Made by a program: the position numbers and the translations under genes. Below, one piece after another: positions 1 through 64,000 of a DNA stretch of 64,000 bases. The notes below the pieces were generated by a model, which worked only from the letters and a program-made list of their open reading frames with translations, had not been told where the DNA came from and did no database searches. The stretch is from Pseudonocardia sp. (GTDB lineage: Bacteria > Actinomycetota > Actinomycetes > Mycobacteriales > Pseudonocardiaceae). Position 1 is the first letter of the stretch, and each line of letters starts with the position of its first letter. The stretch covers positions 62,001-126,000 of the forward strand of contig NZ_JAJCYB010000044.1 in the NCBI RefSeq assembly GCF_029263155.1, in the 5' to 3' direction.

Positions 1-373
1 CCGGCGTGCGCTCGGCCACGTTGCGCAGCTCGTTGACGATGAACTCGTCGCCGCGGCCCACCGGCACGTCGGCCGGCACGCAGAAGCCGATCACGTCGAC
101 CTCCGACCAGGTCTCGCGGACGACGTCGTTGAGCCGGCTCCCCAGCAGCGTGCGCGGCTTGTGCAGGCCCGGGGTGTCGATGACGACCAGCTGCGCGTCC
201 GGGCGGTGCAGGATGCCGCGGATGGCGTGGCGCGTGGTCTGCGGGCGGCTCGACGTGATCGCGATCTTCGAACCGATCAGCGCGTTCGTCAGCGTCGACT
301 TGCCGGCGTTGGGCCGGCCGACGAAGCAGGCGAACCCGGACCGGAACCCGTCGGGCACGGTGGCGAACGTCAT
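1..373 (-). CDS. era: GTPase Era, N-terminal part (runs off the window)
   Basis: Era is an essential GTPase that binds 16S rRNA and helps assemble the 30S subunit. The visible 124 residues start at an ATG (371-373) and hold the P-loop GRPNAGKST near residues 18-26, the switch region with PQTTRH and the G3 motif DTPG. The C-terminal half and the KH domain lie beyond position 1. The start overlaps the stop of the upstream oxidase gene as ATGA, so the two are probably translationally coupled. A CNNM gene and ybeY precede it, the usual era neighbourhood, but the oxidase is an insertion into that order. Family call is secure. Confidence 0.95.
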   Translation of the reverse strand, partial: MTFATVPDGFRSGFACFVGRPNAGKSTLTNALIGSKIAITSSRPQTTRHAIRGILHRPDAQLVVIDTPGLHKPRTLLGSRLNDVVRETWSEVDVIGFCVPADVPVGRGDEFIVNELRNVAERTP

Positions 374-1602
374 GCGGAGACCCCCAGCGGTGCGATGCGG
401 TCGCCGGTGAGCCGTTCGAGGATCTCCCGACCGATCGGCAGGGCGGCGGTCGCGGCGGGGCTGGGTGCGTTGAGGACGTGCAGGACGCTCCCCTCGCCCG
501 AACCCTGACCGACGAACAGGAAGTCGTCGACGAGCGTGCCGTCGGGTTTCACCGCCTGCGCCCGCACCCCGGCCCCGGCCGGGTGGAGGTCGGACGCCGC
601 GACGTCGGGGAGCATCCGCTGGATCTGCTTCACCATGGCCTTCCGGGACAGGGAACGGCGCATCTCGCCGAACCCGTAGCGCCAGTGCCGCCGCGCGATC
701 CGCAGCGTTCCCGGGTACGAGACGGTCGAGAGGAACTCCCCGGGGCTGATCGCGCCCCAGGAGTACCCCTCGCGGGCCAGCGCAAGCACCGCGTTCGGCC
801 CGGCGTGCACGTGCCCGTCGATGCCGCGCGTGGCGTGCACCCCCAGGAACGGGAACGCCGGGTCCGGTACCGGGTAGATCAGGCCCCTGACCAGCGCCGC
901 GGCCCGGTCGGAGAAGCCGGAGTACTCGCCCCGGAACGGGACGATGCGGATGCCGGGGTCGGCCCCGGACGCGATCGCCAGCTCGTCGCAGCGCAGCCCG
1001 CCGCAGACCACGACCTGGGTGCCCAGCAGGTCGCCCCGGGAGGTGCGCACGACGACGTCCGCGGCGCGGCGCACGATCCGGGTCACGGTGCGTCCGAGGT
1101 GCACCTCCCCACCCTCCTTGCCGACCAGCTCGCCGAGCTTCTCGGCGATCGCGCGGTAGTCGGTGACGCCGGTGGAGGGCACGTGCAGCGCGGCGATCCC
1201 GCGCACGTGCGGCTCGTGCCGGCGCATCCCGGCCCGGTCGAGCTCGTGCACCTCGACGCCGTTGGCCGCGCCGCGCCGCACCAGCTCAGCCATCCGCGGC
1301 AGCTCGTCGGCCTCGGTGGCGACCACCAGCTTGCCGCACACCTCGTGCGGGAGGTCGTGCTCGCGGCAGAACGCCACGGTCTCCGCGCAGCCGGCCACCG
1401 CCAGGCGCGCCTTGAGCCCGCCCGGCGCGTAGTACAGCCCGGAGTGGATCACATTGGAGTTGTGGCCGGTCTGGTGCTCGGCCAGGCGCGGCTCGCGCTC
1501 GACCACGGCCACCGAGCGTCCGGTGCGGGCCACCGCGTGCGCGGTGGCGAGGCCGACGATGCCCCCGCCGACCACCACGACGTCGTACGCGGGCGTGCTC
1601 AC
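370..1602 (-). CDS. lhgO: L-2-hydroxyglutarate oxidase (LhgO-type FAD protein)
   Basis: This 410-residue protein is a DAO-fold FAD oxidase that would oxidise L-2-hydroxyglutarate to 2-oxoglutarate and pass electrons to the membrane quinone pool. The N-terminus has the Rossmann dinucleotide motif VVVVGGGIVGLATA. The length and internal blocks (HNSNVIHSGLYY, PFRGEYSG, VRAQAV) match the LhgO family. The start is GTG at 1600-1602, 24 bases after the CNNM stop, and the stop overlaps the ATG of era. It is therefore embedded in the ybeY-CNNM-era operon, where it has no known functional link. Substrate is inferred from family similarity. Confidence 0.88.
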   Translation of the reverse strand: MSTPAYDVVVVGGGIVGLATAHAVARTGRSVAVVEREPRLAEHQTGHNSNVIHSGLYYAPGGLKARLAVAGCAETVAFCREHDLPHEVCGKLVVATEADELPRMAELVRRGAANGVEVHELDRAGMRRHEPHVRGIAALHVPSTGVTDYRAIAEKLGELVGKEGGEVHLGRTVTRIVRRAADVVVRTSRGDLLGTQVVVCGGLRCDELAIASGADPGIRIVPFRGEYSGFSDRAAALVRGLIYPVPDPAFPFLGVHATRGIDGHVHAGPNAVLALAREGYSWGAISPGEFLSTVSYPGTLRIARRHWRYGFGEMRRSLSRKAMVKQIQRMLPDVAASDLHPAGAGVRAQAVKPDGTLVDDFLFVGQGSGEGSVLHVLNAPSPAATAALPIGREILERLTGDRIAPLGVSA

Positions 1603-1626
1603 GACGACGGTTCCCGGAGCACCGCG

Positions 1627-2979
1627 TCAGTGTCGAGCTCGGACATCGTTCTCCTCCACGCCCTCGGCGTCCTCGTGGTCGCGCCCGATCTCCTCGCCGG
1701 GCCCGATCTCCTCGACCAGTACGGTGGTGATCCGGATGCGCCCCCGGGCGTCCTTGCCGCCCTCCGCGAGCAACCGCAGCCCCGCGACCTCCGCGACGGC
1801 ACCGGGCAGCGGCACCCGCCCCAACCGCTGCGCGAGCAGCCCGCCGACCGTCTCGACGTCGGCGCTCTCCAGCGCCTCGCTGAGCTCGCCCGCCTCGCCG
1901 TCGACACCGGGGAACAGCTCGGCGAGGTCGTCGACGGGCAGCCGCGCGGCCACGCGCACCCGTCCCCCGTCGAGCGGTGCGACGTCGGGGACCTCCTCGG
2001 CGTCGTACTCGTCGGTGATCTCGCCGACGATCTCCTCGAGGATGTCCTCGATCGTGACGACGCCCGCGGTGCCGCCGTACTCGTCGACGACGATCGCCAT
2101 GTGCCTGCGCTGCGCCTGCATCTCCTTGAGCAGCTCGTCCACCCGCTTGCTGTCGGGGACGAACGCGGGCGGGCGCATGACGGCGGTGAGGACCGCGTCC
2201 CCGGCCTGGTCCGCGGCCACCAGGTCCTTGAGGTACGCGACGCCGACGATGTCGTCGATGTTCTCGCCCAGCACGGGGATCCGCGAGTACCCGCTCTTGA
2301 GCGCCAGCCGCAGCACCTTCTCCACGGGGGTGTCCCGCTCGGTCCACACGACGTCCGGGCGCGGGACCATCACCTCGCGCACGAGCGTGTCGCCCAGCTC
2401 GAACACCGAGTGGATCATCTGCCGTTCGTCCTCGTCGACGACGCCGGTGGTGCTGGCCATGTCGACGAGCTCGCGCAGCTCGACCTCCGACGAGAACGGT
2501 CCCTGCCGGAAGCCCTGCCCCGGCGTGATCGCGTTGCCGACCAGGATCAGCAGCGAGGTGAGCGGGCCCAGCAGCGACGCGAGCGCCCGGATCGGGGCCG
2601 CGATCAGCATCCCCACGCGGTAGGGGTGCTGGCGGCCCAGCGTGCGCGGCCCGACGCCCACGAGCACGTAGGACACCACGAGCATGATCGCCCCGGCGGT
2701 CAGGCCGGCCAGCCACGGCGGCGAGATCGCCTGGTCGAGCGCGAGCGCGAGGATGACGGTGGCGGCGGTCTCCGCCGCCAGCCGGAGCAGGATCAGCAGG
2801 TTGACGTGCCGGGGCCGGTCGGCCACCACCGCGGCGAGCGCCCGCGCGCCCGGCCGCCCGGCGCGCACGAGTGCCTCGACCCGGGCCCGGGACACCGACA
2901 GCAGCGCGGCGTCGGCGGCGGCGAACAGTCCCGCCAGCGGCACCAGCACCACGGCGGCGATGATCAGCCCCAGGTTCAC
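1627..2979 (-). CDS. CNNM/CorC-family (HlyC/TlyC) membrane protein with CBS domains
   Basis: The 450-residue protein has an N-terminal transmembrane CNNM (DUF21) domain, residues about 1-180 with four hydrophobic stretches, then a CBS pair at about 200-330 and a C-terminal CorC/HlyC domain. Families of this type are linked to Mg2+ or Co2+ efflux, although older annotations call them hemolysins. The acidic conserved block EYGGTAGVVTIEDILEEIVG belongs to the CBS/CorC region. It starts with GTG 13 bases after ybeY and precedes lhgO/era, the normal actinobacterial order ybeY-CNNM-era. The transported ion cannot be told from sequence. Confidence 0.9.
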   Translation of the reverse strand: MNLGLIIAAVVLVPLAGLFAAADAALLSVSRARVEALVRAGRPGARALAAVVADRPRHVNLLILLRLAAETAATVILALALDQAISPPWLAGLTAGAIMLVVSYVLVGVGPRTLGRQHPYRVGMLIAAPIRALASLLGPLTSLLILVGNAITPGQGFRQGPFSSEVELRELVDMASTTGVVDEDERQMIHSVFELGDTLVREVMVPRPDVVWTERDTPVEKVLRLALKSGYSRIPVLGENIDDIVGVAYLKDLVAADQAGDAVLTAVMRPPAFVPDSKRVDELLKEMQAQRRHMAIVVDEYGGTAGVVTIEDILEEIVGEITDEYDAEEVPDVAPLDGGRVRVAARLPVDDLAELFPGVDGEAGELSEALESADVETVGGLLAQRLGRVPLPGAVAEVAGLRLLAEGGKDARGRIRITTVLVEEIGPGEEIGRDHEDAEGVEENDVRARH

Positions 2980-2992
2980 GGATCCCCGCTCT

Positions 2993-3529
2993 TCACGACT
3001 CTTCCAGGCCGGCCGCGCCGAGCACGGCGGAGTCCCCGCGGCGCCGGGCGGCCAGGGCCGCGGCCTCCTCGCGGGAGCTGCGCCAGGTGGCGAGCAGCCG
3101 GGACTGCAGGCCGAACATCTCCCGCTCCTCCTCCGGCTCGCCGTGGTCGTAGCCCAGCAGGTGCAGCACGCCGTGCACGGTGAGCAGGTGCAGCTCGTCG
3201 GAGAGCTGGTGTCCGGCGGTGCGGGCCTGGGCGCGGGCGAAGTCGGGGCACAGGACGATGTCGCCGAGCAGCTCCGGGCCGGTTTCCGGGGCGTCCGGGC
3301 GGCGCGAGGTCTCCATCAGCTCGTCCATCGGGAACGACATGACGTCGGTGGGCCCGGGCTCGTCCATCCAGCGCTCGTGCAGCTCGCTCATGACCTCCTC
3401 GGTCACGGCGATGATCGAGAGCTCGGCCGCCGGGTTGACGTGCAGCGCGTCGAGGGCGAACCGCGCGACGGACGCGATGAGGGCGGCGTCCACCGACACC
3501 CCGGACTCGTTGTTGACCTCGATGGACAC
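2993..3529 (-). CDS. ybeY: Endoribonuclease YbeY (rRNA maturation)
   Basis: YbeY is a single-strand-specific endoribonuclease needed for 16S rRNA 3' maturation and ribosome quality control. The 178-residue product carries the diagnostic metal-binding motif [11 protein letters not shown] at about residues 118-128, preceded by the conserved DVMSFPMDE block. The start is GTG at 3527-3529. It is the first gene of the ybeY-CNNM-lhgO-era run. phoH, normally directly upstream, lies about 3 kb away because a divergent oxidase and a peptidase gene intervene. Confidence 0.95.
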
Positions 3530-3570
3530 GGCGGCCAGCGTAGTCGGTGGACGCGGGTAGCTTCCCCGCG

Positions 3571-4824
3571 GTGACCGACACGCGCAGCACGACGACCAGG
3601 AACTGGGCCGGGAACGTCGTCTTCTCGGCGGGCAGGCTGCACCGGCCGGGCACCGTCGAGCAGCTCCAGGACCTGGTGGCCGGCAGCGACCGGATCCGGG
3701 CGCTGGGCACCGGCCACTCGTTCTCGCCCGTCGCCGACACCACGGGCGACCTGGTCTCGGTGGCCGGGCTCCCGCCCCGGGTCGTCGTCGACGGGGCCCT
3801 CGCCACGGTGACCGCCGGGATGGCCTACGTCGCCGTCACCCGGGCGCTGCACGCCGCGGGACGCGCCCTGCCCAACCTCGGCTCGCTCCCGCACATCTCG
3901 GTGGCGGGCGCGTGCGCCACCGGCACCCACGGCTCCGGCGACGCCAACGGGGTGCTGGCCACCGCGGTGTCGGCCGTCGAGCTGGTCACCGCCGACGGCT
4001 CGCTGCGCACCGTGCGCCGCGGCGATCCCGACTTCCCGGGCGCGGCGGTGTCGGTGGGCGCGCTCGGCGTCGTCGCGGCGGTCACGCTGGACACCGTCGC
4101 GGCGTTCGACATCGCCCAGTGGGTGATGCTCGACATCCCGTTCCACGGCTTCGACGCCCTGCCCGAACTGCTCGCCGAGGGCTACAGCGTGAGCGCGTTC
4201 ACCCACTGGGAGCGCGAGGTGTTCGACCAGGTCTGGCTCAAGCGGCGGATGCCGGCCGATCCACCCGAGCCGTTCTGGATGGGTGGCGTCCCGGCCACCG
4301 GTCCGCGGCACATGACGCGCGGCGAGCCCACCGGGCACTGCACCGACCAGTTGGGGCGCCCCGGGCCGTGGCACGAGCGGCTGCCGCACTTCCGGGCCGG
4401 GTTCACCCCGAGCAGCGGCGCGGAGCTGCAGTCGGAGTACCTGGTGCCGCGCGACCGGGCCGTCGCGGCCCTGCGCGCGGTGCGGGCGGTCGCCGCGCGG
4501 ATCGCCCCGGTGCTGCTGGTCTCGGAGGTCCGCAGCGTCGCGGCCGACGACCTGTGGCTCAGCGCCGCGTACGGGCGCGACTCCGTGGCGGTCCACTTCA
4601 CCTGGGTCCCGGACGCGGCGGCGGTGGCCCCGGCCGTGACCGCGGTGGAGGCCGCCCTGGACCCGTTCGACGCCCGCCCGCACTGGGGCAAGGTCTTCAC
4701 GACCCCGCCGCAGCGGCTGCGTGAGCTGCTGCCCCGGCTGCCGGCGTTCGCCGAGCTGGCGCGCGCCGCGGACCCGACGGGCAAGTTCGGCAACGCGATG
4801 CTCGACCGCTGTCTCCCGGCGTGA
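3571..4824 (+). CDS. Alditol/xylitol oxidase, covalent-FAD family (AldO-like)
   Basis: The protein is a vanillyl-alcohol-oxidase-fold flavoprotein that would oxidise sugar alcohols with O2, giving aldoses and H2O2. It resembles streptomycete alditol oxidase along its whole length: [22 protein letters not shown] (the His here is the covalent FAD attachment site in that family), [37 protein letters not shown] and RPHWGKVF near the C-terminus. I choose GTG 3571 (417 residues) because it places NWAGN near the N-terminus as in AldO; an in-frame GTG at 3547 is the alternative. It diverges from ybeY with a gap of about 40 bases and ends 3 bases from the convergent peptidase gene. Confidence 0.85.
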
Positions 4825-4827
4825 GCA

Positions 4828-6399
4828 CTACCTGGCAGGGACCTCCCGGGCGCAGGTCGGGTCGGTCTCCGGGAGCGTGCGGTCCACCAGGTAGCGCGTC
4901 GTCACCTCGTCGGCGCACGCGTTGATCCCCTGCAGCACCACGGTGTGGCTGTCGTTCTCCACGGTCAGCAGCCGGGCGCCCATCTGCTGCGCGAGCGAGA
5001 CACCGTCCTCGTACGGGGTGGCCGGGTCCCCGGTCGACGAGGCGACGAGCACCGTCGGCAGTCCCGGTGCGTCGACGGGCCCGGGCTCGCTGGTGGGCGG
5101 CACCGGCCAGAACGAGCACAGCTCCAGCGCGGCGGACGGGCCGTAGCCGGCGTCGAGGAACGGGGCCAGCTCCAGGTTGGTGGCGCTGATCTCCCGCGCC
5201 ACGGCCCGACCGGTGAGGCGGTCACCGTCGACGCAGTTGATGACGGGGAAGGCCTCCAGCAGGTTGCCGTAGCTGCCGTCGGGGGCCCGGTCGTAGTAGA
5301 TGTCGGCGAGGATCAGCAGGGTCGTGCCGTCGCCCTCGGTCAGCTGCACGAGACCGTCGAGCAGCGGCGGCCAGAGCGACTCCGCGTAGAGCGCCTGCAC
5401 CAGCCCGTTCACGCCGTCGTTGTAGCCCAGCACGCGGTCGGCGTCGCGGGTCGGGACCGGCTCCTCGATGAGGGGCTTGAGCAGTTCCTGGACCCGCGCC
5501 GAGGCGGCGGGCACGTCCTTCCCGAGCGGGCATCCGGGCTGGGCCGCGCAGAAGGCGGCGAAGTTGTCGAAGGCCCGCTGGAACCCGCGCGACTGGGTGG
5601 TGCGCGACTCCACCGGCCCCAGCGACGGGTCGACGGCCCCGTCGAGCACGAGCGCCCGTACCCGCTCGGGGAACTGCTCGGCGAACTCCGCCCCGATCGA
5701 CGTGCCGTAGGAGTAGCCGAGGTAGGTCAACCGCTCGTCGCCGACGACCTCGTGGGCGAGCCGCAGGTCCCGCGCCACGTCCCGGGTGCCGACGTTGGCG
5801 AGCACCTCCAGGCCCATCCGGTCGGCGCACCGCTGCGCGAGGTCCCGGTGCTCCGCCTCGGTCTGCGCGACGCCCTCGGGAGAGGTGTCGAGGTCGAGAT
5901 CGGCACGCTCGGCGTCGACCTCGGCGTCGGTGGAGCAGTCGATGGCCGGCTCGCTGACCCCCACCCCGCGCGGATCGAAGCCGATGAGATCGAACCGCTG
6001 CGCCACCTCGCCGTCACCGATCAGGCCGGCCAGGGCGGGGAGGAACGTGACGCCCGAACCACCCGGCCCACCCGGGTCCACGAACAGCGACCCGATCCGG
6101 GCCGCCGGGTCCAGAGCGCGCTGGCGCAGCATCGCGATCCGCGCGGACTGCCCGTCCGGGTCGCCGTAGTCCAGCGGCACCTCGAGGTAGGCGCAGTCGT
6201 AGCGCGGGTCGGCGAAGGTCTCCCGGTCCCGGTCGGTGCGGGCGAGGTCGCCACAGGGCCCCCACGCCAACTCCTGCGCGAGGTACGGGTTCAGACCGGT
6301 CAGTGGCCCGGCATGCGCCGGGGCCACCAGGGACAGCAGGAGCACGCCGGCCAGCACGACGGAACCGGTGACCCGGTGGAGGAACGTCACACCCGCCAT
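4828..6399 (-). CDS. Secreted alpha/beta-hydrolase, tripeptidyl aminopeptidase-like (S33)
   Basis: The product has an N-terminal signal peptide (hydrophobic core VVLAGVLLLSLVAPAHA) and a mature alpha/beta-hydrolase of about 490 residues. The oxyanion region DPGGPGGSG, the nucleophile elbow GYSYGT, the acid loop STGDPATPYEDG and the catalytic His in DSHTVV follow in order, with a TAP-like C-terminal domain. Such enzymes release di- or tripeptides outside the cell. Starts are possible at 6426, 6399 or 6390; 6399 (MAGVTFLHR) gives a normal signal peptide length. It is transcribed in the phoH direction with about 60 bases between them, but no functional link is apparent. Confidence 0.85.
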   Translation of the reverse strand: MAGVTFLHRVTGSVVLAGVLLLSLVAPAHAGPLTGLNPYLAQELAWGPCGDLARTDRDRETFADPRYDCAYLEVPLDYGDPDGQSARIAMLRQRALDPAARIGSLFVDPGGPGGSGVTFLPALAGLIGDGEVAQRFDLIGFDPRGVGVSEPAIDCSTDAEVDAERADLDLDTSPEGVAQTEAEHRDLAQRCADRMGLEVLANVGTRDVARDLRLAHEVVGDERLTYLGYSYGTSIGAEFAEQFPERVRALVLDGAVDPSLGPVESRTTQSRGFQRAFDNFAAFCAAQPGCPLGKDVPAASARVQELLKPLIEEPVPTRDADRVLGYNDGVNGLVQALYAESLWPPLLDGLVQLTEGDGTTLLILADIYYDRAPDGSYGNLLEAFPVINCVDGDRLTGRAVAREISATNLELAPFLDAGYGPSAALELCSFWPVPPTSEPGPVDAPGLPTVLVASSTGDPATPYEDGVSLAQQMGARLLTVENDSHTVVLQGINACADEVTTRYLVDRTLPETDPTCAREVPAR

Positions 6400-6459
6400 C
6401 CTCCCGGCGAACGGGCATGGCATCAACGCATACGGAGCAGTGTTGCTGCCCCGAAAGGC

Positions 6460-7503
<1,044 letters not shown>

Positions 7504-7700
7504 GCGCGCCTACCTCATTCGCTGAGCCTGGTGTACTGAGCGGCGGACGCGACCATGCTAGCGCCGCACCCCGACACCGCGCCCGACTTTCCCCGGGGGT
7601 GAACTCCCGCACCTTCTCGTGACGCGGCGGACATCCCCCGTTTACCGTAGTCGTCTCAGCTGCGCTCCGAGCAGGACGTCGCACCCCGGAAGGCCATCCC

Positions 7701-10700
7701 GTGACGCTCGCGCTCGCCCCCGCACCCGCGCGCTACCCGTCGTCGGCGCCCCCACCCGCGCGCACGTTGGTCGACGTGCTGGCCGCGACCGCGCAGCGGC
7801 ACCCGGGTGCCCCCGCGCTCGCCGCCGCCGGGCGCACCCTCACCTACCGTGACCTCGTCGCCGCGGTCGGTGCCGTCCGCGCCCGCCTCGCCGCCGCCGG
7901 CATCGGGCCCGGCGACCGGGTGGGTGTCCGGATCGCCTCGGGCACCGCGGAGCTCTACGTCGCGATCCTGGGTGTGCTCACGGCGGGCGCCGCGTACGTG
8001 CCGGTCGACGTGGACGACCCGGACGAGCGCGCCGAACTCGTCTTCGGCGAGGCCGCGATCTGCGCGGTGCTCGATCCGCAGCTGACGCTGTTGCGTGCGC
8101 CCGCGGGCCGCGGCCCCGGCACCCCCACCCCCGCCGACGACGCGTGGATCATCTTCACCTCCGGCTCCACCGGCACCCCGAAGGGCGTGGCGGTCAGCCA
8201 CCGCGCCGCGGCCGCGTTCGTCGACGCCGAGGCCCGGCTGTTCTGCGTCGACGAGCCCATCGGGCCCGGCGACCGGGTGCTGGCCGGGCTGTCGGTGGCC
8301 TTCGACGCCTCCTGCGAGGAGATGTGGCTGGCCTGGCGGCACGGCGCCTGCCTGGTGGCGGCCCCGCGGGCGCTGGTGCGCACCGGCGTCGACCTCGGCC
8401 CGTGGCTGCGCGCGCAGCGGATCACCGTGGTCTCCACCGTGCCGACGCTGGCCGCCCTGTGGCACACCTCCCCGGGCCCCGCCGAGGCGCTCGAGGACGT
8501 CCGGCTGCTGATATTCGGGGGCGAGGCGTGCCCGCCCGAGCTGGCCGAGCGCGTGGCCGTCGAGGGCCGCGAGGTGTGGAACACCTACGGTCCCACCGAG
8601 GCCACCGTCGTGGCCTGCGCCGCGCCGCTGACCGGCGACGCGCCCGTCCGCATCGGGCTGCCGCTGGACGGGTGGGACCTGGCCGTCGTCGACGCGGCAG
8701 GCCAGCCGGTCGCGATGGGCGAACCCGGCGAGCTGGTCATCGGCGGTGTCGGGCTCGCGCGCTACCTCGACCCCGCGCGCGACGCCACGAGGTTCGCCCC
8801 GCTGCCCTCCCTGGGCTGGGAGCGCGCCTACCGCAGCGGTGACATGGTCCGTGCCGAGCCGGAGGGCCTGCTGTTCCTGGGCCGCGCCGACGAGCAGGTC
8901 AAGCTGGGCGGGCGCCGCATCGAGCTGGGCGAGGTGGACGCGGCGCTGCAGGCGCTGCCGGGCGTGCGCGGCGCGGCGGCCGCCGTGCGCCGCACGGCGG
9001 CGGGCAACCAGGTCCTGGTCGGCTACGTGGCCGCGCCCGACCTCGACGGCGATGCGGCGATGGGCCTGCTCCGCGAGCGGCTGCCGGCCGCGCTGGTCCC
9101 GCTGCTCGCCGTCGTCGACGACCTCCCCACCCGCACCTCGGGCAAGGTCGACCGAGACGCGCTCCCGTGGCCGCTGCCCGCCTCGCCCACCCGCCCCGAC
9201 GGCCTCACCCCGACCGAGACCTGGCTCGCCGCGACCTGGGAGGAGATCCTGGGGGCCCGCGTCACCGACCCGCGCGCCGACTTCTTCACCCACGGCGGCG
9301 GCAGCCTGACCGCGGCGCAGCTGGTGGCGGTGATCCGGGCCCGGCACCCGCAGGCATCGGTCGCCGACGTGTACCTGCACCCGCGGCTGCGCGCGCTGGC
9401 CTCCCACCTCGACACCATGGCCGGCTCGAGCGCCACCCGCCGCGACGTCCCCCCGGTCCCCCGGCGCACCGGCGTGGTCCAGGCCCTGCTCCTGGTTCCG
9501 CTGCTGGCCCTGGTCGGGCTGCGCTGGACCGCGGTGGCCGCGGGCCTGTCGACGGCGGCCTCGGGGCTGCTCCCGTGGGCCCCGGCGGTCCCGTGGTGGA
9601 CGCTCGCGCTCGCCTGGCTGGTGCTGTTCAGCCCACCGGGGCGGATCGGCGTCGCCGCGGGTGGGGCCCGGCTGCTGCTGCGCGGGGTCCGGCCCGGGAC
9701 CTACCCGCGTGCCGGGTCCGTGCATCTGCGGATCTGGGCGGCCGAGCGGCTCGCGGAGCTCTCGGGGGCCACCGGGGTGGCCGCGGCGTCGTGGACGCTG
9801 CGCTACGCCCGGCTGCTCGGCGCCCGGATCGGCGAGGGCGTGGACCTGCACTCGGCGCCCCCCGTCACCGGGCTGCTCAAGCTGGGCCGCGGCGCGTCCG
9901 TCGAGCCCGAGGTGGACCTGGCCGGGCACTGGGTGGACGGCGACGTGGTGCACGTCGGCCGCATCCGGATCGGCGCGGGCGCCCGCGTCGGGTCCCGCAG
10001 CACCCTGCTGCCCGGCGCCCGGGTCGGCAAGGGAGCGGAGGTCGTCGCCGGGTCGACGGTGCACGGCGTGGTCCGGGCGGGCCAGCGCGTCGCCGGATCA
10101 CCCGCCACCCGCACCGGCAAGGCCCGCCCGCTCGCCGATCCGGCCCCGCGTTCCCGGCTCTGGATCGCCGCGTACGGGCTGACCTCGACGCTGCTCGGCC
10201 TGCTCCCGGCCCTCGCCGCCGTCCCCGGCCTGCTGCTCGTCGGCTGGGCCGTCGCGGGTGCACCGACCCCGGCCGACGCGCTGCGGCGCGCGCTGCCGCT
10301 GATCCCCCCGGCGACCGTCGCCTACCTCGTCGGCTACGCCCTGCTCGTGCTGGTCGCGGTGCGGCTGCTCGGGATCGGCATGGTGGCGGGGCGGCACGCC
10401 GTGCACAGTCGGGCGGGCTGGCAGGTCTGGACGACCGAGCGTCTGATGGGCCTGGCCCGGTCGGGCCTGTACCCGCTCTACGCCAGCCGCGTGACCCCCA
10501 CCTGGCTGCGCCTGCTCGGGGCCACCGTCGGCCGCGACACCGAGATCTCCACGGTGATCGCGCTGCCGCGGATGACCACCGTCGCGGACGGCGCGTTCCT
10601 GGCCGACGACACGATGGTCGGCACCTACGAGCTGGCCGGTGGCCGGCTGTCGGTGGCGCCGTCGCGGATCGGCGAGCAGGCGTTCCTCGGCAACTCCGGG

Positions 10701-11534
10701 ATGATCGCACCGGGCCGCTCGGTGCCCGACCGCGGGCTGGTCGGCGTGCTGTCGGCCACGCCCCGGAAGGCCAAGAAGGGTTCGTCGTGGCTGGGCCTGC
10801 CACCGATGCCGCTGCGCCGGACCGTCACCGAGGCAGACACGAGCCGGACGTACGACCCGTCGCGCCGCCTGCGGACCGCCCGCGGGCTGGTCGAGCTGTT
10901 CCGGGTCCTGCCGCTGGTGATCTCCGCGATGCTGGGCGTGCTGGTGCTCGGCACGCTCGCCGCCGCGGCGTCCACCGCAGGCTGGGGGATCGCCGCGCTG
11001 GCGGCCGGACCGCTGCTGCTCGCGGCGGGCGTCGCCGCCGCCCTGGTCACGACGCTCGCCAAGTGGTCGCTGGTGGGGAGGCTGCGCCCGGTCGAGCACC
11101 CGCTGTGGAGCTCGTTCGTGTGGCGCGGCGAGCTGGCCGACATGTTCGTCGAGCTGCTGGCCGTGCCGTGGCTGGTCGGCCCGGCGGCGGGCACGCCGGT
11201 GCTGACGGCCTGGCTGCGCACGATGGGCGCGCGCATCGGCCGCGGCGTGTGGCTGGAGAGCTACTGGCTGCCGGAGTCGGATCTGGTCCATCTGGGCGAC
11301 GGCGCGACCGTCAACCGCGGCTGCGTCGTGCAGACCCACCTCTTCCATGATCGGATCATGAGCATGGACACGGTGCGCCTCGACGCGGGAGCCACCCTCG
11401 GCCCGAACGGCATCGTGCTGCCCGGAGCCGGGATCGGCACGGGGACGACGGTGGGCCCGGGCTCGCTGGTCACCCGCGGTGACACCGTGCCCGCCCACAC
11501 TCGGTGGCTGGGCAACCCGATCTCGTCCTGGTGA
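7701..11534 (+). CDS. Pls/PosA-family NRPS-like protein (adenylation, carrier, membrane terminal domain)
   Basis: This is a 1277-residue monomodular enzyme. Residues 20-490 form an adenylation domain with FTSGSTGTPKGV (A3, ~152-163), NTYGPTEATV (A5, ~293-302), YRSGDMV (A7) and TSGKVDRDAL (A10). Asp201, in the A4 region AFDAS, suits an alpha-amino-acid substrate. A carrier domain follows with DFFTHGGGSLTAA, Ser534 being the phosphopantetheine site. The rest (590-1277) has several hydrophobic helices interleaved with hexapeptide-repeat-like segments and matches the terminal domain of the Pls/PosA group, known from epsilon-poly-lysine-type synthetases. No condensation or thioesterase domain is seen. 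It stands alone, diverging from phoH, with a GGAAGG ribosome site before GTG 7701. Product unknown. Confidence 0.88.
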   Translation: MTLALAPAPARYPSSAPPPARTLVDVLAATAQRHPGAPALAAAGRTLTYRDLVAAVGAVRARLAAAGIGPGDRVGVRIASGTAELYVAILGVLTAGAAYVPVDVDDPDERAELVFGEAAICAVLDPQLTLLRAPAGRGPGTPTPADDAWIIFTSGSTGTPKGVAVSHRAAAAFVDAEARLFCVDEPIGPGDRVLAGLSVAFDASCEEMWLAWRHGACLVAAPRALVRTGVDLGPWLRAQRITVVSTVPTLAALWHTSPGPAEALEDVRLLIFGGEACPPELAERVAVEGREVWNTYGPTEATVVACAAPLTGDAPVRIGLPLDGWDLAVVDAAGQPVAMGEPGELVIGGVGLARYLDPARDATRFAPLPSLGWERAYRSGDMVRAEPEGLLFLGRADEQVKLGGRRIELGEVDAALQALPGVRGAAAAVRRTAAGNQVLVGYVAAPDLDGDAAMGLLRERLPAALVPLLAVVDDLPTRTSGKVDRDALPWPLPASPTRPDGLTPTETWLAATWEEILGARVTDPRADFFTHGGGSLTAAQLVAVIRARHPQASVADVYLHPRLRALASHLDTMAGSSATRRDVPPVPRRTGVVQALLLVPLLALVGLRWTAVAAGLSTAASGLLPWAPAVPWWTLALAWLVLFSPPGRIGVAAGGARLLLRGVRPGTYPRAGSVHLRIWAAERLAELSGATGVAAASWTLRYARLLGARIGEGVDLHSAPPVTGLLKLGRGASVEPEVDLAGHWVDGDVVHVGRIRIGAGARVGSRSTLLPGARVGKGAEVVAGSTVHGVVRAGQRVAGSPATRTGKARPLADPAPRSRLWIAAYGLTSTLLGLLPALAAVPGLLLVGWAVAGAPTPADALRRALPLIPPATVAYLVGYALLVLVAVRLLGIGMVAGRHAVHSRAGWQVWTTERLMGLARSGLYPLYASRVTPTWLRLLGATVGRDTEISTVIALPRMTTVADGAFLADDTMVGTYELAGGRLSVAPSRIGEQAFLGNSGMIAPGRSVPDRGLVGVLSATPRKAKKGSSWLGLPPMPLRRTVTEADTSRTYDPSRRLRTARGLVELFRVLPLVISAMLGVLVLGTLAAAASTAGWGIAALAAGPLLLAAGVAAALVTTLAKWSLVGRLRPVEHPLWSSFVWRGELADMFVELLAVPWLVGPAAGTPVLTAWLRTMGARIGRGVWLESYWLPESDLVHLGDGATVNRGCVVQTHLFHDRIMSMDTVRLDAGATLGPNGIVLPGAGIGTGTTVGPGSLVTRGDTVPAHTRWLGNPISSW

Positions 11535-11547
11535 GCCCGGACCACCT

Positions 11548-12822
11548 GTGAGCTCGGACTACCTGCCTCGTCACGAGGGCTACCGGGTCTCCCACTACGA
11601 CCTGGAGCTCGACTACCGGGTGCGGGCCAACCGCCTGTCCGCGCGCGCGACGCTGACCGCGGCGGCCGTGACCGAGCTGCGCCGCGTCGACCTCGATCTG
11701 GCCGCGCTGACCGTGGCCAAGGTGCAGGTCGACGGGCGCCCGGCCCGCTTCACCCACCGCGGCGGGGTGCTGCGGATCACCCCGGCCCGGGCCGTGGCGG
11801 CGGACACGCCGTTCACCGTGGAGGTCCGCTACTCCGGCAACCCGCGCCCGGTCACCGGCCGCTGGGGCGACATCGGATGGGACGAGCTGACCGACGGCGC
11901 GCTCGTGGCGAGCCAGCCGGTCGGCGCGCCGTCGTGGTTCCCCTGCAACGACCATCCCTCGGACAAGGCGGCCTACCGCATCACGGTCACGGCGGAGGCG
12001 CCGTACACGGTGCTCGCCACGGGGGTGCTCGTGACGCAGCGGCGCTCGGCCGGCACCCGCACCTGGGTCTACGAGCGGCCCGAGCCGACCGCGACCTACC
12101 TCGTGGGCGTGCAGATCGGCAGATACCGGGAGCTGGCGCTGGGGCCCCGGCAGGTGGCGTTCGTGCCGCCCCGGCTGCGCCGCGACGCCGCGCTGGACCT
12201 GGGCCGGCACGCCGCGATGGTGGAGGCGCTGACCGGCTGGTTCGGGCCCTACCCGTTCGCCGACCACCAGGTGGTCGTGGCCGATGACGACCTCGACGTG
12301 CCGATCGAGGCGCAGGGCATGTCGGTGTTCGGCGCCAACCACGTCGACGGCCGCCGCACCCACGAGCGCCTGGTGCTGCACGAGCTCGCGCACCAGTGGT
12401 TCGGCAACAGCCTCACCATCGCCGGGTGGCGCCACATCTGGCTCAACGAGGGTTTCGCGACCTACGCGGAGTGGCTGTGGTCGGAGGCGTCGGGTGGGCG
12501 CCCCGCCGCCGCGCACGCCCGCGAGTGGCATGCCGCGACGGCCGCACTCCCCGCCGACCTCGTGCTCGCCGATCCCGGCCTCGCCCGCCTGTTCGACCCG
12601 CGCGTCTACAAGCGCGGCGCCCTCACCCTGCACGCGCTGCGCCTGCGGATCGGGGACGAGCGGTTCTTCGGTCTGCTGCGCGCCTGGACCGCCGCGCACC
12701 GCCACGGCCACGTCGACACCGCGGCGTTCGTGGCCCTCGCCGGGGAGCACGCCGGCACGGACCTGTCCGCGCTGTTCGAGGCGTGGCTGTACCGGCCGGC
12801 CCTGCCCCCGCTGCCACGCTGA
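11548..12822 (+). CDS. Short M1-family zinc metallopeptidase
   Basis: The 424-residue protein has an N-terminal beta-sandwich domain and a gluzincin catalytic domain with HELAHQW (His278, Glu279, His282) and the third zinc ligand Glu301 in WLNEGFATY, 18 residues on. It lacks the C-terminal domains of full aminopeptidase N (about 850 residues). The usual GAMEN exopeptidase motif is replaced by QGMSV, so substrate recognition at the amino terminus may differ. No signal peptide is visible, so it is probably cytoplasmic. GTG 11548 is 13 bases after the NRPS-like stop, so they may share a transcript. Confidence 0.88.
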   Translation: MSSDYLPRHEGYRVSHYDLELDYRVRANRLSARATLTAAAVTELRRVDLDLAALTVAKVQVDGRPARFTHRGGVLRITPARAVAADTPFTVEVRYSGNPRPVTGRWGDIGWDELTDGALVASQPVGAPSWFPCNDHPSDKAAYRITVTAEAPYTVLATGVLVTQRRSAGTRTWVYERPEPTATYLVGVQIGRYRELALGPRQVAFVPPRLRRDAALDLGRHAAMVEALTGWFGPYPFADHQVVVADDDLDVPIEAQGMSVFGANHVDGRRTHERLVLHELAHQWFGNSLTIAGWRHIWLNEGFATYAEWLWSEASGGRPAAAHAREWHAATAALPADLVLADPGLARLFDPRVYKRGALTLHALRLRIGDERFFGLLRAWTAAHRHGHVDTAAFVALAGEHAGTDLSALFEAWLYRPALPPLPR

Positions 12823-12823
12823 G

Positions 12824-14092
12824 TCACGCCGCGGCCCGGTCCTCCTCCCTGCGCCGGGCCGGGAGCAGCCAGGTGAGGAAGTGGTCGCGGTCGAGCCGCT
12901 CCCCGCCCCAGCGCGGTGTGATCGTCCGGTCGTCCACCCCCGGCGACACCAGTGACTCCACGTCTCCGCAGGTGGGCGCCCCGGCGACCGGGACCGGCGC
13001 GCCGTCCGGACGCGCGAACGCGAACCCGCCGCCCTCGACGGTCTCCATCCGGTACCCGTGATCGTGGACCAGCGCGTGGTGGAACCCGCAGACCAGTGCC
13101 AGATTGTCCAGGTCCGTGGCCCCGCCGTGGCGCCACCACCGCACGTGATGGGCCTGCAGCCGACGCGTGCTCGTGCACCCGGGGTACACGCAGCGCCCGC
13201 GGTCCCGCACCCGCAAGGCCCGCAGTTGACGCCGCGTGACCAGCCGCCGCTCCCTACCCAGGAACAACGGATTGCCCCGCCGATCCACCAGCAGGGCCTG
13301 CACCGACGCCGCACACCCCAGCCGCTCTGCCACCGGAACCGGGATCGGCGGGCCGCCGTCGATCCACGCCGCAGGTCGGTCGGCGACCGCCTCCGGCCCG
13401 TCGGCCCGCAGGTGCACCACCACGGTGGCCGGATTCTCGAGGGTGGCTCCCGCCGCCAGGTCCAGCAACGCGTCCAGCCGCCGCGCCGCCCGCGGATCCG
13501 CCACGTCACCGGGCGCCTGCTCCGGTCCCGACGGTTCAGCGGACCCGTCACGCCCAGCCTCCTGCGCGACCAGGGCCTCGATCGCCGACATCAGCTCCTC
13601 GCCCTGCTCGGCCGGGACCCGCAGCCGCACCAGCAACGACCCGTCGGCCGCCCGCGACGTCCACAGGCCCCGCCGGGCCCGCGCCGGCCTGGGATCCGTG
13701 GCCGCCCGCGCCGCCTGCACCAGGCCCTCCAGCTGCGAGGTGGTGCCGTGCAGCGCCACGCTCAGCAGCCCCTCCTCCGTGGCCGGAGTGGCGATCCGTG
13801 TCATCGCCCGCACCTTGGAGTACGACACCCGGCCCGCCGCGAATGCCGCCGTGATCAGCGGTAATCGACGCAGCGCGTGCGCCACCCGCAGGTGGTCGCG
13901 CGCGGTGCGCAGGCTCAGGCCGACCCGCCAGTTCAACCATTGCGCGCACGTGCGCAGGCCCGGACCCGCCCACCCCGCGCGCTCGTCGAACTCCGCCAGC
14001 AGCTGCAGGAACCGACACGTGCCCGCAGCCAGGTGACCGGCCATCTCCACCAGCTCGGACTCGACCCGGGACGTACTCATCGAGGTGAACAT
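12824..14092 (-). CDS. DUF222 domain protein with C-terminal HNH endonuclease motif (13E12-repeat family)
   Basis: The N-terminal ~320 residues match the DUF222 family, abundant and multicopy in actinobacteria (the mycobacterial 13E12 repeats). The C-terminus has an HNH nuclease motif: CVYPGC zinc-binding pair, then LQAHHVRWWRHGG and LALVCGFHHALVH. A biological role is not established; association with mobile DNA has been suggested for the family. I take ATG 14092 (422 residues); ATG 14080 is also possible, and the longer open frame upstream reads through the divergent mannosidase start. It is convergent with the M1 peptidase, 1 base apart. Confidence 0.85.
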   Translation of the reverse strand: MFTSMSTSRVESELVEMAGHLAAGTCRFLQLLAEFDERAGWAGPGLRTCAQWLNWRVGLSLRTARDHLRVAHALRRLPLITAAFAAGRVSYSKVRAMTRIATPATEEGLLSVALHGTTSQLEGLVQAARAATDPRPARARRGLWTSRAADGSLLVRLRVPAEQGEELMSAIEALVAQEAGRDGSAEPSGPEQAPGDVADPRAARRLDALLDLAAGATLENPATVVVHLRADGPEAVADRPAAWIDGGPPIPVPVAERLGCAASVQALLVDRRGNPLFLGRERRLVTRRQLRALRVRDRGRCVYPGCTSTRRLQAHHVRWWRHGGATDLDNLALVCGFHHALVHDHGYRMETVEGGGFAFARPDGAPVPVAGAPTCGDVESLVSPGVDDRTITPRWGGERLDRDHFLTWLLPARRREEDRAAA

Positions 14093-14173
14093 GCGTTCGA
14101 CGCTAGCGGGCCCCTCCGACATTCTCCGGCGGTTCAGCTGAACCGCCCCGCCGACGGTGGGAGGCTGATCCCC

Positions 14174-17149
14174 GTGCACGACGACTCCGCCATGGTGGAA
14201 GGCCGCATCGCCCGCTTCGTCCGGGAACGGCTCGTCCCGGCGACCTACATGGAACGGGTGCCGCTCGACGTCACCGCGTGGACCGCACCCGGCGAGCCGG
14301 TGCCGTTCGACCACGCGCTCCGGCAGCGGTTCGGCCCGCTACCCGCCGGTACGGCGTGGGGGCGGCCGTGGGGCACCGTCTGGTTCCACCTCACCGGCCC
14401 CGTGCCGCCCGGGTGGGAACACGCCGAGGTGCTGGTGGACCTCGGGTTCTCCGGCGCGCAGCCCGGGTTCCAGGCCGAGGGGCTGGTGTACGCCTCCGAC
14501 GGAACGGTGCTGTCGGGGATCGAGCCCTACCGGCGCCACGTGCCCGTCACCGGGCCGTCGGTGGACCTCTACGTCGAGGCGGCGGCCAACCCGGACCTGT
14601 CCGGCGGCTGGGAGTTCGCCCCCACGCCGCTCGGTGACCCCGCGACGGCCGGTGACGCCCCGCTCTACCGGCTCGGCGCCGTCGACGTCGCGCGACTCGA
14701 CCCGCGAGTCTGGGAGCTGGTCCAGGACGTGTGGACGCTGCGCGGGCTGCTCGGCGAGCTGCCGCGCGACACCCCCCGCCGGGCCGAGGTGCTGCGGGCC
14801 CTGGAGCGGATGGTCGACGCGGTCGATCCGCACGACGTCTCCGGGACCGCGGCCGGCGGGCGCGCGCTGCTCGCCCCCGTGCTGGCCGCGCCGGCCCACG
14901 CGAGCGCGCACCGGGTGCACGCCGTCGGGCACGCGCACCTGGACTCCGCGTGGCTGTGGCCGGTGCGCGAGACCGTGCGGAAGGTCGCCAGGACGGTCGC
15001 CAACGTGCTCTCGCTGATGGACGCCGACGCCGGGTTCACGTTCGCCATGTCGTCGGCCCAGCAGTTCGCGTGGCTGGCGCAGGACCAGCCCGCGCTGTTC
15101 GCCCGGCTGCGCGAGCGGGTCGCCGAGGGGCGGTTCGTCCCGGTCGGCGGCATGTGGGTGGAGTCGGACACGAACCTGCCGGGCGGGGAGGCGCTCACAC
15201 GGCAGTTCGTCACGGGCGGGCGGTGGTTCCGGGAGCACCTGGGGGTCGAGTGCGCCGAGGCGTGGTTGCCCGACTCGTTCGGCTACTCGGGCAACCTGCC
15301 CCAGATCATGGCCGCGGCCGGGGCGCGGTGGTTCCTCACGCAGAAGCTGTCGTGGAACGAGACCGACACGATGCCCCATCACAGCTTCGAGTGGGAGGGC
15401 ATCGACGGCACCCGGGTGTTCACGCACTTCCCGCCGGTCGACACCTACGGCGCGGAGCTCTCGGGCGCCGAGCTGGCCCGCGCCTCGCGGCGGTTCGCCG
15501 AGAAGGGCCGGGCCAACACCTCGCTGGCGCCCTTCGGCTGGAGCGACGGCGGGGGCGGGCCGACCCGGGAGATGCTGGCCGCCGCGGCCCGGACCCGGGA
15601 CCTGGAGGGCTCGCCCCGCGTGACACTGTCCACCCCGTCGGCGTTCCACTCCGCGGCGCGGGCGGAGTACCCGCGCCCGCCGGTGTGGTCCGGCGAGATG
15701 TACCTGGAGTTCCACCGCGGCACCTACACCTCCCAGGCCCGCACCAAGCGCGGCAACCGGCGGTCGGAGCACCTGCTGCGGGAGGCCGAGCTGTGGGCGG
15801 CGACGGCCACGGTCCGCACCGGCGTGCCCTACCCCGCCGACGCGCTGCGCCGGTGCTGGGAGACCGTGCTGCTCCAGCAGTTCCACGACATCCTGCCCGG
15901 CACCTCGATCGCGTGGGTGCACCAGGAGGCCGAGCGCCGCTACGCCGAGGTCGCGGCCACTCTCGAGTCCGTGATCGCCGAGGCGCTGGCCGCCCTCACC
16001 GGACCCGGCGACGACCCGATCACCGTCAACGCCGGGCCCTATCCCCGATCCGGGGTCCCGGCGCTCGGTTCCGCGCGGCTCCCACGACCCGGCCCGGCGA
16101 ACCCCGCGACCCGCGATGACGGGTCGGTCGTCCTGGACGACGGGCAGGTGCGCGCCGTCGTCGACCGGCGCGGGTTGCTGGTCTCCCTCGTCGCCCGCGG
16201 GCGCGAGGTCATCCCGCCGGGCGCCGCGGCCAACCTGCTGCAGGTCCACCGCGACACCCCCACGAGCTGGGACGCCTGGGACCTCGACGAGCACCACCGG
16301 CGCACCGTGCACGACCTGGTGGACCTCGACTCGCTGACCGTGGACGGCGGCACCGTGCGGGTGGTGCGCTCGGTCGGGGCGTCCCGGATCACGCAGGCGA
16401 TCACGCTGCACGATGGCGCCGTCGACGTCGTCACGGAGGTGGACTGGCACGAGCGGCAGAAGCTGCTCAAGCTCGCGTTCCCGCTCGACGTGCACGCCGA
16501 GCGGGCCGCGTCGGAGATCCAGTTCGGGCACGTGTTCCGGCCCACGCACGCCAACACGTCCTGGGACGCCGCGCGCTTCGAGACCTGCGCGCACCGCTGG
16601 GTGCACGTCGGCGAGCCCGGGTTCGGCGTGGCGATCGCCAACGACGCCACCTACGGCCACGACATCGGTCGCAGCACCCGGCCCGACGGGGGGACGACCA
16701 CCACGGTGCGGCTGTCGCTGCTGCGCGCGCCGCTGTTCCCCGACCCCTCGGCCGACCAGGGCACCCACCGGTTCGCGGTCGGCATCCGGCCCGGCGCCTC
16801 CGTCCCCGACGCCGTGGCGGAGGGCTACCGGCTCAACCTCCCGCTGCGCACGGTGACCGGCGGTCGTGACGTGGAGCCGCTGGTGTCGGTGGACCACCCG
16901 GGCGTCGTCGTGGAGGCGGTGAAGCTCGCCGAGGACGGCAGCGGCGATGTCGTCGTGCGGCTCTACGAGGCGTTCGGTGGCCGGGCCACGGCCGTGGTCA
17001 CCGCCGCCTTCCCGCATGCGCGGGTGGTCGAGACCGACCTGCACGAGCGCCCGGTGCCCGCACCGGTCGCCCAGGACGGCGACCGGCTGGAGCTGCGCCC
17101 GTTCCGGATCGCGACGCTGCGGTTCAGGTCACCGCGCTTCGTCACCTGA
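14174..17149 (+). CDS. Alpha-mannosidase, glycoside hydrolase family 38
   Basis: The 991-residue enzyme fits the GH38 retaining alpha-mannosidase family in length and motifs. HAVGHAHLDSAWLWP is the zinc-binding His/Asp pair at the start of the catalytic domain, and WLPDSFGYSGNLPQIM contains the nucleophile Asp. LLQQFHDILPGTSIAWVH marks the three-helix bundle, followed by C-terminal beta domains. There is no signal peptide, so it is cytoplasmic and likely acts on imported mannosides or glycans. GTG 14174 has a GGGAGG site 9 bases upstream; ATG 14192 is an alternative. Its 3' end overlaps the convergent isochorismatase gene by 8 bases. Confidence 0.92.
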   Translation: MHDDSAMVEGRIARFVRERLVPATYMERVPLDVTAWTAPGEPVPFDHALRQRFGPLPAGTAWGRPWGTVWFHLTGPVPPGWEHAEVLVDLGFSGAQPGFQAEGLVYASDGTVLSGIEPYRRHVPVTGPSVDLYVEAAANPDLSGGWEFAPTPLGDPATAGDAPLYRLGAVDVARLDPRVWELVQDVWTLRGLLGELPRDTPRRAEVLRALERMVDAVDPHDVSGTAAGGRALLAPVLAAPAHASAHRVHAVGHAHLDSAWLWPVRETVRKVARTVANVLSLMDADAGFTFAMSSAQQFAWLAQDQPALFARLRERVAEGRFVPVGGMWVESDTNLPGGEALTRQFVTGGRWFREHLGVECAEAWLPDSFGYSGNLPQIMAAAGARWFLTQKLSWNETDTMPHHSFEWEGIDGTRVFTHFPPVDTYGAELSGAELARASRRFAEKGRANTSLAPFGWSDGGGGPTREMLAAAARTRDLEGSPRVTLSTPSAFHSAARAEYPRPPVWSGEMYLEFHRGTYTSQARTKRGNRRSEHLLREAELWAATATVRTGVPYPADALRRCWETVLLQQFHDILPGTSIAWVHQEAERRYAEVAATLESVIAEALAALTGPGDDPITVNAGPYPRSGVPALGSARLPRPGPANPATRDDGSVVLDDGQVRAVVDRRGLLVSLVARGREVIPPGAAANLLQVHRDTPTSWDAWDLDEHHRRTVHDLVDLDSLTVDGGTVRVVRSVGASRITQAITLHDGAVDVVTEVDWHERQKLLKLAFPLDVHAERAASEIQFGHVFRPTHANTSWDAARFETCAHRWVHVGEPGFGVAIANDATYGHDIGRSTRPDGGTTTTVRLSLLRAPLFPDPSADQGTHRFAVGIRPGASVPDAVAEGYRLNLPLRTVTGGRDVEPLVSVDHPGVVVEAVKLAEDGSGDVVVRLYEAFGGRATAVVTAAFPHARVVETDLHERPVPAPVAQDGDRLELRPFRIATLRFRSPRFVT

Positions 17150-17675
17150 TCAGCTTCTGCACGGCCCGGAACTGCGGGTGGTTGGAGTTGCGCAGCCACT
17201 CGAACAGCACCATCTCGGTGGTCACGACCTCGGCGCCGTGGCGCTGCATCCGGTCGATCGCCGCGGCCCTGTTCGCGGCCGTGCGCGAGCCGACCGCGTC
17301 GGCGACGAGCAGCACGCGGTGGCGCTTGGCGAGCAGGCCGAGCACGGTCTGCAGGACGCACACGTGCGCCTCGCACCCGGCGACCACGATCTCCTCGGTG
17401 CCCGGCGGGAGCAGCGTGTCGAATCCCGGCTCCGCGGCGGCGCCGAACGTGAACTTGGGCAGCACCAGCTGCGGGAACCCGGCCAGCGCGGCGACGGTGG
17501 GGCCCAGGCCGTCGGGGTTCTGCTCGGTGGCGCACACCGGCACCTCGAGCAGTCCGGCGCCCTCGGCGAGGCGGACGGTGTTCGCGACCACCGCGTCGCC
17601 GTCGTGGATGGCGGGCATGAGGCGCTGCTGCAGGTCGACCAGCAGCAGCGCGGAGGCGTCGGCGGAGAGCAGCAC
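17142..17675 (-). CDS. Isochorismatase-family cysteine hydrolase
   Basis: The 177-residue protein has the cysteine-hydrolase fold with the triad seen in the family: Asp in LLLVDLQQRL, Lys in VLPKFTFGA and the nucleophile Cys in VVAGCEAHVCVLQT. Members hydrolyse isochorismate, nicotinamide or similar amides and vinyl ethers; this subtype (YcaC-like) is functionally loose. The start is GTG at 17673-17675. The upstream lipoprotein-like hydrolase gene is on the same strand, about 30 bases away. Confidence 0.88.
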   Translation of the reverse strand: MLLSADASALLLVDLQQRLMPAIHDGDAVVANTVRLAEGAGLLEVPVCATEQNPDGLGPTVAALAGFPQLVLPKFTFGAAAEPGFDTLLPPGTEEIVVAGCEAHVCVLQTVLGLLAKRHRVLLVADAVGSRTAANRAAAIDRMQRHGAEVVTTEMVLFEWLRNSNHPQFRAVQKLIR

Positions 17676-17707
17676 CCGGCCACCGTAGCGGCCGCGCCGG
17701 GATGTGT

Positions 17708-18556
17708 TCAGCCGCGGGCGAGCCGCTCGACGGCGTCGCGGCACGCGGCCCAGGCGGCGGTGGAGGGGTCGATCACGGCGAAGTGGTCGACGCCGGGCAG
17801 CGTCACCAGCTCGCCACCACCGGCCGCCACGAACCGCTCGCTCTGCCGGATCGGGACGTTGGCGTCGTCCGTGCCGTGCACGCACACCACCGGCACGCCG
17901 ATCGGGACGCGGGCGACCGGGGAGGCCAGCGCGTAGCGGTCGGGGAACTCCGCGGGGGTGCCGCCGATCAGGTCGGGGACGGCCGCGCCGCCGACACGCC
18001 GCTGCGCGGCGTCCACGAGGTCCAGCACGCCGGCCTGGCTGACGGCGCCGCGGAGCACGACCGCGGGGTCCGCCCCGGGTGCCCCGGCGGGGAGGCCGGG
18101 GCGCGCGGCGAGCCAGGCGGCGAGGTGCCCACCCGCGGAGTGCCCGACGGCGACGACGCGATCCAGGTCGAGCCGACCCGGCGCCGCGTCGGCGAGCCGG
18201 TCCAGCGCGGCGGCGACGTCGTCGAAGGTGGCGGTCCAGCCGCCACCGCTGCCGACGCGGCGGTACTCGATGTTCCAGGCCGCGAAACCGCGGTCGGCCA
18301 GGTCGACCGCGAGCGGGCGGCCCAGCTCCAGCCCGTAGCCGCTGCGCCAGAACCCGCCGTGGACGATCACCGCGACGGGGGCCGGGCCGCCGGCCGCGGG
18401 CAGGGTCAGCTCCCCGAACTGGCTCGGGTCGGCACCGTAGTCCAGGCGCATGGGGTCGGCCCCCTCCGTGAGGTCGTCACTGCCCCCGGCGGGCGCGCAC
18501 GCGGCCGGTAGGGCCACCAGAGCAGCGAGCCGGACGAGCGTACGACGGGCGATCAC
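17708..18556 (-). CDS. Exported alpha/beta-hydrolase (esterase/dipeptidyl-peptidase-like)
   Basis: The 282-residue product begins VIARRTLVRLAALVALPAACAPAGG, with a twin arginine, a hydrophobic core and a Cys that could be a lipid attachment site, although LPAAC is only a weak lipobox. The hydrolase domain has an HGGFWRSGY oxyanion loop, nucleophile GHSAGGH, acid HGTDDANVP and His in GVDHFAV, as in BD-FAE/kynurenine-formamidase-like esterases. The start is GTG 18556, downstream of a cluster of hairpins that separates it from rsmE. Substrate unknown. Confidence 0.8.
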   Translation of the reverse strand: MIARRTLVRLAALVALPAACAPAGGSDDLTEGADPMRLDYGADPSQFGELTLPAAGGPAPVAVIVHGGFWRSGYGLELGRPLAVDLADRGFAAWNIEYRRVGSGGGWTATFDDVAAALDRLADAAPGRLDLDRVVAVGHSAGGHLAAWLAARPGLPAGAPGADPAVVLRGAVSQAGVLDLVDAAQRRVGGAAVPDLIGGTPAEFPDRYALASPVARVPIGVPVVCVHGTDDANVPIRQSERFVAAGGGELVTLPGVDHFAVIDPSTAAWAACRDAVERLARG

Positions 18557-18595
18557 GCCCGGCTTTCGGAGAGCGCGCCGCCGGGGTTCAGGTTG

Positions 18596-18688
18596 CCACG
18601 CCGCGGTGGACGTGGGGGGACACCCACCGCGGCGTGGCTCCGCCGGATGAGGGGGGACTCCCCGGCGGCCCACGGGTGCGAACACCCG
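18596..18688 (-). terminator. Cluster of three hairpins downstream of rsmE, likely terminator
   Basis: The gap between rsmE and the hydrolase holds three inverted repeats. A perfect 14-bp pair, CCACGCCGCGGTGG, lies at 18596-18609 and 18624-18637. A 7-bp pair, CCGCCGG/CCGGCGG, lies at 18640-18646 and 18662-18668. A 6-bp stem, CGGGTG/CACCCG (18673-18688), reads with a TTCG tetraloop on the minus strand, the direction of rsmE. No T tract follows, as is common in actinobacteria. It probably ends the hrcA-dnaJ-rsmE transcript. Confidence 0.6.
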
Positions 18689-18730
18689 CGCCTGTGGACC
18701 GGTCCTCGCCTCGACCGGAACGCGCGCACC

Positions 18731-19486
18731 CTATCGCGGCGGATCGGGGCGGGACCAGCGCCGGGTCAGCGCGCCCAGTGCGCCCAGCGCCACGGCCGCC
18801 GCGGTGGACGCGCGCAGCACCTCCGCCCCGAGGCGGACCGGTCGGGCCCCGGCCGCGGCCAGCTCGTCGAGCTCCGCACCGGTGATGCCGCCCTCCGGGC
18901 CGACGACGAGCAGGAGGTCGCCGGCCGTGGGCAGGATCACCTCGGTGAGGGGCTCGGTGGCGGACTCGTGCAGCACGAGCGCGCCCGCCAGTCCGGTGAT
19001 CCGGCGGGCGAGCGCCGGGGTGGAGACCGGCTCCTCGACGACCGGCAGCCACGGCCGCCGGGCCTGCTTCGCCGCCTCCCGGGCGGTGCTGCGCCAGCGC
19101 GCGAGCGCCTTGACGCCACGCGGGCCGTCGTCCCACCGGGCGACGCAGCGGGCCGCCCGCCACGGGAGCACCCCGTCGACGCCCGCCTCCGTGGCCAGCT
19201 CGACGGCCAGCTCGCCGCGATCGCCCTTGACCAGCGCCTGGGCCAGCAGCACGCGGGGCGCCGGCGGCGCGACCGTGCGGCGCGCGGTGATCGCCAGCTC
19301 GACGCGGTCCCGCCCGACCGACCCCACGACGGCGTCGGCGAGCCCGCCGCGCCCGTCGGCCAGCAGCACGGCCTCCCCCGCACGCAGCCGCCGCACGGTG
19401 GCGGCGTGGCGACCCTCGGGCCCGTCGAGCACGGCGGACGAACCCGGCGGCATGTGGTCCAGCAGGAACAGCGGAGCGGTCGTCAC
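18731..19486 (-). CDS. rsmE: 16S rRNA m3U1498 methyltransferase RsmE
   Basis: RsmE methylates N3 of U1498 in 16S rRNA using SAM. The 251-residue protein has an N-terminal PUA-like domain (GPEGRHAATVRRLRAGE) and a SPOUT methyltransferase domain whose knot shows VVGPEGGITGAE and LGAEVLRASTAA, both diagnostic. The start is GTG at 19484-19486, 28 bases after dnaJ, in the standard order hrcA-dnaJ-rsmE. Confidence 0.95.
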   Translation of the reverse strand: MTTAPLFLLDHMPPGSSAVLDGPEGRHAATVRRLRAGEAVLLADGRGGLADAVVGSVGRDRVELAITARRTVAPPAPRVLLAQALVKGDRGELAVELATEAGVDGVLPWRAARCVARWDDGPRGVKALARWRSTAREAAKQARRPWLPVVEEPVSTPALARRITGLAGALVLHESATEPLTEVILPTAGDLLLVVGPEGGITGAELDELAAAGARPVRLGAEVLRASTAAAVALGALGALTRRWSRPDPPR

Positions 19487-19514
19487 CGGACGGAGCTTGC
19501 CGGAGTGAGCACCG

Positions 19515-20669
19515 TCACCGGCCGAACGAGTCGCGCAGCCGCCCGAACAGGCCGTGGCCGTTGCGGCCCGCCCCGACACCGGGCTGCTCCTCCCCGCGCA
19601 GCGCGGCGAGCTGGCGCAGGAGCTCGGTCTGTTCCTTGGTCAGGCCGGTGGGCGTGGTGACCTCGACGTGCACCATGAGGTCGCCGTAGCCGTCGACGCG
19701 ACCCGTGGACCGCAGCCGGGGCATGCCCTTGCCGCGCAGCGTGCGCACCGCGCCGGTCTGGGTGCCGGCCTCGATGGTGATGTCCTCGGTGCCGTCGAGG
19801 GTGGGCAGCGGCAGGGAGGTGCCGAGCGCGGCGGCCGTCATCGGGAGCTTGACCGTGCAGTGCAGGTCGGCGCCGTCACGGGTGAACAGCTCGTGCGGCT
19901 CCTCCTCGACCTCGACGTAGAGGTCGCCCGCCGGGCCGCCGCCGGAGCCGACCTCGCCCTGGTTGGCCAGCCGCACGCGCATGCCGTCGGCCACGCCGGG
20001 CGGGATCCGCACGCCGACGGTGCGCCGCGAGCGCACGCGCCCGTCGCCGCCGCACTGGTGGCAGGGGTCGGGGATGACCTCGCCGAACCCGCGGCAGTTG
20101 GGGCACACGCGCGAGGTGACGACCTGCCCGAGGAACGAGCGCTGCACGCTCTGCACCTCGCCGCGGCCCGCGCAGATGTCGCACATCGTGGGCGTGCTGC
20201 CCGGCGCGCAGCCCGAGCCGGTGCACTCGGTGCAGAGCACGGCGGTGTCGACGGCCAGGTCGCGGGTGATGCCGGTGGAGCACTCCTCCAGCGTGAGCCG
20301 CATCCGGATCAGCGCGTCGGCGCCGGGCTGCACGCGGCTGCGCGGCCCCCGCCCCCGGCCGCCGCCACCGGTGCCGCCGAAGAACGCGTCCATGATGTCG
20401 CCGAAGCCGAACGCGCCGAAGTCGCCCGCACCGCCGCCTCCCCCGCCGCCGTTGCCCAGCGGGTCTCCGCCGAGGTCGACGATCCGGCGCTTCTCGGGGT
20501 CGGAGAGGACCTCGTACGCCGCGGTCACCTCGGCGAAGCGTTCCTGCGCCGCCGGGTCGGGGTTGATGTCGGGGTGCAGCTCACGAGCGAGCCTGCGGTA
20601 GGCCCGCTTGATCTCGTCGGTGCCGGCGTCGCTCGCGACACCCAGGCTTCCGTAGTAGTCCCGTGCCAC
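19515..20669 (-). CDS. dnaJ: Chaperone DnaJ (second actinobacterial paralogue type)
   Basis: The 384-residue co-chaperone stimulates DnaK ATPase. It has an N-terminal J domain with the HPD tripeptide in [10 protein letters not shown], a Gly-rich linker ([20 protein letters not shown]), four CxxCxGxG-type zinc repeats ([36 protein letters not shown]) and the C-terminal substrate-binding domains. The start is GTG 20669. It follows hrcA by about 58 bases; a short inverted repeat, CTCGGGTTCCCGAG (20701-20714), lies in that gap. Confidence 0.96.
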
Positions 20670-20727
20670 GGTTGGGGGCAGTCCTCACTCGATCGTCGAA
20701 CTCGGGTTCCCGAGCTTCTGCGTTGAC

Positions 20728-21747
20728 TCAGCGTCCGGCCAGGATCTCACCCACGTATCGGGCGACGGCATGCACCGCCGCGATGCTGCCCGGATAGTCC
20801 ATCCGGGTGGGCCCGACCACACCCATTCCGCCCAGCACGGTGTCGGCGCCGTAGCCGATGGACAGCACCGAGGTGTCGCGCATCTCCTCGGCCTCGTTCT
20901 CCTCGCCGATGCGCACGGTGACGGTGCCCGGGTCCTGCGCCGCCGCCAGCAGCTTGAGCACGACGACCTGCTCCTCCAGCGCCTCCAGCACGGTGCGCAG
21001 CGATCCGGGGAAGTCGGCGACGTTGCGGGTGAGGTTGCCGGTGCCGCCGAGCACGAGCCGCTCCTCGGGATGCTCCACGAGGGTCTCGATGAGGACGGTG
21101 GCCACCACGGTGACGACCTCGCGCAGCTCCGCCGGTGCCGCACCGGGCAGTTCGGCGACCGCCGCCGACGCCGCGGCGAGCGGTCGCCCGGTCAGCGCCC
21201 CGCCGAGCAGGCCCCGCACCGCCGCCACGTCGTCGTCGTCGAGGACCTGGCCGAGGTCGACGACCCGCTGGTCGACCCGGCCGGAGTCGGTGATCAGCAC
21301 GAGCATCAGCCGGGCCGGGGTGAGCGCCACGACCTCGCAGTGGCGCACCGTGGACCGGGTGAGGGTGGGGTACTGGACGATCGCCACCTGCCGGGTGAGC
21401 TGCGCGAGCAGCCGCACGCTGCGACGCATGACGTCGTCGAGGTCCACGGCGCCGTCGAGGAAGGCGGTGACGGCCCGCTTCTCGGCCGCCGACAGGGGTT
21501 TGACCTGCACCAATTGGTCGACGAACATCCGGTAGCCCTTGTCGGTGGGCACCCGGCCCGCGCTGGTGTGCGGCTGGGCGATCAGGCCGTCCTCCTCCAG
21601 CACGGCCATGTCGTTGCGGACCGTGGCGCTGGAGACGCCGAGGTTGTGCCGGTCCACGATCATCTTCGACCCGACGGGCTCGTGCGTGGACACGTAGTCG
21701 GCGACGATGGCCCGCAGGACGGCGAACCTCCGCTCGTCGGCATTCAT
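20728..21747 (-). CDS. hrcA: Heat-inducible transcription repressor HrcA
   Basis: HrcA is the CIRCE-binding repressor of class I heat-shock genes. The 339-residue protein has the N-terminal winged helix ([37 protein letters not shown]) and the GAF-like dimer and inserted domains that complete the family. It starts with ATG at 21745-21747 and heads the hrcA-dnaJ-rsmE operon. I found no CIRCE-like TTAGCACTC/GAGTGCTAA repeat in the 41 bases between it and the divergent ASCH-type gene, so autoregulation through a nearby CIRCE is not supported here. Confidence 0.95.
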
Positions 21748-21788
21748 GGCGCACCTCCCCGGAACTCCACGCCAGTCTACGGGGCAGG

Positions 21789-22373
21789 ATGTCGGGCGTG
21801 CTGATCCGCAGACCGGTGCTGGAGGCGATCGCGGCGGGCGAGATCACGGCGCTGTTCCGCCGCTGGGACCGGCCGCGGGTGCGGGTGGGCGGCACCCGGC
21901 GGACCTCCGTCGGTGTGCTGGAGGTGCTCGCCGTGGAGCCGGTGGCCGCGTCCCGGCTCACCGCGGCCGACGCCCGTTCCGCCGGCTTCCCGACCGTCGC
22001 GGCGCTGCGCGCGGCGCAGACCGGCAGCGGGCGGCTCTACCGGATCACGGTGCGCCTCGCAGGCGAGGACCCGCGGATCGCGCTGCGCTCCCGCTCCGAC
22101 CTGACCGCCGACGACCGGGCCGGCATCGCCGCCCGGCTGGCCCGGCTCGACGCGGCGTCGCGCACCGGGCCGTGGACGGGGACCGTGCTCGCCCTGATCG
22201 CGGCCAACGAGGGCGTCCGCGCCCCCGACCTCGCGCAGCGGCTGGGCCGGGAGACGCTTCCGTTCAAGCGCGACGTCCGCAAGCTCAAGGAGCTGGGCCT
22301 GACCGAGAGCCTGGAGGTGGGCTACCGGATCTCGCCGCGGGGCCGGGCCTGGCTGGCCGGCGTCCCGGGCTGA
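21789..22373 (+). CDS. Conserved protein: ASCH-like N-terminus plus winged-helix C-terminus
   Basis: The 194-residue protein is not a well-characterised family. Residues about 1-110 resemble the ASCH/PUA-like fold ([42 protein letters not shown]), which binds RNA or modified nucleotides. Residues about 130-190 look like a helix-turn-helix domain ([42 protein letters not shown]). Such a pairing suggests a nucleic-acid-binding role. It is transcribed divergently from hrcA and converges on a TetR gene 4 bases away. Confidence 0.7.
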
Positions 22374-22377
22374 GGCG

Positions 22378-23028
22378 TCACGGGTCGAGCAGCACCCGCT
22401 TCCACGCGTCCGCGAGGAACGCGCCGTAGCGCTCGGGTGTCCAGCCGCGCTGGTGCACCAGCAGTGCGTAGAAGTCGGCGGCGTTCATGCTCCAGACGAT
22501 GTCGGCGACGTCGGTGTCGGACAGGTCGGCGCGCAGCTCGCCGGTGGTCCGCAGGTCCTGCGCGAACAGACCCATGTTCGCGGCCCGCCGCTCGGTGATC
22601 TCGGCGTGCAGGGCGGCGCAGGCCGGGTCGCGGGCAGCGGCGTCGCGCAGGGCCAGGAACACCGGAGCCGTCCGAGGCCCCATCCCGGCCAGCGCGGCGG
22701 CGTAGAGATCGATCTTCTCGCCCGCCGAGGGCGCGGCCCGAAGCGCCCGTACGTAGTCGCGTTCCTCGGCGGGGACCGCCTGGTCGGTGCCGGAGATCGC
22801 GGTCTCCACCAGCTCGCGCAGCACCACCGGCTTGCGGCCGACCAGTGCGTAGACCGTGTCGACGGCGACCCCGGCGCGCTCGGCCAGCTGCGCCACCGTG
22901 GTGGCCGCATAGCCCCGGGTCGTGAAGAGCTCACGGGCGGCGTCGAGCACCGCGCGACGGGTGGCAGCGGTCTGCTCGGCGCGCCGCGGGGCGTGGTAGG
23001 GCCTGCGGGCCTTGACGTCGTCAGCCAT
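22378..23028 (-). CDS. TetR/AcrR-family transcriptional regulator
   Basis: The 216-residue protein has a typical N-terminal TetR helix-turn-helix (RRAVLDAARELFTTRGYAATTVAQLAERAGVAVDTVYALVG, residues about 22-65) and a divergent C-terminal ligand domain. It is transcribed away from the small monooxygenase-like gene at 23088, and the 59-base gap carries a near-perfect 19-bp palindrome, so it most likely represses itself and that gene. The ligand is unknown. Confidence 0.92.
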   Translation of the reverse strand: MADDVKARRPYHAPRRAEQTAATRRAVLDAARELFTTRGYAATTVAQLAERAGVAVDTVYALVGRKPVVLRELVETAISGTDQAVPAEERDYVRALRAAPSAGEKIDLYAAALAGMGPRTAPVFLALRDAAARDPACAALHAEITERRAANMGLFAQDLRTTGELRADLSDTDVADIVWSMNAADFYALLVHQRGWTPERYGAFLADAWKRVLLDP

Positions 23029-23059
23029 CGGGTCCTACCTTAGCCTAATTCATCCGAAG

Positions 23060-23078
23060 CCAGTTCGGACCAAACTGG
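23060..23078. promoter_or_regulatory. Candidate TetR operator
   Basis: The 19-bp site reads CCAGTTCGG-A-CCAAACTGG, with half-sites matching at 8 of 9 positions about a central A. It lies between the divergent tetR and the 101-residue gene and touches the GGGGAG ribosome site of the latter. The length and symmetry are typical of TetR operators; binding is inferred. Confidence 0.65.
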
Positions 23079-23087
23079 GGAGCCACC

Positions 23088-23393
23088 GTGGTGTACGCGT
23101 ACACGCAGGACGTCCCGATCGACGCCGCCCTCTACCAGCGGATCCTCGACGAGCTCGGCCCGGAGCCGTTGGCGGGGTCGCTGCTGCACCTGTGCGTGCG
23201 CCGCCCGGACGGCGGCCTGCGCTACATCGACGTGTGGGAGTCCGAGCAGGCCTGTGCGCGAGCGTTCGACGAACGCATCCACCCGGCGGTGGACCGTGCG
23301 TTCGGTGGGGTCCGGCCCGACGGCGAGCCGGTCGTCGAGCATCTCGAGGTGCTCGACGCGAGCGGGGCACTCACCCTCGCCGGCCGCCGGTAG
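23088..23393 (+). CDS. Small dimeric alpha-beta-barrel protein (ABM-like), TetR-linked
   Basis: This 101-residue protein (pattern VYAYTQDVPIDAALYQRILDEL, then DVWESEQACARAFDERIHPAVDRAF) looks like a ferredoxin-like antibiotic-biosynthesis-monooxygenase/quinol-monooxygenase fold. Similar proteins are annotated only as hypothetical, so an enzymatic role is not claimed. The start is GTG 23088 with a GGGGAG site just upstream. It is the only gene sharing the intergenic region with tetR and so the likely regulated target. Confidence 0.65.
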   Translation: MVYAYTQDVPIDAALYQRILDELGPEPLAGSLLHLCVRRPDGGLRYIDVWESEQACARAFDERIHPAVDRAFGGVRPDGEPVVEHLEVLDASGALTLAGRR

Positions 23394-23409
23394 CGCCACG
23401 CTGCCGGAG

Positions 23410-24552
23410 TCAGACCGGGGCCGCGGCGAGCAGTGCGTGCACCACGCCGTCGGCCAGCAGGCGGCCACGCCGGGTGAGGACCGCGCGGTCCGCGTCGAGG
23501 CGCAGGAGCCCGTCTCCCGCGGCCCGCAGGGCGGCGGCGTGCCCGCCGGCGTCGAGCAGGCCGAGCGGGAGACCCTCGGCCAGGCGAAGGCGCAGCATCA
23601 CCCGCTCGGTGTGCCGCTCGGCCTCGGTGAGCTGCTCGCGTCCCGCCTCCGGGGACCCCCCCGCGACCAGCGCGGCGGCGTAGCGGGCCGGGTGCTTGAC
23701 GTTCCACCAGCGCGCCCCGGCCAGGTGCGAGTGGGCGCCGGGGCCCAGCCCCCACCAGTCCCCGTCGAGCCAGTAGCCCAGGTTGTGCCGGCACGTCGCC
23801 GCGGCGTCGAGCGCCCAGTTGGACACCTCGTACCAGCCCAGACCGGCCGCGGTGAGCCGGTCGTCGATCATCTCGTAGCGGGCGGCCGCGACGTCGTCGT
23901 CGGGGGCAGGGAGCTCCCCGCGAGCCACCCGGCGGGCCAGCGCCGTGCCGTCCTCGACGATCAGCGCGTAGGCCGACACGTGGTCCACCCCCGCGTCGAG
24001 GACCGCGTCGAGCGACGCGGCCAGGTCGGCGTCGGTCTCGCCGGGGGTCGCGTAGATCAGATCCAGGTTGACGTGCGTGAGCCCCGCGGCACGGGCCTCC
24101 CGGGCGGCGGCGACGGCGCGACCCGGGGTGTGCCGCCGGTCGAGCACCCGCAGCACGTGCGGCGCGGCCGACTGCATCCCCAGCGATACGCGCGTGAACC
24201 CCGCCGCCACCAGCCCGGCGAAGAACTCCGGCGAGGTCGACTCGGGGTTGGACTCCGTGGTCACCTCCGCGCCCGGGGCCAGCCCGAACGTCTCCCGCAC
24301 CGCCCCGAGCACGACGCCGAGCCGCTCGGCGCCCAGCAACGACGGCGTGCCACCCCCGACGAACACCGTGTCGACCGGCCGCTCCCCCACCACGGCGACG
24401 GCGTGGTCCAGCTCGCGGCGGACGGCGTCGAGCCAGCCGTCGGGGCTCGCGCCCGAGCCGTCGAGCTCGGAGGCGGTGTAGGTGTTGAAGTCGCAGTAGC
24501 CGCACCGGGACGCACAGAACGGCACATGCACGTAGATCCCGAACGGTGGCAC
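23410..24552 (-). CDS. hemW: HemW, radical SAM heme chaperone
   Basis: The 380-residue protein is a radical SAM enzyme of the HemN/HemW group. The cluster motif is C13-x3-C17-x2-C20 (CASRCGYCDF). The fourth Cys that follows in true coproporphyrinogen dehydrogenase HemN is absent, which supports HemW, a protein that binds heme and delivers it to client enzymes. Other conserved blocks are FVGGGTPSLL and TTESNPES. Start GTG 24552. In many actinobacteria hemW sits between lepA and hrcA; here lepA is 31 kb away. Confidence 0.92.
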   Translation of the reverse strand: MPPFGIYVHVPFCASRCGYCDFNTYTASELDGSGASPDGWLDAVRRELDHAVAVVGERPVDTVFVGGGTPSLLGAERLGVVLGAVRETFGLAPGAEVTTESNPESTSPEFFAGLVAAGFTRVSLGMQSAAPHVLRVLDRRHTPGRAVAAAREARAAGLTHVNLDLIYATPGETDADLAASLDAVLDAGVDHVSAYALIVEDGTALARRVARGELPAPDDDVAAARYEMIDDRLTAAGLGWYEVSNWALDAAATCRHNLGYWLDGDWWGLGPGAHSHLAGARWWNVKHPARYAAALVAGGSPEAGREQLTEAERHTERVMLRLRLAEGLPLGLLDAGGHAAALRAAGDGLLRLDADRAVLTRRGRLLADGVVHALLAAAPV

Positions 24553-24574
24553 GCCGTCGAGTCTGCCAGGCCGG

Positions 24575-25237
24575 TCAGCGGGCCCGGTCGCGCCGCCGCG
24601 CCGACCCGGCAGCCGACGGGAACGGGAGCGCGGCCCGCGGTGTCGCCCCGTGCCGCAGGCCGCGCCACAGGTCCGGACGCCGCCGCTCGACCGCCGGACC
24701 GACCTCGGGCCGGCGCGTCCAGCCCTCGTTCAGCCGCACCATCCACCGGACGGGCCGACCGTCGCCCGCCGGCACCGGTACCCCCAGCTCGGGATGGCGG
24801 CGCACCGCCGCGTCGGACGCCGGCACCAGCTCCAGCCACGGCGGGACACGGTGCATCACCCTGCGGAACAGGGTGGGCTTGCCCAGCATCTCGCGCCGCG
24901 CCCGCGCCTCGTCGAGCAGCACGCCGATCTCGGCCAGGTCCTCCCAGCGCAGGGCGGTGTACTGTGCTCCGCTGCCCCGCAACAGGCGCAGGCCGCGGTC
25001 GTCGACCTCCAGCCACCGCAGCCGGGAGCGCGCGGTCGCGGGCAGCGCGATCCACGGGAAGGCGAACAGCGCCGCGACCAGCCCGGCCGCCACCCGCGTC
25101 CACCACGGCTGCGCCGGGTCGAGCACCGCCACCGTGAGGATGTAGACGCAGAACCAGCCGCTGAGCGCGACCCCGAGGCCGAGCAGCAGCCAGTGGGCGG
25201 GGCCGTTGGCGATCAGTCGCACGCGGGTCGGAGTCAC
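24575..25237 (-). CDS. Membrane protein of unknown function, two N-terminal helices
   Basis: The 220-residue product starts with two hydrophobic helices (about residues 15-38, WLLLGLGVALSGWFCVYIL, and 47-67, AAGLVAALFAFPWIALP). A soluble part with a PH-like sequence (LRWLEVDDRGLRLLRG, ALRWEDLAEIGVLLDE) and a basic tail follow. I do not recognise a characterised family. It is upstream of hemW on the same strand with 22 bases between, so they may be co-transcribed. Start GTG 25237. Confidence 0.7.
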   Translation of the reverse strand: MTPTRVRLIANGPAHWLLLGLGVALSGWFCVYILTVAVLDPAQPWWTRVAAGLVAALFAFPWIALPATARSRLRWLEVDDRGLRLLRGSGAQYTALRWEDLAEIGVLLDEARARREMLGKPTLFRRVMHRVPPWLELVPASDAAVRRHPELGVPVPAGDGRPVRWMVRLNEGWTRRPEVGPAVERRRPDLWRGLRHGATPRAALPFPSAAGSARRRDRAR

Positions 25238-25324
25238 GCCGGAGACGCTACGACGGCGGGTGGGTTCGGCGTGGCGGTTCCGCGGAATCCGCCGATCCGG
25301 GCAGCCGCCGGGTGCGCTGCGCCG

Positions 25325-26275
25325 TCAGCCGGGCCGGGTCGCCCGCCACTCCCGCGGCGACATCCCGTGGGCGGTACGGAACGCCCGGCTGAACGTCGCG
25401 GCGTCGGTGAACCCCCAGCGCCGCGAGATCTCGGTGATGGAGCGGCCGTCGGAGCGCGGGTCGCGCAGGTCGCGGCGGCAGCGGTCCAGGCGCATCCGCT
25501 GGATCTGCTGCGCCACGGAGCCGCCGCGGTGGGCGAACAGCCGGTGCAGGTGCCGGGTGGAGACGAAGTGCGCGGCGGCGATGCCGGTGGGACCGAGATC
25601 GGGGTCGCCCAGGTGCTCGGCGATGTGGGCGTCGATCCGGCGGAGCAGGTCGTCGGCGGCGCGGGTCGGCGCAGCCGGGCGCACCTGCTCGCCCGCGACG
25701 GTGGTGACGAGTTCGGCCACCTCGTCGGCCAGCCGCACCGCACCGCCCGCGGAGAGCTCCGGCGGGGCCGCGACCAGCTCGCGCAGCATCCGGCCGACGA
25801 TCGCGCCGAGACCGTCGCGTCCGGACAGCGCGCGGGCCGTGAGCTGCTGCGACGCCGTGTCGGCCAGAGCGATGCCGGCCCGGGGCCAGGTGAACACCAG
25901 CAGCTCCCAGTCGCCGCGGAAGCCCCAGTGGAACGGCCGGTCGGTCTCGTAGACGGCGAAGTCGCCGGGCCGCAGCACCGCCTCGCGACCGTCCTGGGCG
26001 ACCCGGGCCGCGCCGGAGGCGATCAGGCCGACCTGCAGGTAGGCGTCGTCGTCGCGGCGGGCCAGCCCCGGGGTGCGGCTGCAGCCCTGCGGGCCGGAGA
26101 CGACCGACGCGACGTTGAGGTGCCCCAGCTCGCTGCACCGGACCGACCCGGCGAACGTGTCGCGCCGGTCGGCGTGGATGTCCAGCGCGACGAAGTGGTC
26201 GCGGATCAGGTCGCGCCAGACGTCCAGACGATCGGTGGTGGTGGGGCGATCGGTGGTGGTGGGTGGTGGGCCCAT
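25325..26275 (-). CDS. AraC-family transcriptional regulator
   Basis: The 316-residue protein has an N-terminal cupin-type sensing domain (AraC-binding-like-2 pattern, VAQDGREAVLRPGDFAVYETDRPFHW) and a C-terminal double helix-turn-helix with the family signature ITEISRRWGFTDAATFSRAFRTAHGMSPREWR. The N-terminus has a repeated TTTDR segment from a short DNA duplication. It is divergent from the molybdopterin oxidoreductase operon across 144 bases that contain a perfect direct repeat, so it probably activates that operon in response to an unknown small molecule. Confidence 0.9.
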   Translation of the reverse strand: MGPPPTTTDRPTTTDRLDVWRDLIRDHFVALDIHADRRDTFAGSVRCSELGHLNVASVVSGPQGCSRTPGLARRDDDAYLQVGLIASGAARVAQDGREAVLRPGDFAVYETDRPFHWGFRGDWELLVFTWPRAGIALADTASQQLTARALSGRDGLGAIVGRMLRELVAAPPELSAGGAVRLADEVAELVTTVAGEQVRPAAPTRAADDLLRRIDAHIAEHLGDPDLGPTGIAAAHFVSTRHLHRLFAHRGGSVAQQIQRMRLDRCRRDLRDPRSDGRSITEISRRWGFTDAATFSRAFRTAHGMSPREWRATRPG

Positions 26276-26348
26276 GTGCGCCTCGGAGGTTCGGGGTGTC
26301 CTTCGACACTAGGAAGGGTCCCCACGCCCGTCAACGGCCGGGCCGATG

Positions 26349-26382
26349 TGTCACGCAGCGACAACACGTCTGTCACGCAGCG
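26349..26382. promoter_or_regulatory. Candidate AraC-type operator: 12-bp direct repeat, 22-bp period
   Basis: TGTCACGCAGCG occurs at 26349-26360 and again at 26371-26382, and the match continues as xCAA after each copy. The period of 22 bp is two helical turns, the geometry of AraC-type direct-repeat sites. It lies 37 bases before the ATG of the molybdopterin oxidoreductase and is absent elsewhere in the intergenic region. Confidence 0.65.
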
Positions 26383-26419
26383 CCAAGACGGCGGCTCCCG
26401 GCACCCGCAGGATGCAGCG

Positions 26420-28549
26420 ATGACCGCGATCGAGGATCTCCCCCTCACCGACGTCACCACCACCGTGCGCGCCGCCTGCCCGCACGACTGCCCGGACACC
26501 TGCGCGATGCTGGTGACCGTGGCCGACGGGAAGGCCACCGGCGTACGCGGCGACCCCGACCACCCGTTCACCCGCGGCGGCCTGTGCGTCAAGGTCAACA
26601 ACTACCCCGAGAAGACGTACAGCCCCGACCGGGTGCTGCACCCGCTGCGCCGCACCGGACCCAAGGGCAGCGGCCGGTTCGAGCAGATCACCTGGGACGA
26701 GGCGCTGTCCGAGATCGCCACGCGCTTCCGCGCGACGATCGACTCCCACGGCCCCGAGTCGGTCATGCCGGTGAGCTACCTGGGCACCCAGGGGATCCTC
26801 AACGGCCTGTCGGTCGGCGACCCGTTCTTCCACCGCCTCGGCGCCACGGTCACCGAGCGCACCTACTGCGACTCCGGCTCCTGCACCGCCTACTCGATGA
26901 CGATCGGCGCCACCGCGGGGGTGGACCCGGAGAGCCTCGTGCACTCCCGCTACATCATCATCTGGGCCTGCAACATGATCTCCACGAACCTGCACCTGTG
27001 GCCGTTCGTGGCCGAGGCGCAGAAGCGCGGCGCGAAGGTCGTGGTGATCGACCCGATGCGCCACCGCACCGCCAAGGCCGCCGACTGGCACATCCCGATC
27101 CGCCCGGGCACCGACGGCGCGCTCGCGCTGGCGATGATGCACGTGATCATCACCGAGGGCCTGACCGACGAGGCGTACGTCCGCGACCACACCGTCGGCT
27201 ACGACGAGCTCGTCGAGCGGGTGGCCGAGCACACGCCGGAGTGGGCGTCGGAGGAGACCGGGATCCCGGCCGAGGACATCCGCACGCTGGCGCGGGAGTA
27301 CGCGGCCTCGTCGCCGTCGCTGATCCGGATCGGGGTCGCGATCGAGCGGCACGCCGGCGGCGGCCAGACCGTCCGCGCGATCTCCTGCCTGCCCTCGCTG
27401 GTCGGCGCCTGGCGGGAGGTCGGCGGCGGGCTGCTGCAGCTGCCGCTGTGGGCGCACCCGGTGAACTGGGGCGCGCTCATCCATCCCGAGCTGCAGCAGC
27501 CGGGCACCCGCGTGGTCAACCAGTTCCTGCTCGGCCGGGCGCTGACCGGGGAGATGGAGCTCGACCCGCCGGTCAACGCGCTGATGGTCTACAACTCCAA
27601 CCCGCTCGTGGTCTGCCCCGAGCAGGACAAGATGGCCGCGGGGCTCGCGCGGGAGGACCTGTTCACCGTGGTCAGCGACCACGTGCTGACCGACACCGCG
27701 CGCTACGCCGACATCGTGCTGCCCGCGACGACCCAGCTCGAACAGCACGACATCATGTTCAGCTGGGGCCACTTCTACGTCACGCTCAACACCCCGGCGG
27801 TGGCGCCGGAGGGCGAGGCCGTCTCCAACACGGAGCTGTTCCGCCGGCTGTCGACGGCGATGGGGTTCACCGACGAGTGCCTGCACCGCACGGACGAGGA
27901 GATCCTCGCCGAGTCCTACGACTGGTCGGCCCCGGCCATGCAGGGCATCACGCTGGAGTCGCTGCGCGAGACGGGCTGGGCGCGGCTGAACCTCCCGTCG
28001 CCCGACGAGTACGCCCCGCACGCCGAGGGCAACTTCCCGACGCCGTCGGGAAAGACGGAGTTCCGGTCCTCGATCGAGAACAACTTCGTGGTGCCGCTGT
28101 TCCGGCAGTTGTCGAACGACCACCAGCCCGGCAACCCGATCGACCCGGTGCCGCACTACATCGCACCGCGGGAGACCGCCGACACCGGCTACCGGCTGAA
28201 CCTGATCTCGCCCAAGTCGCACGCCTACGTCAACTCCAGCGCGGGCGACCAGGACAAGCAGAAGCGCGTGCAGGGCGAGCAGACGGTGATCCTGCACCCG
28301 GCGGACGCGCAGGAGCGGGGCATCGCACACGGGCAGTACGTGCGGGTGTTCAACGACCGCGGTCAGTTCGTCGCGCTCGCCGAGGTCAGCGAGGACATCG
28401 CGCCGGGCGTGGCGATGTCGCCGATGGGCACGTGGCGCAAGAACGCCAAGGACGACTCGACGGTCAACGCCGTCAACCCGTTCCGCTTCGCCGACCTGGG
28501 CAACGCGCCGACGTTCTCCGACACCCGCGTCGAGGTCGAGGTCGTCTGA
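26420..28549 (+). CDS. Molybdopterin-dependent oxidoreductase with N-terminal 4Fe-4S motif
   Basis: The 709-residue protein belongs to the bis-MGD (DMSO reductase) superfamily. C20-x3-C24-x3-C28-x27-C56 is the cluster site (ACPHDCPDTC, GGLCVK). The catalytic region has YCDSGSCTA around residues 149-157, where Cys or Ser could ligate Mo, then WACNMISTN and the C-terminal MGD-binding block LNLISPKSHAYVNSS. No twin-arginine signal is present, so it acts in the cytoplasm. Resemblance is to the polysulfide/thiosulfate reductase-like branch, but the substrate cannot be assigned. It is followed by an ATGA-coupled MoeA-like gene and probably controlled by the divergent AraC protein. Confidence 0.88.
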   Translation: MTAIEDLPLTDVTTTVRAACPHDCPDTCAMLVTVADGKATGVRGDPDHPFTRGGLCVKVNNYPEKTYSPDRVLHPLRRTGPKGSGRFEQITWDEALSEIATRFRATIDSHGPESVMPVSYLGTQGILNGLSVGDPFFHRLGATVTERTYCDSGSCTAYSMTIGATAGVDPESLVHSRYIIIWACNMISTNLHLWPFVAEAQKRGAKVVVIDPMRHRTAKAADWHIPIRPGTDGALALAMMHVIITEGLTDEAYVRDHTVGYDELVERVAEHTPEWASEETGIPAEDIRTLAREYAASSPSLIRIGVAIERHAGGGQTVRAISCLPSLVGAWREVGGGLLQLPLWAHPVNWGALIHPELQQPGTRVVNQFLLGRALTGEMELDPPVNALMVYNSNPLVVCPEQDKMAAGLAREDLFTVVSDHVLTDTARYADIVLPATTQLEQHDIMFSWGHFYVTLNTPAVAPEGEAVSNTELFRRLSTAMGFTDECLHRTDEEILAESYDWSAPAMQGITLESLRETGWARLNLPSPDEYAPHAEGNFPTPSGKTEFRSSIENNFVVPLFRQLSNDHQPGNPIDPVPHYIAPRETADTGYRLNLISPKSHAYVNSSAGDQDKQKRVQGEQTVILHPADAQERGIAHGQYVRVFNDRGQFVALAEVSEDIAPGVAMSPMGTWRKNAKDDSTVNAVNPFRFADLGNAPTFSDTRVEVEVV

Positions 28550-29793
28550 TGGCCCCGTCGCCGGGGGCGGCCGCGGCGGCGTGGCGGGCCGCCCTCGCCG
28601 CGGCGGGCTGCCCCGCCGAGGTGGGGAGCGAGCACGTCGGGGTGCCGGACGCGGCGGGTCGGGTGGCGGCCGGGCCGGTCCGCGCCCGGTGTTCGGTCCC
28701 GGCCGTGCCGTGCGCGGCCATGGACGGGATCGCCGTCCACGCGGCCGACACGGCGTCCGGCACCATCGCGGCAGGTGCCTTCGACGTGGTCGACACCGGC
28801 GACCCGCTGCCCCCGGGCCGCGACGCCGTGGTCATGCGCGAGCACGTGCTGCCGGAGAACGGGCGGCGCCGGACCGACGGGTCCGTCGCCCTCCCCGGGC
28901 CCGTCCCCGCCGGGCAGCACGTCCGGCCGGTCGGCGAGTCGGTCCGGGAGGGCGCGCAACTCGTCGCGGCCGGGCGGGTGCTGCGCCCGGCCGACCTGGC
29001 CGCCGCCGCCGCGGGCGGGCTGCGCACACTGGAGGTCCGGCGCCGACCGCGGGTCACCATCGTCCCGACCGGCGACGAGGTGCGCCCGCTGGGCACGGAC
29101 CTCGCGCCCGGCGAGCTGCTGGACACCAACTCGCTCATGCTCGCCGCGACGCTGCGCACCCGCGACTGCGAGGTGACCGTGGCCCCGATCCGGCCGGACG
29201 ACCCGGCGCTGATCGCCGCCGCCGTCCAGGACGCCGCTGCGGACCTCGTGCTCGTGCTCGCCGGGTCCAGCGCCGGCCGCGACGACCACACGGCCGCCGT
29301 GGTGCGCGGGCTGGGCACGGTCGTCGTGCACGGAGTCGCGGTGCGGCCGGGGCACCCGGTGCTGCTGGGCGTGGTGCGCCCGCCCGCAGCCCGCCCGTCC
29401 GCAGACCGCCCGGCCGTGCCGGTGATCGGCGTGCCGGGCTACCCCGTCGCGGCCGCGCTGGCCGTCGAACTGTTCGCGCTGCCGCTGCTCGCCGACCTGC
29501 AGCGGCGCCTCCCCGACACACCCCGCACCGTCGACGTCCGGGTGCGCGGCACCGTCCCGAGCCGGCGCGACGTCGAGGAGTACGTGCTGCTCGCCCTGCC
29601 CGGCGACGGCACGGCGGTGCCGCTCGCGCGCGGCGCAGGGGCGCAGACCGCGCTGGCCGCGGCCGACGCGGTGCTGCGGATCGACGCCGGGAGCGCCGGT
29701 CACGAGGCCGGCGACCTCGTCACCGCGCACCTCGTGGACACACCCGGCTGGGCCGCGCCCGCCCCGGCCGGGGAGCGGCGCGCGGCCGGCTGA
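28549..29793 (+). CDS. MoeA-like molybdopterin molybdenumtransferase
   Basis: MoeA inserts molybdate into molybdopterin. The 414-residue product has the family landmarks: PCAAMDGIAVHA (the MoeA AMDGYA region), IVPTGDEVRPLG, GELLDTNSLMLAA, LVLVLAGSSAGRDDHT and GVPGYPVAAALAVELF. In the latter, SSAGRDD deviates slightly from the usual GGxSxGxxD. The ATG overlaps the stop of the oxidoreductase (ATGA), implying coupled translation and a dedicated cofactor-loading role for that enzyme. A housekeeping moeA elsewhere in the genome is likely. Confidence 0.87.
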   Translation: MAPSPGAAAAAWRAALAAAGCPAEVGSEHVGVPDAAGRVAAGPVRARCSVPAVPCAAMDGIAVHAADTASGTIAAGAFDVVDTGDPLPPGRDAVVMREHVLPENGRRRTDGSVALPGPVPAGQHVRPVGESVREGAQLVAAGRVLRPADLAAAAAGGLRTLEVRRRPRVTIVPTGDEVRPLGTDLAPGELLDTNSLMLAATLRTRDCEVTVAPIRPDDPALIAAAVQDAAADLVLVLAGSSAGRDDHTAAVVRGLGTVVVHGVAVRPGHPVLLGVVRPPAARPSADRPAVPVIGVPGYPVAAALAVELFALPLLADLQRRLPDTPRTVDVRVRGTVPSRRDVEEYVLLALPGDGTAVPLARGAGAQTALAAADAVLRIDAGSAGHEAGDLVTAHLVDTPGWAAPAPAGERRAAG

Positions 29794-29860
29794 ATTGTCC
29801 GCCGCTCCCAGCATGCGGACGTTGTTGGCCCGGCAGCCGGGCAGGTGGCACTCTGAGGGC

Positions 29861-29950
29861 GTGACCAGGGCCCTCGCGATGCGTCTCGTGGCACGCCGCC
29901 ACGTGGACCTGCAGCGCGTGAGCAGCGCGGTCTGTCACGGCGCGCGCTGA
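29861..29950 (+). CDS. Leader peptide upstream of sulfite reductase
   Basis: A 29-codon ORF (GTG 29861, or 23 codons from ATG 29879) ends 107 bases before sir. Its second half reads ARRHVDLQRVSSAVCHGAR. The R-R-x-H-V-D-L-x-R core with a Cys near the end resembles the short 'putative leader peptides' often annotated before sulfur genes in actinobacteria, and it recurs twice more in this window (47937-47999 and 48812-48886). It is probably a regulatory ORF whose translation senses cysteine supply; the peptide itself need not function. Confidence 0.75.
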   Translation: MTRALAMRLVARRHVDLQRVSSAVCHGAR

Positions 29951-30014
29951 ACCCGCCCCGTCCGTCCCGATCCTGACCCGCCGCGCCACCGTCCTGTCGC
30001 GCGGCGCCGTCACC

Positions 30015-30060
30015 AGCCCGGAGGCCCTGCCTCCGTCCCCAGCCCGGAGGCTGCGCCGTG
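30015..30060 (+). promoter_or_regulatory. Alternative-pairing Shine-Dalgarno element before sir
   Basis: AGCCCGGAGGC occurs twice, at 30015-30025 and 30041-30051, and GCCTCCG lies between them at 30029-30035. The middle segment can pair with the first copy (7 bp, 3-base loop) or with the second copy (7 bp, 9-base loop). The second copy contains the GGAGG ribosome site of sir, whose GTG is at 30058. The two pairings exclude each other, so this is a candidate on/off translation switch working with the leader ORF. Confidence 0.55.
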
Positions 30061-31737
30061 CCCCCCACCTCCCCTGCCCAGAACAAGCCGGTCCGCCGCA
30101 CGCGCGGGGAGGGCCAGTGGAAGCTGGGCCACCGCGAGCCGCTGAACCCCAACGAGCGCACGAAGCGCGACGACGACGGGCTCAACGTCCGCGCGCGGAT
30201 CGAGAACGTCTACAGCAGGCTCGGGTTCGACTCGATCGACCCGGCCGACCTGCGGGGCCGGATGCGCTGGTGGGGGCTCTACACCCAGCGCCGCCCCGGC
30301 ATCGACGGGGGGCGCACCGCGGCGCTGGAACCCGAGGATCTCGACGACCGCTACTTCATGCTGCGTGTCCGGCTCGACGGCGGCGCGCTGACCGGCGAGC
30401 AGCTCCGCGCGCTGGGGGAGATCTCGCAGACCCACGCCCGCGACACCGCCGACGTCACCGACCGGCAGAACATCCAGTTCCACTGGATCGACATCGTCGA
30501 CATGCCCGCGATCTGGGAGCGGCTCGCGGGCCTGGGCATGCTCACCACGGAGGCCTGCGGCGACACCCCGCGCGTCGTGCTCGGGTCCCCGGTGGCCGGG
30601 ATCAGCGCGGACGAGGTCCTCGACCCCACCCCGGCGATCCGCGCGATCGTCGACCGCTACGTCGGCGACCCGAAGTTCTCCAACCTGCCGCGCAAGTTCA
30701 AGAGCGCGATCTCCTGGCAGCAGGACGTGGCGCACGAGGTCAACGACGTCTCGTTCGTCGGGGCCGTCCACCCCGAGCACGGCCCCGGCTTCGACGTGTG
30801 GGTCGGCGGCGGCCTGTCCACCAACCCGAAGATCGCGCAGCGGCTCGGGGCGTGGGTGCCGCTGCACGAGGTGCCCGACGTGTGGGCCGGGATCCTCTCG
30901 GTGTTCCGCGACTACGGATACCGCAGGCTGCGGCACCGCGCGCGCATCAAGTTCCTCGTCGCCGACTGGGGCGTCGCGGAGTTCCGCCGGGTGCTGGAGG
31001 ACGAGTACCTCGGCCGGGCGCTGCTCGACGGCCCCGCGCCGCCGACGCCGGAGCGCCCGATCGACCACATCGGCGTGCACCGACAGGTCGACGGCCGCAA
31101 CTACGTCGGCGTCGCCCCGTCGAGCGGCCGGGTCTCGGGCACCACGCTCGTCGCTCTGGCCGAGGCCGTCGAGCGGGCCGGGTCCGCCCGGGTGCGGCTC
31201 ACCCCGCAGCAGAAGATCGTGGTGCTCGACGTGGCCGACGACCGCGTCGACGCGCTGGTCGCCGAGCTCAACGGCCTGGGGCTGCAGGCCGACCCCTCAC
31301 CGTGGCGGCGCGCGACGATGGCGTGCACCGGCATCGAGTTCTGCAAGCTCGCGATCGTCGAGACCAAGGAGCGGGCGATCCGCCTGGTCGAGGACCTGGA
31401 GAAGCGCCTCGCCGACGTCGTGCCCGAGCACCCGATCTCCATCCACCTCAACGGCTGCCCCAACTCGTGTGCCCGCACCCAGGTCGCCGACATCGGGCTC
31501 AAGGGCCAGATCGTCACCGACGCGGCGGGCGACCAGGTCGAGGGCTTCCAGGTGCACCTGGGCGGTGGCCTGGGTCTGGACGCCGGGTTCGGCCGCAAGC
31601 TGCGCGGGCTCAAGGTCACCAGCGCGGAGCTGGGCGACTACGTCGAGCGGGTGGTCCGCCGCTTCGCCGAGCAACGCGCGGAGAACGAGCGCTTCGCCCA
31701 ATGGGTCCTCCGCGCCGACGAGGACGACCTCCGATGA
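30058..31737 (+). CDS. sir: Ferredoxin-dependent sulfite reductase (SirA/NirA family)
   Basis: The enzyme reduces sulfite to sulfide by six electrons using siroheme and a 4Fe-4S cluster. The 559-residue protein has cluster ligands C423-x5-C429 (ACTGIEFC) and C467-x3-C471 (NGCPNSC). Tyr75 (WWGLYTQRRPG) and Cys167 (TTEACGDTPR) are 92 residues apart, the same spacing as the Tyr-Cys crosslink known in mycobacterial SirA; the crosslink here is inference. It heads the sir-zinc ribbon-cysH-cysD-cysN-chelatase operon. A nitrite reductase role is possible by family but the cysH/cysDN neighbours argue for sulfite. Confidence 0.93.
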   Translation: MPPTSPAQNKPVRRTRGEGQWKLGHREPLNPNERTKRDDDGLNVRARIENVYSRLGFDSIDPADLRGRMRWWGLYTQRRPGIDGGRTAALEPEDLDDRYFMLRVRLDGGALTGEQLRALGEISQTHARDTADVTDRQNIQFHWIDIVDMPAIWERLAGLGMLTTEACGDTPRVVLGSPVAGISADEVLDPTPAIRAIVDRYVGDPKFSNLPRKFKSAISWQQDVAHEVNDVSFVGAVHPEHGPGFDVWVGGGLSTNPKIAQRLGAWVPLHEVPDVWAGILSVFRDYGYRRLRHRARIKFLVADWGVAEFRRVLEDEYLGRALLDGPAPPTPERPIDHIGVHRQVDGRNYVGVAPSSGRVSGTTLVALAEAVERAGSARVRLTPQQKIVVLDVADDRVDALVAELNGLGLQADPSPWRRATMACTGIEFCKLAIVETKERAIRLVEDLEKRLADVVPEHPISIHLNGCPNSCARTQVADIGLKGQIVTDAAGDQVEGFQVHLGGGLGLDAGFGRKLRGLKVTSAELGDYVERVVRRFAEQRAENERFAQWVLRADEDDLR

Positions 31738-31802
31738 CCGCACCTCGGAGCCGTAGTGCTGTTCAGGGCACCCCGCACGCGCGTCCTGGCTCCGAAGTGC
31801 GG
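31738..31802 (+). promoter_or_regulatory. Long hairpin between sir and the zinc-ribbon gene
   Basis: CCGCACCTCGGAGCC (31738-31752) and GGCTCCGAAGTGCGG (31788-31802) form a 15-bp stem with one mismatch and a 35-base loop. It starts at the base after the sir stop codon and ends 5 bases before the next ATG. It could stabilise the sir mRNA end, attenuate downstream expression or set sir/cysH stoichiometry. No T tract follows. Confidence 0.5.
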
Positions 31803-31807
31803 CCGGG

Positions 31808-31954
31808 ATGAGCGAGCGCGCGGTGCCGTTCTACTGCCCCTACTGCGGGGACGAGGACCTGCGGCCGGCCGAGGCGGCGCACGGCGCCTGGTACTGCGGG
31901 TCGTGCCTGCGCACGTTCACCCTCACGATGATCGGGATCGGAGTACCGGGATGA
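31808..31954 (+). CDS. 48-residue double-CxxC zinc-ribbon protein of the sulfite reductase operon
   Basis: The ORF starts at ATG 31808 and ends with a TGA that overlaps the cysH ATG (ATGA at 31951-31954). It encodes two Cys pairs, FYCPYCGDEDL and WYCGSCLRTF, separated by 16 residues, a classic zinc ribbon or rubredoxin-like knuckle. Small genes in this position are common between sir and cysH in actinobacteria, but I know of no established function. An electron-transfer, metal-delivery or assembly role for sulfite reductase is plausible. Too short for many gene callers. Confidence 0.8.
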   Translation: MSERAVPFYCPYCGDEDLRPAEAAHGAWYCGSCLRTFTLTMIGIGVPG

Positions 31955-32646
31955 CCGTCACCACCGGGCGGGAGATCGCCGAGCGCGGCGCCGCCGTGCT
32001 CGGGCCGGACGCGAGCGCCGAGCAGGTGCTCGCGTGGGCCGCCGCGACGTTCGGCGACAAGCTGATCGTCGCCTCGAACATGCAGGACGCCGTGCTCGTC
32101 GACCTGGCGGCGAAGGCCGCGCCCGGCGTCGACGTGCTGTTCCTGGAGACCGGGTACCACTTCGCCGAGACCATCGGCACCCGCGACGCCGTGGAGCACA
32201 GCTACGACGTGCGCATCGTCGACGCGCGGGCCCGGCGCAGCGTCGCCGAGCAGGACACGGAGTTCGGGACGGACCTGTTCGCCCGCGACCCCGGGGCCTG
32301 CTGCGCGATGCGCAAGGTCGAGCCGCTGCAGGACACGCTGGCCGGCTACGACGCCTGGGTCACGGGCGTGCGCCGCGTCGAGGCCCCCACCCGCGCGAAC
32401 ACCCCGCTGATCCAGTTCGACGAGAGGTTCGGGCTGGTCAAGATCAACCCGATCGCGGCGTGGAGCGACGAGGACATGGACGCCTACATCGTGGCCCACG
32501 GGATCCTGGTCAACCCGCTGGTCGCCGAGGGCTACCCCAGCATCGGCTGCGCGCCGTGCACCGCCAAGCCGGCTCCCGGCGCCGACCCCCGGTCCGGCCG
32601 CTGGGCCGGCACCGCCAAGATCGAATGTGGGTTGCACCCGTCATGA
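31951..32646 (+). CDS. cysH: APS reductase (assimilatory, 4Fe-4S type CysH)
   Basis: CysH reduces adenylyl sulfate to sulfite with thioredoxin. The 231-residue protein carries the two Cys pairs that define the iron-sulfur APS-reductase type (CCAMRK and GCAPC) and the C-terminal catalytic motif ECGLH. It lies between the zinc-ribbon gene and cysD, both joined by ATGA overlaps, so the three are tightly coupled. The presence of cysD/cysN without a cysC gene agrees with APS rather than PAPS as substrate. Confidence 0.95.
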   Translation: MTVTTGREIAERGAAVLGPDASAEQVLAWAAATFGDKLIVASNMQDAVLVDLAAKAAPGVDVLFLETGYHFAETIGTRDAVEHSYDVRIVDARARRSVAEQDTEFGTDLFARDPGACCAMRKVEPLQDTLAGYDAWVTGVRRVEAPTRANTPLIQFDERFGLVKINPIAAWSDEDMDAYIVAHGILVNPLVAEGYPSIGCAPCTAKPAPGADPRSGRWAGTAKIECGLHPS

Positions 32647-33545
32647 GCGCACCGACGATGGACGCCCTGGACGCGCTGGAGTCCGAGGCGATCCACATCT
32701 TCCGCGAGGTGGCCGGCGAGTTCGACCGCCCGGTGATCCTGTTCTCCGGCGGCAAGGACTCCACACTGCTGGTGCACCTGGCCGTCAAGGCGTTCGCGCC
32801 CGCGCCGGTGCCGTTCCCGCTCCTGCACGTCGACACCGGGCACAACTACGCCGAGGTCATCGAGTTCCGCGACCGGATCGCCGCGGAGAAGGGCCTGCGG
32901 CTGGAGGTGGCGCACGTCCAGGACTGGATCGACGACGGGCGGCTGGCCGAGCGCCCCGACGGCACCCGCAACCCGCTGCAGACCGTCCCGCTGCTCGACT
33001 CGATCACCGAGCACCGGTACGACGCGGTGTTCGGCGGGGGACGCCGCGACGAGGAGCGCGCCCGGGCCAAGGAGCGGATCATGTCCCTGCGCGACGGCTT
33101 CGGCCGCTGGGACCCCCGCAGCCAGCGCCCCGAGCTGTGGAACCTCTACAACGGACGGCACGCCCCCGGTGAGCACGTGCGCGTGTTCCCGATCAGCAAC
33201 TGGACCGAGCTCGACGTCTGGCGCTACATCCGGCGCGAGGGCATCGAGCTGCCGTCGATCTACTACTCCCACCGGCGCGCGGTGTTCCGCCGCGACGGGA
33301 TGTGGCTGGCCGAGGGGCCGTGGGGCGGGCCGCGCGGTGCCGAGACGCTGGAGGAGCGCACCGTCCGCTACCGGACGGTCGGCGACGGCTCCTGCACCGG
33401 CGCGGTGGAGAGCACGGCGTCCACACTGGACGAGATCATCGCCGAGGTCACGGCGTCGCGGCTCACCGAGCGCGGGGCCACCCGCGCCGACGACCGGCTC
33501 TCCGAGGCCGCCATGGAGGACCGCAAACGCGAGGGGTACTTCTGA
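32643..33545 (+). CDS. cysD: Sulfate adenylyltransferase subunit 2 CysD
   Basis: CysD is the catalytic subunit of ATP sulfurylase and makes APS from ATP and sulfate. The 300-residue protein has the PP-loop SGGKDSTLLVHLA, the GGRRDEERARAKER block and the C-terminal DDRLSEAAMEDRKREGYF tail typical of CysD. ATG 32643 overlaps the cysH stop and its TGA overlaps the cysN ATG at 33545. Confidence 0.96.
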   Translation: MSAPTMDALDALESEAIHIFREVAGEFDRPVILFSGGKDSTLLVHLAVKAFAPAPVPFPLLHVDTGHNYAEVIEFRDRIAAEKGLRLEVAHVQDWIDDGRLAERPDGTRNPLQTVPLLDSITEHRYDAVFGGGRRDEERARAKERIMSLRDGFGRWDPRSQRPELWNLYNGRHAPGEHVRVFPISNWTELDVWRYIRREGIELPSIYYSHRRAVFRRDGMWLAEGPWGGPRGAETLEERTVRYRTVGDGSCTGAVESTASTLDEIIAEVTASRLTERGATRADDRLSEAAMEDRKREGYF

Positions 33546-34807
33546 TGCGAGATCTGCTGCGGTTCGCGACAGCGGGTTCGGTCGACGACGGCAAGTCCAC
33601 ACTGGTGGGACGGCTGCTCTACGACACCAAGTCGGTGCTGGCCGACCAGATCGAGGCCGTACACCGGGCCTCGGTCGACAGGGGACTGTCCACACCGGAC
33701 CTGTCGTTGCTGGTCGACGGCCTGCGCGCCGAACGCGAGCAGGGCATCACCATCGACGTGGCCTACCGCTACTTCTCCACGCCCACGCGCGAGTTCGTGC
33801 TGGCCGACACCCCCGGCCACGTCCAGTACACCCGCAACACCGTCACCGGCGCGTCCACCGCCGAGCTGGCCGTGCTGCTCGTCGACGCCCGGCACGGCGT
33901 GGTGGAACAGACCCGCCGGCACGCCGCGGTGCTCGCGCTGCTGCACGTGCCGCGGCTGGTCCTGGCCATCAACAAGATCGACCTCGTCGACCACGACGAG
34001 GGCGTACTGACCGCGATCGGCAAGGACTTCGCCGAGCTCGCGCTCTCGCTGGGCTTCGACGAGGACGCGGTGGTGACGATCCCGGTGTCCGCGCTGGTCG
34101 GCGACAACGTGGTGGACCGCTCCGCCCGCACGCCCTGGTACGAGGGGCCGACACTGCTCGGGCACCTCGAGGCGGTGCCCGTCACGCCGCCGGAGGCCGA
34201 CGCGCCGTTCCGGATGCCGGTGCAGTGCGTGCTCCGCGAGCCACGCACCGACTACCGGGGCTACGCGGGCCAGGTCGCGTCGGGCACCGTCCGACCCGGC
34301 GACGAGGTCGTGGTCCTGCCGGGCGGCACCCGGACCACGGTCGTCGGGGTGGACACCGCCGACGGCCCGCTCGACGGCGCCTGCGCCGGGCGCAGCGTCA
34401 CCGTCCGGCTGGCCGACGACATCGACCTGTCCCGCGGCGACGTCCTCGCCACCGCCGACGTGCCTCCCCGCGTCACGAACGAGCTGGACGCCACGCTGTG
34501 CTGGCTGTCGGACAAGCCGCTGCGACCCGGCGCCCGGCTGCTGCTCAAGCACGGCGCGCGTACCACGCAGGTGATCGTCGGAGCGCTGGGCGAACGGCTC
34601 GACACCGACACCGTGTCCTATGTGGACGCGCCAGAGACGTTGAGGATCAACGACATCGCCCGCGTCTCCCTGCGCACCGCCGACCCGCTCCCCGTCGACG
34701 ACTACGCCGACATCCGGGCCACCGGCAGCTTCCTGCTGATCGACCCCCCGACCGGCAACACCCTGGCGGCGGGCCTGGTGGGAACGCCGCTGTCCCTGCC
34801 GAGCTGA
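33545..34807 (+). CDS. cysN: Sulfate adenylyltransferase GTPase subunit CysN
   Basis: CysN is an EF-Tu-like GTPase that drives CysD. The 420-residue protein has G1 AGSVDDGKST, G3 DTPGH and G4 NKIDLVD and the two beta-barrel domains. It is CysN only: the C-terminal APS-kinase (CysC) domain of CysNC fusions is missing, which agrees with a pathway through APS. The stop at 34805-34807 lies 2 bases before a GTG for the chelatase frame and 15 bases before a long palindrome. Confidence 0.96.
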   Translation: MRDLLRFATAGSVDDGKSTLVGRLLYDTKSVLADQIEAVHRASVDRGLSTPDLSLLVDGLRAEREQGITIDVAYRYFSTPTREFVLADTPGHVQYTRNTVTGASTAELAVLLVDARHGVVEQTRRHAAVLALLHVPRLVLAINKIDLVDHDEGVLTAIGKDFAELALSLGFDEDAVVTIPVSALVGDNVVDRSARTPWYEGPTLLGHLEAVPVTPPEADAPFRMPVQCVLREPRTDYRGYAGQVASGTVRPGDEVVVLPGGTRTTVVGVDTADGPLDGACAGRSVTVRLADDIDLSRGDVLATADVPPRVTNELDATLCWLSDKPLRPGARLLLKHGARTTQVIVGALGERLDTDTVSYVDAPETLRINDIARVSLRTADPLPVDDYADIRATGSFLLIDPPTGNTLAAGLVGTPLSLPS

Positions 34808-34809
34808 CG

Positions 34810-35634
34810 GTGCCCCCCGCCGAGGGTTTGCGATGCGGCATCACTGACGTTCAACGTCAGCAGTGCCGCATCGCAAACCCTTCCGCACCACCGGCGCTCG
34901 TCGCCGTCGCGCACGGGAGCCGGGATCCGCGGTCCGCCGCCACCGTTGCCCGGCTCATGGACGAGGTCGCCCGGCAGCGGCGGGGTCTCGACGTGCGGCT
35001 GGGCTTCCTCGACCTCTCCGCACCCCGGCTGCCCCACGCGCTGGCCGCCGTCGCCGGCACGCACGACCGGGCGGTCGTCGTCCCGCTGCTGCTCGGGCAC
35101 GCCTTCCACGCCCGCGTGGACGTGCCGGAAGAGGTGGCCCGCGCGTCCCGCGCCCATCCTGGGCTCGACCTCGCCGTTGCGCCCGTTCTGGGCGGGGACC
35201 CGCGGCTGGAGACGGCGGCGCTGCGACGGCTCGCCGCGGTGGCCGGGCCGCTGGAGGACCCCGGGCTCGGGGTCGTGTTGGCGGCCATCGGGTCCTCGCA
35301 CGGTCCGGCTAACGTGGCCGTGGCGGCGATCGTCGCGCGCTGGGCGAGGCGGTTCGGCTGGGCGGGCGGCGGTGCCGCGTTCGCGACGGCCGCGTCGCCC
35401 ACCGTCACCGATGCCGTGGCGCGGCTGCGGGCCGCGGGAGCACAGCGGGTCGCCGTCGCCCCGTGGATCCTGGCCCCCGGCCTGCTTCCCGACCGGATCG
35501 CCCGGGACGCGCATGCCGCGGGCGCCCTCGTCGCCGACCCGCTCGGCCCGCACCCGGACGTGGCCGCCACCGTCCTGGGCCGCTACGACGCCGCCACCGG
35601 GGACCTGGACCATGCCGTCCGCCGACCGGCATGA
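34810..35634 (+). CDS. Sirohydrochlorin chelatase (CbiX/SirB-like)
   Basis: The protein would insert Fe2+ (or Co2+) into sirohydrochlorin, supplying siroheme for the sulfite reductase of the same operon. It has two tandem CbiX halves: VAVAHGSRDPRSAATVARL with VVVPLLLGHAFHARVDVP, then IGSSHGPANVAV with VAPWILAPGLLPDRI. The first usable in-frame start before the essential HGS motif is GTG 34810 (or TTG 34828), giving 274 residues. This start implies an N-terminal extension of about 28 residues encoded largely by a perfect palindrome (34823-34881). A non-canonical start after the palindrome cannot be excluded. Confidence 0.85.
   Translation: MPPAEGLRCGITDVQRQQCRIANPSAPPALVAVAHGSRDPRSAATVARLMDEVARQRRGLDVRLGFLDLSAPRLPHALAAVAGTHDRAVVVPLLLGHAFHARVDVPEEVARASRAHPGLDLAVAPVLGGDPRLETAALRRLAAVAGPLEDPGLGVVLAAIGSSHGPANVAVAAIVARWARRFGWAGGGAAFATAASPTVTDAVARLRAAGAQRVAVAPWILAPGLLPDRIARDAHAAGALVADPLGPHPDVAATVLGRYDAATGDLDHAVRRPA
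34823..34881. repeat. 59-bp palindromic element at the cysN/chelatase junction
   Basis: The element has outer arms of 18 bp that match perfectly (AGGGTTTGCGATGCGGCA at 34823-34840 and its reverse complement at 34864-34881). Inner arms of 8 bp (CTGACGTT at 34844-34851 and AACGTCAG at 34853-34860) flank a single C. The open reading frame of the chelatase passes through it without a stop. It looks like an inserted palindromic repeat or a very strong terminator-like hairpin inside an operon. Confidence 0.8.
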
Positions 35635-35719
35635 CCACGGCGGACCGGACATTTGCCTGCGGTCCCGCAACGCGGACACCCCTGTTGTCCCGGACCGCCC
35701 GACCACGCACGATGGCGTG

Positions 35720-35833
35720 GTGACCACGACCGCGCACCCGCCGGAGCCAGGCTGCTCCGGGACCGGGACGCGCGATCTCGAGGAGTTCTGGCCCTCGCGC
35801 CGCGGCCACGCCTACGACGAGTTCTGTCGCTGA
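35720..35833 (+). CDS. Possible 37-residue ORF before the TauE/SafE gene
   Basis: A GTG-started ORF (35717 or 35720) in the 260-base gap before the permease gene ends with SRRGHAYDEFCR. The C-terminal Cys-Arg-stop and the RRxH-like segment recall the leader peptides of this window, but the HVDL core is missing. It may be a leader, a small protein or chance coding in a GC-rich gap. Apart from it I see nothing definite in 35635-35894. Confidence 0.3.
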   Translation: MTTTAHPPEPGCSGTGTRDLEEFWPSRRGHAYDEFCR

Positions 35834-35924
35834 TCGCGCTCCCTCGCTGATCCCGCGGCCGGCCGGCCCACCGCTCACCGGTGGAACCCGACCGGTGCGC
35901 CCGCGCCTGCTCCTGGAGTCCGTC

Positions 35925-36827
35925 GTGACCACGCTCGTCCTGCTCGCCCTCGCCGGTTTCGGCGCCCAGCTCGTCGACGGCGCCCTCGGCATGGGCTACG
36001 GCGTCACGTCCACCACGCTGCTGCTGCTGGCCGGGCTCTCCCCGGCCGCGGCCAGCGCGTCGGTGCACCTCGCCAAGATCGGCACGGCGCTGGCGTCCGG
36101 CTACGCGCACTGGCGGTTCGACAACATCGACCCGAAGCTCGTGCTGCGCCTGGGCGTGCCCGGCGCGGCCGGGGCGCTGGCCGGGGCGCTGCTGCTCTCG
36201 TGGCTGTCCACCGAAGCCTCGGCCCCGCTGATGGCCGCGCTGCTGATCGGGATCGGCATCTTCATCCTCGTCCGCTACTCGGTCCGCCCGCCGCGCGAGT
36301 CGGTCGCCCGGATCTCGCCGCACGGCCGCCGGTTCCTCGTCCCGGTCGGGCTCGTCGGCGGCTTCGTCGACGCCACCGGCGGCGGCGGGTGGGGCCCGGT
36401 CGCCACGTCCACGCTGCTGACGGCCGGGCGCACCGCCCCCCGCACGGTGATCGGCTCGGTGAGCGCGTCGGAGTTCCTGGTGACGGTCGCGGCCAGCGCC
36501 GGGTTCGTCATCGGCCTCGGCCACGCCGGCATCGACTGGCTCGCCGTCGCCGGGCTGCTCGCCGGGGGTGTCGTGGCGGCGCCGCTCGCGGCCTGGCTGG
36601 TCACCCGGCTGCCCGCGACCGTGCTCGGCGTCGCCGTCGGCGGCCTGATCGTGCTGTCCAACCTGCGGATCGTGCTCGGATCCGCCGGTGTCGACGGCCC
36701 GGCGGCCCCGGCGGCGCACCTCGGGGTCGCGGTCGTGTCCGTGGCGCTGGTCGCCGTCGCGGCGCGGCGGCTGCGTGCGGCCCGCACCCCCGGCGTCGAC
36801 CCGGTCGACGTCCACCTGCACGTCTGA
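35925..36827 (+). CDS. TauE/SafE-family permease (sulfite exporter-like)
   Basis: The 300-residue membrane protein has about eight hydrophobic helices and the TauE/SafE hallmarks: GFGAQLVDGALGMGYG near the N-terminus, LAKIGTALASGYAHWRF, then in the second half VGLVGGFVDATGGGGWGP. Members move sulfite, sulfonates or other small anions. Next to the sulfate assimilation operon, sulfite export or sulfur-anion import fits. GTG 35925 has a GGAG site and matches the start of the decayed copy downstream; GTG 35895 would add 10 residues. Confidence 0.88.
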   Translation: MTTLVLLALAGFGAQLVDGALGMGYGVTSTTLLLLAGLSPAAASASVHLAKIGTALASGYAHWRFDNIDPKLVLRLGVPGAAGALAGALLLSWLSTEASAPLMAALLIGIGIFILVRYSVRPPRESVARISPHGRRFLVPVGLVGGFVDATGGGGWGPVATSTLLTAGRTAPRTVIGSVSASEFLVTVAASAGFVIGLGHAGIDWLAVAGLLAGGVVAAPLAAWLVTRLPATVLGVAVGGLIVLSNLRIVLGSAGVDGPAAPAAHLGVAVVSVALVAVAARRLRAARTPGVDPVDVHLHV

Positions 36828-36854
36828 TCCCCTCCCATCCCGGAGACCTCCCGT

Positions 36855-36965
36855 CACGGGCACCCTCGTCGTCCTCGCCATGGTCGGATTCGGGCGCCCA
36901 ACTCGTGGACGGCGCCCTCGGAACGGCCTACGGCATCCCGTCCACCTCGCTGCTGTGGGGCCGCT
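36855..36965 (+). pseudogene. Truncated, frameshifted second copy of the TauE/SafE gene
   Basis: Just after the permease gene the DNA again encodes its N-terminus, TLVVLAMVGFG, then after a 1-base insertion near 36890 in the other frame AQLVDGALGTAYGIPSTSLL. This aligns with TTLVLLALAGFGAQLVDGALGMGYGVTSTTLL of the intact gene. The similarity stops after about 35 codons. The remaining gap to 37138 holds no gene that I can support; a GGGAGGGA ribosome site precedes GTG 37139. Confidence 0.75.
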
Positions 36966-37138
36966 CCCGCGTCTTCGACCGCCGGGCCGACAGGACAGGA
37001 CCCTGCAGCGGCACGCACGCCTGTCGATCGACGAGGCGGTGTGAGGCTGATCGGAGACTGCCCTCCGGCCGCGGCGGCACCTGCCCGCAGCCGCGCACAT
37101 GGGACACACTGCAGGTCTGGGCTCGGACGGGAGGGACC

Positions 37139-40100
37139 GTGGGCGGGGTCGGCATCTGGCTGAGCGGGAGCTTCGCGGTGTCCGAGGGCGCCGATCTGGA
37201 GCGTCCCGGCCCGGCCGTGGCCACCGGCAGCCGCAAGGCGCGCCGGCTGCTCGCCCTGCTCGCCGTGGTGCGCGGCCGTTCGGTGTCGGCCTCGACGATC
37301 ACCGCCGCGCTCTGGGGCGGCGCCGCGCCGCAGGATCCTGAGGGCAACGTCGCGACCCTGGTCAGCAGGCTGCGCGCAACCCTGGGGCCGGGCGTGGTGC
37401 TCGGTGACCGGTCCGGCTACCGTCTGGGCGGTCCACCGGCGGTGCGGGTCGACCTGGACGCCGCCGCCGGGCTCGCCGCCGAGGCGCGTCGCCGGTGGGA
37501 CGCGGGCGAGGCGGCCCTGGCCGCCGTCGCGGCGCACCGCGGGCTGGAACTGGCCGGCAGCGGCGAGGCGCTCGCCGGCGAGCCGGACGCGGGCTGGGTC
37601 GACGATCTGCGCCGCGAGGTCGAGACGTTGCGCCGGGACCTGCGCCAGGTGCTCGCCGAGGCGGCACTGGCGGCCGGGGATCCGCAGGCCGCGATCGACG
37701 CCGCGCGGACCGCGGCCGACGCGGACCCGCTCGACGACCGGGCGCACCGCGCGCTGATCGCCGCCCACCACGCGGCGGGTGAGCCGGACCGGGCACTGGC
37801 CGCCTACGAGCGGCTGCGGGTCGCGCTCGCCGAGGGGCTCGGCGCCGACCCCGCTCCGCAGACCCGTGCCCTGCATGCGGCGGTGCTGCGCGGCGAGCCT
37901 GCCGTGCCGACGGCTCCCCGCGGCCCGCACGCGCGGCGCCGGGTGGCCGGGCTGGTGGGCCGCAGCGACGAGCTCGCCACGCTGGGTGCGGCCTGGGCCG
38001 CCGCCGTGGCGGGCGACCGGGGACTGTGGCTGGTCGCTGGCGAGCCCGGGATCGGGAAGACCGCGCTGGCCGAGGCACTCGCCGGCGAGGTCGAGGAGTC
38101 CGGCGGGCTGGTGCTGCGCGCCCGCTGCTACGCCGCGGAGCGCTCGCTGTTCCTGCAACCCGTGCTCGACGCCGTCGGGCCCTACCTGCGTGCGCAACCC
38201 GCGGCGACGCTGCACCGGCTCGCCGGACCGGGCGCGGGGGTGCTCGCCGGGCTGCTCCCGGACCTGTCCCCGGCGCTCGGCGAGGCGTCGCCGTCGGATG
38301 GCGCGGGTGCCGAGTTGCAGCGTCGCCGGGCCTTCGACGCGGTGCGCGACCTGGTCGCCCGGATCGCCGGCGAGCGTCCGGTGTTGCTGCTGCTCGACGA
38401 CCTGCACAGCGCCGGGATGGCGACCGTCGAGCTGCTGCACTACCTCGCGCGGCACCTGGCGGACGCGCGGCTGCTGATCCTCGCGACGGTGCGCAGCGAG
38501 GAGGGCGCCGACGCGCTCGACGCACTCGCCCGCCGGGTGCGGCTCGGGCCACTGCCCGCGGACGCGGTCACGCTGCTCGCGGCCCGTTCGGGGAGCCCCC
38601 GGTTGGCCGAGGACATCCTGCGCCGCACCCGTGGGCACACGCTGTTCGTGGTCGAGACGCTGCGCGCCCTCGCCGCCGGGGAGCGGGGCGTGCCGGAGTC
38701 GCTGCAGGCGGCGGTGACCACCCGGCTCCGCCACGTCGGCGAGGATGTCGAGCGGGTGCTGCGGGCCGCGGCGGTGCTCGGCGAGGCGGTGCCGGTGGAG
38801 ATCGTCGCCGCGATGCTCGGGCGGCCCGCCCCCGAGATCGCCGGGCTCTGCGAGCGCGCAGCACGGGCCCGGCTGCTCGTCCCGGCCGGATCGGACTACG
38901 AGTTCGCCAACGACCTCGTGCAGGAGGTGGTGCGCGCGACCACCCCCGAGCCGGTCCGTGGCGCGTATCACCGCCGCGCGGCCGACCTGCTCGCCGACCG
39001 CCCCGAGGAGCTGGCCCGGCACGCTGAGGAGATCGGTGACTGGGCGCGCGCGGCGAGGTCATGGCTGGTGGCCGGCCAGCGGGCGATCGCGCGGTCCGCC
39101 GCCGCCGACGCCGGCTGGCTGCTGGACCGGGCCGTGCACGCGGCCGAGCGCGTCGGCGACCCGATCCTGACCGGGCGGGTCCGCGTCGTCCGTGCCAGGG
39201 GGCACGAGGTCCGCGGGGACTTCGCGGCGGCGGAGGCCGACATGCGCGTGGCCCTCGACGCCGCGCGGTCCGGAGGTGACCGGCGTCTGGAGATGACCGC
39301 GCTGCGCCGCTACACCGGTGAGGTCTACGCCGCACTCGGCCTCCCCGAGCAGGAACGCCGCCTGGACGGGGCGCTGCGGATCGCCGAGGAGCTGGTGGAC
39401 CGGGCGGCCGAGGCCGACCTCTGCAGCTGGCAGGCCGTGGTCGCGGCGAACCGGCTGCGGTTCGACGACGCCGTCTCGCTCGGCCGCCGGGCGGTGGCCG
39501 CCGCCCGGGCCGCCGACGACGACGACGCCCGGGCTGCGGGCCTGGACGGGGTCAAGACCGCCTACGCCTACCTCGGCGACGTCGCGGCGCTGGTGCCCGT
39601 GCTGGCCGAGCTCGAGCCGCTGGCCCGCCGCCGGGGGAGCCTGCAGGTGCTCTACTGGACACTGTTCGAGTCGGCGCTGCCCGCTGTCGCCGCGGCCGAC
39701 TGGGACACCGCGCTGCGCCGTATCGACCAGGCGCTCGCGGTCAACCGGCGCAGCGCCATGGCGAGCGTCGAGCCGTGGTTCCTCGCCCACCAGGGTTGGG
39801 TGCAGCGGCTGCGGGGACGCACCGATGAGGCGGTGACGGTCGGGCGGCAGGCGGTGGAGCTGGCCAGTGCCGAGCACCCGTGGTGGTGCTGCACCGCTGC
39901 GGCGATGCTCGCGGCGACACTGCTCGAACAGGGCGACCCGGCCCAGACGTCCGGGCTGGTGCCGCTGTTGACGCAGGCGCACACCCTCGCGCGCGCCGGC
40001 GGCACCGAGGCCTACGTCCTGCGCTGCCTGGCCCCGCTGGCCGAGGCCACGGGCGACACCGACACGATCGTCGCGGCCGACGCGCTGCTCGGGACCGTCC

Positions 40101-40453
40101 GCACCCCGCCGGGCGGCGCCTGGCTGGCCGGCGGGGACGCCTACCTGTCGGTGGCGCGGGCCTGGTTGGGGCACGGGGACCCGGCCCGGGCACGGGCCGT
40201 GCTCGCGCCCTTCCTGGTGGCGGCGGGCCACCACGGCTGGATCCCGTGGCAGGCGGCGGGCGCGCTGGTCGACGGCGCGGCGCTGGCCGCGCTCGGCGAG
40301 GTCGGTGGTGCGCGGGCCGCCGCGGACGTGGTCCGCGGGCTGGCCGGGCGGCACGGCATGTCACACCTCGCCGAGCGGGCCGACGAGCTCGCCGCCTCCG
40401 TGGCGGGCCGCAGCGGGGCCGCCCGACGCGGGATCGGACCGCCCGGCCCCTGA
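37139..40453 (+). CDS. Large SARP-type regulator (DNA-binding, BTAD, AAA ATPase, TPR)
   Basis: The 1104-residue protein resembles AfsR-type regulators. Residues ~5-97 form the OmpR-like DNA-binding domain (GSRKARRLLALLAVVRGRSV, NVATLVSRLRATLG, DRSGYRL). Residues ~105-250 form the bacterial transcriptional activation domain, and residues ~268-520 an ATPase with Walker A AGEPGIGKTAL and Walker B PVLLLLDDLHS. The C-terminal half is TPR-like helical repeats. Such proteins activate nearby genes by binding heptameric direct repeats. GTG 37139 has a good GGGAGGGA site. It is convergent with the hydrolase-glycosyltransferase gene, whose upstream region carries three heptads at 11-bp period. Confidence 0.9.
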   Translation: MGGVGIWLSGSFAVSEGADLERPGPAVATGSRKARRLLALLAVVRGRSVSASTITAALWGGAAPQDPEGNVATLVSRLRATLGPGVVLGDRSGYRLGGPPAVRVDLDAAAGLAAEARRRWDAGEAALAAVAAHRGLELAGSGEALAGEPDAGWVDDLRREVETLRRDLRQVLAEAALAAGDPQAAIDAARTAADADPLDDRAHRALIAAHHAAGEPDRALAAYERLRVALAEGLGADPAPQTRALHAAVLRGEPAVPTAPRGPHARRRVAGLVGRSDELATLGAAWAAAVAGDRGLWLVAGEPGIGKTALAEALAGEVEESGGLVLRARCYAAERSLFLQPVLDAVGPYLRAQPAATLHRLAGPGAGVLAGLLPDLSPALGEASPSDGAGAELQRRRAFDAVRDLVARIAGERPVLLLLDDLHSAGMATVELLHYLARHLADARLLILATVRSEEGADALDALARRVRLGPLPADAVTLLAARSGSPRLAEDILRRTRGHTLFVVETLRALAAGERGVPESLQAAVTTRLRHVGEDVERVLRAAAVLGEAVPVEIVAAMLGRPAPEIAGLCERAARARLLVPAGSDYEFANDLVQEVVRATTPEPVRGAYHRRAADLLADRPEELARHAEEIGDWARAARSWLVAGQRAIARSAAADAGWLLDRAVHAAERVGDPILTGRVRVVRARGHEVRGDFAAAEADMRVALDAARSGGDRRLEMTALRRYTGEVYAALGLPEQERRLDGALRIAEELVDRAAEADLCSWQAVVAANRLRFDDAVSLGRRAVAAARAADDDDARAAGLDGVKTAYAYLGDVAALVPVLAELEPLARRRGSLQVLYWTLFESALPAVAAADWDTALRRIDQALAVNRRSAMASVEPWFLAHQGWVQRLRGRTDEAVTVGRQAVELASAEHPWWCCTAAAMLAATLLEQGDPAQTSGLVPLLTQAHTLARAGGTEAYVLRCLAPLAEATGDTDTIVAADALLGTVRTPPGGAWLAGGDAYLSVARAWLGHGDPARARAVLAPFLVAAGHHGWIPWQAAGALVDGAALAALGEVGGARAAADVVRGLAGRHGMSHLAERADELAASVAGRSGAARRGIGPPGP

Positions 40454-40456
40454 GCG

Positions 40457-40500
40457 CGGTGTCCCAGGGCACGGTGTCCCAGGGCACGGTGTCGCCGGGC
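40457..40500. repeat. 15-bp tandem repeat after the SARP gene
   Basis: CGGTGTCCCAGGGCA occurs at 40457-40471 and 40472-40486, followed by a degenerate third copy (CGGTGTCGCCGGGC, 40487-40500). It fills the 55-base gap between the convergent regulator and fusion genes. It may be simple slippage DNA. Confidence 0.75.
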
Positions 40501-40508
40501 GGAGCGGC

Positions 40509-42617
40509 CTACAGCAGCTCGGCCAGCCGCACCGCCGCCCGGACCGCACCCCCCGGGTCGACCGGCCGGTAGTCGACCTCGCGGCCGATCTCCGCGGCGA
40601 TCGCGGCCGCCAACCGCTCCGGGGTCAGCTCGTCGAAGTCCATCCGCCGCCCGGCCCGGTACCGGTCGAGCCGGTGCGGGACGTGGATGCACTGCTCGAA
40701 GTGCCGGCGCAGCGGGACGTAGAGGAACGGGCGCCGGTTGGCGGTCAGCTCCATGGTCGTGGTCAGCCCGGCGTGGGTGATCCCCAGGTCGCAGGCCGCG
40801 AGCCGACGGTAGAGATCGGGCACCCATCCGTGCACCTCCAGCCCGGGGGCGGGCGGCACCGTCTCCGGGTCGATCCGCGGTCCGGTGACGACGACCATCC
40901 GTAGCTCCGGGACCAGCCTGCGGGCCGCCGGCAGCGCCGCCGCCACCCGCCGCAGCAGCGGCAGCCCTACCCCGGTGCCGCCCGCGGTGACCAGGCACAC
41001 CCGCTCGTCGGAGCGCCAGCCCAGCTCCTCGCGGATCCCCGCGCGGTCGGCCGGGTCGATCGGGGTGAACCCGGTGACGTAGCCGGGGAACTCGTAGTGC
41101 TCGCGGGTCCAGTCCCGGATCGCCGGCAGGCCGGGACCGAACAGCTCGGGCACCACGTCGTCGGGCTCACCGACGAACAGCGCCCGGTCGCGCAGCCGGG
41201 GAAAGCGGGCGACGTGCTCGAGCATCTCGGCGTTGTAGTCCGCGGTGAGCAGCGCCTCCGCCTCGCCGCCCCCGGGCATCGGCAGGAACCCGACGAAGTC
41301 GGTCAGCCAGGCGTAGGGGGTGTTCTTGAGCTCGGGGTTCTCGTGCAGGAAGTGGTCCAGCTCCCAGGCCTCGTCGCCGACCCACAGGTCGTGGTGCTCG
41401 GACCCGGCCACCTCGGCGAGCACGTGGAAGTTGGCCACCATGATCTCGTCCATGCTGCGCAGCGCCTGGAAGGCGGGCAGGTCGTGCTCACCGGACTCGG
41501 ACTCGATGTGCCCGGCCTCGCTGGCCAGCCACCGCGATGCGGGGTGCACCTGCTCGCCGCGGGCGGCGAGCAGCTCGGTGACCGGGTGCTGGGCCAGCCA
41601 GGAGATCTCCAGGTCGGGGTGGAGCTTGCGGAGCTCGTCGGCGATCGCCAGGTCACGGCGCGCGTGCCCGAGCCCGATCGGCGAGCACAGGAACAGCGCC
41701 CGCCGGGGCCGGCGGCGGGCGGGTGTCCAGCTCGGCGGGGTCGGCGCCCGCCCCGTCACCGAGCGGGCGAACTCGCACAACAGCAGATTGATCCGCACCG
41801 GCTCGCGCGCCGTGAGCATGTGCCCGCTGCCGTGCAGCGTGACCAGGTCGCCACCGGTCCACTCCGCCACCGCCGCCCCCAGCTCGTGGGGTGCCATCCG
41901 GTCCTCCGTACCGTGCACGACCAGCACGGGGCAGCGGACCGCGACGTAGCGGGCCCGGGCCTGGTCCGGCGCGGTCGGCATCTGCGAACCGGCGAAGTAG
42001 TCGACGAGCACCTGCCCGGTGGTGCCGGTCGACCAGCTCAGCGCGTCCTCCAGCGGCTTGGTCGAGTGCGGGTCCGAGTGGCACATGGAGAAGAACCACC
42101 CGACGAAGCCGGCGAAGTCGGCGACGACGTGGTGGCGGTTGAACCGTTCGAATCCGTCGTAGCGATCGCGGACGACCTCGAACCCGGGGTCCGGGACCAT
42201 CACGGTGGGAGCGATCGCCACCACCCCGGCGACCCGGTCCGGATGCACGGCGGCGAGCTCCAGGGCCAGTCGCGCGCCCGAGGAGAGCCCGGCGGTGACG
42301 ACCCGTCCGGTGCCGGTGGCGTCCAGCACCGCGACCAGGTCCGCGACCTCCTGCTCGATGCCGTAGGCCGCCGGGCCGACGGGGCGATCGCTGCGGCCGT
42401 TGCCGCGCATGTCCACCGCGATCACCCGGAAGTGCCGAGCCAGGATCGGGATCTGCGCCTTCCACTGCCGCGAATGCGCCAGCGGCATCGGGGAGGGCAG
42501 CAGGATCGTCGGCTCGTCCCCACGGGTCAGCGGTCCGGCCGGCTCGTAGACCTCGTATCCGATCCGCACCCCCTCACGCACGACCACGTCCTCGACATCG
42601 GGGTACCTCGCGCGCAT
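40509..42617 (-). CDS. Alpha/beta-hydrolase fused to a GT-B glycosyltransferase
   Basis: One 702-residue frame joins two enzymes. Residues 1-285 are an alpha/beta-hydrolase with nucleophile Ser112 (GLSSG), Asp239 (HGTED) and His266 (HGSGH). After a Pro/Arg-rich linker, residues ~307-702 form a MurG/MGT-like glycosyltransferase: FLCSPIGLGHARRDL at the acceptor side, VTAGGTGVGLPLL at the start of the donor domain, then ITHAGLTTTMELTANRRPF. Both catalytic parts look intact. ATG 42617 has a GGAGG site; the longer frame upstream belongs to no recognisable protein. Substrates are unknown; hydrolysis and glycosylation of one small molecule is a fair guess. Confidence 0.85.
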   Translation of the reverse strand: MRARYPDVEDVVVREGVRIGYEVYEPAGPLTRGDEPTILLPSPMPLAHSRQWKAQIPILARHFRVIAVDMRGNGRSDRPVGPAAYGIEQEVADLVAVLDATGTGRVVTAGLSSGARLALELAAVHPDRVAGVVAIAPTVMVPDPGFEVVRDRYDGFERFNRHHVVADFAGFVGWFFSMCHSDPHSTKPLEDALSWSTGTTGQVLVDYFAGSQMPTAPDQARARYVAVRCPVLVVHGTEDRMAPHELGAAVAEWTGGDLVTLHGSGHMLTAREPVRINLLLCEFARSVTGRAPTPPSWTPARRRPRRALFLCSPIGLGHARRDLAIADELRKLHPDLEISWLAQHPVTELLAARGEQVHPASRWLASEAGHIESESGEHDLPAFQALRSMDEIMVANFHVLAEVAGSEHHDLWVGDEAWELDHFLHENPELKNTPYAWLTDFVGFLPMPGGGEAEALLTADYNAEMLEHVARFPRLRDRALFVGEPDDVVPELFGPGLPAIRDWTREHYEFPGYVTGFTPIDPADRAGIREELGWRSDERVCLVTAGGTGVGLPLLRRVAAALPAARRLVPELRMVVVTGPRIDPETVPPAPGLEVHGWVPDLYRRLAACDLGITHAGLTTTMELTANRRPFLYVPLRRHFEQCIHVPHRLDRYRAGRRMDFDELTPERLAAAIAAEIGREVDYRPVDPGGAVRAAVRLAELL

Positions 42618-42665
42618 CCCGGCCTCCTTCCCCCGCATCGGGGCTCCAACCTGGCCGACGCCATT

Positions 42666-42694
42666 GCAGCCGCACTGCAACGGTGTCGCAACGG
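42666..42694. promoter_or_regulatory. Three heptad direct repeats, SARP-like binding site
   Basis: GCAGCCG (42666-42672), GCAACGG (42677-42683) and GCAACGG (42688-42694) are separated by 4-base spacers, giving an exact 11-bp period. This is the architecture of SARP operators. They lie between the fusion gene and the divergent hydrolase gene. A 17-bp inverted repeat TTGCAG-N5-CTGCAA (42664-42680) overlaps the first two. The SARP gene 2 kb away is the natural candidate to bind. Confidence 0.6.
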
Positions 42695-42758
42695 ACTTCG
42701 GCACCGTCGCGGCACGCGTCCGCCACAGACGGTGCGGAAACGACGAGGAGGCCGGGAG

Positions 42759-43499
42759 ATGACGACGTACGTGCTGGTACACGGGGGGTTCACCGACAGC
42801 TGGTACTGGGGCGAGACCGCAGCGCTGCTGGAGCGCGACGGGCACCGGGTGCTGCTCGTCGAGCTGCCCAGCACCGGGACCGACCCGGCGACGCTGGGCG
42901 GGCTCGTCGAGGACGCCGCCGAGACCCGGCGGGTGATCGACTCCGCCGGGGAGCCGGTGGTGCTCGTCGGGCACTCCTCCGGCGGCATGGTGATCACCGA
43001 GGTGGCCGACCATCCCGGTATCGCGCACACGGTGTACGTGAGCGCCATGTGGCCGCAGCGCGGTGCCGCCGTCGGCGACGTGCTGGCCCAGATGCCGCCG
43101 ATGGAGTGGACCGTGCCGAACAGTGACGGCACGGCCGTGGCGGTGACGTCGGACGTCGAGGTCGCCCACCGGTACCTGTGCGCCGACCTCGACCCCGCCC
43201 GGGTTCCGGAATGGCACGCCGGCCTGATGTTCTCCGGAACCAGGGGCATGGCGACGCCCAGCAGCGCACCCGACCGCGCGCACCCGACCACCTACGTCGT
43301 GCTGGAACAGGACCGGGCGATCCCCGTGCAGGCGCAGGAGGCGATGGCCACCGGGGCCGACCGGATCGAGCGGCTCGGGACCGGGCACGTCCCGCAGCTC
43401 ACCGACCCCGACGGTCTGGCCGCGGTGCTCGCCCGGGTGCCGGTCCCGGCGCGGCCGAGCATCCCCGTGAACGCCGCCGCCGGCAACGCGGGCGGGTAG
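42759..43499 (+). CDS. Alpha/beta-fold hydrolase
   Basis: The 246-residue protein is of the salicylate-esterase/hydroxynitrile-lyase-like type: start TTYVLVHGGFTDSWYW, nucleophile elbow VGHSSGG, acid region VVLEQDRAIP and His in LGTGHVPQL. Family members cleave esters or act as lyases on small aromatic compounds. ATG 42759 follows a GGAGG-rich site. It diverges from the hydrolase-glycosyltransferase fusion and shares the heptad-repeat region with it. Confidence 0.85.
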   Translation: MTTYVLVHGGFTDSWYWGETAALLERDGHRVLLVELPSTGTDPATLGGLVEDAAETRRVIDSAGEPVVLVGHSSGGMVITEVADHPGIAHTVYVSAMWPQRGAAVGDVLAQMPPMEWTVPNSDGTAVAVTSDVEVAHRYLCADLDPARVPEWHAGLMFSGTRGMATPSSAPDRAHPTTYVVLEQDRAIPVQAQEAMATGADRIERLGTGHVPQLTDPDGLAAVLARVPVPARPSIPVNAAAGNAGG

Positions 43500-43512
43500 G
43501 ACCGTCGGACGG

Positions 43513-43545
43513 CCGGCCCGGTGGATCCACGACCCGCCGGGCCGG
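43513..43545. terminator. Bidirectional terminator-like hairpin
   Basis: CCGGCCCGG (43513-43521) and CCGGGCCGG (43537-43545) form a perfect 9-bp stem between the convergent hydrolase and methyltransferase genes. The loop includes the perfect palindrome GTGGATCCAC. No T tract is present. Confidence 0.6.
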
Positions 43546-43560
43546 TCCGCGGCAGTCGAG

Positions 43561-44364
43561 TCAGTCCCGGCCCTTGCGGGCGAGGTAGCCGGTCACCGCG
43601 ATCTCGGCGCGCAGCGGGAGACCGGCGCGGATCCGCTCGTCGGCCACACCCACCGCCGCGTCGTGGAAGGCCTGCTCACCGACGGCCGCGATCGCCTCAT
43701 AGGCCGGCCCGGTCGAGGCCAGCGCGCGCGCGTAGGTGTGCGGGTCAGCGAACTCCCACGCGAAGGGCACGTCGATGCGGCGGACCTCGACGTAGCCCGC
43801 CCGGCCCAGCAACTCCTCGCCGGCACCGGGCCGGCCCAGTGCGACCATCGCCGCCTGGTTCGCGACGGCGGGTGGGTCGGCCAGCCGGAACAGGCTCAGC
43901 GCCCACGCACCGGGCGAGGCCTTGATGTGCCCCCACACGGTGAGGCCGAGGCGACCGCCGGGCGCGAGCACGCGGCTGATCTCCGAGACCACGTCCGGCG
44001 TCGTGCCCCACACGCCGCGGAAGCTGGTGACGACGTCGAAGGACTCCGCATCCCAGGGCAGCGCGTGCATGTCCCCGACCCGGATGTCGGCGCCCGGGCT
44101 GCGGTCCCGCGCGACGGCCACGAGCCGCGCGGACGCGTCGATGCCGGCGCAGGCCGCTCCCCGTAACCTCGCGAGCTCGATGGCCAGCCCGCCACCGCAG
44201 GCGACGTCGAGCAGCCGGTCCCCGTCGTCCACCCGCAACCGGTGGTGGACGGCGACGTACTCGCGGCAGTTGGCGGGCTCGGCCAGCGTCGCGAAGTCGA
44301 CCGCCTCCCGGCCCCACCCCTCGTCGACACCGCGCCAGGCCTGTGCGTCGTCGCGGACGGTCAT
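43561..44364 (-). CDS. Class I SAM-dependent methyltransferase
   Basis: The 267-residue protein has the methyltransferase fold with motif I LLDVACGGGLAIELA, the acidic loop GIDASARLV, GDMHALPW and motif IV-like FDVVTSFRGVWGT, as in UbiE/Methyltransf_11 proteins. The methyl acceptor is unknown; sitting beside hydrolases, a glycosyltransferase and a former monooxygenase, it may modify a secondary metabolite. ATG 44364. Confidence 0.87.
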   Translation of the reverse strand: MTVRDDAQAWRGVDEGWGREAVDFATLAEPANCREYVAVHHRLRVDDGDRLLDVACGGGLAIELARLRGAACAGIDASARLVAVARDRSPGADIRVGDMHALPWDAESFDVVTSFRGVWGTTPDVVSEISRVLAPGGRLGLTVWGHIKASPGAWALSLFRLADPPAVANQAAMVALGRPGAGEELLGRAGYVEVRRIDVPFAWEFADPHTYARALASTGPAYEAIAAVGEQAFHDAAVGVADERIRAGLPLRAEIAVTGYLARKGRD

Positions 44365-44412
44365 GCGGATCTCCTCGTCGGTTCGTCGGGCGGGCGGGCT
44401 CGCCCTGCGATC

Positions 44413-45639
44413 TCAGGCAGCCTGGGGCGGACTGCGGAGATGCCCCATCAGGTGGGCACACAGCAGCCCCGCGTCGGGCCCGACACCGGCCAGCAGGTTG
44501 GATCCGCGGCGGCGGGTGAAGGGCAGCCCGAGCACGTACATCCCCGGTACCGCCAGCATCCCACCGTCGTGGCGCAGTGCGCCACGGTGGTCGAGCAACG
44601 CCGGGTCGAGCCATGGATAGCGGGGACGGTGGCCGGTGGCCCAGACGACGGCGGAGAACCGGGCCAGGTCGAGCTCGGTCACCACCGGCGGCATCGGTGT
44701 CGGGGCCGGCCGGTCGACGGGACCGACCCGGTCGGCAATGCCGTGCTCGGCCACGTGCGCGTCGACCCGCTCCAGCAGGCGGGCCTGCTTGAGGTCGGTG
44801 GCCTTGATCAGGTTGGCCGGCGACCCGGAGATCTGGGCGCGCCGCCCGGACACACCGACGAGGCGACCGCAGATCTCGACGCCCGCCGCGGACAGCGCGG
44901 CCAGGTCCAGGGCGCGCCGCTGCGGGGTGCCCACCGGCTGCAGCGACGGCTGCCGACAGGCCCGGGTGAGGTCAGGCACCTCGTCGTAGCTCTCGTGCAG
45001 GATGCCCAGGTCGTTCATCCACCGGTAGATGTCGCGGCCGCGGTAGGTGCACGGCACCAGGACGTGGTCGCCCACGGCCACCGTGGCCGGTCGCCCGGCC
45101 CGGCGCAGCTCGTCGGCGATCTACACCCCCGACGCGGCGGCCCCGACGACCAGCACCGCCTCCGGCGCCAACTGCCCGGGGCCGCGGTAGCCCGACGCGG
45201 CGACCTGCTGGAGGTGGCCGGGCAGCTCCGGGGCGAGGGCGGGCAACCGCGGCTCGCCCTCCATCCCGGTCGCCACGACGACGGCCCGGCAGCGCCGCGG
45301 GCTGTCGTCGGTGTCCACCTGGAACCCCGACCCCGTGGGCGCCACTCCCACGATCGTCGTGTGCGGGCGCACCGGCGCACCTGAAGCCGCCGGCGTAGGC
45401 GTCGAGCAGGGCGACGACCTCGCCGGCCCGCTGGAAGCCGTCGGGGTCCTCGCCGTCGTAGCCGTGGCCCGGCAACCGGCTCATCCAGTTCGGGGGTGAG
45501 CAGCCGCAGCGAGCGAGCGCCAGGACTGCGCGACCGCGCCCCGCTCCAGGACCACGTGGCCGACACCGCATACGGCGAGGTGCCGACTCATCGCCAGGCC
45601 CGCATACCCGCCGCCGATCACGACGACGGTGGTGCGCAC
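44413..45639 (-). pseudogene. Broken flavin-dependent oxidoreductase (MSMEG_0569/NitH-like)
   Basis: Joined across frames, the sequence is a full-length flavin monooxygenase-like protein of about 405 residues: TTVVVIGGGYAGLAMSRHLA, LRLLTPNWMSRLPGHGYDG, VLVVGAAASGV, YRGRDIYRWMND and a C-terminal VPGMYVLGLPFTRRRGSN. I recall these blocks from the MSMEG_0569 family, the NitH member of the Nit1C cluster. It is broken by a frameshift near 45515, another near 45383 and a TAG at 45121-45123 where relatives read Gln after ASGV. Three lesions argue for true decay rather than sequencing error. The start would be GTG 45639. Confidence 0.8.
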
Positions 45640-46039
45640 CTCAGCCGACCTCCACCGTCGCCGCGGGCGGGTTGGTCAGGATGTCGTAGACCGCCGACAG
45701 CTTCTGCGACTGCACCACGACGGCCTCGATGTCCGCGCGCGAGGCGTCGGGTGAAGCAGCGCCCGTTGCACTCCGATTGCATTCCACCTGCAGGAGCGGG
45801 ACGGGCGCGCGGCTGCTAACGACCTCCGCGGCCCGGCGGCGTCACCGGGAAGCGATCTGGGGCCTTCCCTCCCCGCCGCGGACCACCAGCGGCTGCGGTG
45901 GCTGGCGAGGCTCACCGAACGGCCACCGGCCGGGAGCTTGCCGAGGCGATGCTCGGGCCGGGCCGCGGCCCGGAGGCCGTCGGCGACCCGGAGGCGCTTG
46001 GTCGCGCGGGGCGAGCACCGCCGAGCGATCTCCGCCGGG
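45640..46039. other. Degenerate region with a gene fragment
   Basis: This 400-base gap has no intact gene. On the minus strand, just before the dead oxidoreductase, a reading frame ending at TGA 45641-45643 encodes ADIEAVVVQSQKLSAVYDIL and then TNPPAATVEVG; it looks like the tail of a lost upstream gene of the same operon, which I cannot name. Between about 45780 and 46039 short frames on both strands show no recognisable motif. Confidence 0.5.
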
Positions 46040-47899
46040 TCAGGCGGCAGCGGCACGCGCCGCCGCCGGGAGGCTGCGCAGGACGGCGCGGGCGACCGCG
46101 TCGTTGTAGCGCAGGCTCTGGGCGTTCATGCCGGGCCGGGTGAAGGCGCCCGCGACCTTCACCGTGGTGTGCGGGCCCACCGCGAACCGCTGCGGGTGCA
46201 CCTCGCCTGCGGCGTCGATCAGCGCGCCGTCCTCCGCGCGGACGCGGATCAGGCCGGTGTTGCGCAGAACGGTGCCGTCGGGGTCGATCAGGACGTCCTC
46301 GCTGACGGCGCCGCGCGCCATCAGGTCGGCGAGCAGCGGGTCGACGGTGCGGGCCGCGCTGGGGTCCGGGAGGCGGGCGTCGACCAGCGCGGCGGCCCGG
46401 ACCGGCTCGGCGTCGGCGAGCGTGGTGCTGCCGGCCCGGAAGCCGTCGGCATCCACCTCGACCCACATCCCCGCACCGAGGAAGTCGACGAACCCGGCCC
46501 GGGACAGCTCGAGCAGCTCGCGCACCCGGAACCCCGGCGGGCCGCTCGCGACGCCGTTGAAGAACCCCTGCCACCAGGCCATGTCCGTGGCCCGGGAGCG
46601 CGCCGAGAGCGACCCGGACAGCCGCGTGGTCTCCCCGTAGACCGACAGCATCGCGACGAACGCGCCCAGGTGCGCGGTGTGCCGGTCGTCGACGTGCTGG
46701 CGCAGGTCCTCGGCGATGCGCTCGCGCACCAGCGGTTGCAGGGCGGCGAGATCGGGCGCGGTGAGGCCGTCGAGGGGGCGATCGAGTGCGGCGAAGTCGA
46801 TGCGGTCGACCGGGTCGGGCACGGCCGAGTCGATCAGCGCGAGCATCCCGGGCGAGTCCCAGTCGAGTGCGGCGTAGGCACCGGCGAACTCCGCCCACGG
46901 CAGGGCGACGGCGTCGGGGTGCCCGACGAACAGCTCGTGGTACCACCCCCAGGCGATCTCCTTGGCCATCAGGGGCCAGGCCTGCGCGCGCAGGTCCACC
47001 TCGCCCGCAGCGATCAGCGGGTCGACGGCGTCGGGCCCGAAGAAGCGCGGCAGCGGCGGGCGCGGCGCCCGGAGCGCGTAGTGGGTCTTCGAGTGGTAGG
47101 TCGAGCCGCGCGGGGAGCCGACGACCAGCCGCGGCTCGCGCCCGGACGCCACGTAGCCCGCTTCGGTGAACCGCCCGCCCCGGCCCTCGAACAGCAGCAC
47201 CACGAGATCGACGAACGCCAGTCCCATGCCGCGCACCAGCACCGTCTCCTCCGGCGCCAGCACCGAAAGGTCCGAGTCGGTGGTCTGCTCGGGCGGCAGG
47301 TAGCGCAGGCCCCGCTCGGCCGCGCGGGCGGCGAGCGCGTGCTCGTCGTCGGTGGGGGTGGCGTCGAGGTGGCCCGACGCCAGCACCACGGCATCGACGC
47401 GCAGCGGCGGGGCGCCCTCGAGGTGCACGACCTGCGTCCCGCCGTCCTCGGTCAGGCCCGTCGCGCGGGTGCGGTGGACGTGCGCGCGCATCCCGGCGGG
47501 CAGGTCGTCGATGACGTGGCGCAGCACCCAGGCCAGGTACTCGCTCTGCAGACGACGGCTGGGGAACGTCGACGCGGTGACGGTGGCCAGCTCACCGCGC
47601 AGCTCCGGGGCCACCTCCGGCGACGCGCGCGCCCAGTCCCAGAACGACGGGCCGGGCACGATCGGGCCGTCGCAGACCACCGTGTCGTCGGTGAACATGG
47701 TGACGTCGGCGGCCATCGAGTTCATCGCCAGCAGCGGCGACTGTGCGTGCCGCCAGATCCGGCCGGGTCCCGCGGGGTAGGGGTCGATCAGGTGGACGTC
47801 GATGCCACCGGGATGCAGCTCGGGGGCGCTCGCGGCCAGGCGTTCCAGGATGCCCGCGCCGCGGGGTCCGGCGCCGACGATCGCGATCTGGGAGGTCAT
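46040..47899 (-). CDS. FAD/NAD(P)-binding protein (NAD_binding_9 type)
   Basis: The 619-residue protein starts TSQIAIVGAGPRGAGILERL, a Rossmann FAD/NAD motif, and fits the FAD/NAD(P)-binding family related to lysine N-oxygenase-like proteins. Blocks such as PLLAMNSMAADVTMFTDD, VVLASGHLDATPTDDE, LVRGMGLAFVDLVVLLFEGRGG and FTRPGMNAQSLRYND recur in the family. No reaction is established for it. ATG 47899 has a GAGAGG site. A 20-residue leader ORF of the HVDL type lies 37 bases upstream, linking it to the sulfite reductase and OsmC genes. Confidence 0.82.
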   Translation of the reverse strand: MTSQIAIVGAGPRGAGILERLAASAPELHPGGIDVHLIDPYPAGPGRIWRHAQSPLLAMNSMAADVTMFTDDTVVCDGPIVPGPSFWDWARASPEVAPELRGELATVTASTFPSRRLQSEYLAWVLRHVIDDLPAGMRAHVHRTRATGLTEDGGTQVVHLEGAPPLRVDAVVLASGHLDATPTDDEHALAARAAERGLRYLPPEQTTDSDLSVLAPEETVLVRGMGLAFVDLVVLLFEGRGGRFTEAGYVASGREPRLVVGSPRGSTYHSKTHYALRAPRPPLPRFFGPDAVDPLIAAGEVDLRAQAWPLMAKEIAWGWYHELFVGHPDAVALPWAEFAGAYAALDWDSPGMLALIDSAVPDPVDRIDFAALDRPLDGLTAPDLAALQPLVRERIAEDLRQHVDDRHTAHLGAFVAMLSVYGETTRLSGSLSARSRATDMAWWQGFFNGVASGPPGFRVRELLELSRAGFVDFLGAGMWVEVDADGFRAGSTTLADAEPVRAAALVDARLPDPSAARTVDPLLADLMARGAVSEDVLIDPDGTVLRNTGLIRVRAEDGALIDAAGEVHPQRFAVGPHTTVKVAGAFTRPGMNAQSLRYNDAVARAVLRSLPAAARAAAA

Positions 47900-47936
47900 G
47901 GGGTCCTCTCGGGAGCGGCCAGGGCGGTCCGTACCC

Positions 47937-47999
47937 CTACAGCGCGGCGCTGGTGCGGCACAGGTCCACGTGCCACCGGCGCACGAGCGAGCAACCCAT
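47937..47999 (-). CDS. Leader peptide upstream of the FAD/NAD(P)-binding gene
   Basis: A 20-codon ORF reads MGCSLVRRWHVDLCRTSAAL. The RRxHVDLxR core is the same as in the leaders of sulfite reductase and osmC, and two Cys codons are present. It ends 37 bases before the FAD gene on the same strand. The remainder of the gap to 48051 shows nothing else. Confidence 0.7.
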   Translation of the reverse strand: MGCSLVRRWHVDLCRTSAAL

Positions 48000-48051
48000 G
48001 GCGTCGACGGTACGGCGGGCCGCGCGGTCCGACCAGCGGATCGGGCGCGCG

Positions 48052-48783
48052 TCACGCCGCGTCGATCAACTCTGTCAGTGCGCCGGTCACGGCGGCGGGA
48101 TCGGTGCCGCGGCGGATCTCCACCATCAGCGCGCTCACCCGGGGGTCCGTGCCGTGGCGCGACAGCGGCACGTACGCACCCGAGAAGGGCGTGTCGAGCG
48201 CGACCCCGGCGCCGAACGCCGCGCGGGCGGCCGCGACGAGCCACGCGGGCGTGTGCACCGGGTCGGTGCCCAGGCAGACCGGGGGGCGCGGCCCGCCGCC
48301 GTGCCGCTCGTAGGGCAGCGGGTCCGGCGCGTAGGAGTGGACGTCGATCAGCACGCATCCCCCGGTGGCCGCGATCCGCTGTGCCACCAGGGTCTCCACC
48401 GCCTCGGCCCAGGGTGCGTAGAAGGCGGCCAGCAGGGCGTCGCGGTGGGCCGGGTCGTCGTCGCGGATGCGCTGACCGCGCGTGCCGTGGGTGTAGACCG
48501 CGCCCATCCCGACCGCCGCCATCTCCTCGCGCTCGTCGGGGAAGCGCTCGACGTCGACGACGAACCGCGACACCGGGTTGACCAGGAGCCACGGCCTGGT
48601 CCGGGCGGCACGGGCCGCGGCCGCCGCGATCTCGCCGGTGCCGTGGTCGGTGAGCGCGGCGACCTCCGCGGCCAGCGTGGCGTCGTCGAGGAGCAGGTGG
48701 GGGCGGGTCCACGCCGGGATGTCGACGCCGGCGTGCGGGACGTGCAGGACCACCCGGCTGTGTGCGGCACCGGATGGCGTCAC
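48052..48783 (-). CDS. N-formylglutamate amidohydrolase-family protein
   Basis: The protein (243 residues from GTG 48783; a TTG at 48792 is possible) has the family pattern: VVLHVPHAGVDIPAW at the start, LVNPVSRFVVDVERFPDE, AVYTHGTRGQRIR, CVLIDVHSYAP and a C-terminal VSALMVEIRRG. Members remove formyl groups from N-formylglutamate in histidine degradation, but no hut gene is nearby, so the real substrate may differ. It diverges from the OsmC unit across a 14-bp palindrome. Confidence 0.87.
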   Translation of the reverse strand: MTPSGAAHSRVVLHVPHAGVDIPAWTRPHLLLDDATLAAEVAALTDHGTGEIAAAAARAARTRPWLLVNPVSRFVVDVERFPDEREEMAAVGMGAVYTHGTRGQRIRDDDPAHRDALLAAFYAPWAEAVETLVAQRIAATGGCVLIDVHSYAPDPLPYERHGGGPRPPVCLGTDPVHTPAWLVAAARAAFGAGVALDTPFSGAYVPLSRHGTDPRVSALMVEIRRGTDPAAVTGALTELIDAA

Positions 48784-48792
48784 GCCCGGCAA

Positions 48793-48806
48793 TGTAGTTC
48801 ACTACA
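48793..48806. promoter_or_regulatory. 14-bp palindrome in the divergent promoter region
   Basis: TGTAGT-TC-ACTACA is a perfect 6+6 inverted repeat in an otherwise GC-rich region. On the minus strand it overlaps a TACATT -10-like sequence 7 bases before GTG 48783; on the plus strand it ends 5 bases before the leader ORF. The shape suits a GntR-type operator controlling both sides. Confidence 0.55.
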
Positions 48807-48811
48807 CAATC

Positions 48812-48886
48812 GTGACGATCGACCCGGGTCTGGTGCGCCGCCTGCACATCGACCTGCTGCGCATCTGCGCCACCAGCTGTCGCTGA
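48812..48886 (+). CDS. Leader peptide upstream of osmC
   Basis: A 24-codon ORF from GTG 48812 ends RRLHIDLLRICATSCR. It shares the RRxH(V/I)DLxR core with the other two leaders and has two Cys codons close to the stop. It ends 48 bases before the OsmC start, which has its own AGGAG site. Confidence 0.75.
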   Translation: MTIDPGLVRRLHIDLLRICATSCR

Positions 48887-48934
48887 CCGGTCCCTTCCCG
48901 TCCCGTTCCCCGTTCCACCCCCAGGAGTAGAGCC

Positions 48935-49390
48935 ATGCCTCTCGTCAACTTCGCCGTCAGCGGCGCCGGGACCGGGGTCGCGCAGACCGTCGCCGTCTCC
49001 GGCGCCGACCACGTGATCCGGACCGACGCGTACCCCGCCTTCGGCGGCCAGGACGCCCACCCCAGCCCGCTGGCCTACACGCTGGCCTCGCTGAGCTCGT
49101 GCAACCAGGTGACCGCCCAGGTCGTCGCCAAGGAGCTCGGCATCACCATCGAGTCCGTCCGCTTCGACGTGTCCGCCGACCTCGACCCGACCACGATGAC
49201 GACCGGCCGCGAGAGCGCCGACGCCACGTTCCAGAACCTGGTGATCGCCGCGGAGATCACCACCGACGCGCCGGCCGACCGGTTCGACACGCTGCGCGAC
49301 GAGGTGGCGCGGCGCTGCCCGGTCAGCGTGCTATTCACCCGCGCCGGGGTGCGGATCACCAACGACTGGACGCAGGTCAAGCCCGCCTGA
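48935..49390 (+). CDS. OsmC-family protein
   Basis: The 151-residue protein has the OsmC/Ohr fold with the two reactive cysteines Cys56 (SLSSCNQVT) and Cys128 (RRCPVSVLF). OsmC proteins reduce organic or other hydroperoxides with thiols; this one is of the YhfA/OsmC-like branch rather than clear Ohr. Being behind a Cys-rich leader ORF, its expression probably follows sulfur or cysteine status. Confidence 0.9.
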   Translation: MPLVNFAVSGAGTGVAQTVAVSGADHVIRTDAYPAFGGQDAHPSPLAYTLASLSSCNQVTAQVVAKELGITIESVRFDVSADLDPTTMTTGRESADATFQNLVIAAEITTDAPADRFDTLRDEVARRCPVSVLFTRAGVRITNDWTQVKPA

Positions 49391-49407
49391 CCGGCGCGGC
49401 CCGGCGT

Positions 49408-49447
49408 CGGACGGCCCGGGATCGGGTCGCCCCGCCCCGGCCGTCCG
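49408..49447 (+). terminator. Terminator-like hairpin after osmC
   Basis: CGGACGGCC (49408-49416) and GGCCGTCCG (49439-49447) form a perfect 9-bp stem with a 22-base loop, 18 bases after the osmC stop. No T tract follows. Nothing else is recognisable up to the next gene at 49554. Confidence 0.5.
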
Positions 49448-49553
49448 GCGCCGTCGCGCACAAGTCCTTCCTCCCCGGCGACGAGTCGACCGCGGGCCAC
49501 CTGCGCGACCGGTTCGACTGGGAACCCGCCGGGGCCACCGATACCGTGCCGAC

Positions 49554-50321
49554 ATGACCGAGCTCGTGCACCTCGACATCGCCGCCGGCGTCGCGACGAT
49601 CACGCTGGACTCCCCCGCCAACCGCAACGCCCTGTCTGCGCAGCTGCGTCACGAGCTGCGCGCGCACCTCGACACCGCGCTGGCCGACGACGCCGCCCGC
49701 GTGGTCGTCCTGACCCACACCGGACGGGTGTTCTGCGCCGGGATGGACCTGAAGGAGGCGCGCGCGGCGGGCGACGAGCAGCAGGGGGTGCGCGAGTTCC
49801 CGGAGATCCTGGAGCTGGTCTGGAACTCGCCCACACCGGTCGTCGCGCGGGTGGCCGGACCGGCCCGGGCGGGCGGGGTGGGGCTGGTCGCCGCCTGCGA
49901 CATCGCCGTGGCCGCGCACGAGGCCACGTTCGCGTTCAGCGAGGTCCGCATCGGCGTCGTCCCGGCGATCATCTCGGTGACGGTGCTGCCCCGGCTGCTG
50001 CCGCGGGCCGCGCACGAGCTGTTCCTCACCGGCGAGACCTTCGACGCCGGCCGCGCCGCCGCCGTGGGCCTGGTCAACTCCGCGGTGCCCGGCGACGGGC
50101 TGGACGCCGAGGTGGCCCGCTACGTGGAGATGCTGCGCCTGGGGGCCCCCGGCGCCCTCGCCGCGACCAAGGAGATGCTGCGCGCACCGCGGGGCACCAT
50201 GGGCGAGCAGTTCGACGCGATGCTGGAGCTCTCCGCCGGGTTCTTCGCAGGCGACGAGGGCCAGGAGGGCATGCGGGCGTTCGCGGAGAAGCGCAAGCCG
50301 GCCTGGGCGGCGACGCCGTAG
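49554..50321 (+). CDS. Enoyl-CoA hydratase/isomerase-family protein
   Basis: The 255-residue crotonase-fold protein has the acyl-CoA oxyanion-hole segment FCAGMDLKEA, AGPARAGGVGLVAACDIAVA and SEVRIGVVPAII, in which Glu of EVRIG aligns with a catalytic glutamate region. Relatives hydrate enoyl-CoA in fatty acid or branched-chain acid breakdown. It is convergent with the DinB-type gene across a palindromic element. Substrate chain length cannot be told. Confidence 0.88.
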   Translation: MTELVHLDIAAGVATITLDSPANRNALSAQLRHELRAHLDTALADDAARVVVLTHTGRVFCAGMDLKEARAAGDEQQGVREFPEILELVWNSPTPVVARVAGPARAGGVGLVAACDIAVAAHEATFAFSEVRIGVVPAIISVTVLPRLLPRAAHELFLTGETFDAGRAAAVGLVNSAVPGDGLDAEVARYVEMLRLGAPGALAATKEMLRAPRGTMGEQFDAMLELSAGFFAGDEGQEGMRAFAEKRKPAWAATP

Positions 50322-50335
50322 GCGACCGACGGCGC

Positions 50336-50402
50336 TGTCGCACAGGCTGCGGCTTCCTCGCACAGGACGCACCCCGTGCGACCGGCCGCAGGGTGTGCGA
50401 CA
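50336..50402. repeat. Nested palindromic element between echA-like and DinB-type genes
   Basis: TGTCGCACAGGCTGCGGC (50336-50353) pairs with 50385-50402 at 16 of 18 positions, and inside it TCGCACAGG (50358-50366) pairs with CCCGTGCGA (50373-50381) at 8 of 9. TCGCACAGG also repeats directly with a 20-base period. It would work as a bidirectional terminator, and it abuts the last recognisable codon of the DinB-type gene. Confidence 0.75.
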
Positions 50403-50957
50403 CGCTCCGGTCAGGGCCCTGTCGAACGTGCTCGCCGTGACCGGCACCGGGACCTCCGCGCCGTACCAGCCGCCGTCGCGGCCCATCTGCGCGACGGCCG
50501 ACACCCCGTCGAGCACGGCCCGGGCGAGCGGCTCGGGCACGACGAGGCGCTGCCCCGTGGCGACGGAGAGGTCCCAGGCGTGCACGGCGAACTCCGCGGT
50601 CATCAGCGAGCCGATCGCGGCGGCCGGCATCGGGGCCCCCGCCATGTGGCTCTCGCCCTCCCAGGTGGCCGGGTCGGCCCACGCGGCGGCGACGGCCGCA
50701 CCCTCCCGGGCGCAGGCGTCGGCCCAGTCCGCCTCGGTGAGCCCGGCCAGCACCGGGGACGGGCCGTCCACCCATTCCAGCGGTTCGCGCGTGCCGGCGT
50801 GATGCGCGAGCCGCAGTGCAGACGCGACGTGGTCGATCAGCAGGCGGACGGTGTACTCGGTGCACGGCGTGGGGTCGTCGAAGCGGGCCGGGTCGATGCC
50901 GCGGACGGCGGCGACGGCGAGGTCGACGGTGCGGGCCAGGTGGTCGGCGTGATCCAT
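50403..50957 (-). CDS. TIGR03086-type DinB-fold metal-binding protein, 3' end disrupted
   Basis: The 185 recognisable residues from ATG 50957 (MDHADHLARTVDLAVAAV, PTPCTEYTVRLLIDHVA, GSLMTAEFAVHAWDLSVATG) match the actinobacterial TIGR03086/DinB-like family, with His residues suited to metal and perhaps mycothiol-linked function. After residue 185 the frame enters the palindromic element and continues without a stop to 49377, antisense to the hydratase gene. The normal last few codons and stop therefore seem lost. Whether a longer fusion protein is made is unclear. Confidence 0.75.
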
Positions 50958-51064
50958 GGCGCCGAGCCTGCCGCAGCCCGTCGCGGGCGGTCTTGGACGA
51001 ACGCGACACCACGGATCTCCCCGTTCGGGCCCGCGGAGTCGACCGGATCCGTACCGTCCCGCGC

Positions 51065-51258
51065 ATGTCGCCCGACGGCCTGGCACTGGCCGACGGAGAG
51101 ATCGGCTGGGCCGGGCTGGCTCGGGTGCCCGCCTACCGCGAGGTGCTCGACCGTGGCCGGCGGCGCTGGGGTCGATCGACCTCGGCGAGGTGGCCGCCGG
51201 CCTGGACGCGGAGCGGGACGCGGGCCGGCCCGGCCGTCGGGCCGGAGCGGCCGGCTGA
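51065..51258 (+). pseudogene. Possible frameshifted small gene before the sirtuin
   Basis: ATG 51065 opens a frame (DGEIGWAGLARVPAYREVLDR) whose protein-like character switches to the next frame after about position 51165 (LGSIDLGEVAAGLDAERDAG), ending at 51258. One indel in GGCGGCGCTGGGG would join them into a protein of about 64 residues. I do not recognise the family; it could also be chance. Confidence 0.35.
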
Positions 51259-51298
51259 GCGCCTCGGCGCCGGCGCCGATCCGGCTACCCTGGACCTC

Positions 51299-52156
51299 GT
51301 GCCGGTCCTCGACGTCCCCGCGCTCGAGCTGCTGGCCGGGCGCCCGCTGGTCGCACTGACCGGAGCGGGGCTGTCCACCGACTCCGGCATCCCCGACTAC
51401 CGCGGCCCCGGCTCCCCGCGCCGCACCCCGATGACCTTCCAGGAGTTCCTCACCGGGGAGCCCGCGCAGCGCCGGTACTGGGCCCGCAGCTGTGTCGGCT
51501 GGGCCCGGATGGCGCACGCCGCACCGAACGCCGGACACCGTGCGATCGCCGAGCTGGAACGCGCGGGCGTGCTGCGCGGGCTGATCACGCAGAACGTCGA
51601 CGGGCTGCACTCTGCCGCCGGGAGCCGCGAGCTGATCGACCTGCACGGCCGCATCGACACCGTCGCGTGCCTGCGGTGCGAGCGGCGCAGCCCGCGGGCG
51701 GAGCTGCAGGAACGGTTCACCGCGCTCAATCCCGGTTTCGTCGAGGCCGCGCTCGGGGCGGCCGCTCCCGACGGGGACGCCGAACTGGAGGACACCGACG
51801 GCTTCCGGCTCGCCGCGTGCGCCGGCTGCGGCGGTGTGCTCAAGCCCGATGTCGTGTTCTTCGGGGAGAACGTGCCCAGGGACCGGGTGGCTCGGGCCTA
51901 CGCGATGGTCGACGCGCTGGCGGCACCGACCGGGCGGGTCGGGGGCGCGCTGCTCGTCGCCGGGTCGTCGTTGACGGTGATGTCCGGGCTGCGGTTCGTC
52001 CGCCACGCCCACCGGCTCGACGTGCCCGTGGTGATCGTCAACCGCGGCACCACCCGGGGTGACGCCCTGGCCACCGTGCGCGTGGACGCCGGGTGCTCGG
52101 AGTTCCTGCCCGCACTGGCCGCCGCCGCGGACCCGGTCAGCGCCGCGCCCGGCTGA
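51299..52156 (+). CDS. Sir2-family NAD-dependent protein deacylase (sirtuin)
   Basis: Sirtuins remove acyl groups from lysines using NAD. The 285-residue protein has GAGLSTDSGIPDYRG (NAD binding), TQNVDGLH with the downstream catalytic His in DLHGRID, the zinc pairs CLRC and CAGC, and KPDVVFFGENVP. GTG 51299 places the NAD motif at about residue 20, as usual; the frame is open further upstream. The C-terminus overlaps the small membrane protein gene on the other strand by 20 bases. Confidence 0.92.
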   Translation: MPVLDVPALELLAGRPLVALTGAGLSTDSGIPDYRGPGSPRRTPMTFQEFLTGEPAQRRYWARSCVGWARMAHAAPNAGHRAIAELERAGVLRGLITQNVDGLHSAAGSRELIDLHGRIDTVACLRCERRSPRAELQERFTALNPGFVEAALGAAAPDGDAELEDTDGFRLAACAGCGGVLKPDVVFFGENVPRDRVARAYAMVDALAAPTGRVGGALLVAGSSLTVMSGLRFVRHAHRLDVPVVIVNRGTTRGDALATVRVDAGCSEFLPALAAAADPVSAAPG

Positions 52157-52307
52157 CGATGCGTTCGGACACCCGGTCCATCACCACGGCCACCCCGAAG
52201 CACAGGGGCAGCACGACGAGCACCGCGAGCAGCACCTGCAGCGGGAAGGCGAGCTGGGTGACCCACAGCTCCACCGCGTCGTACCAGTCCGCCAGCGCGC
52301 GTGCCAC
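52137..52307 (-). CDS. Small single-pass membrane protein
   Basis: The 56-residue product from GTG 52307 has an N-terminal amphipathic part (ARALADWYDAVELWVTQL) and one transmembrane helix (FPLQVLLAVLVVLPLCFGVAVV), then a basic tail. Similar short proteins occur in related actinomycetes without known function. It diverges from the oxidoreductase gene at 52351. Confidence 0.6.
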   Translation of the reverse strand: MARALADWYDAVELWVTQLAFPLQVLLAVLVVLPLCFGVAVVMDRVSERIVSRARR

Positions 52308-52350
52308 GCCCCATACGGTACTCAGCCGCGCCCGGCAGTAGATTCGCACC

Positions 52351-53316
52351 ATGTTCGCCGTCTACGCAGCCGAGCCCAATGCCGACGCTCCGCTCTCCTC
52401 GCTCACCGTGGGTGAGCGCCCGGAGCCCGTGGCCCCCGAGGGATGGGTGGCCGTGAAGGTCGCCGCCGCCAGCCTCAACATGCACGACATCTGGACCCTG
52501 CGCGGCGTCGGGATCAAACCCGAGCAGTTCCCGATGATCCTGGGCTGCGACGGCGCAGGCACGCTGCCCGACGGCTCCGAGGTCGTGATCCACTCGGTGA
52601 TCGGCGACCCGTCCTGGAGCGGCGACGAGACGCTGGACCCCAGGCGCACGCTGCTCACCGAGAAGCACCAGGGCAGCTTCGCCGACACCGTGGTCGTCCC
52701 GGCCCGCAACGCGATCCCCAAGCCGGCCGGGCTGTCCACGGTGCAGGCCGCCTGCATGGGCACCGCGTGGCTCACCGCCTACCGCATGATCTTCACCAAG
52801 TCCGGCCTCCGTCCCGGCCAGCGCATGCTCGTGCAGGGAGCCTCGGGCGGCGTCGCCACCGCGCTGATCCAGCTGGGCCGCGCGGCCGGAATGGAGGTCT
52901 GGGCCACCGGGCGCTCCGACGACAAGCGGGCCGTCGCGCAGCGCCTGGGCGCGCACGCCACCTTCGCCTCGGGGGAGCGGCTGCCCGGCAAGGTCGACGG
53001 CGTGTTCGAGACCGTCGGTGACGCCACGTGGTCGCACTCGATGCGGGCGCTCAAGCCCGGCGGCATCATCGTGATCTCCGGCTCGACGAGCGGCCCCAAC
53101 CCGCCCGCCGACCTGCAGCGGCTGTTCTTCCTGCAGCTGCGCGTCGTCGGCTCCACGATGGGTACCCGCGACGAGCTGGCCGACATGCTGACCTTCATCG
53201 CCAACGCCGGGATCACCCCCGAGGTCGGTCTGGAGCTGCCGATGGAGAAGGCAGAGGAGGGCTTCCGGGCGATGCTCGACGGCACCGCCACCGGCAAGAT
53301 CGTGTTCACGCGCTGA
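52351..53316 (+). CDS. Zinc-binding dehydrogenase / quinone oxidoreductase (MDR family)
   Basis: The 321-residue protein is a medium-chain dehydrogenase/reductase: GroES-like N-terminus (AAASLNMHDIWTLRG, GCDGAGTLPDG), NADPH-binding motif VQGASGGVATALIQLG and C-terminal GLELPMEKAEEGFRAML. A TAGATT -10-like box lies 6 bases before the ATG, so the mRNA may be leaderless. A MarR gene follows on the same strand. Confidence 0.9.
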   Translation: MFAVYAAEPNADAPLSSLTVGERPEPVAPEGWVAVKVAAASLNMHDIWTLRGVGIKPEQFPMILGCDGAGTLPDGSEVVIHSVIGDPSWSGDETLDPRRTLLTEKHQGSFADTVVVPARNAIPKPAGLSTVQAACMGTAWLTAYRMIFTKSGLRPGQRMLVQGASGGVATALIQLGRAAGMEVWATGRSDDKRAVAQRLGAHATFASGERLPGKVDGVFETVGDATWSHSMRALKPGGIIVISGSTSGPNPPADLQRLFFLQLRVVGSTMGTRDELADMLTFIANAGITPEVGLELPMEKAEEGFRAMLDGTATGKIVFTR

Positions 53317-53396
53317 GACGGACAGATAGGGCCGTAAGGATTCTTTCTGCACGAACAGCCGCACGTGCATCCGGCGACCGCGTACAGTCTGTCACC

Positions 53397-53867
53397 GTGT
53401 CTGAGCCACGAAGTCGAATGGCGCCGGGGACGGTGTACGCCCCGGCGCCACCTGTGACAGGTCTGGTCGAGCTGCTGGACCGGTTGGACCGCGCGCTGGC
53501 CACCGCGCTGTCCCCGGCCACCTCGGCGGAGGGCGTCAGCCGGGACGGCTGGCGGGTGCTGCTGATGCTCGCCAAGGGCGGCGGCCGGAGCATGGGCGAG
53601 ATCGCCGCCCACACGGCCCTCCCGGCTCCCACGGCGACCCGGGTGGTGGATCGGCTGGTCGCCGCGGGCATGGCGGTCCGGCGCACCGACCCCGTGGACC
53701 GGCGTCGCGTCCTCGTCCACCTGGCCGGAGACGGCCGGGCCGTCGTGGAACGGGTCTGCGGGCGGGTGGAACGCCGCGCGGGCGAGGCTCTCGGCGCCTC
53801 GCACACCCCCGAACGCGCCCAGCTCGCCGAGCTGCTCGAGACCCTCGCCACCCGACGCAGGAACTGA
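53397..53867 (+). CDS. MarR-family transcriptional regulator
   Basis: The 156-residue protein has a winged helix typical of MarR (GWRVLLMLAKGGGRSMGEIAAHTAL, PTATRVVDRLVAAGMAVRR, DPVDRRRVLVHL). GTG 53397 follows a TACAGT box (53383-53388) overlapped by the palindrome ACAGTCTGT, a possible autoregulatory site. The upstream dehydrogenase, 80 bases away, is a likely target. Confidence 0.88.
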   Translation: MSEPRSRMAPGTVYAPAPPVTGLVELLDRLDRALATALSPATSAEGVSRDGWRVLLMLAKGGGRSMGEIAAHTALPAPTATRVVDRLVAAGMAVRRTDPVDRRRVLVHLAGDGRAVVERVCGRVERRAGEALGASHTPERAQLAELLETLATRRRN

Positions 53868-53891
53868 CTCCCCGCCCCGCGACGCGACGAC

Positions 53892-54527
53892 TCAGCCCCC
53901 GGTCCGCGCGTCGAGCCAGCGCCTCCCCCGCACTCCCAGATCCCCACGGGCCGCGACGATCCGCGGCAGCAGGTCCGGCCGTCCGGCCTGCGCCGCCATC
54001 ACCTCGGCGACGGTCACACCGTGATCCGGCCGGTCCAGCACCGTCACCGGGTCGCCGCGCGTGACGGCAGCGGGGCTCTCCACCGAGAGGTAGGCGCCGG
54101 GGCGCCCGGCGCGCATGAAGCGCTTCACCAGGTCGGGGGTGGCCCGGAACCCGGCGAACACGCGGCACGGGATGCGCGGCAGCCGCACCACGAGCACCGC
54201 GTCACCCACCTGCCAGCGCTCGCCCACGACCGCTCCCGAGCAGTCGACGTCGCGCAGCGTGAGGTTCTCGCCCACCCCGCCGGGTGGCACCGGAGCGTCG
54301 AGCTCCGCGCTCCAGAAGTCCAGGTCGGCCGTCGAGTAGGCGTACACGGCCTGGTCCGGCCCGCCGTGGTGGCGCAGGTCGCAGACGGTGTCGCCGGCCA
54401 GCCCCTCGGACCCGATCCGCACCGGGCCCTCGACGGGGCGCTTGTCGATCGCGGTGCGCTCCTTGTCGCCGGTCCACGCGCCGGTGCGGACCACGCCGAC
54501 GTTGACGGACTCGACCCTCCCCCTCAT
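53892..54527 (-). CDS. MOSC domain-containing protein (YiiM-like)
   Basis: The 211-residue protein is a MOSC domain (VESVNVGVVRTGAW, GLAGDTVCDLRHHGGPDQAVYAYS, GGVGENLTL, RIPCRVFAGF with the conserved Cys). MOSC proteins bind molybdenum cofactor or transfer sulfur and act in N-oxide reduction or detoxification. ATG 54527 overlaps the stop of the membrane gene upstream (ATGA), which favours it over ATG 54536. Confidence 0.88.
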   Translation of the reverse strand: MRGRVESVNVGVVRTGAWTGDKERTAIDKRPVEGPVRIGSEGLAGDTVCDLRHHGGPDQAVYAYSTADLDFWSAELDAPVPPGGVGENLTLRDVDCSGAVVGERWQVGDAVLVVRLPRIPCRVFAGFRATPDLVKRFMRAGRPGAYLSVESPAAVTRGDPVTVLDRPDHGVTVAEVMAAQAGRPDLLPRIVAARGDLGVRGRRWLDARTGG

Positions 54528-54901
54528 GCCACCCATCCTGCCGTGGCCTCCGCGGCCGCCGCGTACGGGAACGCGGCCAGCAGCAGGATGCCCACGCCGA
54601 CGACCAGCGCGCGCTTGAACCACGTGCCGCGGGCGGCGAGCCAGCCCGCGACGAACGCGATCGCCGGCGGCACCACCACCTCGTAGACGGCGCCGAGCCG
54701 CTGCGCGACGACCTCCCGCGGGCCCTGCAGGTCCAGACCCCCGGTGCCCCCGACCACCAGGCCGACGACGACGACGGCCACCAGCCCGGCCAGCAGCAGC
54801 ACCCACCGCTGCTTCGCCCACCCGGCCAGCAGCCCGAGGACGAGCACGACCACCAGCACCGCCCCGCCTGCGGCGATGCCCGCGTCCCCCGGCAACGTCA
54901 C
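54524..54901 (-). CDS. Small membrane protein, three to four helices, unknown
   Basis: The 125-residue product has hydrophobic helices at about residues 9-25, 33-50, 74-90 and 98-118. No known motif is present. GTG 54901 overlaps the Uma2 stop and its TGA overlaps the MOSC start, so three genes are linked by 4-base overlaps. Confidence 0.65.
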   Translation of the reverse strand: MTLPGDAGIAAGGAVLVVVLVLGLLAGWAKQRWVLLLAGLVAVVVVGLVVGGTGGLDLQGPREVVAQRLGAVYEVVVPPAIAFVAGWLAARGTWFKRALVVGVGILLLAAFPYAAAAEATAGWVA

Positions 54902-55488
54902 GGGCGGGTGCCGTCCAGCAGCCGGGCGGGCACCACCGTCACCGGGAACGGGCGCCGGGCCGCGTACTCCTCGTCGCCGACGACGTGCGCCACCTGCTCG
55001 TAGCCGCCGCCCCCGATCTCCATGGCACGGTGCTCGAACACGGTGAGCGAGCCGGGCTCGGTGGGGTCGAGGAGCCAGTAGACCGGCACGCCCATCCGCT
55101 CGTAGTGCGCCTTCTTGGTGTTGCGGTCGTGCAGCTGGGTGCTGCGGGAGAGCACCTCGGCCACCATCACCGGCGGCGTCGGCAGGTTCTTCGATCGCAG
55201 GTCCGTGAACCGAGCGACGAGGACGTCGGGCTGCACCTCGTTGTCGAACGCCGTCTGCACGGCGAACGGCGCAATCAGCACTCGCAACTCCCGCGGGCAT
55301 GCGGCTCTCAGCCGAATGCCTGCAGCGAAGCCCATCTCCTGGTGCTCCCAGCTCGGTGCCGGGCTCACGATGAGCGTCCCGTCGATGATCTCGTACCGGT
55401 TGCCGTCATCGGGCATGCCCTCCAGGTCGTCGACCGTGAACGGGCGACCTGTCGGGATCGATGCCTGCTGGCTCGTCATGGCCCTCAT
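54898..55488 (-). CDS. Uma2-family (DUF820) restriction-endonuclease-fold protein
   Basis: The 196-residue protein has the Uma2 pattern: FTVDDLEGMPDDGNRYEIIDG, VQPDVLVARF, PPVMVAEVLSRST with a PD-(D/E)xK-like Asp/Glu arrangement, and YWLLDPTEPGSLTVFE. These proteins are abundant in cyanobacteria and actinobacteria; function is unclear, although the nuclease fold suggests DNA or RNA cleavage. ATG 55488 has a GGAGGGG site. Confidence 0.87.
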   Translation of the reverse strand: MRAMTSQQASIPTGRPFTVDDLEGMPDDGNRYEIIDGTLIVSPAPSWEHQEMGFAAGIRLRAACPRELRVLIAPFAVQTAFDNEVQPDVLVARFTDLRSKNLPTPPVMVAEVLSRSTQLHDRNTKKAHYERMGVPVYWLLDPTEPGSLTVFEHRAMEIGGGGYEQVAHVVGDEEYAARRPFPVTVVPARLLDGTRP

Positions 55489-55498
55489 GGTCCCCTCC

Positions 55499-55522
55499 TT
55501 CCGTCTCCGGGCATAGACGGAA
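55499..55522 (-). terminator. Terminator-like hairpin between lepA and the Uma2 gene
   Basis: TTCCGTCT (55499-55506) and AGACGGAA (55515-55522) form a perfect 8-bp stem with an 8-base loop, 21 bases after the lepA stop. It lies just ahead of the Uma2 ribosome site. Confidence 0.55.
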
Positions 55523-55543
55523 TCGGGGGCCCCGCGGTTCCGC

Positions 55544-57406
<1,863 letters not shown>

Positions 57407-57553
57407 TCACGGTTCCATTCAGCTGCGGGGACCGGTCCATCGTCCCACGTCACCCGCGGACACCCGCTCACGCGGGTCCGGGTGTGATCCGCGCCCCGGG
57501 ACCGGTGCGGGCCGGGCTTGCCGATCCACACCGCGCACCAGCAGGATCCCGGC

Positions 57554-58018
57554 ATGAGCAGCACGCCACCCCCGCCCCTTGACCGCATGCAGGCCGCCAC
57601 GGCCGTGCTTGCCGCGAAGCGCCGCGCCGCGCTGAGGTGGGCCGACCTCGGCAGGGCGATCGGGCGCTCCACCGAGTGGACCACGGCCGCCCTGCTCGGC
57701 CAGCACCCGCTCACCGCCGAGCAGGCCGCGGCCCTCGGATCCGCGCTGGAGCTCGACCCGGTCGTCGTCGAGGCGCTGGAGCTGCCCCCGGTCCGCGGCG
57801 CGCACGTCGTCGACACCTCGGAGCCGGTCGTCTACCGGCTCCAGGAGATGGTGCAGGTCTACGGGCACACCATCAGCGAGCTGGTGCGCGAGGAGTTCGG
57901 CGACGGGATCGTCAGCGCGATCGACTTCGAGATGGACCTCCGGCGCGTCGCCGACCCCAGGGGTGACCGCGTCGTCATCACGTTCAACGGGAAGTTCCTG
58001 CCCTACCGCAGCTGGTGA
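57554..58018 (+). CDS. cynS: Cyanate hydratase (cyanase)
   Basis: Cyanase converts cyanate and bicarbonate to ammonia and CO2. The 154-residue protein has the helical N-terminal domain and the C-terminal active-site domain with YRLQEMVQVYGHTISELVREEFGDGIVSAIDF; Arg and Glu of RLQE and the Ser of SAIDF correspond to the known Arg-Glu-Ser catalytic set. ATG 57554. It diverges from lepA. No cyanate transporter or carbonic anhydrase is adjacent. Confidence 0.93.
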   Translation: MSSTPPPPLDRMQAATAVLAAKRRAALRWADLGRAIGRSTEWTTAALLGQHPLTAEQAAALGSALELDPVVVEALELPPVRGAHVVDTSEPVVYRLQEMVQVYGHTISELVREEFGDGIVSAIDFEMDLRRVADPRGDRVVITFNGKFLPYRSW

Positions 58019-58122
58019 CCCCCGGCCGACGGCGCAGGCGGGCCCGCGCCCGCACCGCCCGCCGCCCGCCGCGGCGGCCGGGCCGGCGGGTGCTGTCCGG
58101 GGCGCATCGGTAGCGTCGGTCC

Positions 58123-58806
58123 ATGGCCCGCCCGTACGTGCTGCTGTCGGTCGCCACCTCCCTCGACGGCCACATCGACGACGCGGGCCCCGACCGGTTG
58201 ATGATCTCCGGCGCGGAGGACCTCGACCGGGTCGACGAGGTCCGCGCCGGGGTGGACGCGATCCTGGTGGGAGCGGGCACGATCCGCGCGGACGACCCGC
58301 GGCTGGCCGTGCGGTCGGCGACCCGCCGGGCCGAGCGGGTCCGCCGCGGCCTGACCCCGTCGCCGGCCAAGGTGACGATCACCCGCGGGGGCGGTCTCGA
58401 CCCGACCGCGCGGTTCTTCACCGACGGCGAGGCCGACAAGCTGGTCTACTCCGCCTCCGGGGAGCACCCGGAGCTGGCCGGGCTCGCGACCGTCGTCGAC
58501 GCGGGGGATCCGCTGCGCCTCGACCTCGTGCTGGCCGATCTCGCCGCCCGCGGCGTGGGGCGTCTCATGGTCGAGGGCGGCGGCGCGGTGCACACCCTGT
58601 TCCTGGCGGCGGGCGTGGTGGACGAGCTGCACGTCGCCGTCGCGCCGTTCCTCGTCGGCGACGACGCGGCCCCCCGGTTCGTGCACCCGGCCCGGTTCCC
58701 GCAGGACGCCGCGCACCGCATGGAGCTGGTCGACCTGCGCCGCGTCGGCGATGTCGCGCTGCTGGTGTACCGGCCCGTCACGCCAGGCGGGTCATGTCCA
58801 CCGTGA
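58123..58806 (+). CDS. Pyrimidine reductase-like protein (RibD C-terminal domain family)
   Basis: The 227-residue protein has the dihydrofolate-reductase-like RibD_C fold: VLLSVATSLDGHIDD, DAILVGAGTIRADDPRL, LMVEGGGAVHTLFLAAG and DELHVAVAPFLVG. The deaminase domain of RibD is absent, so it is a stand-alone reductase that may act in riboflavin or deazaflavin metabolism. The 3' end overlaps the convergent transglutaminase gene by 29 bases. Confidence 0.87.
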   Translation: MARPYVLLSVATSLDGHIDDAGPDRLMISGAEDLDRVDEVRAGVDAILVGAGTIRADDPRLAVRSATRRAERVRRGLTPSPAKVTITRGGGLDPTARFFTDGEADKLVYSASGEHPELAGLATVVDAGDPLRLDLVLADLAARGVGRLMVEGGGAVHTLFLAAGVVDELHVAVAPFLVGDDAAPRFVHPARFPQDAAHRMELVDLRRVGDVALLVYRPVTPGGSCPP

Positions 58807-59620
58807 CGTCGAGGGCGGCGGCCTTGCCACCGGAGAAGATCCCCTTGAGCGGGGGCACGTCGGCGTAGTCGCGACCGACGGCGACCCAGACGTGCCGGTG
58901 GCCGATCTCGATGTCGTTGGTGGGGTCGTAGCCCCACCAGCCCCCGGTCCAGGCCTCGATCCAGGCGTGGCTCTCTCCGGTGACGGTCTGGCGGACCTCG
59001 GTCTCCGCGCGGGGCAGCAGGTACCCCGAGACGTAGCGCGCGGGCACGCCCATCTCGCGCAGCAGCAGCAGCGTGAGGTGCGCGAAGTCCTGGCAGACGC
59101 CCTGGCGGGTCTCCCACGCCTCCACCGCGTTGGTGTGCACCCCGGTGGTGCCGGGCCGGTAGGCGAGGTGCTCGCGCACCCAGCGGCAGGCGGCGAGCAC
59201 GGCGTCGGCGGGGTCCTTGCCGCGCTTGAGCGCCCTGGCCGCCCGGCCGAGGTCGCGGTTGCGCACGACGTAGTCGGTGAACTCCAGGGTCTCGGTGAAC
59301 CGGTCGCGCACCGGCTCGCTCGCCAGCTCCTCCCAGGTGGCCGAGCGGGCGGGGGCGAGCGCGTCCGCGGTCTCGACCACCGAGGTGGCGGTGACGGCCA
59401 GTTCGGTGTGCGGGGCGTGCAGGTCGAACGCCGTGACCGTGGTGCCCCAGTAGTCGGCGTAGCGGTAGGACCGCGTCGGCGGCACCGTCTCGACCCGGCT
59501 GACGATCACGTTCTGCCGGTTGTCGCTGCGCGGGGTGAGCCGCACCTCGTTGTAGGACTCGTGCACCGGCGCGGAGTAGCGGTACCCCGTCTCGTGCACG
59601 ACCCTGATGCGCCAGCCCAT
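58778..59620 (-). CDS. Transglutaminase-like family protein
   Basis: The 280-residue protein has an N-terminal domain (RIRVVHETGYRYSAPVHESYNEVRL) and a transglutaminase-like core with Cys in WETRQGVCQDFAHL, His in TGESHAWIEAW and Asp in WGYDPTND. Members are probably peptidases or amide transferases. ATG 59620 is 2 bases after the alpha-E stop; it is the third gene of the ATP-grasp/alpha-E/transglutaminase operon. Confidence 0.92.
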   Translation of the reverse strand: MGWRIRVVHETGYRYSAPVHESYNEVRLTPRSDNRQNVIVSRVETVPPTRSYRYADYWGTTVTAFDLHAPHTELAVTATSVVETADALAPARSATWEELASEPVRDRFTETLEFTDYVVRNRDLGRAARALKRGKDPADAVLAACRWVREHLAYRPGTTGVHTNAVEAWETRQGVCQDFAHLTLLLLREMGVPARYVSGYLLPRAETEVRQTVTGESHAWIEAWTGGWWGYDPTNDIEIGHRHVWVAVGRDYADVPPLKGIFSGGKAAALDVTVDMTRLA

Positions 59621-59622
59621 GT

Positions 59623-60564
59623 CTAGGAGACCTCCGGTGCGGTCCAGGCGACCCAGGGGGCGGCGTGGAAGTACTGCAGCGACACGGCCTCGCCGACGTC
59701 GCGGATGGTGCCCTGCAGACCCATGAGCTGGGTGGGCAGGTCGTCGAGCAACTCCTCGGGCCGCAGGAACTCCAGCTCGGAGCGGGCCCGGCCGAGCAGC
59801 CGCAGCGCCTCGGCCTTGGCCCCGATGCGGGCGGTGGGACGGTTGTCCAGCTCGGCCAGGCACGTCTCGGCCTGGCGCAGGGCGTGGAACACCGAGCGCG
59901 GGAACAGCTTGTCCATCAGCAGGAACTGCACGACGCGGGTGGCGTCCAGCGCCCCGCGGTAGGTCCGCAGGTAGGTGTCGGCGGCCCCGGCGCTGCGCAG
60001 CACGGTGAGCCAGCCCGGCGACGACATGCGGTCCGAGACCCGGGAGAGCAGCAGCCGCACCACCATGTCGACCCGCTCGACCGAGCGGCCGAGCAGGTAG
60101 AACCGCCAGCTGTCGTCGCGGCTCATCGTCGACGCCGCCATGCCGGAGAACATGGCCGCGCGGTCCTCGACGTAGGAGAAGAACGCGTGCGGGCCGACCC
60201 ACCGGGCGTAGCGCTGCCGCTCGGGCAGGGCGTTCCAGGTGGCGTTGAGGCACTCCCACATCTCCGAGGACACCACCTCGCGGGCGCCGCGGGCGTTCTC
60301 CCGCGCGCTGGACACCGAGGACACGATCGATCCGGCCTGGTCGGAGTAGCCGACCAGCTCGGTGAGCGACCACGCGTCGAGCGGGTCGCCCTCCGGCGCT
60401 TCCACCCCGAGCACGGCGAGCAGGGTGCGGGCGGTGGTGTCGGCGTCGACGGTGGCGTCCTCGAGCAGCTGGTGCACCGACACGTCGAGGATGCGCGCGG
60501 TGTCGTCGGCGCGCTCGACGTAGCGGCCGATCCAGTACAGCGACTCCGCGTTGCGGGCGAGCAC
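59623..60564 (-). CDS. Alpha-E domain protein (DUF403)
   Basis: The 313-residue all-alpha protein (LARNAESLYWIGRYVERADD, SARENARGAREVVSSEMWE, FSGMAASTMSRDDSWRFYLLGRSVERVD) belongs to the DUF403/alpha-E family, found almost only beside cpATP-grasp and transglutaminase genes. Its GTG start overlaps the last base of the upstream stop (TAGTG), showing tight coupling. Role unknown; the regular Glu/Arg pattern could support a binding or ligation function. Confidence 0.92.
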   Translation of the reverse strand: MLARNAESLYWIGRYVERADDTARILDVSVHQLLEDATVDADTTARTLLAVLGVEAPEGDPLDAWSLTELVGYSDQAGSIVSSVSSARENARGAREVVSSEMWECLNATWNALPERQRYARWVGPHAFFSYVEDRAAMFSGMAASTMSRDDSWRFYLLGRSVERVDMVVRLLLSRVSDRMSSPGWLTVLRSAGAADTYLRTYRGALDATRVVQFLLMDKLFPRSVFHALRQAETCLAELDNRPTARIGAKAEALRLLGRARSELEFLRPEELLDDLPTQLMGLQGTIRDVGEAVSLQYFHAAPWVAWTAPEVS

Positions 60565-62210
60565 TAGTCGTCCTCCCCCTGCTGTTGCTGCTGTTGCTGC
60601 TGTTGCTGCTGTTGCTGCTGCTGGCTCATCGTCAGCTCCGGGCCGTGCTCGGCCGCGGGCGATCCGGCCGGGGCCGACACCGCGAGCCCGCGCTCCCCCA
60701 GCTCGCGCTCGGCCTCGGGCGAGCGCTGCGCGGCGAGCACCCAGGTGTCCTTGCTGCCCCCGCCCTGGCTGGAGTTGACGACCAGGCTGCCCTTGGGCAG
60801 TGCCACCCGGGTCAGCCCGCCGGGGAGCACGAACACCCCGTCGCCGTCGTTCACCGCGAACGGCCGGAGGTCGACGTGGCGGGGCACCAGCCGGTCGTCG
60901 ACCTTCGTCGGCACGGTCGACAGCTGCACCACGGGCTGCGCGATCCAGCCACGCGGGTCCGCCTTGATCGTCTTGCGGGCGTCGGCGAGCTCGCGGGCCG
61001 TGGCGTTGGGCCCGAACAGGATGCCGTAGCCACCGGACCCCTCGACCGGCTTGAGCACCAGCTCGTCGAGCCGGTCCAGGACGTGCGCCTTCTCGTCGTC
61101 GAGCCAGCAGCGGAACGTGTCCACGTTGGGCAGCAGCGGCTTCTCGCCCAGGTAGTAGTCGATCATCTTCGGGACGTAGCAGTAGACGAGCTTGTCGTCG
61201 CCGATGCCGTTGCCGACGGCGTTGGCGATCACGACGTTGCCGGCGCGCGCGGCGTTGAGCACCCCGGCGACGCCGAGCACGGAGGACGGGTTGAACTGCA
61301 GCGGGTCGAGGAACTCGTCGTCGATGCGGCGGTAGATCACGTCGACCTGCTGCTCGCCCTCGGTGGTGCGCATGTAGACGATGTTGTCGCGGCAGAACAG
61401 GTCGCGGCCCTCGACCAGCTCCACCCCCATCTGCCGCGCGAGCAGCGAGTGCTCGAAGTAGGCGGAGTTGAACACGCCCGGGGTGAGCACGACCACGGTC
61501 GGGTCGGCCTCGTTCGCGGCGGCGGCGGCCCGCAGTGCGCGCAGCAGGTGGGTGGAGTAGTCCCCGACCGCGCGGACACGCTGCTTGCCGAACAGGTCCG
61601 GGAACACCCGCGCCATCGTGCGGCGGTTCTCCATCACGTAGGACACGCCCGACGGGTTGCGCAGGTTGTCCTCGAGCACCCGGAAGGTGCCCTCCTCGTC
61701 GCGGACGAGGTCGATGCCGGCGACGTGGATGCGGACGCCGTTGGGCGGGTTGAGCCCCTGGGCGGCGCGGTGGTAGTGCTCACAGCTGGTGATCAGCCGG
61801 CGCGGCAGGATCCCGTCGCGGACGATCTCGGCGTCGCCGTAGATGTCGGCGAGGAACGCCTCCAGCGCCCGCACCCGCTGGACGATGCCCTTCTGCAGCC
61901 GGCTCCACTCCCCGGAGCTGATCACCCGCGGCACGATGTCGAGCGGGAAGGGCCGCTCCTGGCCCGACAGCGAGAACGTGATGCCCTGGTCGACGTAGGC
62001 GCGGTCGAGTGCCTCGGAGCGGACGGCGAGGTCCGCCGCGGCCGTCGGCGCGATCGCGTCGTGCAGCGCGCGGTAGTGCGAGCGCACGCGGCCGTCGGCG
62101 TGGAACATCTCGTCGAAGGCACCCGAGTAGGGGCGGTCCGGTTCCAGGTAGCCGTCGAAGAGGGCGGACCCCTCGACCTCGGTCGGGCGGCGCTCGGGTG
62201 CTCTCGTCAC
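60564..62210 (-). CDS. Circularly permuted type-2 ATP-grasp protein with polyglutamine tail
   Basis: The 548-residue protein matches the cpATP-grasp (DUF404/407) family: IPRVISSGEW-like DIVPRVISSGEWSRLQKG, RVLEDNLRNPSGVSYVMENR, VNAVGNGIGDDK-like IANAVGNGIGDDKLVY and LVLKPVEGSGGYGILFGP (ATP binding). The family is predicted to make amide bonds, perhaps attaching peptides or amino acids. I take GTG 62210 with a GAGGAGG site. The C-terminus ends in 15 consecutive glutamines and GEDD, unlike the ordered body. Confidence 0.92.
   Translation of the reverse strand: MTRAPERRPTEVEGSALFDGYLEPDRPYSGAFDEMFHADGRVRSHYRALHDAIAPTAAADLAVRSEALDRAYVDQGITFSLSGQERPFPLDIVPRVISSGEWSRLQKGIVQRVRALEAFLADIYGDAEIVRDGILPRRLITSCEHYHRAAQGLNPPNGVRIHVAGIDLVRDEEGTFRVLEDNLRNPSGVSYVMENRRTMARVFPDLFGKQRVRAVGDYSTHLLRALRAAAAANEADPTVVVLTPGVFNSAYFEHSLLARQMGVELVEGRDLFCRDNIVYMRTTEGEQQVDVIYRRIDDEFLDPLQFNPSSVLGVAGVLNAARAGNVVIANAVGNGIGDDKLVYCYVPKMIDYYLGEKPLLPNVDTFRCWLDDEKAHVLDRLDELVLKPVEGSGGYGILFGPNATARELADARKTIKADPRGWIAQPVVQLSTVPTKVDDRLVPRHVDLRPFAVNDGDGVFVLPGGLTRVALPKGSLVVNSSQGGGSKDTWVLAAQRSPEAERELGERGLAVSAPAGSPAAEHGPELTMSQQQQQQQQQQQQQQQGEDD
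60579..60623. repeat. 9-bp minisatellite encoding the polyglutamine tail
   Basis: CTGCTGTTG repeats four times perfectly and a fifth time as CTGCTGCTG. On the minus strand it encodes 15 Gln as alternating CAG and CAA codons near the end of the ATP-grasp gene. Repeats like this change length by slippage in steps of three residues. Confidence 0.9.
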
Positions 62211-62311
62211 GGTCCTCCTCGTCCTGATCCGGGGCCATCCTCGCTCAGCGGACCCGGCCGGGGCCACCTCGGCGTGCTACGGGCGTGTAACGCGGCACGT
62301 AGGGTCGGCCG

Positions 62312-63487
62312 GTGGACGCGCGCAGCGGGTGGATCACGGTCGGGGCGGCGTTCACGTCGATGGCCGTCGTGTTCGGGGTGGCCTACAGCTTCGGGGCGTT
62401 CTTCGCACCGATGGCCGCCGAGTTCGGCACCGGCAGCGGCGCGACGTCGGTCGTGTTCGGGGTCACGGCGTTCTGCTGGTTCGTGCTCGGCTCGGTCAGC
62501 GGGCGCGCCGTGGACCGGTTCGGGCCCCGTCCGGTGCTGCTGGTGGCCGCCGCGGCCCTGGCCGCGGGGCTGCTCGTCACCGCAGCGGTGCAGCAGCTGT
62601 GGATCGGCTACCTGTCCTACGGGCTCGGGGTGGGCGTGGCGGTGGCCTGCGGGTACGTGCCGATGGTGGCCGTCGTCGGCGCCTGGTTCGACGCGCGGCG
62701 GGCGATCGCGCTGGCCGTGGCGGTGTCCGGGATCGGGGTCGGGACGCTGGTCGGGGCGCCGCTGGCCGCCTCGTTGATCGGCACGGTGGGCTGGCGGCAG
62801 ACCCACGTGATCTTCGCAGTCGTGGGGGCCGCGCTGCTGGTCGTGTGCGCGCTCGTCGTGCGCCGCCCTCCCGCACCGACCGGCGCCCTGTCGTTGCCGG
62901 TCGGGCAGCTCGTGCGGAGCCTGGCGTTCCGGTCGATGTACGGGGCCACGCTGCTGTCCTCGCTGGCCCTGTTCGTGCCCTTCGTGTTCCTCCCGGCCTC
63001 CGCCGTCGCGCTCGGGACGCCGCCCGTCGCGGCCGCGGCGCTCGTCGGCGTCATCGGGGTGGCGAGCGTGGTCGGACGCCTCGCCATGGGCGCGGTGGCC
63101 GAGCGGCTCGGGCGGATCCGCACGTTCCAGGCGTGCTTCGCGGTGCTCGGCGCGAGCTTCGGGATCTGGTTCGCCGCCGGGTCGTACCCGGTGCTGGTGG
63201 TGTTCGCCGTCGTGCTGGGCATCGGGTACGGCGGGTGGATCGCGCTGCAGCCCGCCGTCATCGCCGAGCTGTTCGGCCTGCGCGGGCTCGGCGGCGTCGT
63301 CGGGCTGGTCTACACCTCCGGCGGGATCGGGGCGCTGCTCGGCGCCCCGCTGGCCGGGGTGCTGGTCGACGCGACCGGCGGGTACGCGCTCGCCATCGGC
63401 TTCGCCGGGATCTGCGGGCTCGCCTCGTTCGTCGCGCTGCTGCCGCTGGGCCGGGGTGATGTCGTCGTCGCCGCACCCGCGCTGTAG
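62312..63487 (+). CDS. MFS transporter (monocarboxylate/OFA-like)
   Basis: The 391-residue protein has 12 hydrophobic helices and the MFS loop motif GRAVDRFGPRPVL after helix 2, with AVAVSGIGVGTLVGAPL later, the pattern of the MCT/oxalate-formate antiporter group. Substrate is unknown. It starts with GTG 62312 in the divergent region with the ATP-grasp operon; a TAGCAT box at the gene end may be part of the rpsT promoter. Confidence 0.87.
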   Translation: MDARSGWITVGAAFTSMAVVFGVAYSFGAFFAPMAAEFGTGSGATSVVFGVTAFCWFVLGSVSGRAVDRFGPRPVLLVAAAALAAGLLVTAAVQQLWIGYLSYGLGVGVAVACGYVPMVAVVGAWFDARRAIALAVAVSGIGVGTLVGAPLAASLIGTVGWRQTHVIFAVVGAALLVVCALVVRRPPAPTGALSLPVGQLVRSLAFRSMYGATLLSSLALFVPFVFLPASAVALGTPPVAAAALVGVIGVASVVGRLAMGAVAERLGRIRTFQACFAVLGASFGIWFAAGSYPVLVVFAVVLGIGYGGWIALQPAVIAELFGLRGLGGVVGLVYTSGGIGALLGAPLAGVLVDATGGYALAIGFAGICGLASFVALLPLGRGDVVVAAPAL

Positions 63488-63601
63488 CATTGTCGGTCGA
63501 GCGCCCGGCGTGTTCGTCCGTAGTCCTTGTCGCCGCCTGGGCCTTCCGGACACACAGACAGCGCCAAGACCGTCAGCGGCAGAGAAACCCGAGGCATACG
63601 C

Positions 63602-63865
63602 GTGGCCAACATCAAGTCCCAGATCAAGCGGGTCAAGACCAACGAGAAGGCGCGCCAGCGCAACAAGTCGGTCAAGTCCGCCGTCCGCACCGCGGTGCGC
63701 AAGTTCCGCGAGGCCGCCGAGGCCGGCGACACCGAGCAGGCCACCGCACTGCAGCGCGCCGCGGCCAAGGCGCTGGACAAGGCGGCCAGCAAGGGTGTCA
63801 TCCACCCCAACCAGGCCGCCAACCGCAAGTCGTCGATGGCCAAGCGCCTCAACGCCGCGGCCTGA
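63602..63865 (+). CDS. rpsT: 30S ribosomal protein bS20
   Basis: bS20 binds 16S rRNA early in 30S assembly. The 87-residue basic protein ([20 protein letters not shown], ending [20 protein letters not shown]) is unmistakable. GTG 63602. rpsT is often close to lepA in actinobacteria; here about 6 kb of accessory genes separate them. Confidence 0.97.
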
Positions 63866-63900
63866 CGCACCGGCCGGCCACAACAACGGCGCTGTCCGTC

Positions 63901-63939
63901 CGAGAACGGCGCCGCCCCCGGAGGGCGGCGCCGTTCTCG
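63901..63939 (+). terminator. Strong hairpin terminator after rpsT
   Basis: CGAGAACGGCGCCGCCC (63901-63917) and its exact complement (63923-63939) form a 17-bp stem with the 5-base loop CCGGA, 35 bases after the rpsT stop. It also serves the convergent gene at the window end. No T tract. Confidence 0.8.
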
Positions 63940-63953
63940 CGCGTCGGGCCGGG

Positions 63954-64000
63954 TCAGTGCTGGTCCACGAGCACCGGGTTGCCGTCGGGATCGCGAACGA
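63954..64000 (-). CDS. VOC/glyoxalase-family protein, last residues only
   Basis: The minus frame ends at TGA 63954-63956 and reads VRDPDGNPVLVDQH before the stop. The DPDGNPV pattern is typical of the C-terminal metal-site strand of glyoxalase/VOC proteins. Only 14 residues are inside the window, so the subfamily is unknown. Confidence 0.6.
   Translation of the reverse strand, partial: VRDPDGNPVLVDQH

Follow-up and report, generated by a model that had tools for sequence, protein, structure and literature searches.

Mycobacteria reportedly carry polycysteine leaderless short-ORF attenuators, an account associated with Canestrari (2020) and represented in NCBIfam by the models NF042933 (Ms5788A) and NF042936 (Ms4527A). 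TnaC of E. coli is an arrest leader, the ribosome stalling at its stop codon. In the part of Seliverstov 2005 (PMC1262725) used here, candidate actinobacterial cys leader peptides are presented and Rho-dependent control is suspected; leaders before flavoprotein or OsmC genes are not described in that part. The excerpt of PMC8632094 used here presents uORFC-8-2 as the cysS attenuator of Rhodobacterales.

We analysed a window of 64,000 nucleotides of Pseudonocardia DNA in which three short ORFs with a common RRxH(V/I)DLxR core precede a sulfite/nitrite reductase-type gene, a flavoprotein gene and an OsmC gene (table below). All three read as an earlier note on this DNA had claimed, with one, two and two Cys codons; the positions given there were right, while the strand of leader 2, left unsaid, is minus. 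Searching all six frames of the window for RR.?H[VI]DL.R followed by a stop no more than 25 residues on returned exactly these three ORFs, and 200 windows simulated with a second-order Markov model contained none, which bears out the claim that their similarity is not chance. The three genes had also been called unlinked. This is not fully so: the reductase-type gene lies about 18 kb from the flavoprotein/OsmC pair in the same window, and the genes of the pair are divergent with starts about 1 kb apart and have an N-formylglutamate amidohydrolase-like gene (PF05013) between them. Throughout, leader positions are counted from the H of HVDL as position 1.

Table. Coordinates of the leaders and associated features in the window
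Feature	Position	Strand	Description
Leader 1	29861..29950	+	VTRALAMRLVARRHVDLQRVSSAVCHGAR; precedes sulfite/nitrite reductase-type gene; 1 Cys codon
Leader 1, position-12 Cys codon TGT	29933-29935	+	read from sequence
Spacer 3' of leader 1	29951..30057	+	C-rich, G-poor; 55% C and 25% G over the first 95 bases
Sulfite/nitrite reductase-type gene	30058..31737	+	family matches, all under curated cut-offs
cysH-, cysD-, cysN-like genes after the reductase-type gene	31951-34807		named from reading translations
Flavoprotein gene	46040..47899	-	PF13454; full-length homolog of L-aspartate N-hydroxylase 8cp2
Leader 2	47937..47999	-	MGCSLVRRWHVDLCRTSAAL; precedes flavoprotein gene; 2 Cys codons
Leader 2, stop TAG	47937-47939	-	position 12
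Leader 2, Cys codon TGC	47958-47960	-	position 5
Leader 2, other Cys codon TGC	47991-47993	-	
-10-like box TACCGT (TANNNT)	48007..48012	-	13 nt before leader 2 start
Leader 3	48812..48886	+	VTIDPGLVRRLHIDLLRICATSCR; precedes OsmC gene; 2 Cys codons
Leader 3, Cys codon TGC	48866-48868	+	
Leader 3, Cys codon TGT	48878-48880	+	position 12
OsmC-family gene	48935..49390	+	PF02566

Leader 1 scores 38.5 bits against NF042934 ('putative leader peptide'), above the curated cut-off of 27, and it alone is filed as a member because leaders 2 and 3 score 24.9 and 16.6 bits, below that cut-off. None of the three reaches the 45-bit curated cut-off of the Cys-rich leader models NF042936 and NF042933, the best scores being 30.9 bits for leader 1, 16.5 for leader 2 and 20.3 for leader 3 (the last with NF042936). 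Taken together, these matches agree with the shared family that the earlier note had proposed. The same genome holds at least three further such leaders, each before sulfur-type genes, and model matches occur in 60 of 60 genomes of the genus and in at least 110 of 148 genomes of the class. Sulfur-type families dominate a census of the Pfam domains encoded downstream of the genus and class leaders. Judged from sequence, we regard the three ORFs as leader peptides of a known cysteine-sensing family that is widespread in Actinomycetes.

Codon usage was analysed in 89 genus loci (L097-L185) and 89 class loci (L186-L274), in each case the best-scoring part of the matches listed. Loci unmatched by the motif expression were dropped (L147 and L175; L251, L267 and L270) and one chance match was removed from each set (in L183 and L265), leaving 88 genus leaders, two of them in L155, and 86 class leaders. 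Choosing the best-scoring loci means that the protein model in part selects for Cys at position 12, though not for its codon; likewise, the expression requires Asp at 3, Arg before the motif and R/K/H/Q at 6, so invariance at those positions is no result. Where these leaders have Cys at 12, it is encoded by UGU in 170 of 173 (84/87 genus and 86/86 class, among the best-scoring matches listed), and in 34 of 35 once similar leaders are removed; the three that spell it UGC count against a UGU sensor at this codon. Cys codons elsewhere in the same leaders are UGC in 154 of 175 cases. In neighbouring genes UGC accounts for 90-94% of Cys codons and the UGU share is 5.9% (genus) and 9.7% (class). Leaders located without the protein model likewise have UGU at 12, namely all 16 OsmC leaders and all 26 further leaders in the flavoprotein loci. 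This fixed-position preference for UGU across the leader family is new here. A UGU eleven codons downstream of the HVDL His would be a simple rule for finding Cys-controlled genes, and a codon choice fixed at one position across a bacterial class would give attenuation research a precise sensor site.

A pyrimidine (C or T) follows UGU in 85 of 88 genus and 84 of 86 class leaders, despite differing residues at that position (R, P, L, Q, C or stop). Such constancy could arise if UGU and the next pyrimidine had a role outside decoding, as part of an RNA or DNA element (a cleavage site or a pairing partner, for instance), with codon 12 being no pause site. Folding of 87 genus and 86 class leaders, however, left the third base of UGU without a constant pairing partner, and an internal hairpin of codons 2-3 with codons 12-13 lacked covariation: in a hand count, the third base of V2 and the second base of codon 13 were neither Watson-Crick nor G-U in 42 of 87 leaders. 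This hairpin was rejected as the cause of UGU, and we consider a decoding-independent element decidedly unlikely.

Our preferred explanation, which we hold to be probable on the sequence data, is that the leaders mediate cysteine-responsive attenuation with codon 12 as the sensor, that the flavoprotein leader is a variant without this sensor, and that the flavoprotein gene is part of a locus for organosulfur use. More specifically, the mRNA would in many cases begin at the leader start codon (a promoter position seen for flavoprotein leaders and presumed elsewhere), so that ribosomes begin on the leader. A ribosome would arrive at codon 12, nearly always the rare UGU, with RR-HVDL-x-R in its exit tunnel and, with charged tRNA-Cys scarce, would pause there. 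Sitting over the last part of the leader and the first part of the C-rich spacer, the paused ribosome would deny the spacer to Rho and/or free the ribosome-binding site (RBS), and the downstream sulfur gene would be expressed. With Cys plentiful, the ribosome would finish and leave, and downstream expression would fall. Leaders 1 and 3, which have UGU at 12 near their ends, would be ordinary members; leader 2 instead has UGC at 5 and would represent the variant. Behind each of four class leaders lies a gene of the cysteine dioxygenase family; this counts against Cys attenuation, since the enzyme degrades Cys and its induction by low Cys is unexpected.

In all 17 flavoprotein leaders examined (of 27), leader 2 among them, a TANNNT box lies 12-13 nt ahead of the start codon; at 11-14 nt it is present in just 35 of 88 leaders of the genus set and 53 of 86 of the class set, among the best-scoring matches listed, which counts against the preferred explanation. 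This leaderless spacing, together with two flavoprotein leaders (L052, L053) that overrun the beginning of the gene match, would also fit leaders that merely feed ribosomes to the next gene by coupling or reinitiation, with no Cys signal; such a role predicts neither UGU at 12, the HVDL motif nor the sulfur-biased downstream genes, and we give it very little credence. For Cys attenuation, an excess of C over G directly after the leader stop was general in the fetched leaders. No intrinsic terminators were found in 47850-49000, the region of leaders 2 and 3, and no Rfam matches at gathering thresholds in 29700-49500. The model of RBS release covered leaders 1 and 3 (leader 3 was placed one codon too early) together with the 62 genus, 56 class and 24 flavoprotein leaders that had a usable site and no long gap. 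In the genus set, stalling at codon 12 gave a mean modelled gain in RBS access of 0.06-0.07, against at most 0.01 at codons 1-7; for leader 1 it reduced access. These effects are weak and count against the preferred explanation; RBS release by a stalled ribosome is retained as possible. Several flavoprotein leaders fold with a hairpin in the spacer, and their codons 10-12 look able to pair with the GAGAGG site.

The earlier note had proposed an alignment of related genomes as a check, and the flavoprotein and OsmC leaders are indeed retained in related loci, the former in 26 of 29 Pseudonocardia loci. Cys never occurs at position 12 in the 27 flavoprotein leaders, the window's own included; a stop stands exactly there in 19, the other eight having none at that position, and UGC at codon 5 is mostly kept. 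This usual ending at position 12, with no UGU there, is new here. Since leader 2 has no codon-12 sensor, any Cys response must use codon 5 or a pause at the stop. Three flavoprotein leaders, that of P. endophytica (L047) among them, lack Cys codons altogether yet keep HVDL, which counts against Cys attenuation and gives some backing to the earlier suggestion that the peptide matters beyond its Cys codons. The shortened and Cys-free leaders would serve as natural mutants in which effects of the peptide could be told apart from effects of its Cys codons. Of five leader groups, four show depressed non-synonymous change, and in these the peptide is under selection; the claim that the peptide itself matters does not extend to the OsmC group, whose pN/pS of 0.81 is no better than that of control frames (0.74 and 1.72).

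Conserved residues with varying synonymous sites (four of five groups), the fixed distance of 11 codons from His to UGU, and the C-rich stretch right after the stop could also point to TnaC-like nascent-chain arrest. In that case a metabolite would trigger stalling by RRxHVDLxR in the tunnel, codon 12 (UGU or stop) occupying the A site; Cys-tRNA would be secondary, and the flavoprotein leader would be the stop-codon form. The stop found at 12 in the window's own flavoprotein leader and in 18 of 24 others, as well as the Cys-free leaders, would suit this. That almost every other leader has Cys at 12 suggests Cys-tRNA instead, and the eight flavoprotein leaders without a stop at 12 also speak against arrest, which on our analysis seems unlikely. 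We are similarly doubtful, from the sequences, of a combined form in which HVDL and codon 12 are halves of one Actinomycetes arrest device, the chain priming and a slow codon (UGU for a Cys-tRNA signal, or a stop) arresting. If it were true, the flavoprotein leaders, with or without Cys, would be stop-codon arrest leaders sensing, for example, a sulfur metabolite and not Cys-tRNA.

Residues 4-608 of the flavoprotein align with residues 4-597 of 8cp2 (E 1.7e-80). The excerpt of PMC10404684 used here lists Arg13, Arg276, Asn413, Arg416 and Arg577 as the aspartate-binding residues of 8cp2. Read by hand from one pairwise alignment, which may be shifted at 276, 413 and 416, Arg13 and Arg577 are conserved and these three positions differ. 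With three of the five listed residues unmatched, an assignment as L-aspartate N-hydroxylase was not accepted. A luciferase-type monooxygenase gene adjoins the flavoprotein gene in 34 of 63 loci, a link that is new here and that favours the sulfur setting suggested earlier. It would place an uncharacterised amino-acid N-hydroxylase relative in organosulfur use and narrows where its substrate may lie.

Compared with the mycobacterial polycysteine attenuators, the present leaders belong to the same sequence family (with weak to good scores), are likewise short ORFs with Cys codons before sulfur genes, and share the leaderless promoter spacing, here in the flavoprotein leaders. In contrast, they have one or two Cys codons and no run, leader 2 has none at 12, and leaders 1-3 all fall under both the Ms4527A and the Ms5788A cut-off. 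With TnaC they share a leader end beside a stretch that Rho could use and, in leader 2, conserved residues that precede the stop by about 8-11 codons; no sequence kinship is apparent, and the likeness to an arrest leader is one of position and conservation. As in the Seliverstov 2005 leaders (PMC1262725, in the part used here), terminators are absent, here in the scanned region of leaders 2 and 3, and pyrimidine-rich sequence lies close by; Rho-site motifs are called not conserved there, whereas the C-over-G skew after the stop is general here. Finally, uORFC-8-2, as presented in the excerpt of PMC8632094, differs in its two tandem Cys codons, dominant UGC and intrinsic terminator, and resembles the present leaders in having Cys codons at fixed leader positions before a Cys-related gene.

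The three short ORFs described in the earlier note were borne out, in coordinates and reading, when the sequence was re-read. Nothing else in the window matches RR.?H[VI]DL.R in frame with a stop within 25 residues, and none occurred in 200 simulated windows with the second-order composition of the window. The observation is real and the kind known: the leaders are Cys-containing leader peptides ahead of actinobacterial sulfur genes, a kind already known because NCBIfam names the family (bit scores in the table). Earlier work on it includes Seliverstov 2005 (PMC1262725), Shell 2015 and, as described in other papers, Canestrari 2020. Between leaders 2 and 3 lies an N-formylglutamate amidohydrolase-like gene (PF05013), with a relative in 10 of 63 loci encoding flavoprotein relatives. 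A perfect palindrome, TGTAGTTCACTACA, stands 5 bases ahead of leader 3; it is single-copy in the window, was not found in the relatives looked at and is possibly an operator.

Leaders of the genome and features of the window (NF042934, 'putative leader peptide', cut-off 27 bits; NF042936, Ms4527A, cut-off 45 bits)
Feature	Position	Strand	Remark	NCBIfam score
Leader 1	29861-29950	+	before sulfite/nitrite reductase-type gene	NF042934 38.5, above cut-off
Flavoprotein gene	46040-47899	-
Leader 2	47937-47999	-	before flavoprotein gene	NF042934 24.9, below cut-off
PF05013 gene	48052-48792
Palindrome	48793-48806
Leader 3	48812-48886	+	before OsmC gene	NF042934 16.6, NF042936 20.3, both below cut-off
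OsmC gene	48935-49390	+
Additional leader MIRLVTRRHVDYMRVTSTACRPGR			before O-acetylhomoserine sulfhydrylase-like gene, named from its translation
Additional leader VFTRILCRRLHVDLLRVTSSACR			before luciferase-type monooxygenase-like gene, named from its translation
Additional leader LTRRRAVDLCRVGSCLCRTS (end of frame)			before DUF4395-like and rhodanese-like genes, named from translations

The same genome holds at least three additional leaders outside the window's three. Conservation in relatives was confirmed, with leader-family matches in 60 of 60 sampled genus genomes (E 0.01) and at least 110 of 148 class genomes (E 0.001). The first ORF after each leader was scanned with Pfam; since a simple G+C rule chose this ORF, some are wrong, and transposase and regulator matches are included. 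Matches among the genus proteins (n = 86) include sulfite/nitrite reductase 4Fe-4S domain (25), ABC permease (18), DUF4395 (10), luciferase-like monooxygenase (7), acyl-CoA dehydrogenase (6), rhodanese (3), Cys/Met metabolism enzyme (2), OsmC (2) and TauD (1). Those among the class proteins (n = 85) include rhodanese (22), DUF4395 (15), sulfite/nitrite reductase (13), PAPS reductase (5), PALP (4), cysteine dioxygenase (4) and sodium:dicarboxylate symporter (3). Four class loci (L239, L240, L241, L243) have leaders LWRRV-HMDLVRYAGCVCRPSC with UGU at position 12 (the His of HVDL being 1); to judge from the sequences, these are probably the leaders of the four genes of the cysteine dioxygenase family, and a leader of this kind ahead of an enzyme that degrades Cys hints at inverted wiring or at a different signal. 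The OsmC matches of loci L282 and L285, from two genomes, each contain one in-frame TGA; NCBIfam includes an OsmC-related (seleno)protein model, and these proteins may be selenoproteins.

Position 12, the proposed Cys sensor, is almost always UGU. Genus and class leaders were gathered with a protein model blind to codons. Among the best-scoring genus matches listed (n = 88), 84 have UGU, three UGC and one a stop (Cys codons of the downstream genes: 5.9% UGU); among those of the class, UGU occurs in 86/86 versus a 9.7% background. Cys codons elsewhere in both sets are UGC in 154 of 175. The UGC exceptions (L097, L162, L163) resemble leaders of sulfite reductase genes. Of 36 dissimilar leaders (mutual identity <75% across codons -4 to 11), 34 carry UGU at position 12, one UGC and one UGA, and the remaining Cys codons are 5 UGU and 24 UGC (Fisher p 1e-11). 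Leaders located via a neighbouring gene, sets that overlap the genus set in species, have UGU at 12 in 16/16 OsmC cases (script detections among 20 OsmC matches, excluding L281, whose leader is visible in the sequence) and in 26/26 further leaders of flavoprotein loci. Third-base A/T is at most 35% at every position from -4 to 15 besides 12, and the base 3' of UGU is a pyrimidine in 85/88 genus and 84/86 class leaders. Codons -2, -1, 1 and 3 show elevated third-base A/T, with GAT for Asp 3 in 31/88 genus leaders versus 3.4% expected. Slow reading of UGU through wobble, by a single tRNA-Cys, may be the reason for UGU at 12.

The earlier note also suspected that the peptide itself is sensed. Over codons -4 to 11, pN/pS is 0.21 for sulfite reductase (n = 26), 0.27 for DUF4395/rhodanese (n = 14), 0.22 for permease (n = 10) and 0.33 for flavoprotein leaders (n = 23), against 1.12 to 3.29 when that DNA is read in its two alternative frames; OsmC leaders (n = 10, 9 distinct) show no depression (0.81 versus 0.74 and 1.72). 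By this measure, amino acids are retained while synonymous sites vary in four of five groups, which supports action of the peptide in the ribosome, but is not proof of arrest and does not extend to the OsmC group.

Conservation of the flavoprotein leader holds for 26 of 29 Pseudonocardia loci among the 63 (24 from a 300-base scan, plus L052 and L053 from a 400-base scan, where the frame continues into the gene match). None was seen in the Pseudonocardia loci L049, L056 and L065, nor in either scan on the gene's strand in the 34 other loci, where a few 400-base matches are long frames without the motif. Counting leader 2 (n = 27), Cys stands at 12 in none; 19 stop exactly there (14 UGA, 4 UAG and the UAG of leader 2). 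Cys at 5 occurs in 24, always as UGC (leader 2, L052 and L053 among them), and L043, L045 and L047 are Cys-free. All 17 leaders that start nine codons ahead of His, the subset tested, have a TANNNT box starting 12 or 13 nt upstream of the start codon, a spacing that would be as for leaderless mRNA. Because Actinomycetospora leaders ahead of an acyl-CoA dehydrogenase-family gene (the gene of L061 alone scanned) read HVDLCRTSAAICRP with UGU at 12, HVDLCRTSAAL-stop looks like truncation at the sensor codon. Locus L174, with leader LISRRHVDLCRTASAV and UGA at 12 ahead of a luciferase-type monooxygenase-like gene, adds another type of gene to those with a truncated leader.

The flavoprotein matches PF13454 and is a full-length homolog of the Streptomyces V2 L-aspartate N-hydroxylase 8cp2 (E 1.7e-80); two of the five aspartate-binding residues named in PMC10404684 are aligned, as read by hand. 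Its proposed sulfur context was strengthened by the neighbourhood. A luciferase-type monooxygenase gene (≥65% identity to that of locus L035; five confirmed with Pfam) lies upstream on the opposite strand in 34/63 loci, several with their own UGU-at-12 leader, and permease, binding-protein, cysN, cysD and cysH relatives are nearby in some; 30 loose ABC ATPase matches are of little weight. The neighbour also occurs in Microbacteriaceae loci, where neither scan found a leader, and the 24 kb searched in the window hold no relative of it. A sulfur role is well supported; a sulfonate or amino-sulfonate substrate is our guess.

Beyond the leader stop, the spacer is rich in C and poor in G, with 51% C against 26% G in the genus (C>G in 88/88) and 45% against 28% in the class (C>G in 88%). 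The C-G skew averages 0.32 and 0.22, respectively, compared with 0.05 for the same stretch ahead of 54 window genes, a set containing the three leader genes; it goes up at the leader stop codon. Searching the surroundings of leaders 2 and 3 revealed no intrinsic terminator. These features would fit Rho-dependent control, and would also fit a merely unstructured spacer. Modelled ribosome-binding-site release gives only a small mean access gain, 0.05-0.08 at codons 12 and later, with the opposite sign for leader 1.

The rule that position 12 is UGU is new to us, as is the leader branch ending at this codon. A cautious reading is that flavoprotein control shifted to UGC at codon 5; a bold one is an arrest device operating at UGU or at the stop. 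Mycobacterial leaders are reported to release a hidden ribosome-binding site, and Rho-dependent control was proposed for mycobacterial cys leaders, graded weak there (Seliverstov 2005, PMC1262725). A limited search of open-access literature, seen in part, found no earlier mention of the UGU rule. Cys attenuators do not all follow the rule, because UGC, in contrast to the UGU seen here, dominates in the Rhodobacterales cysS leader (PMC8632094).
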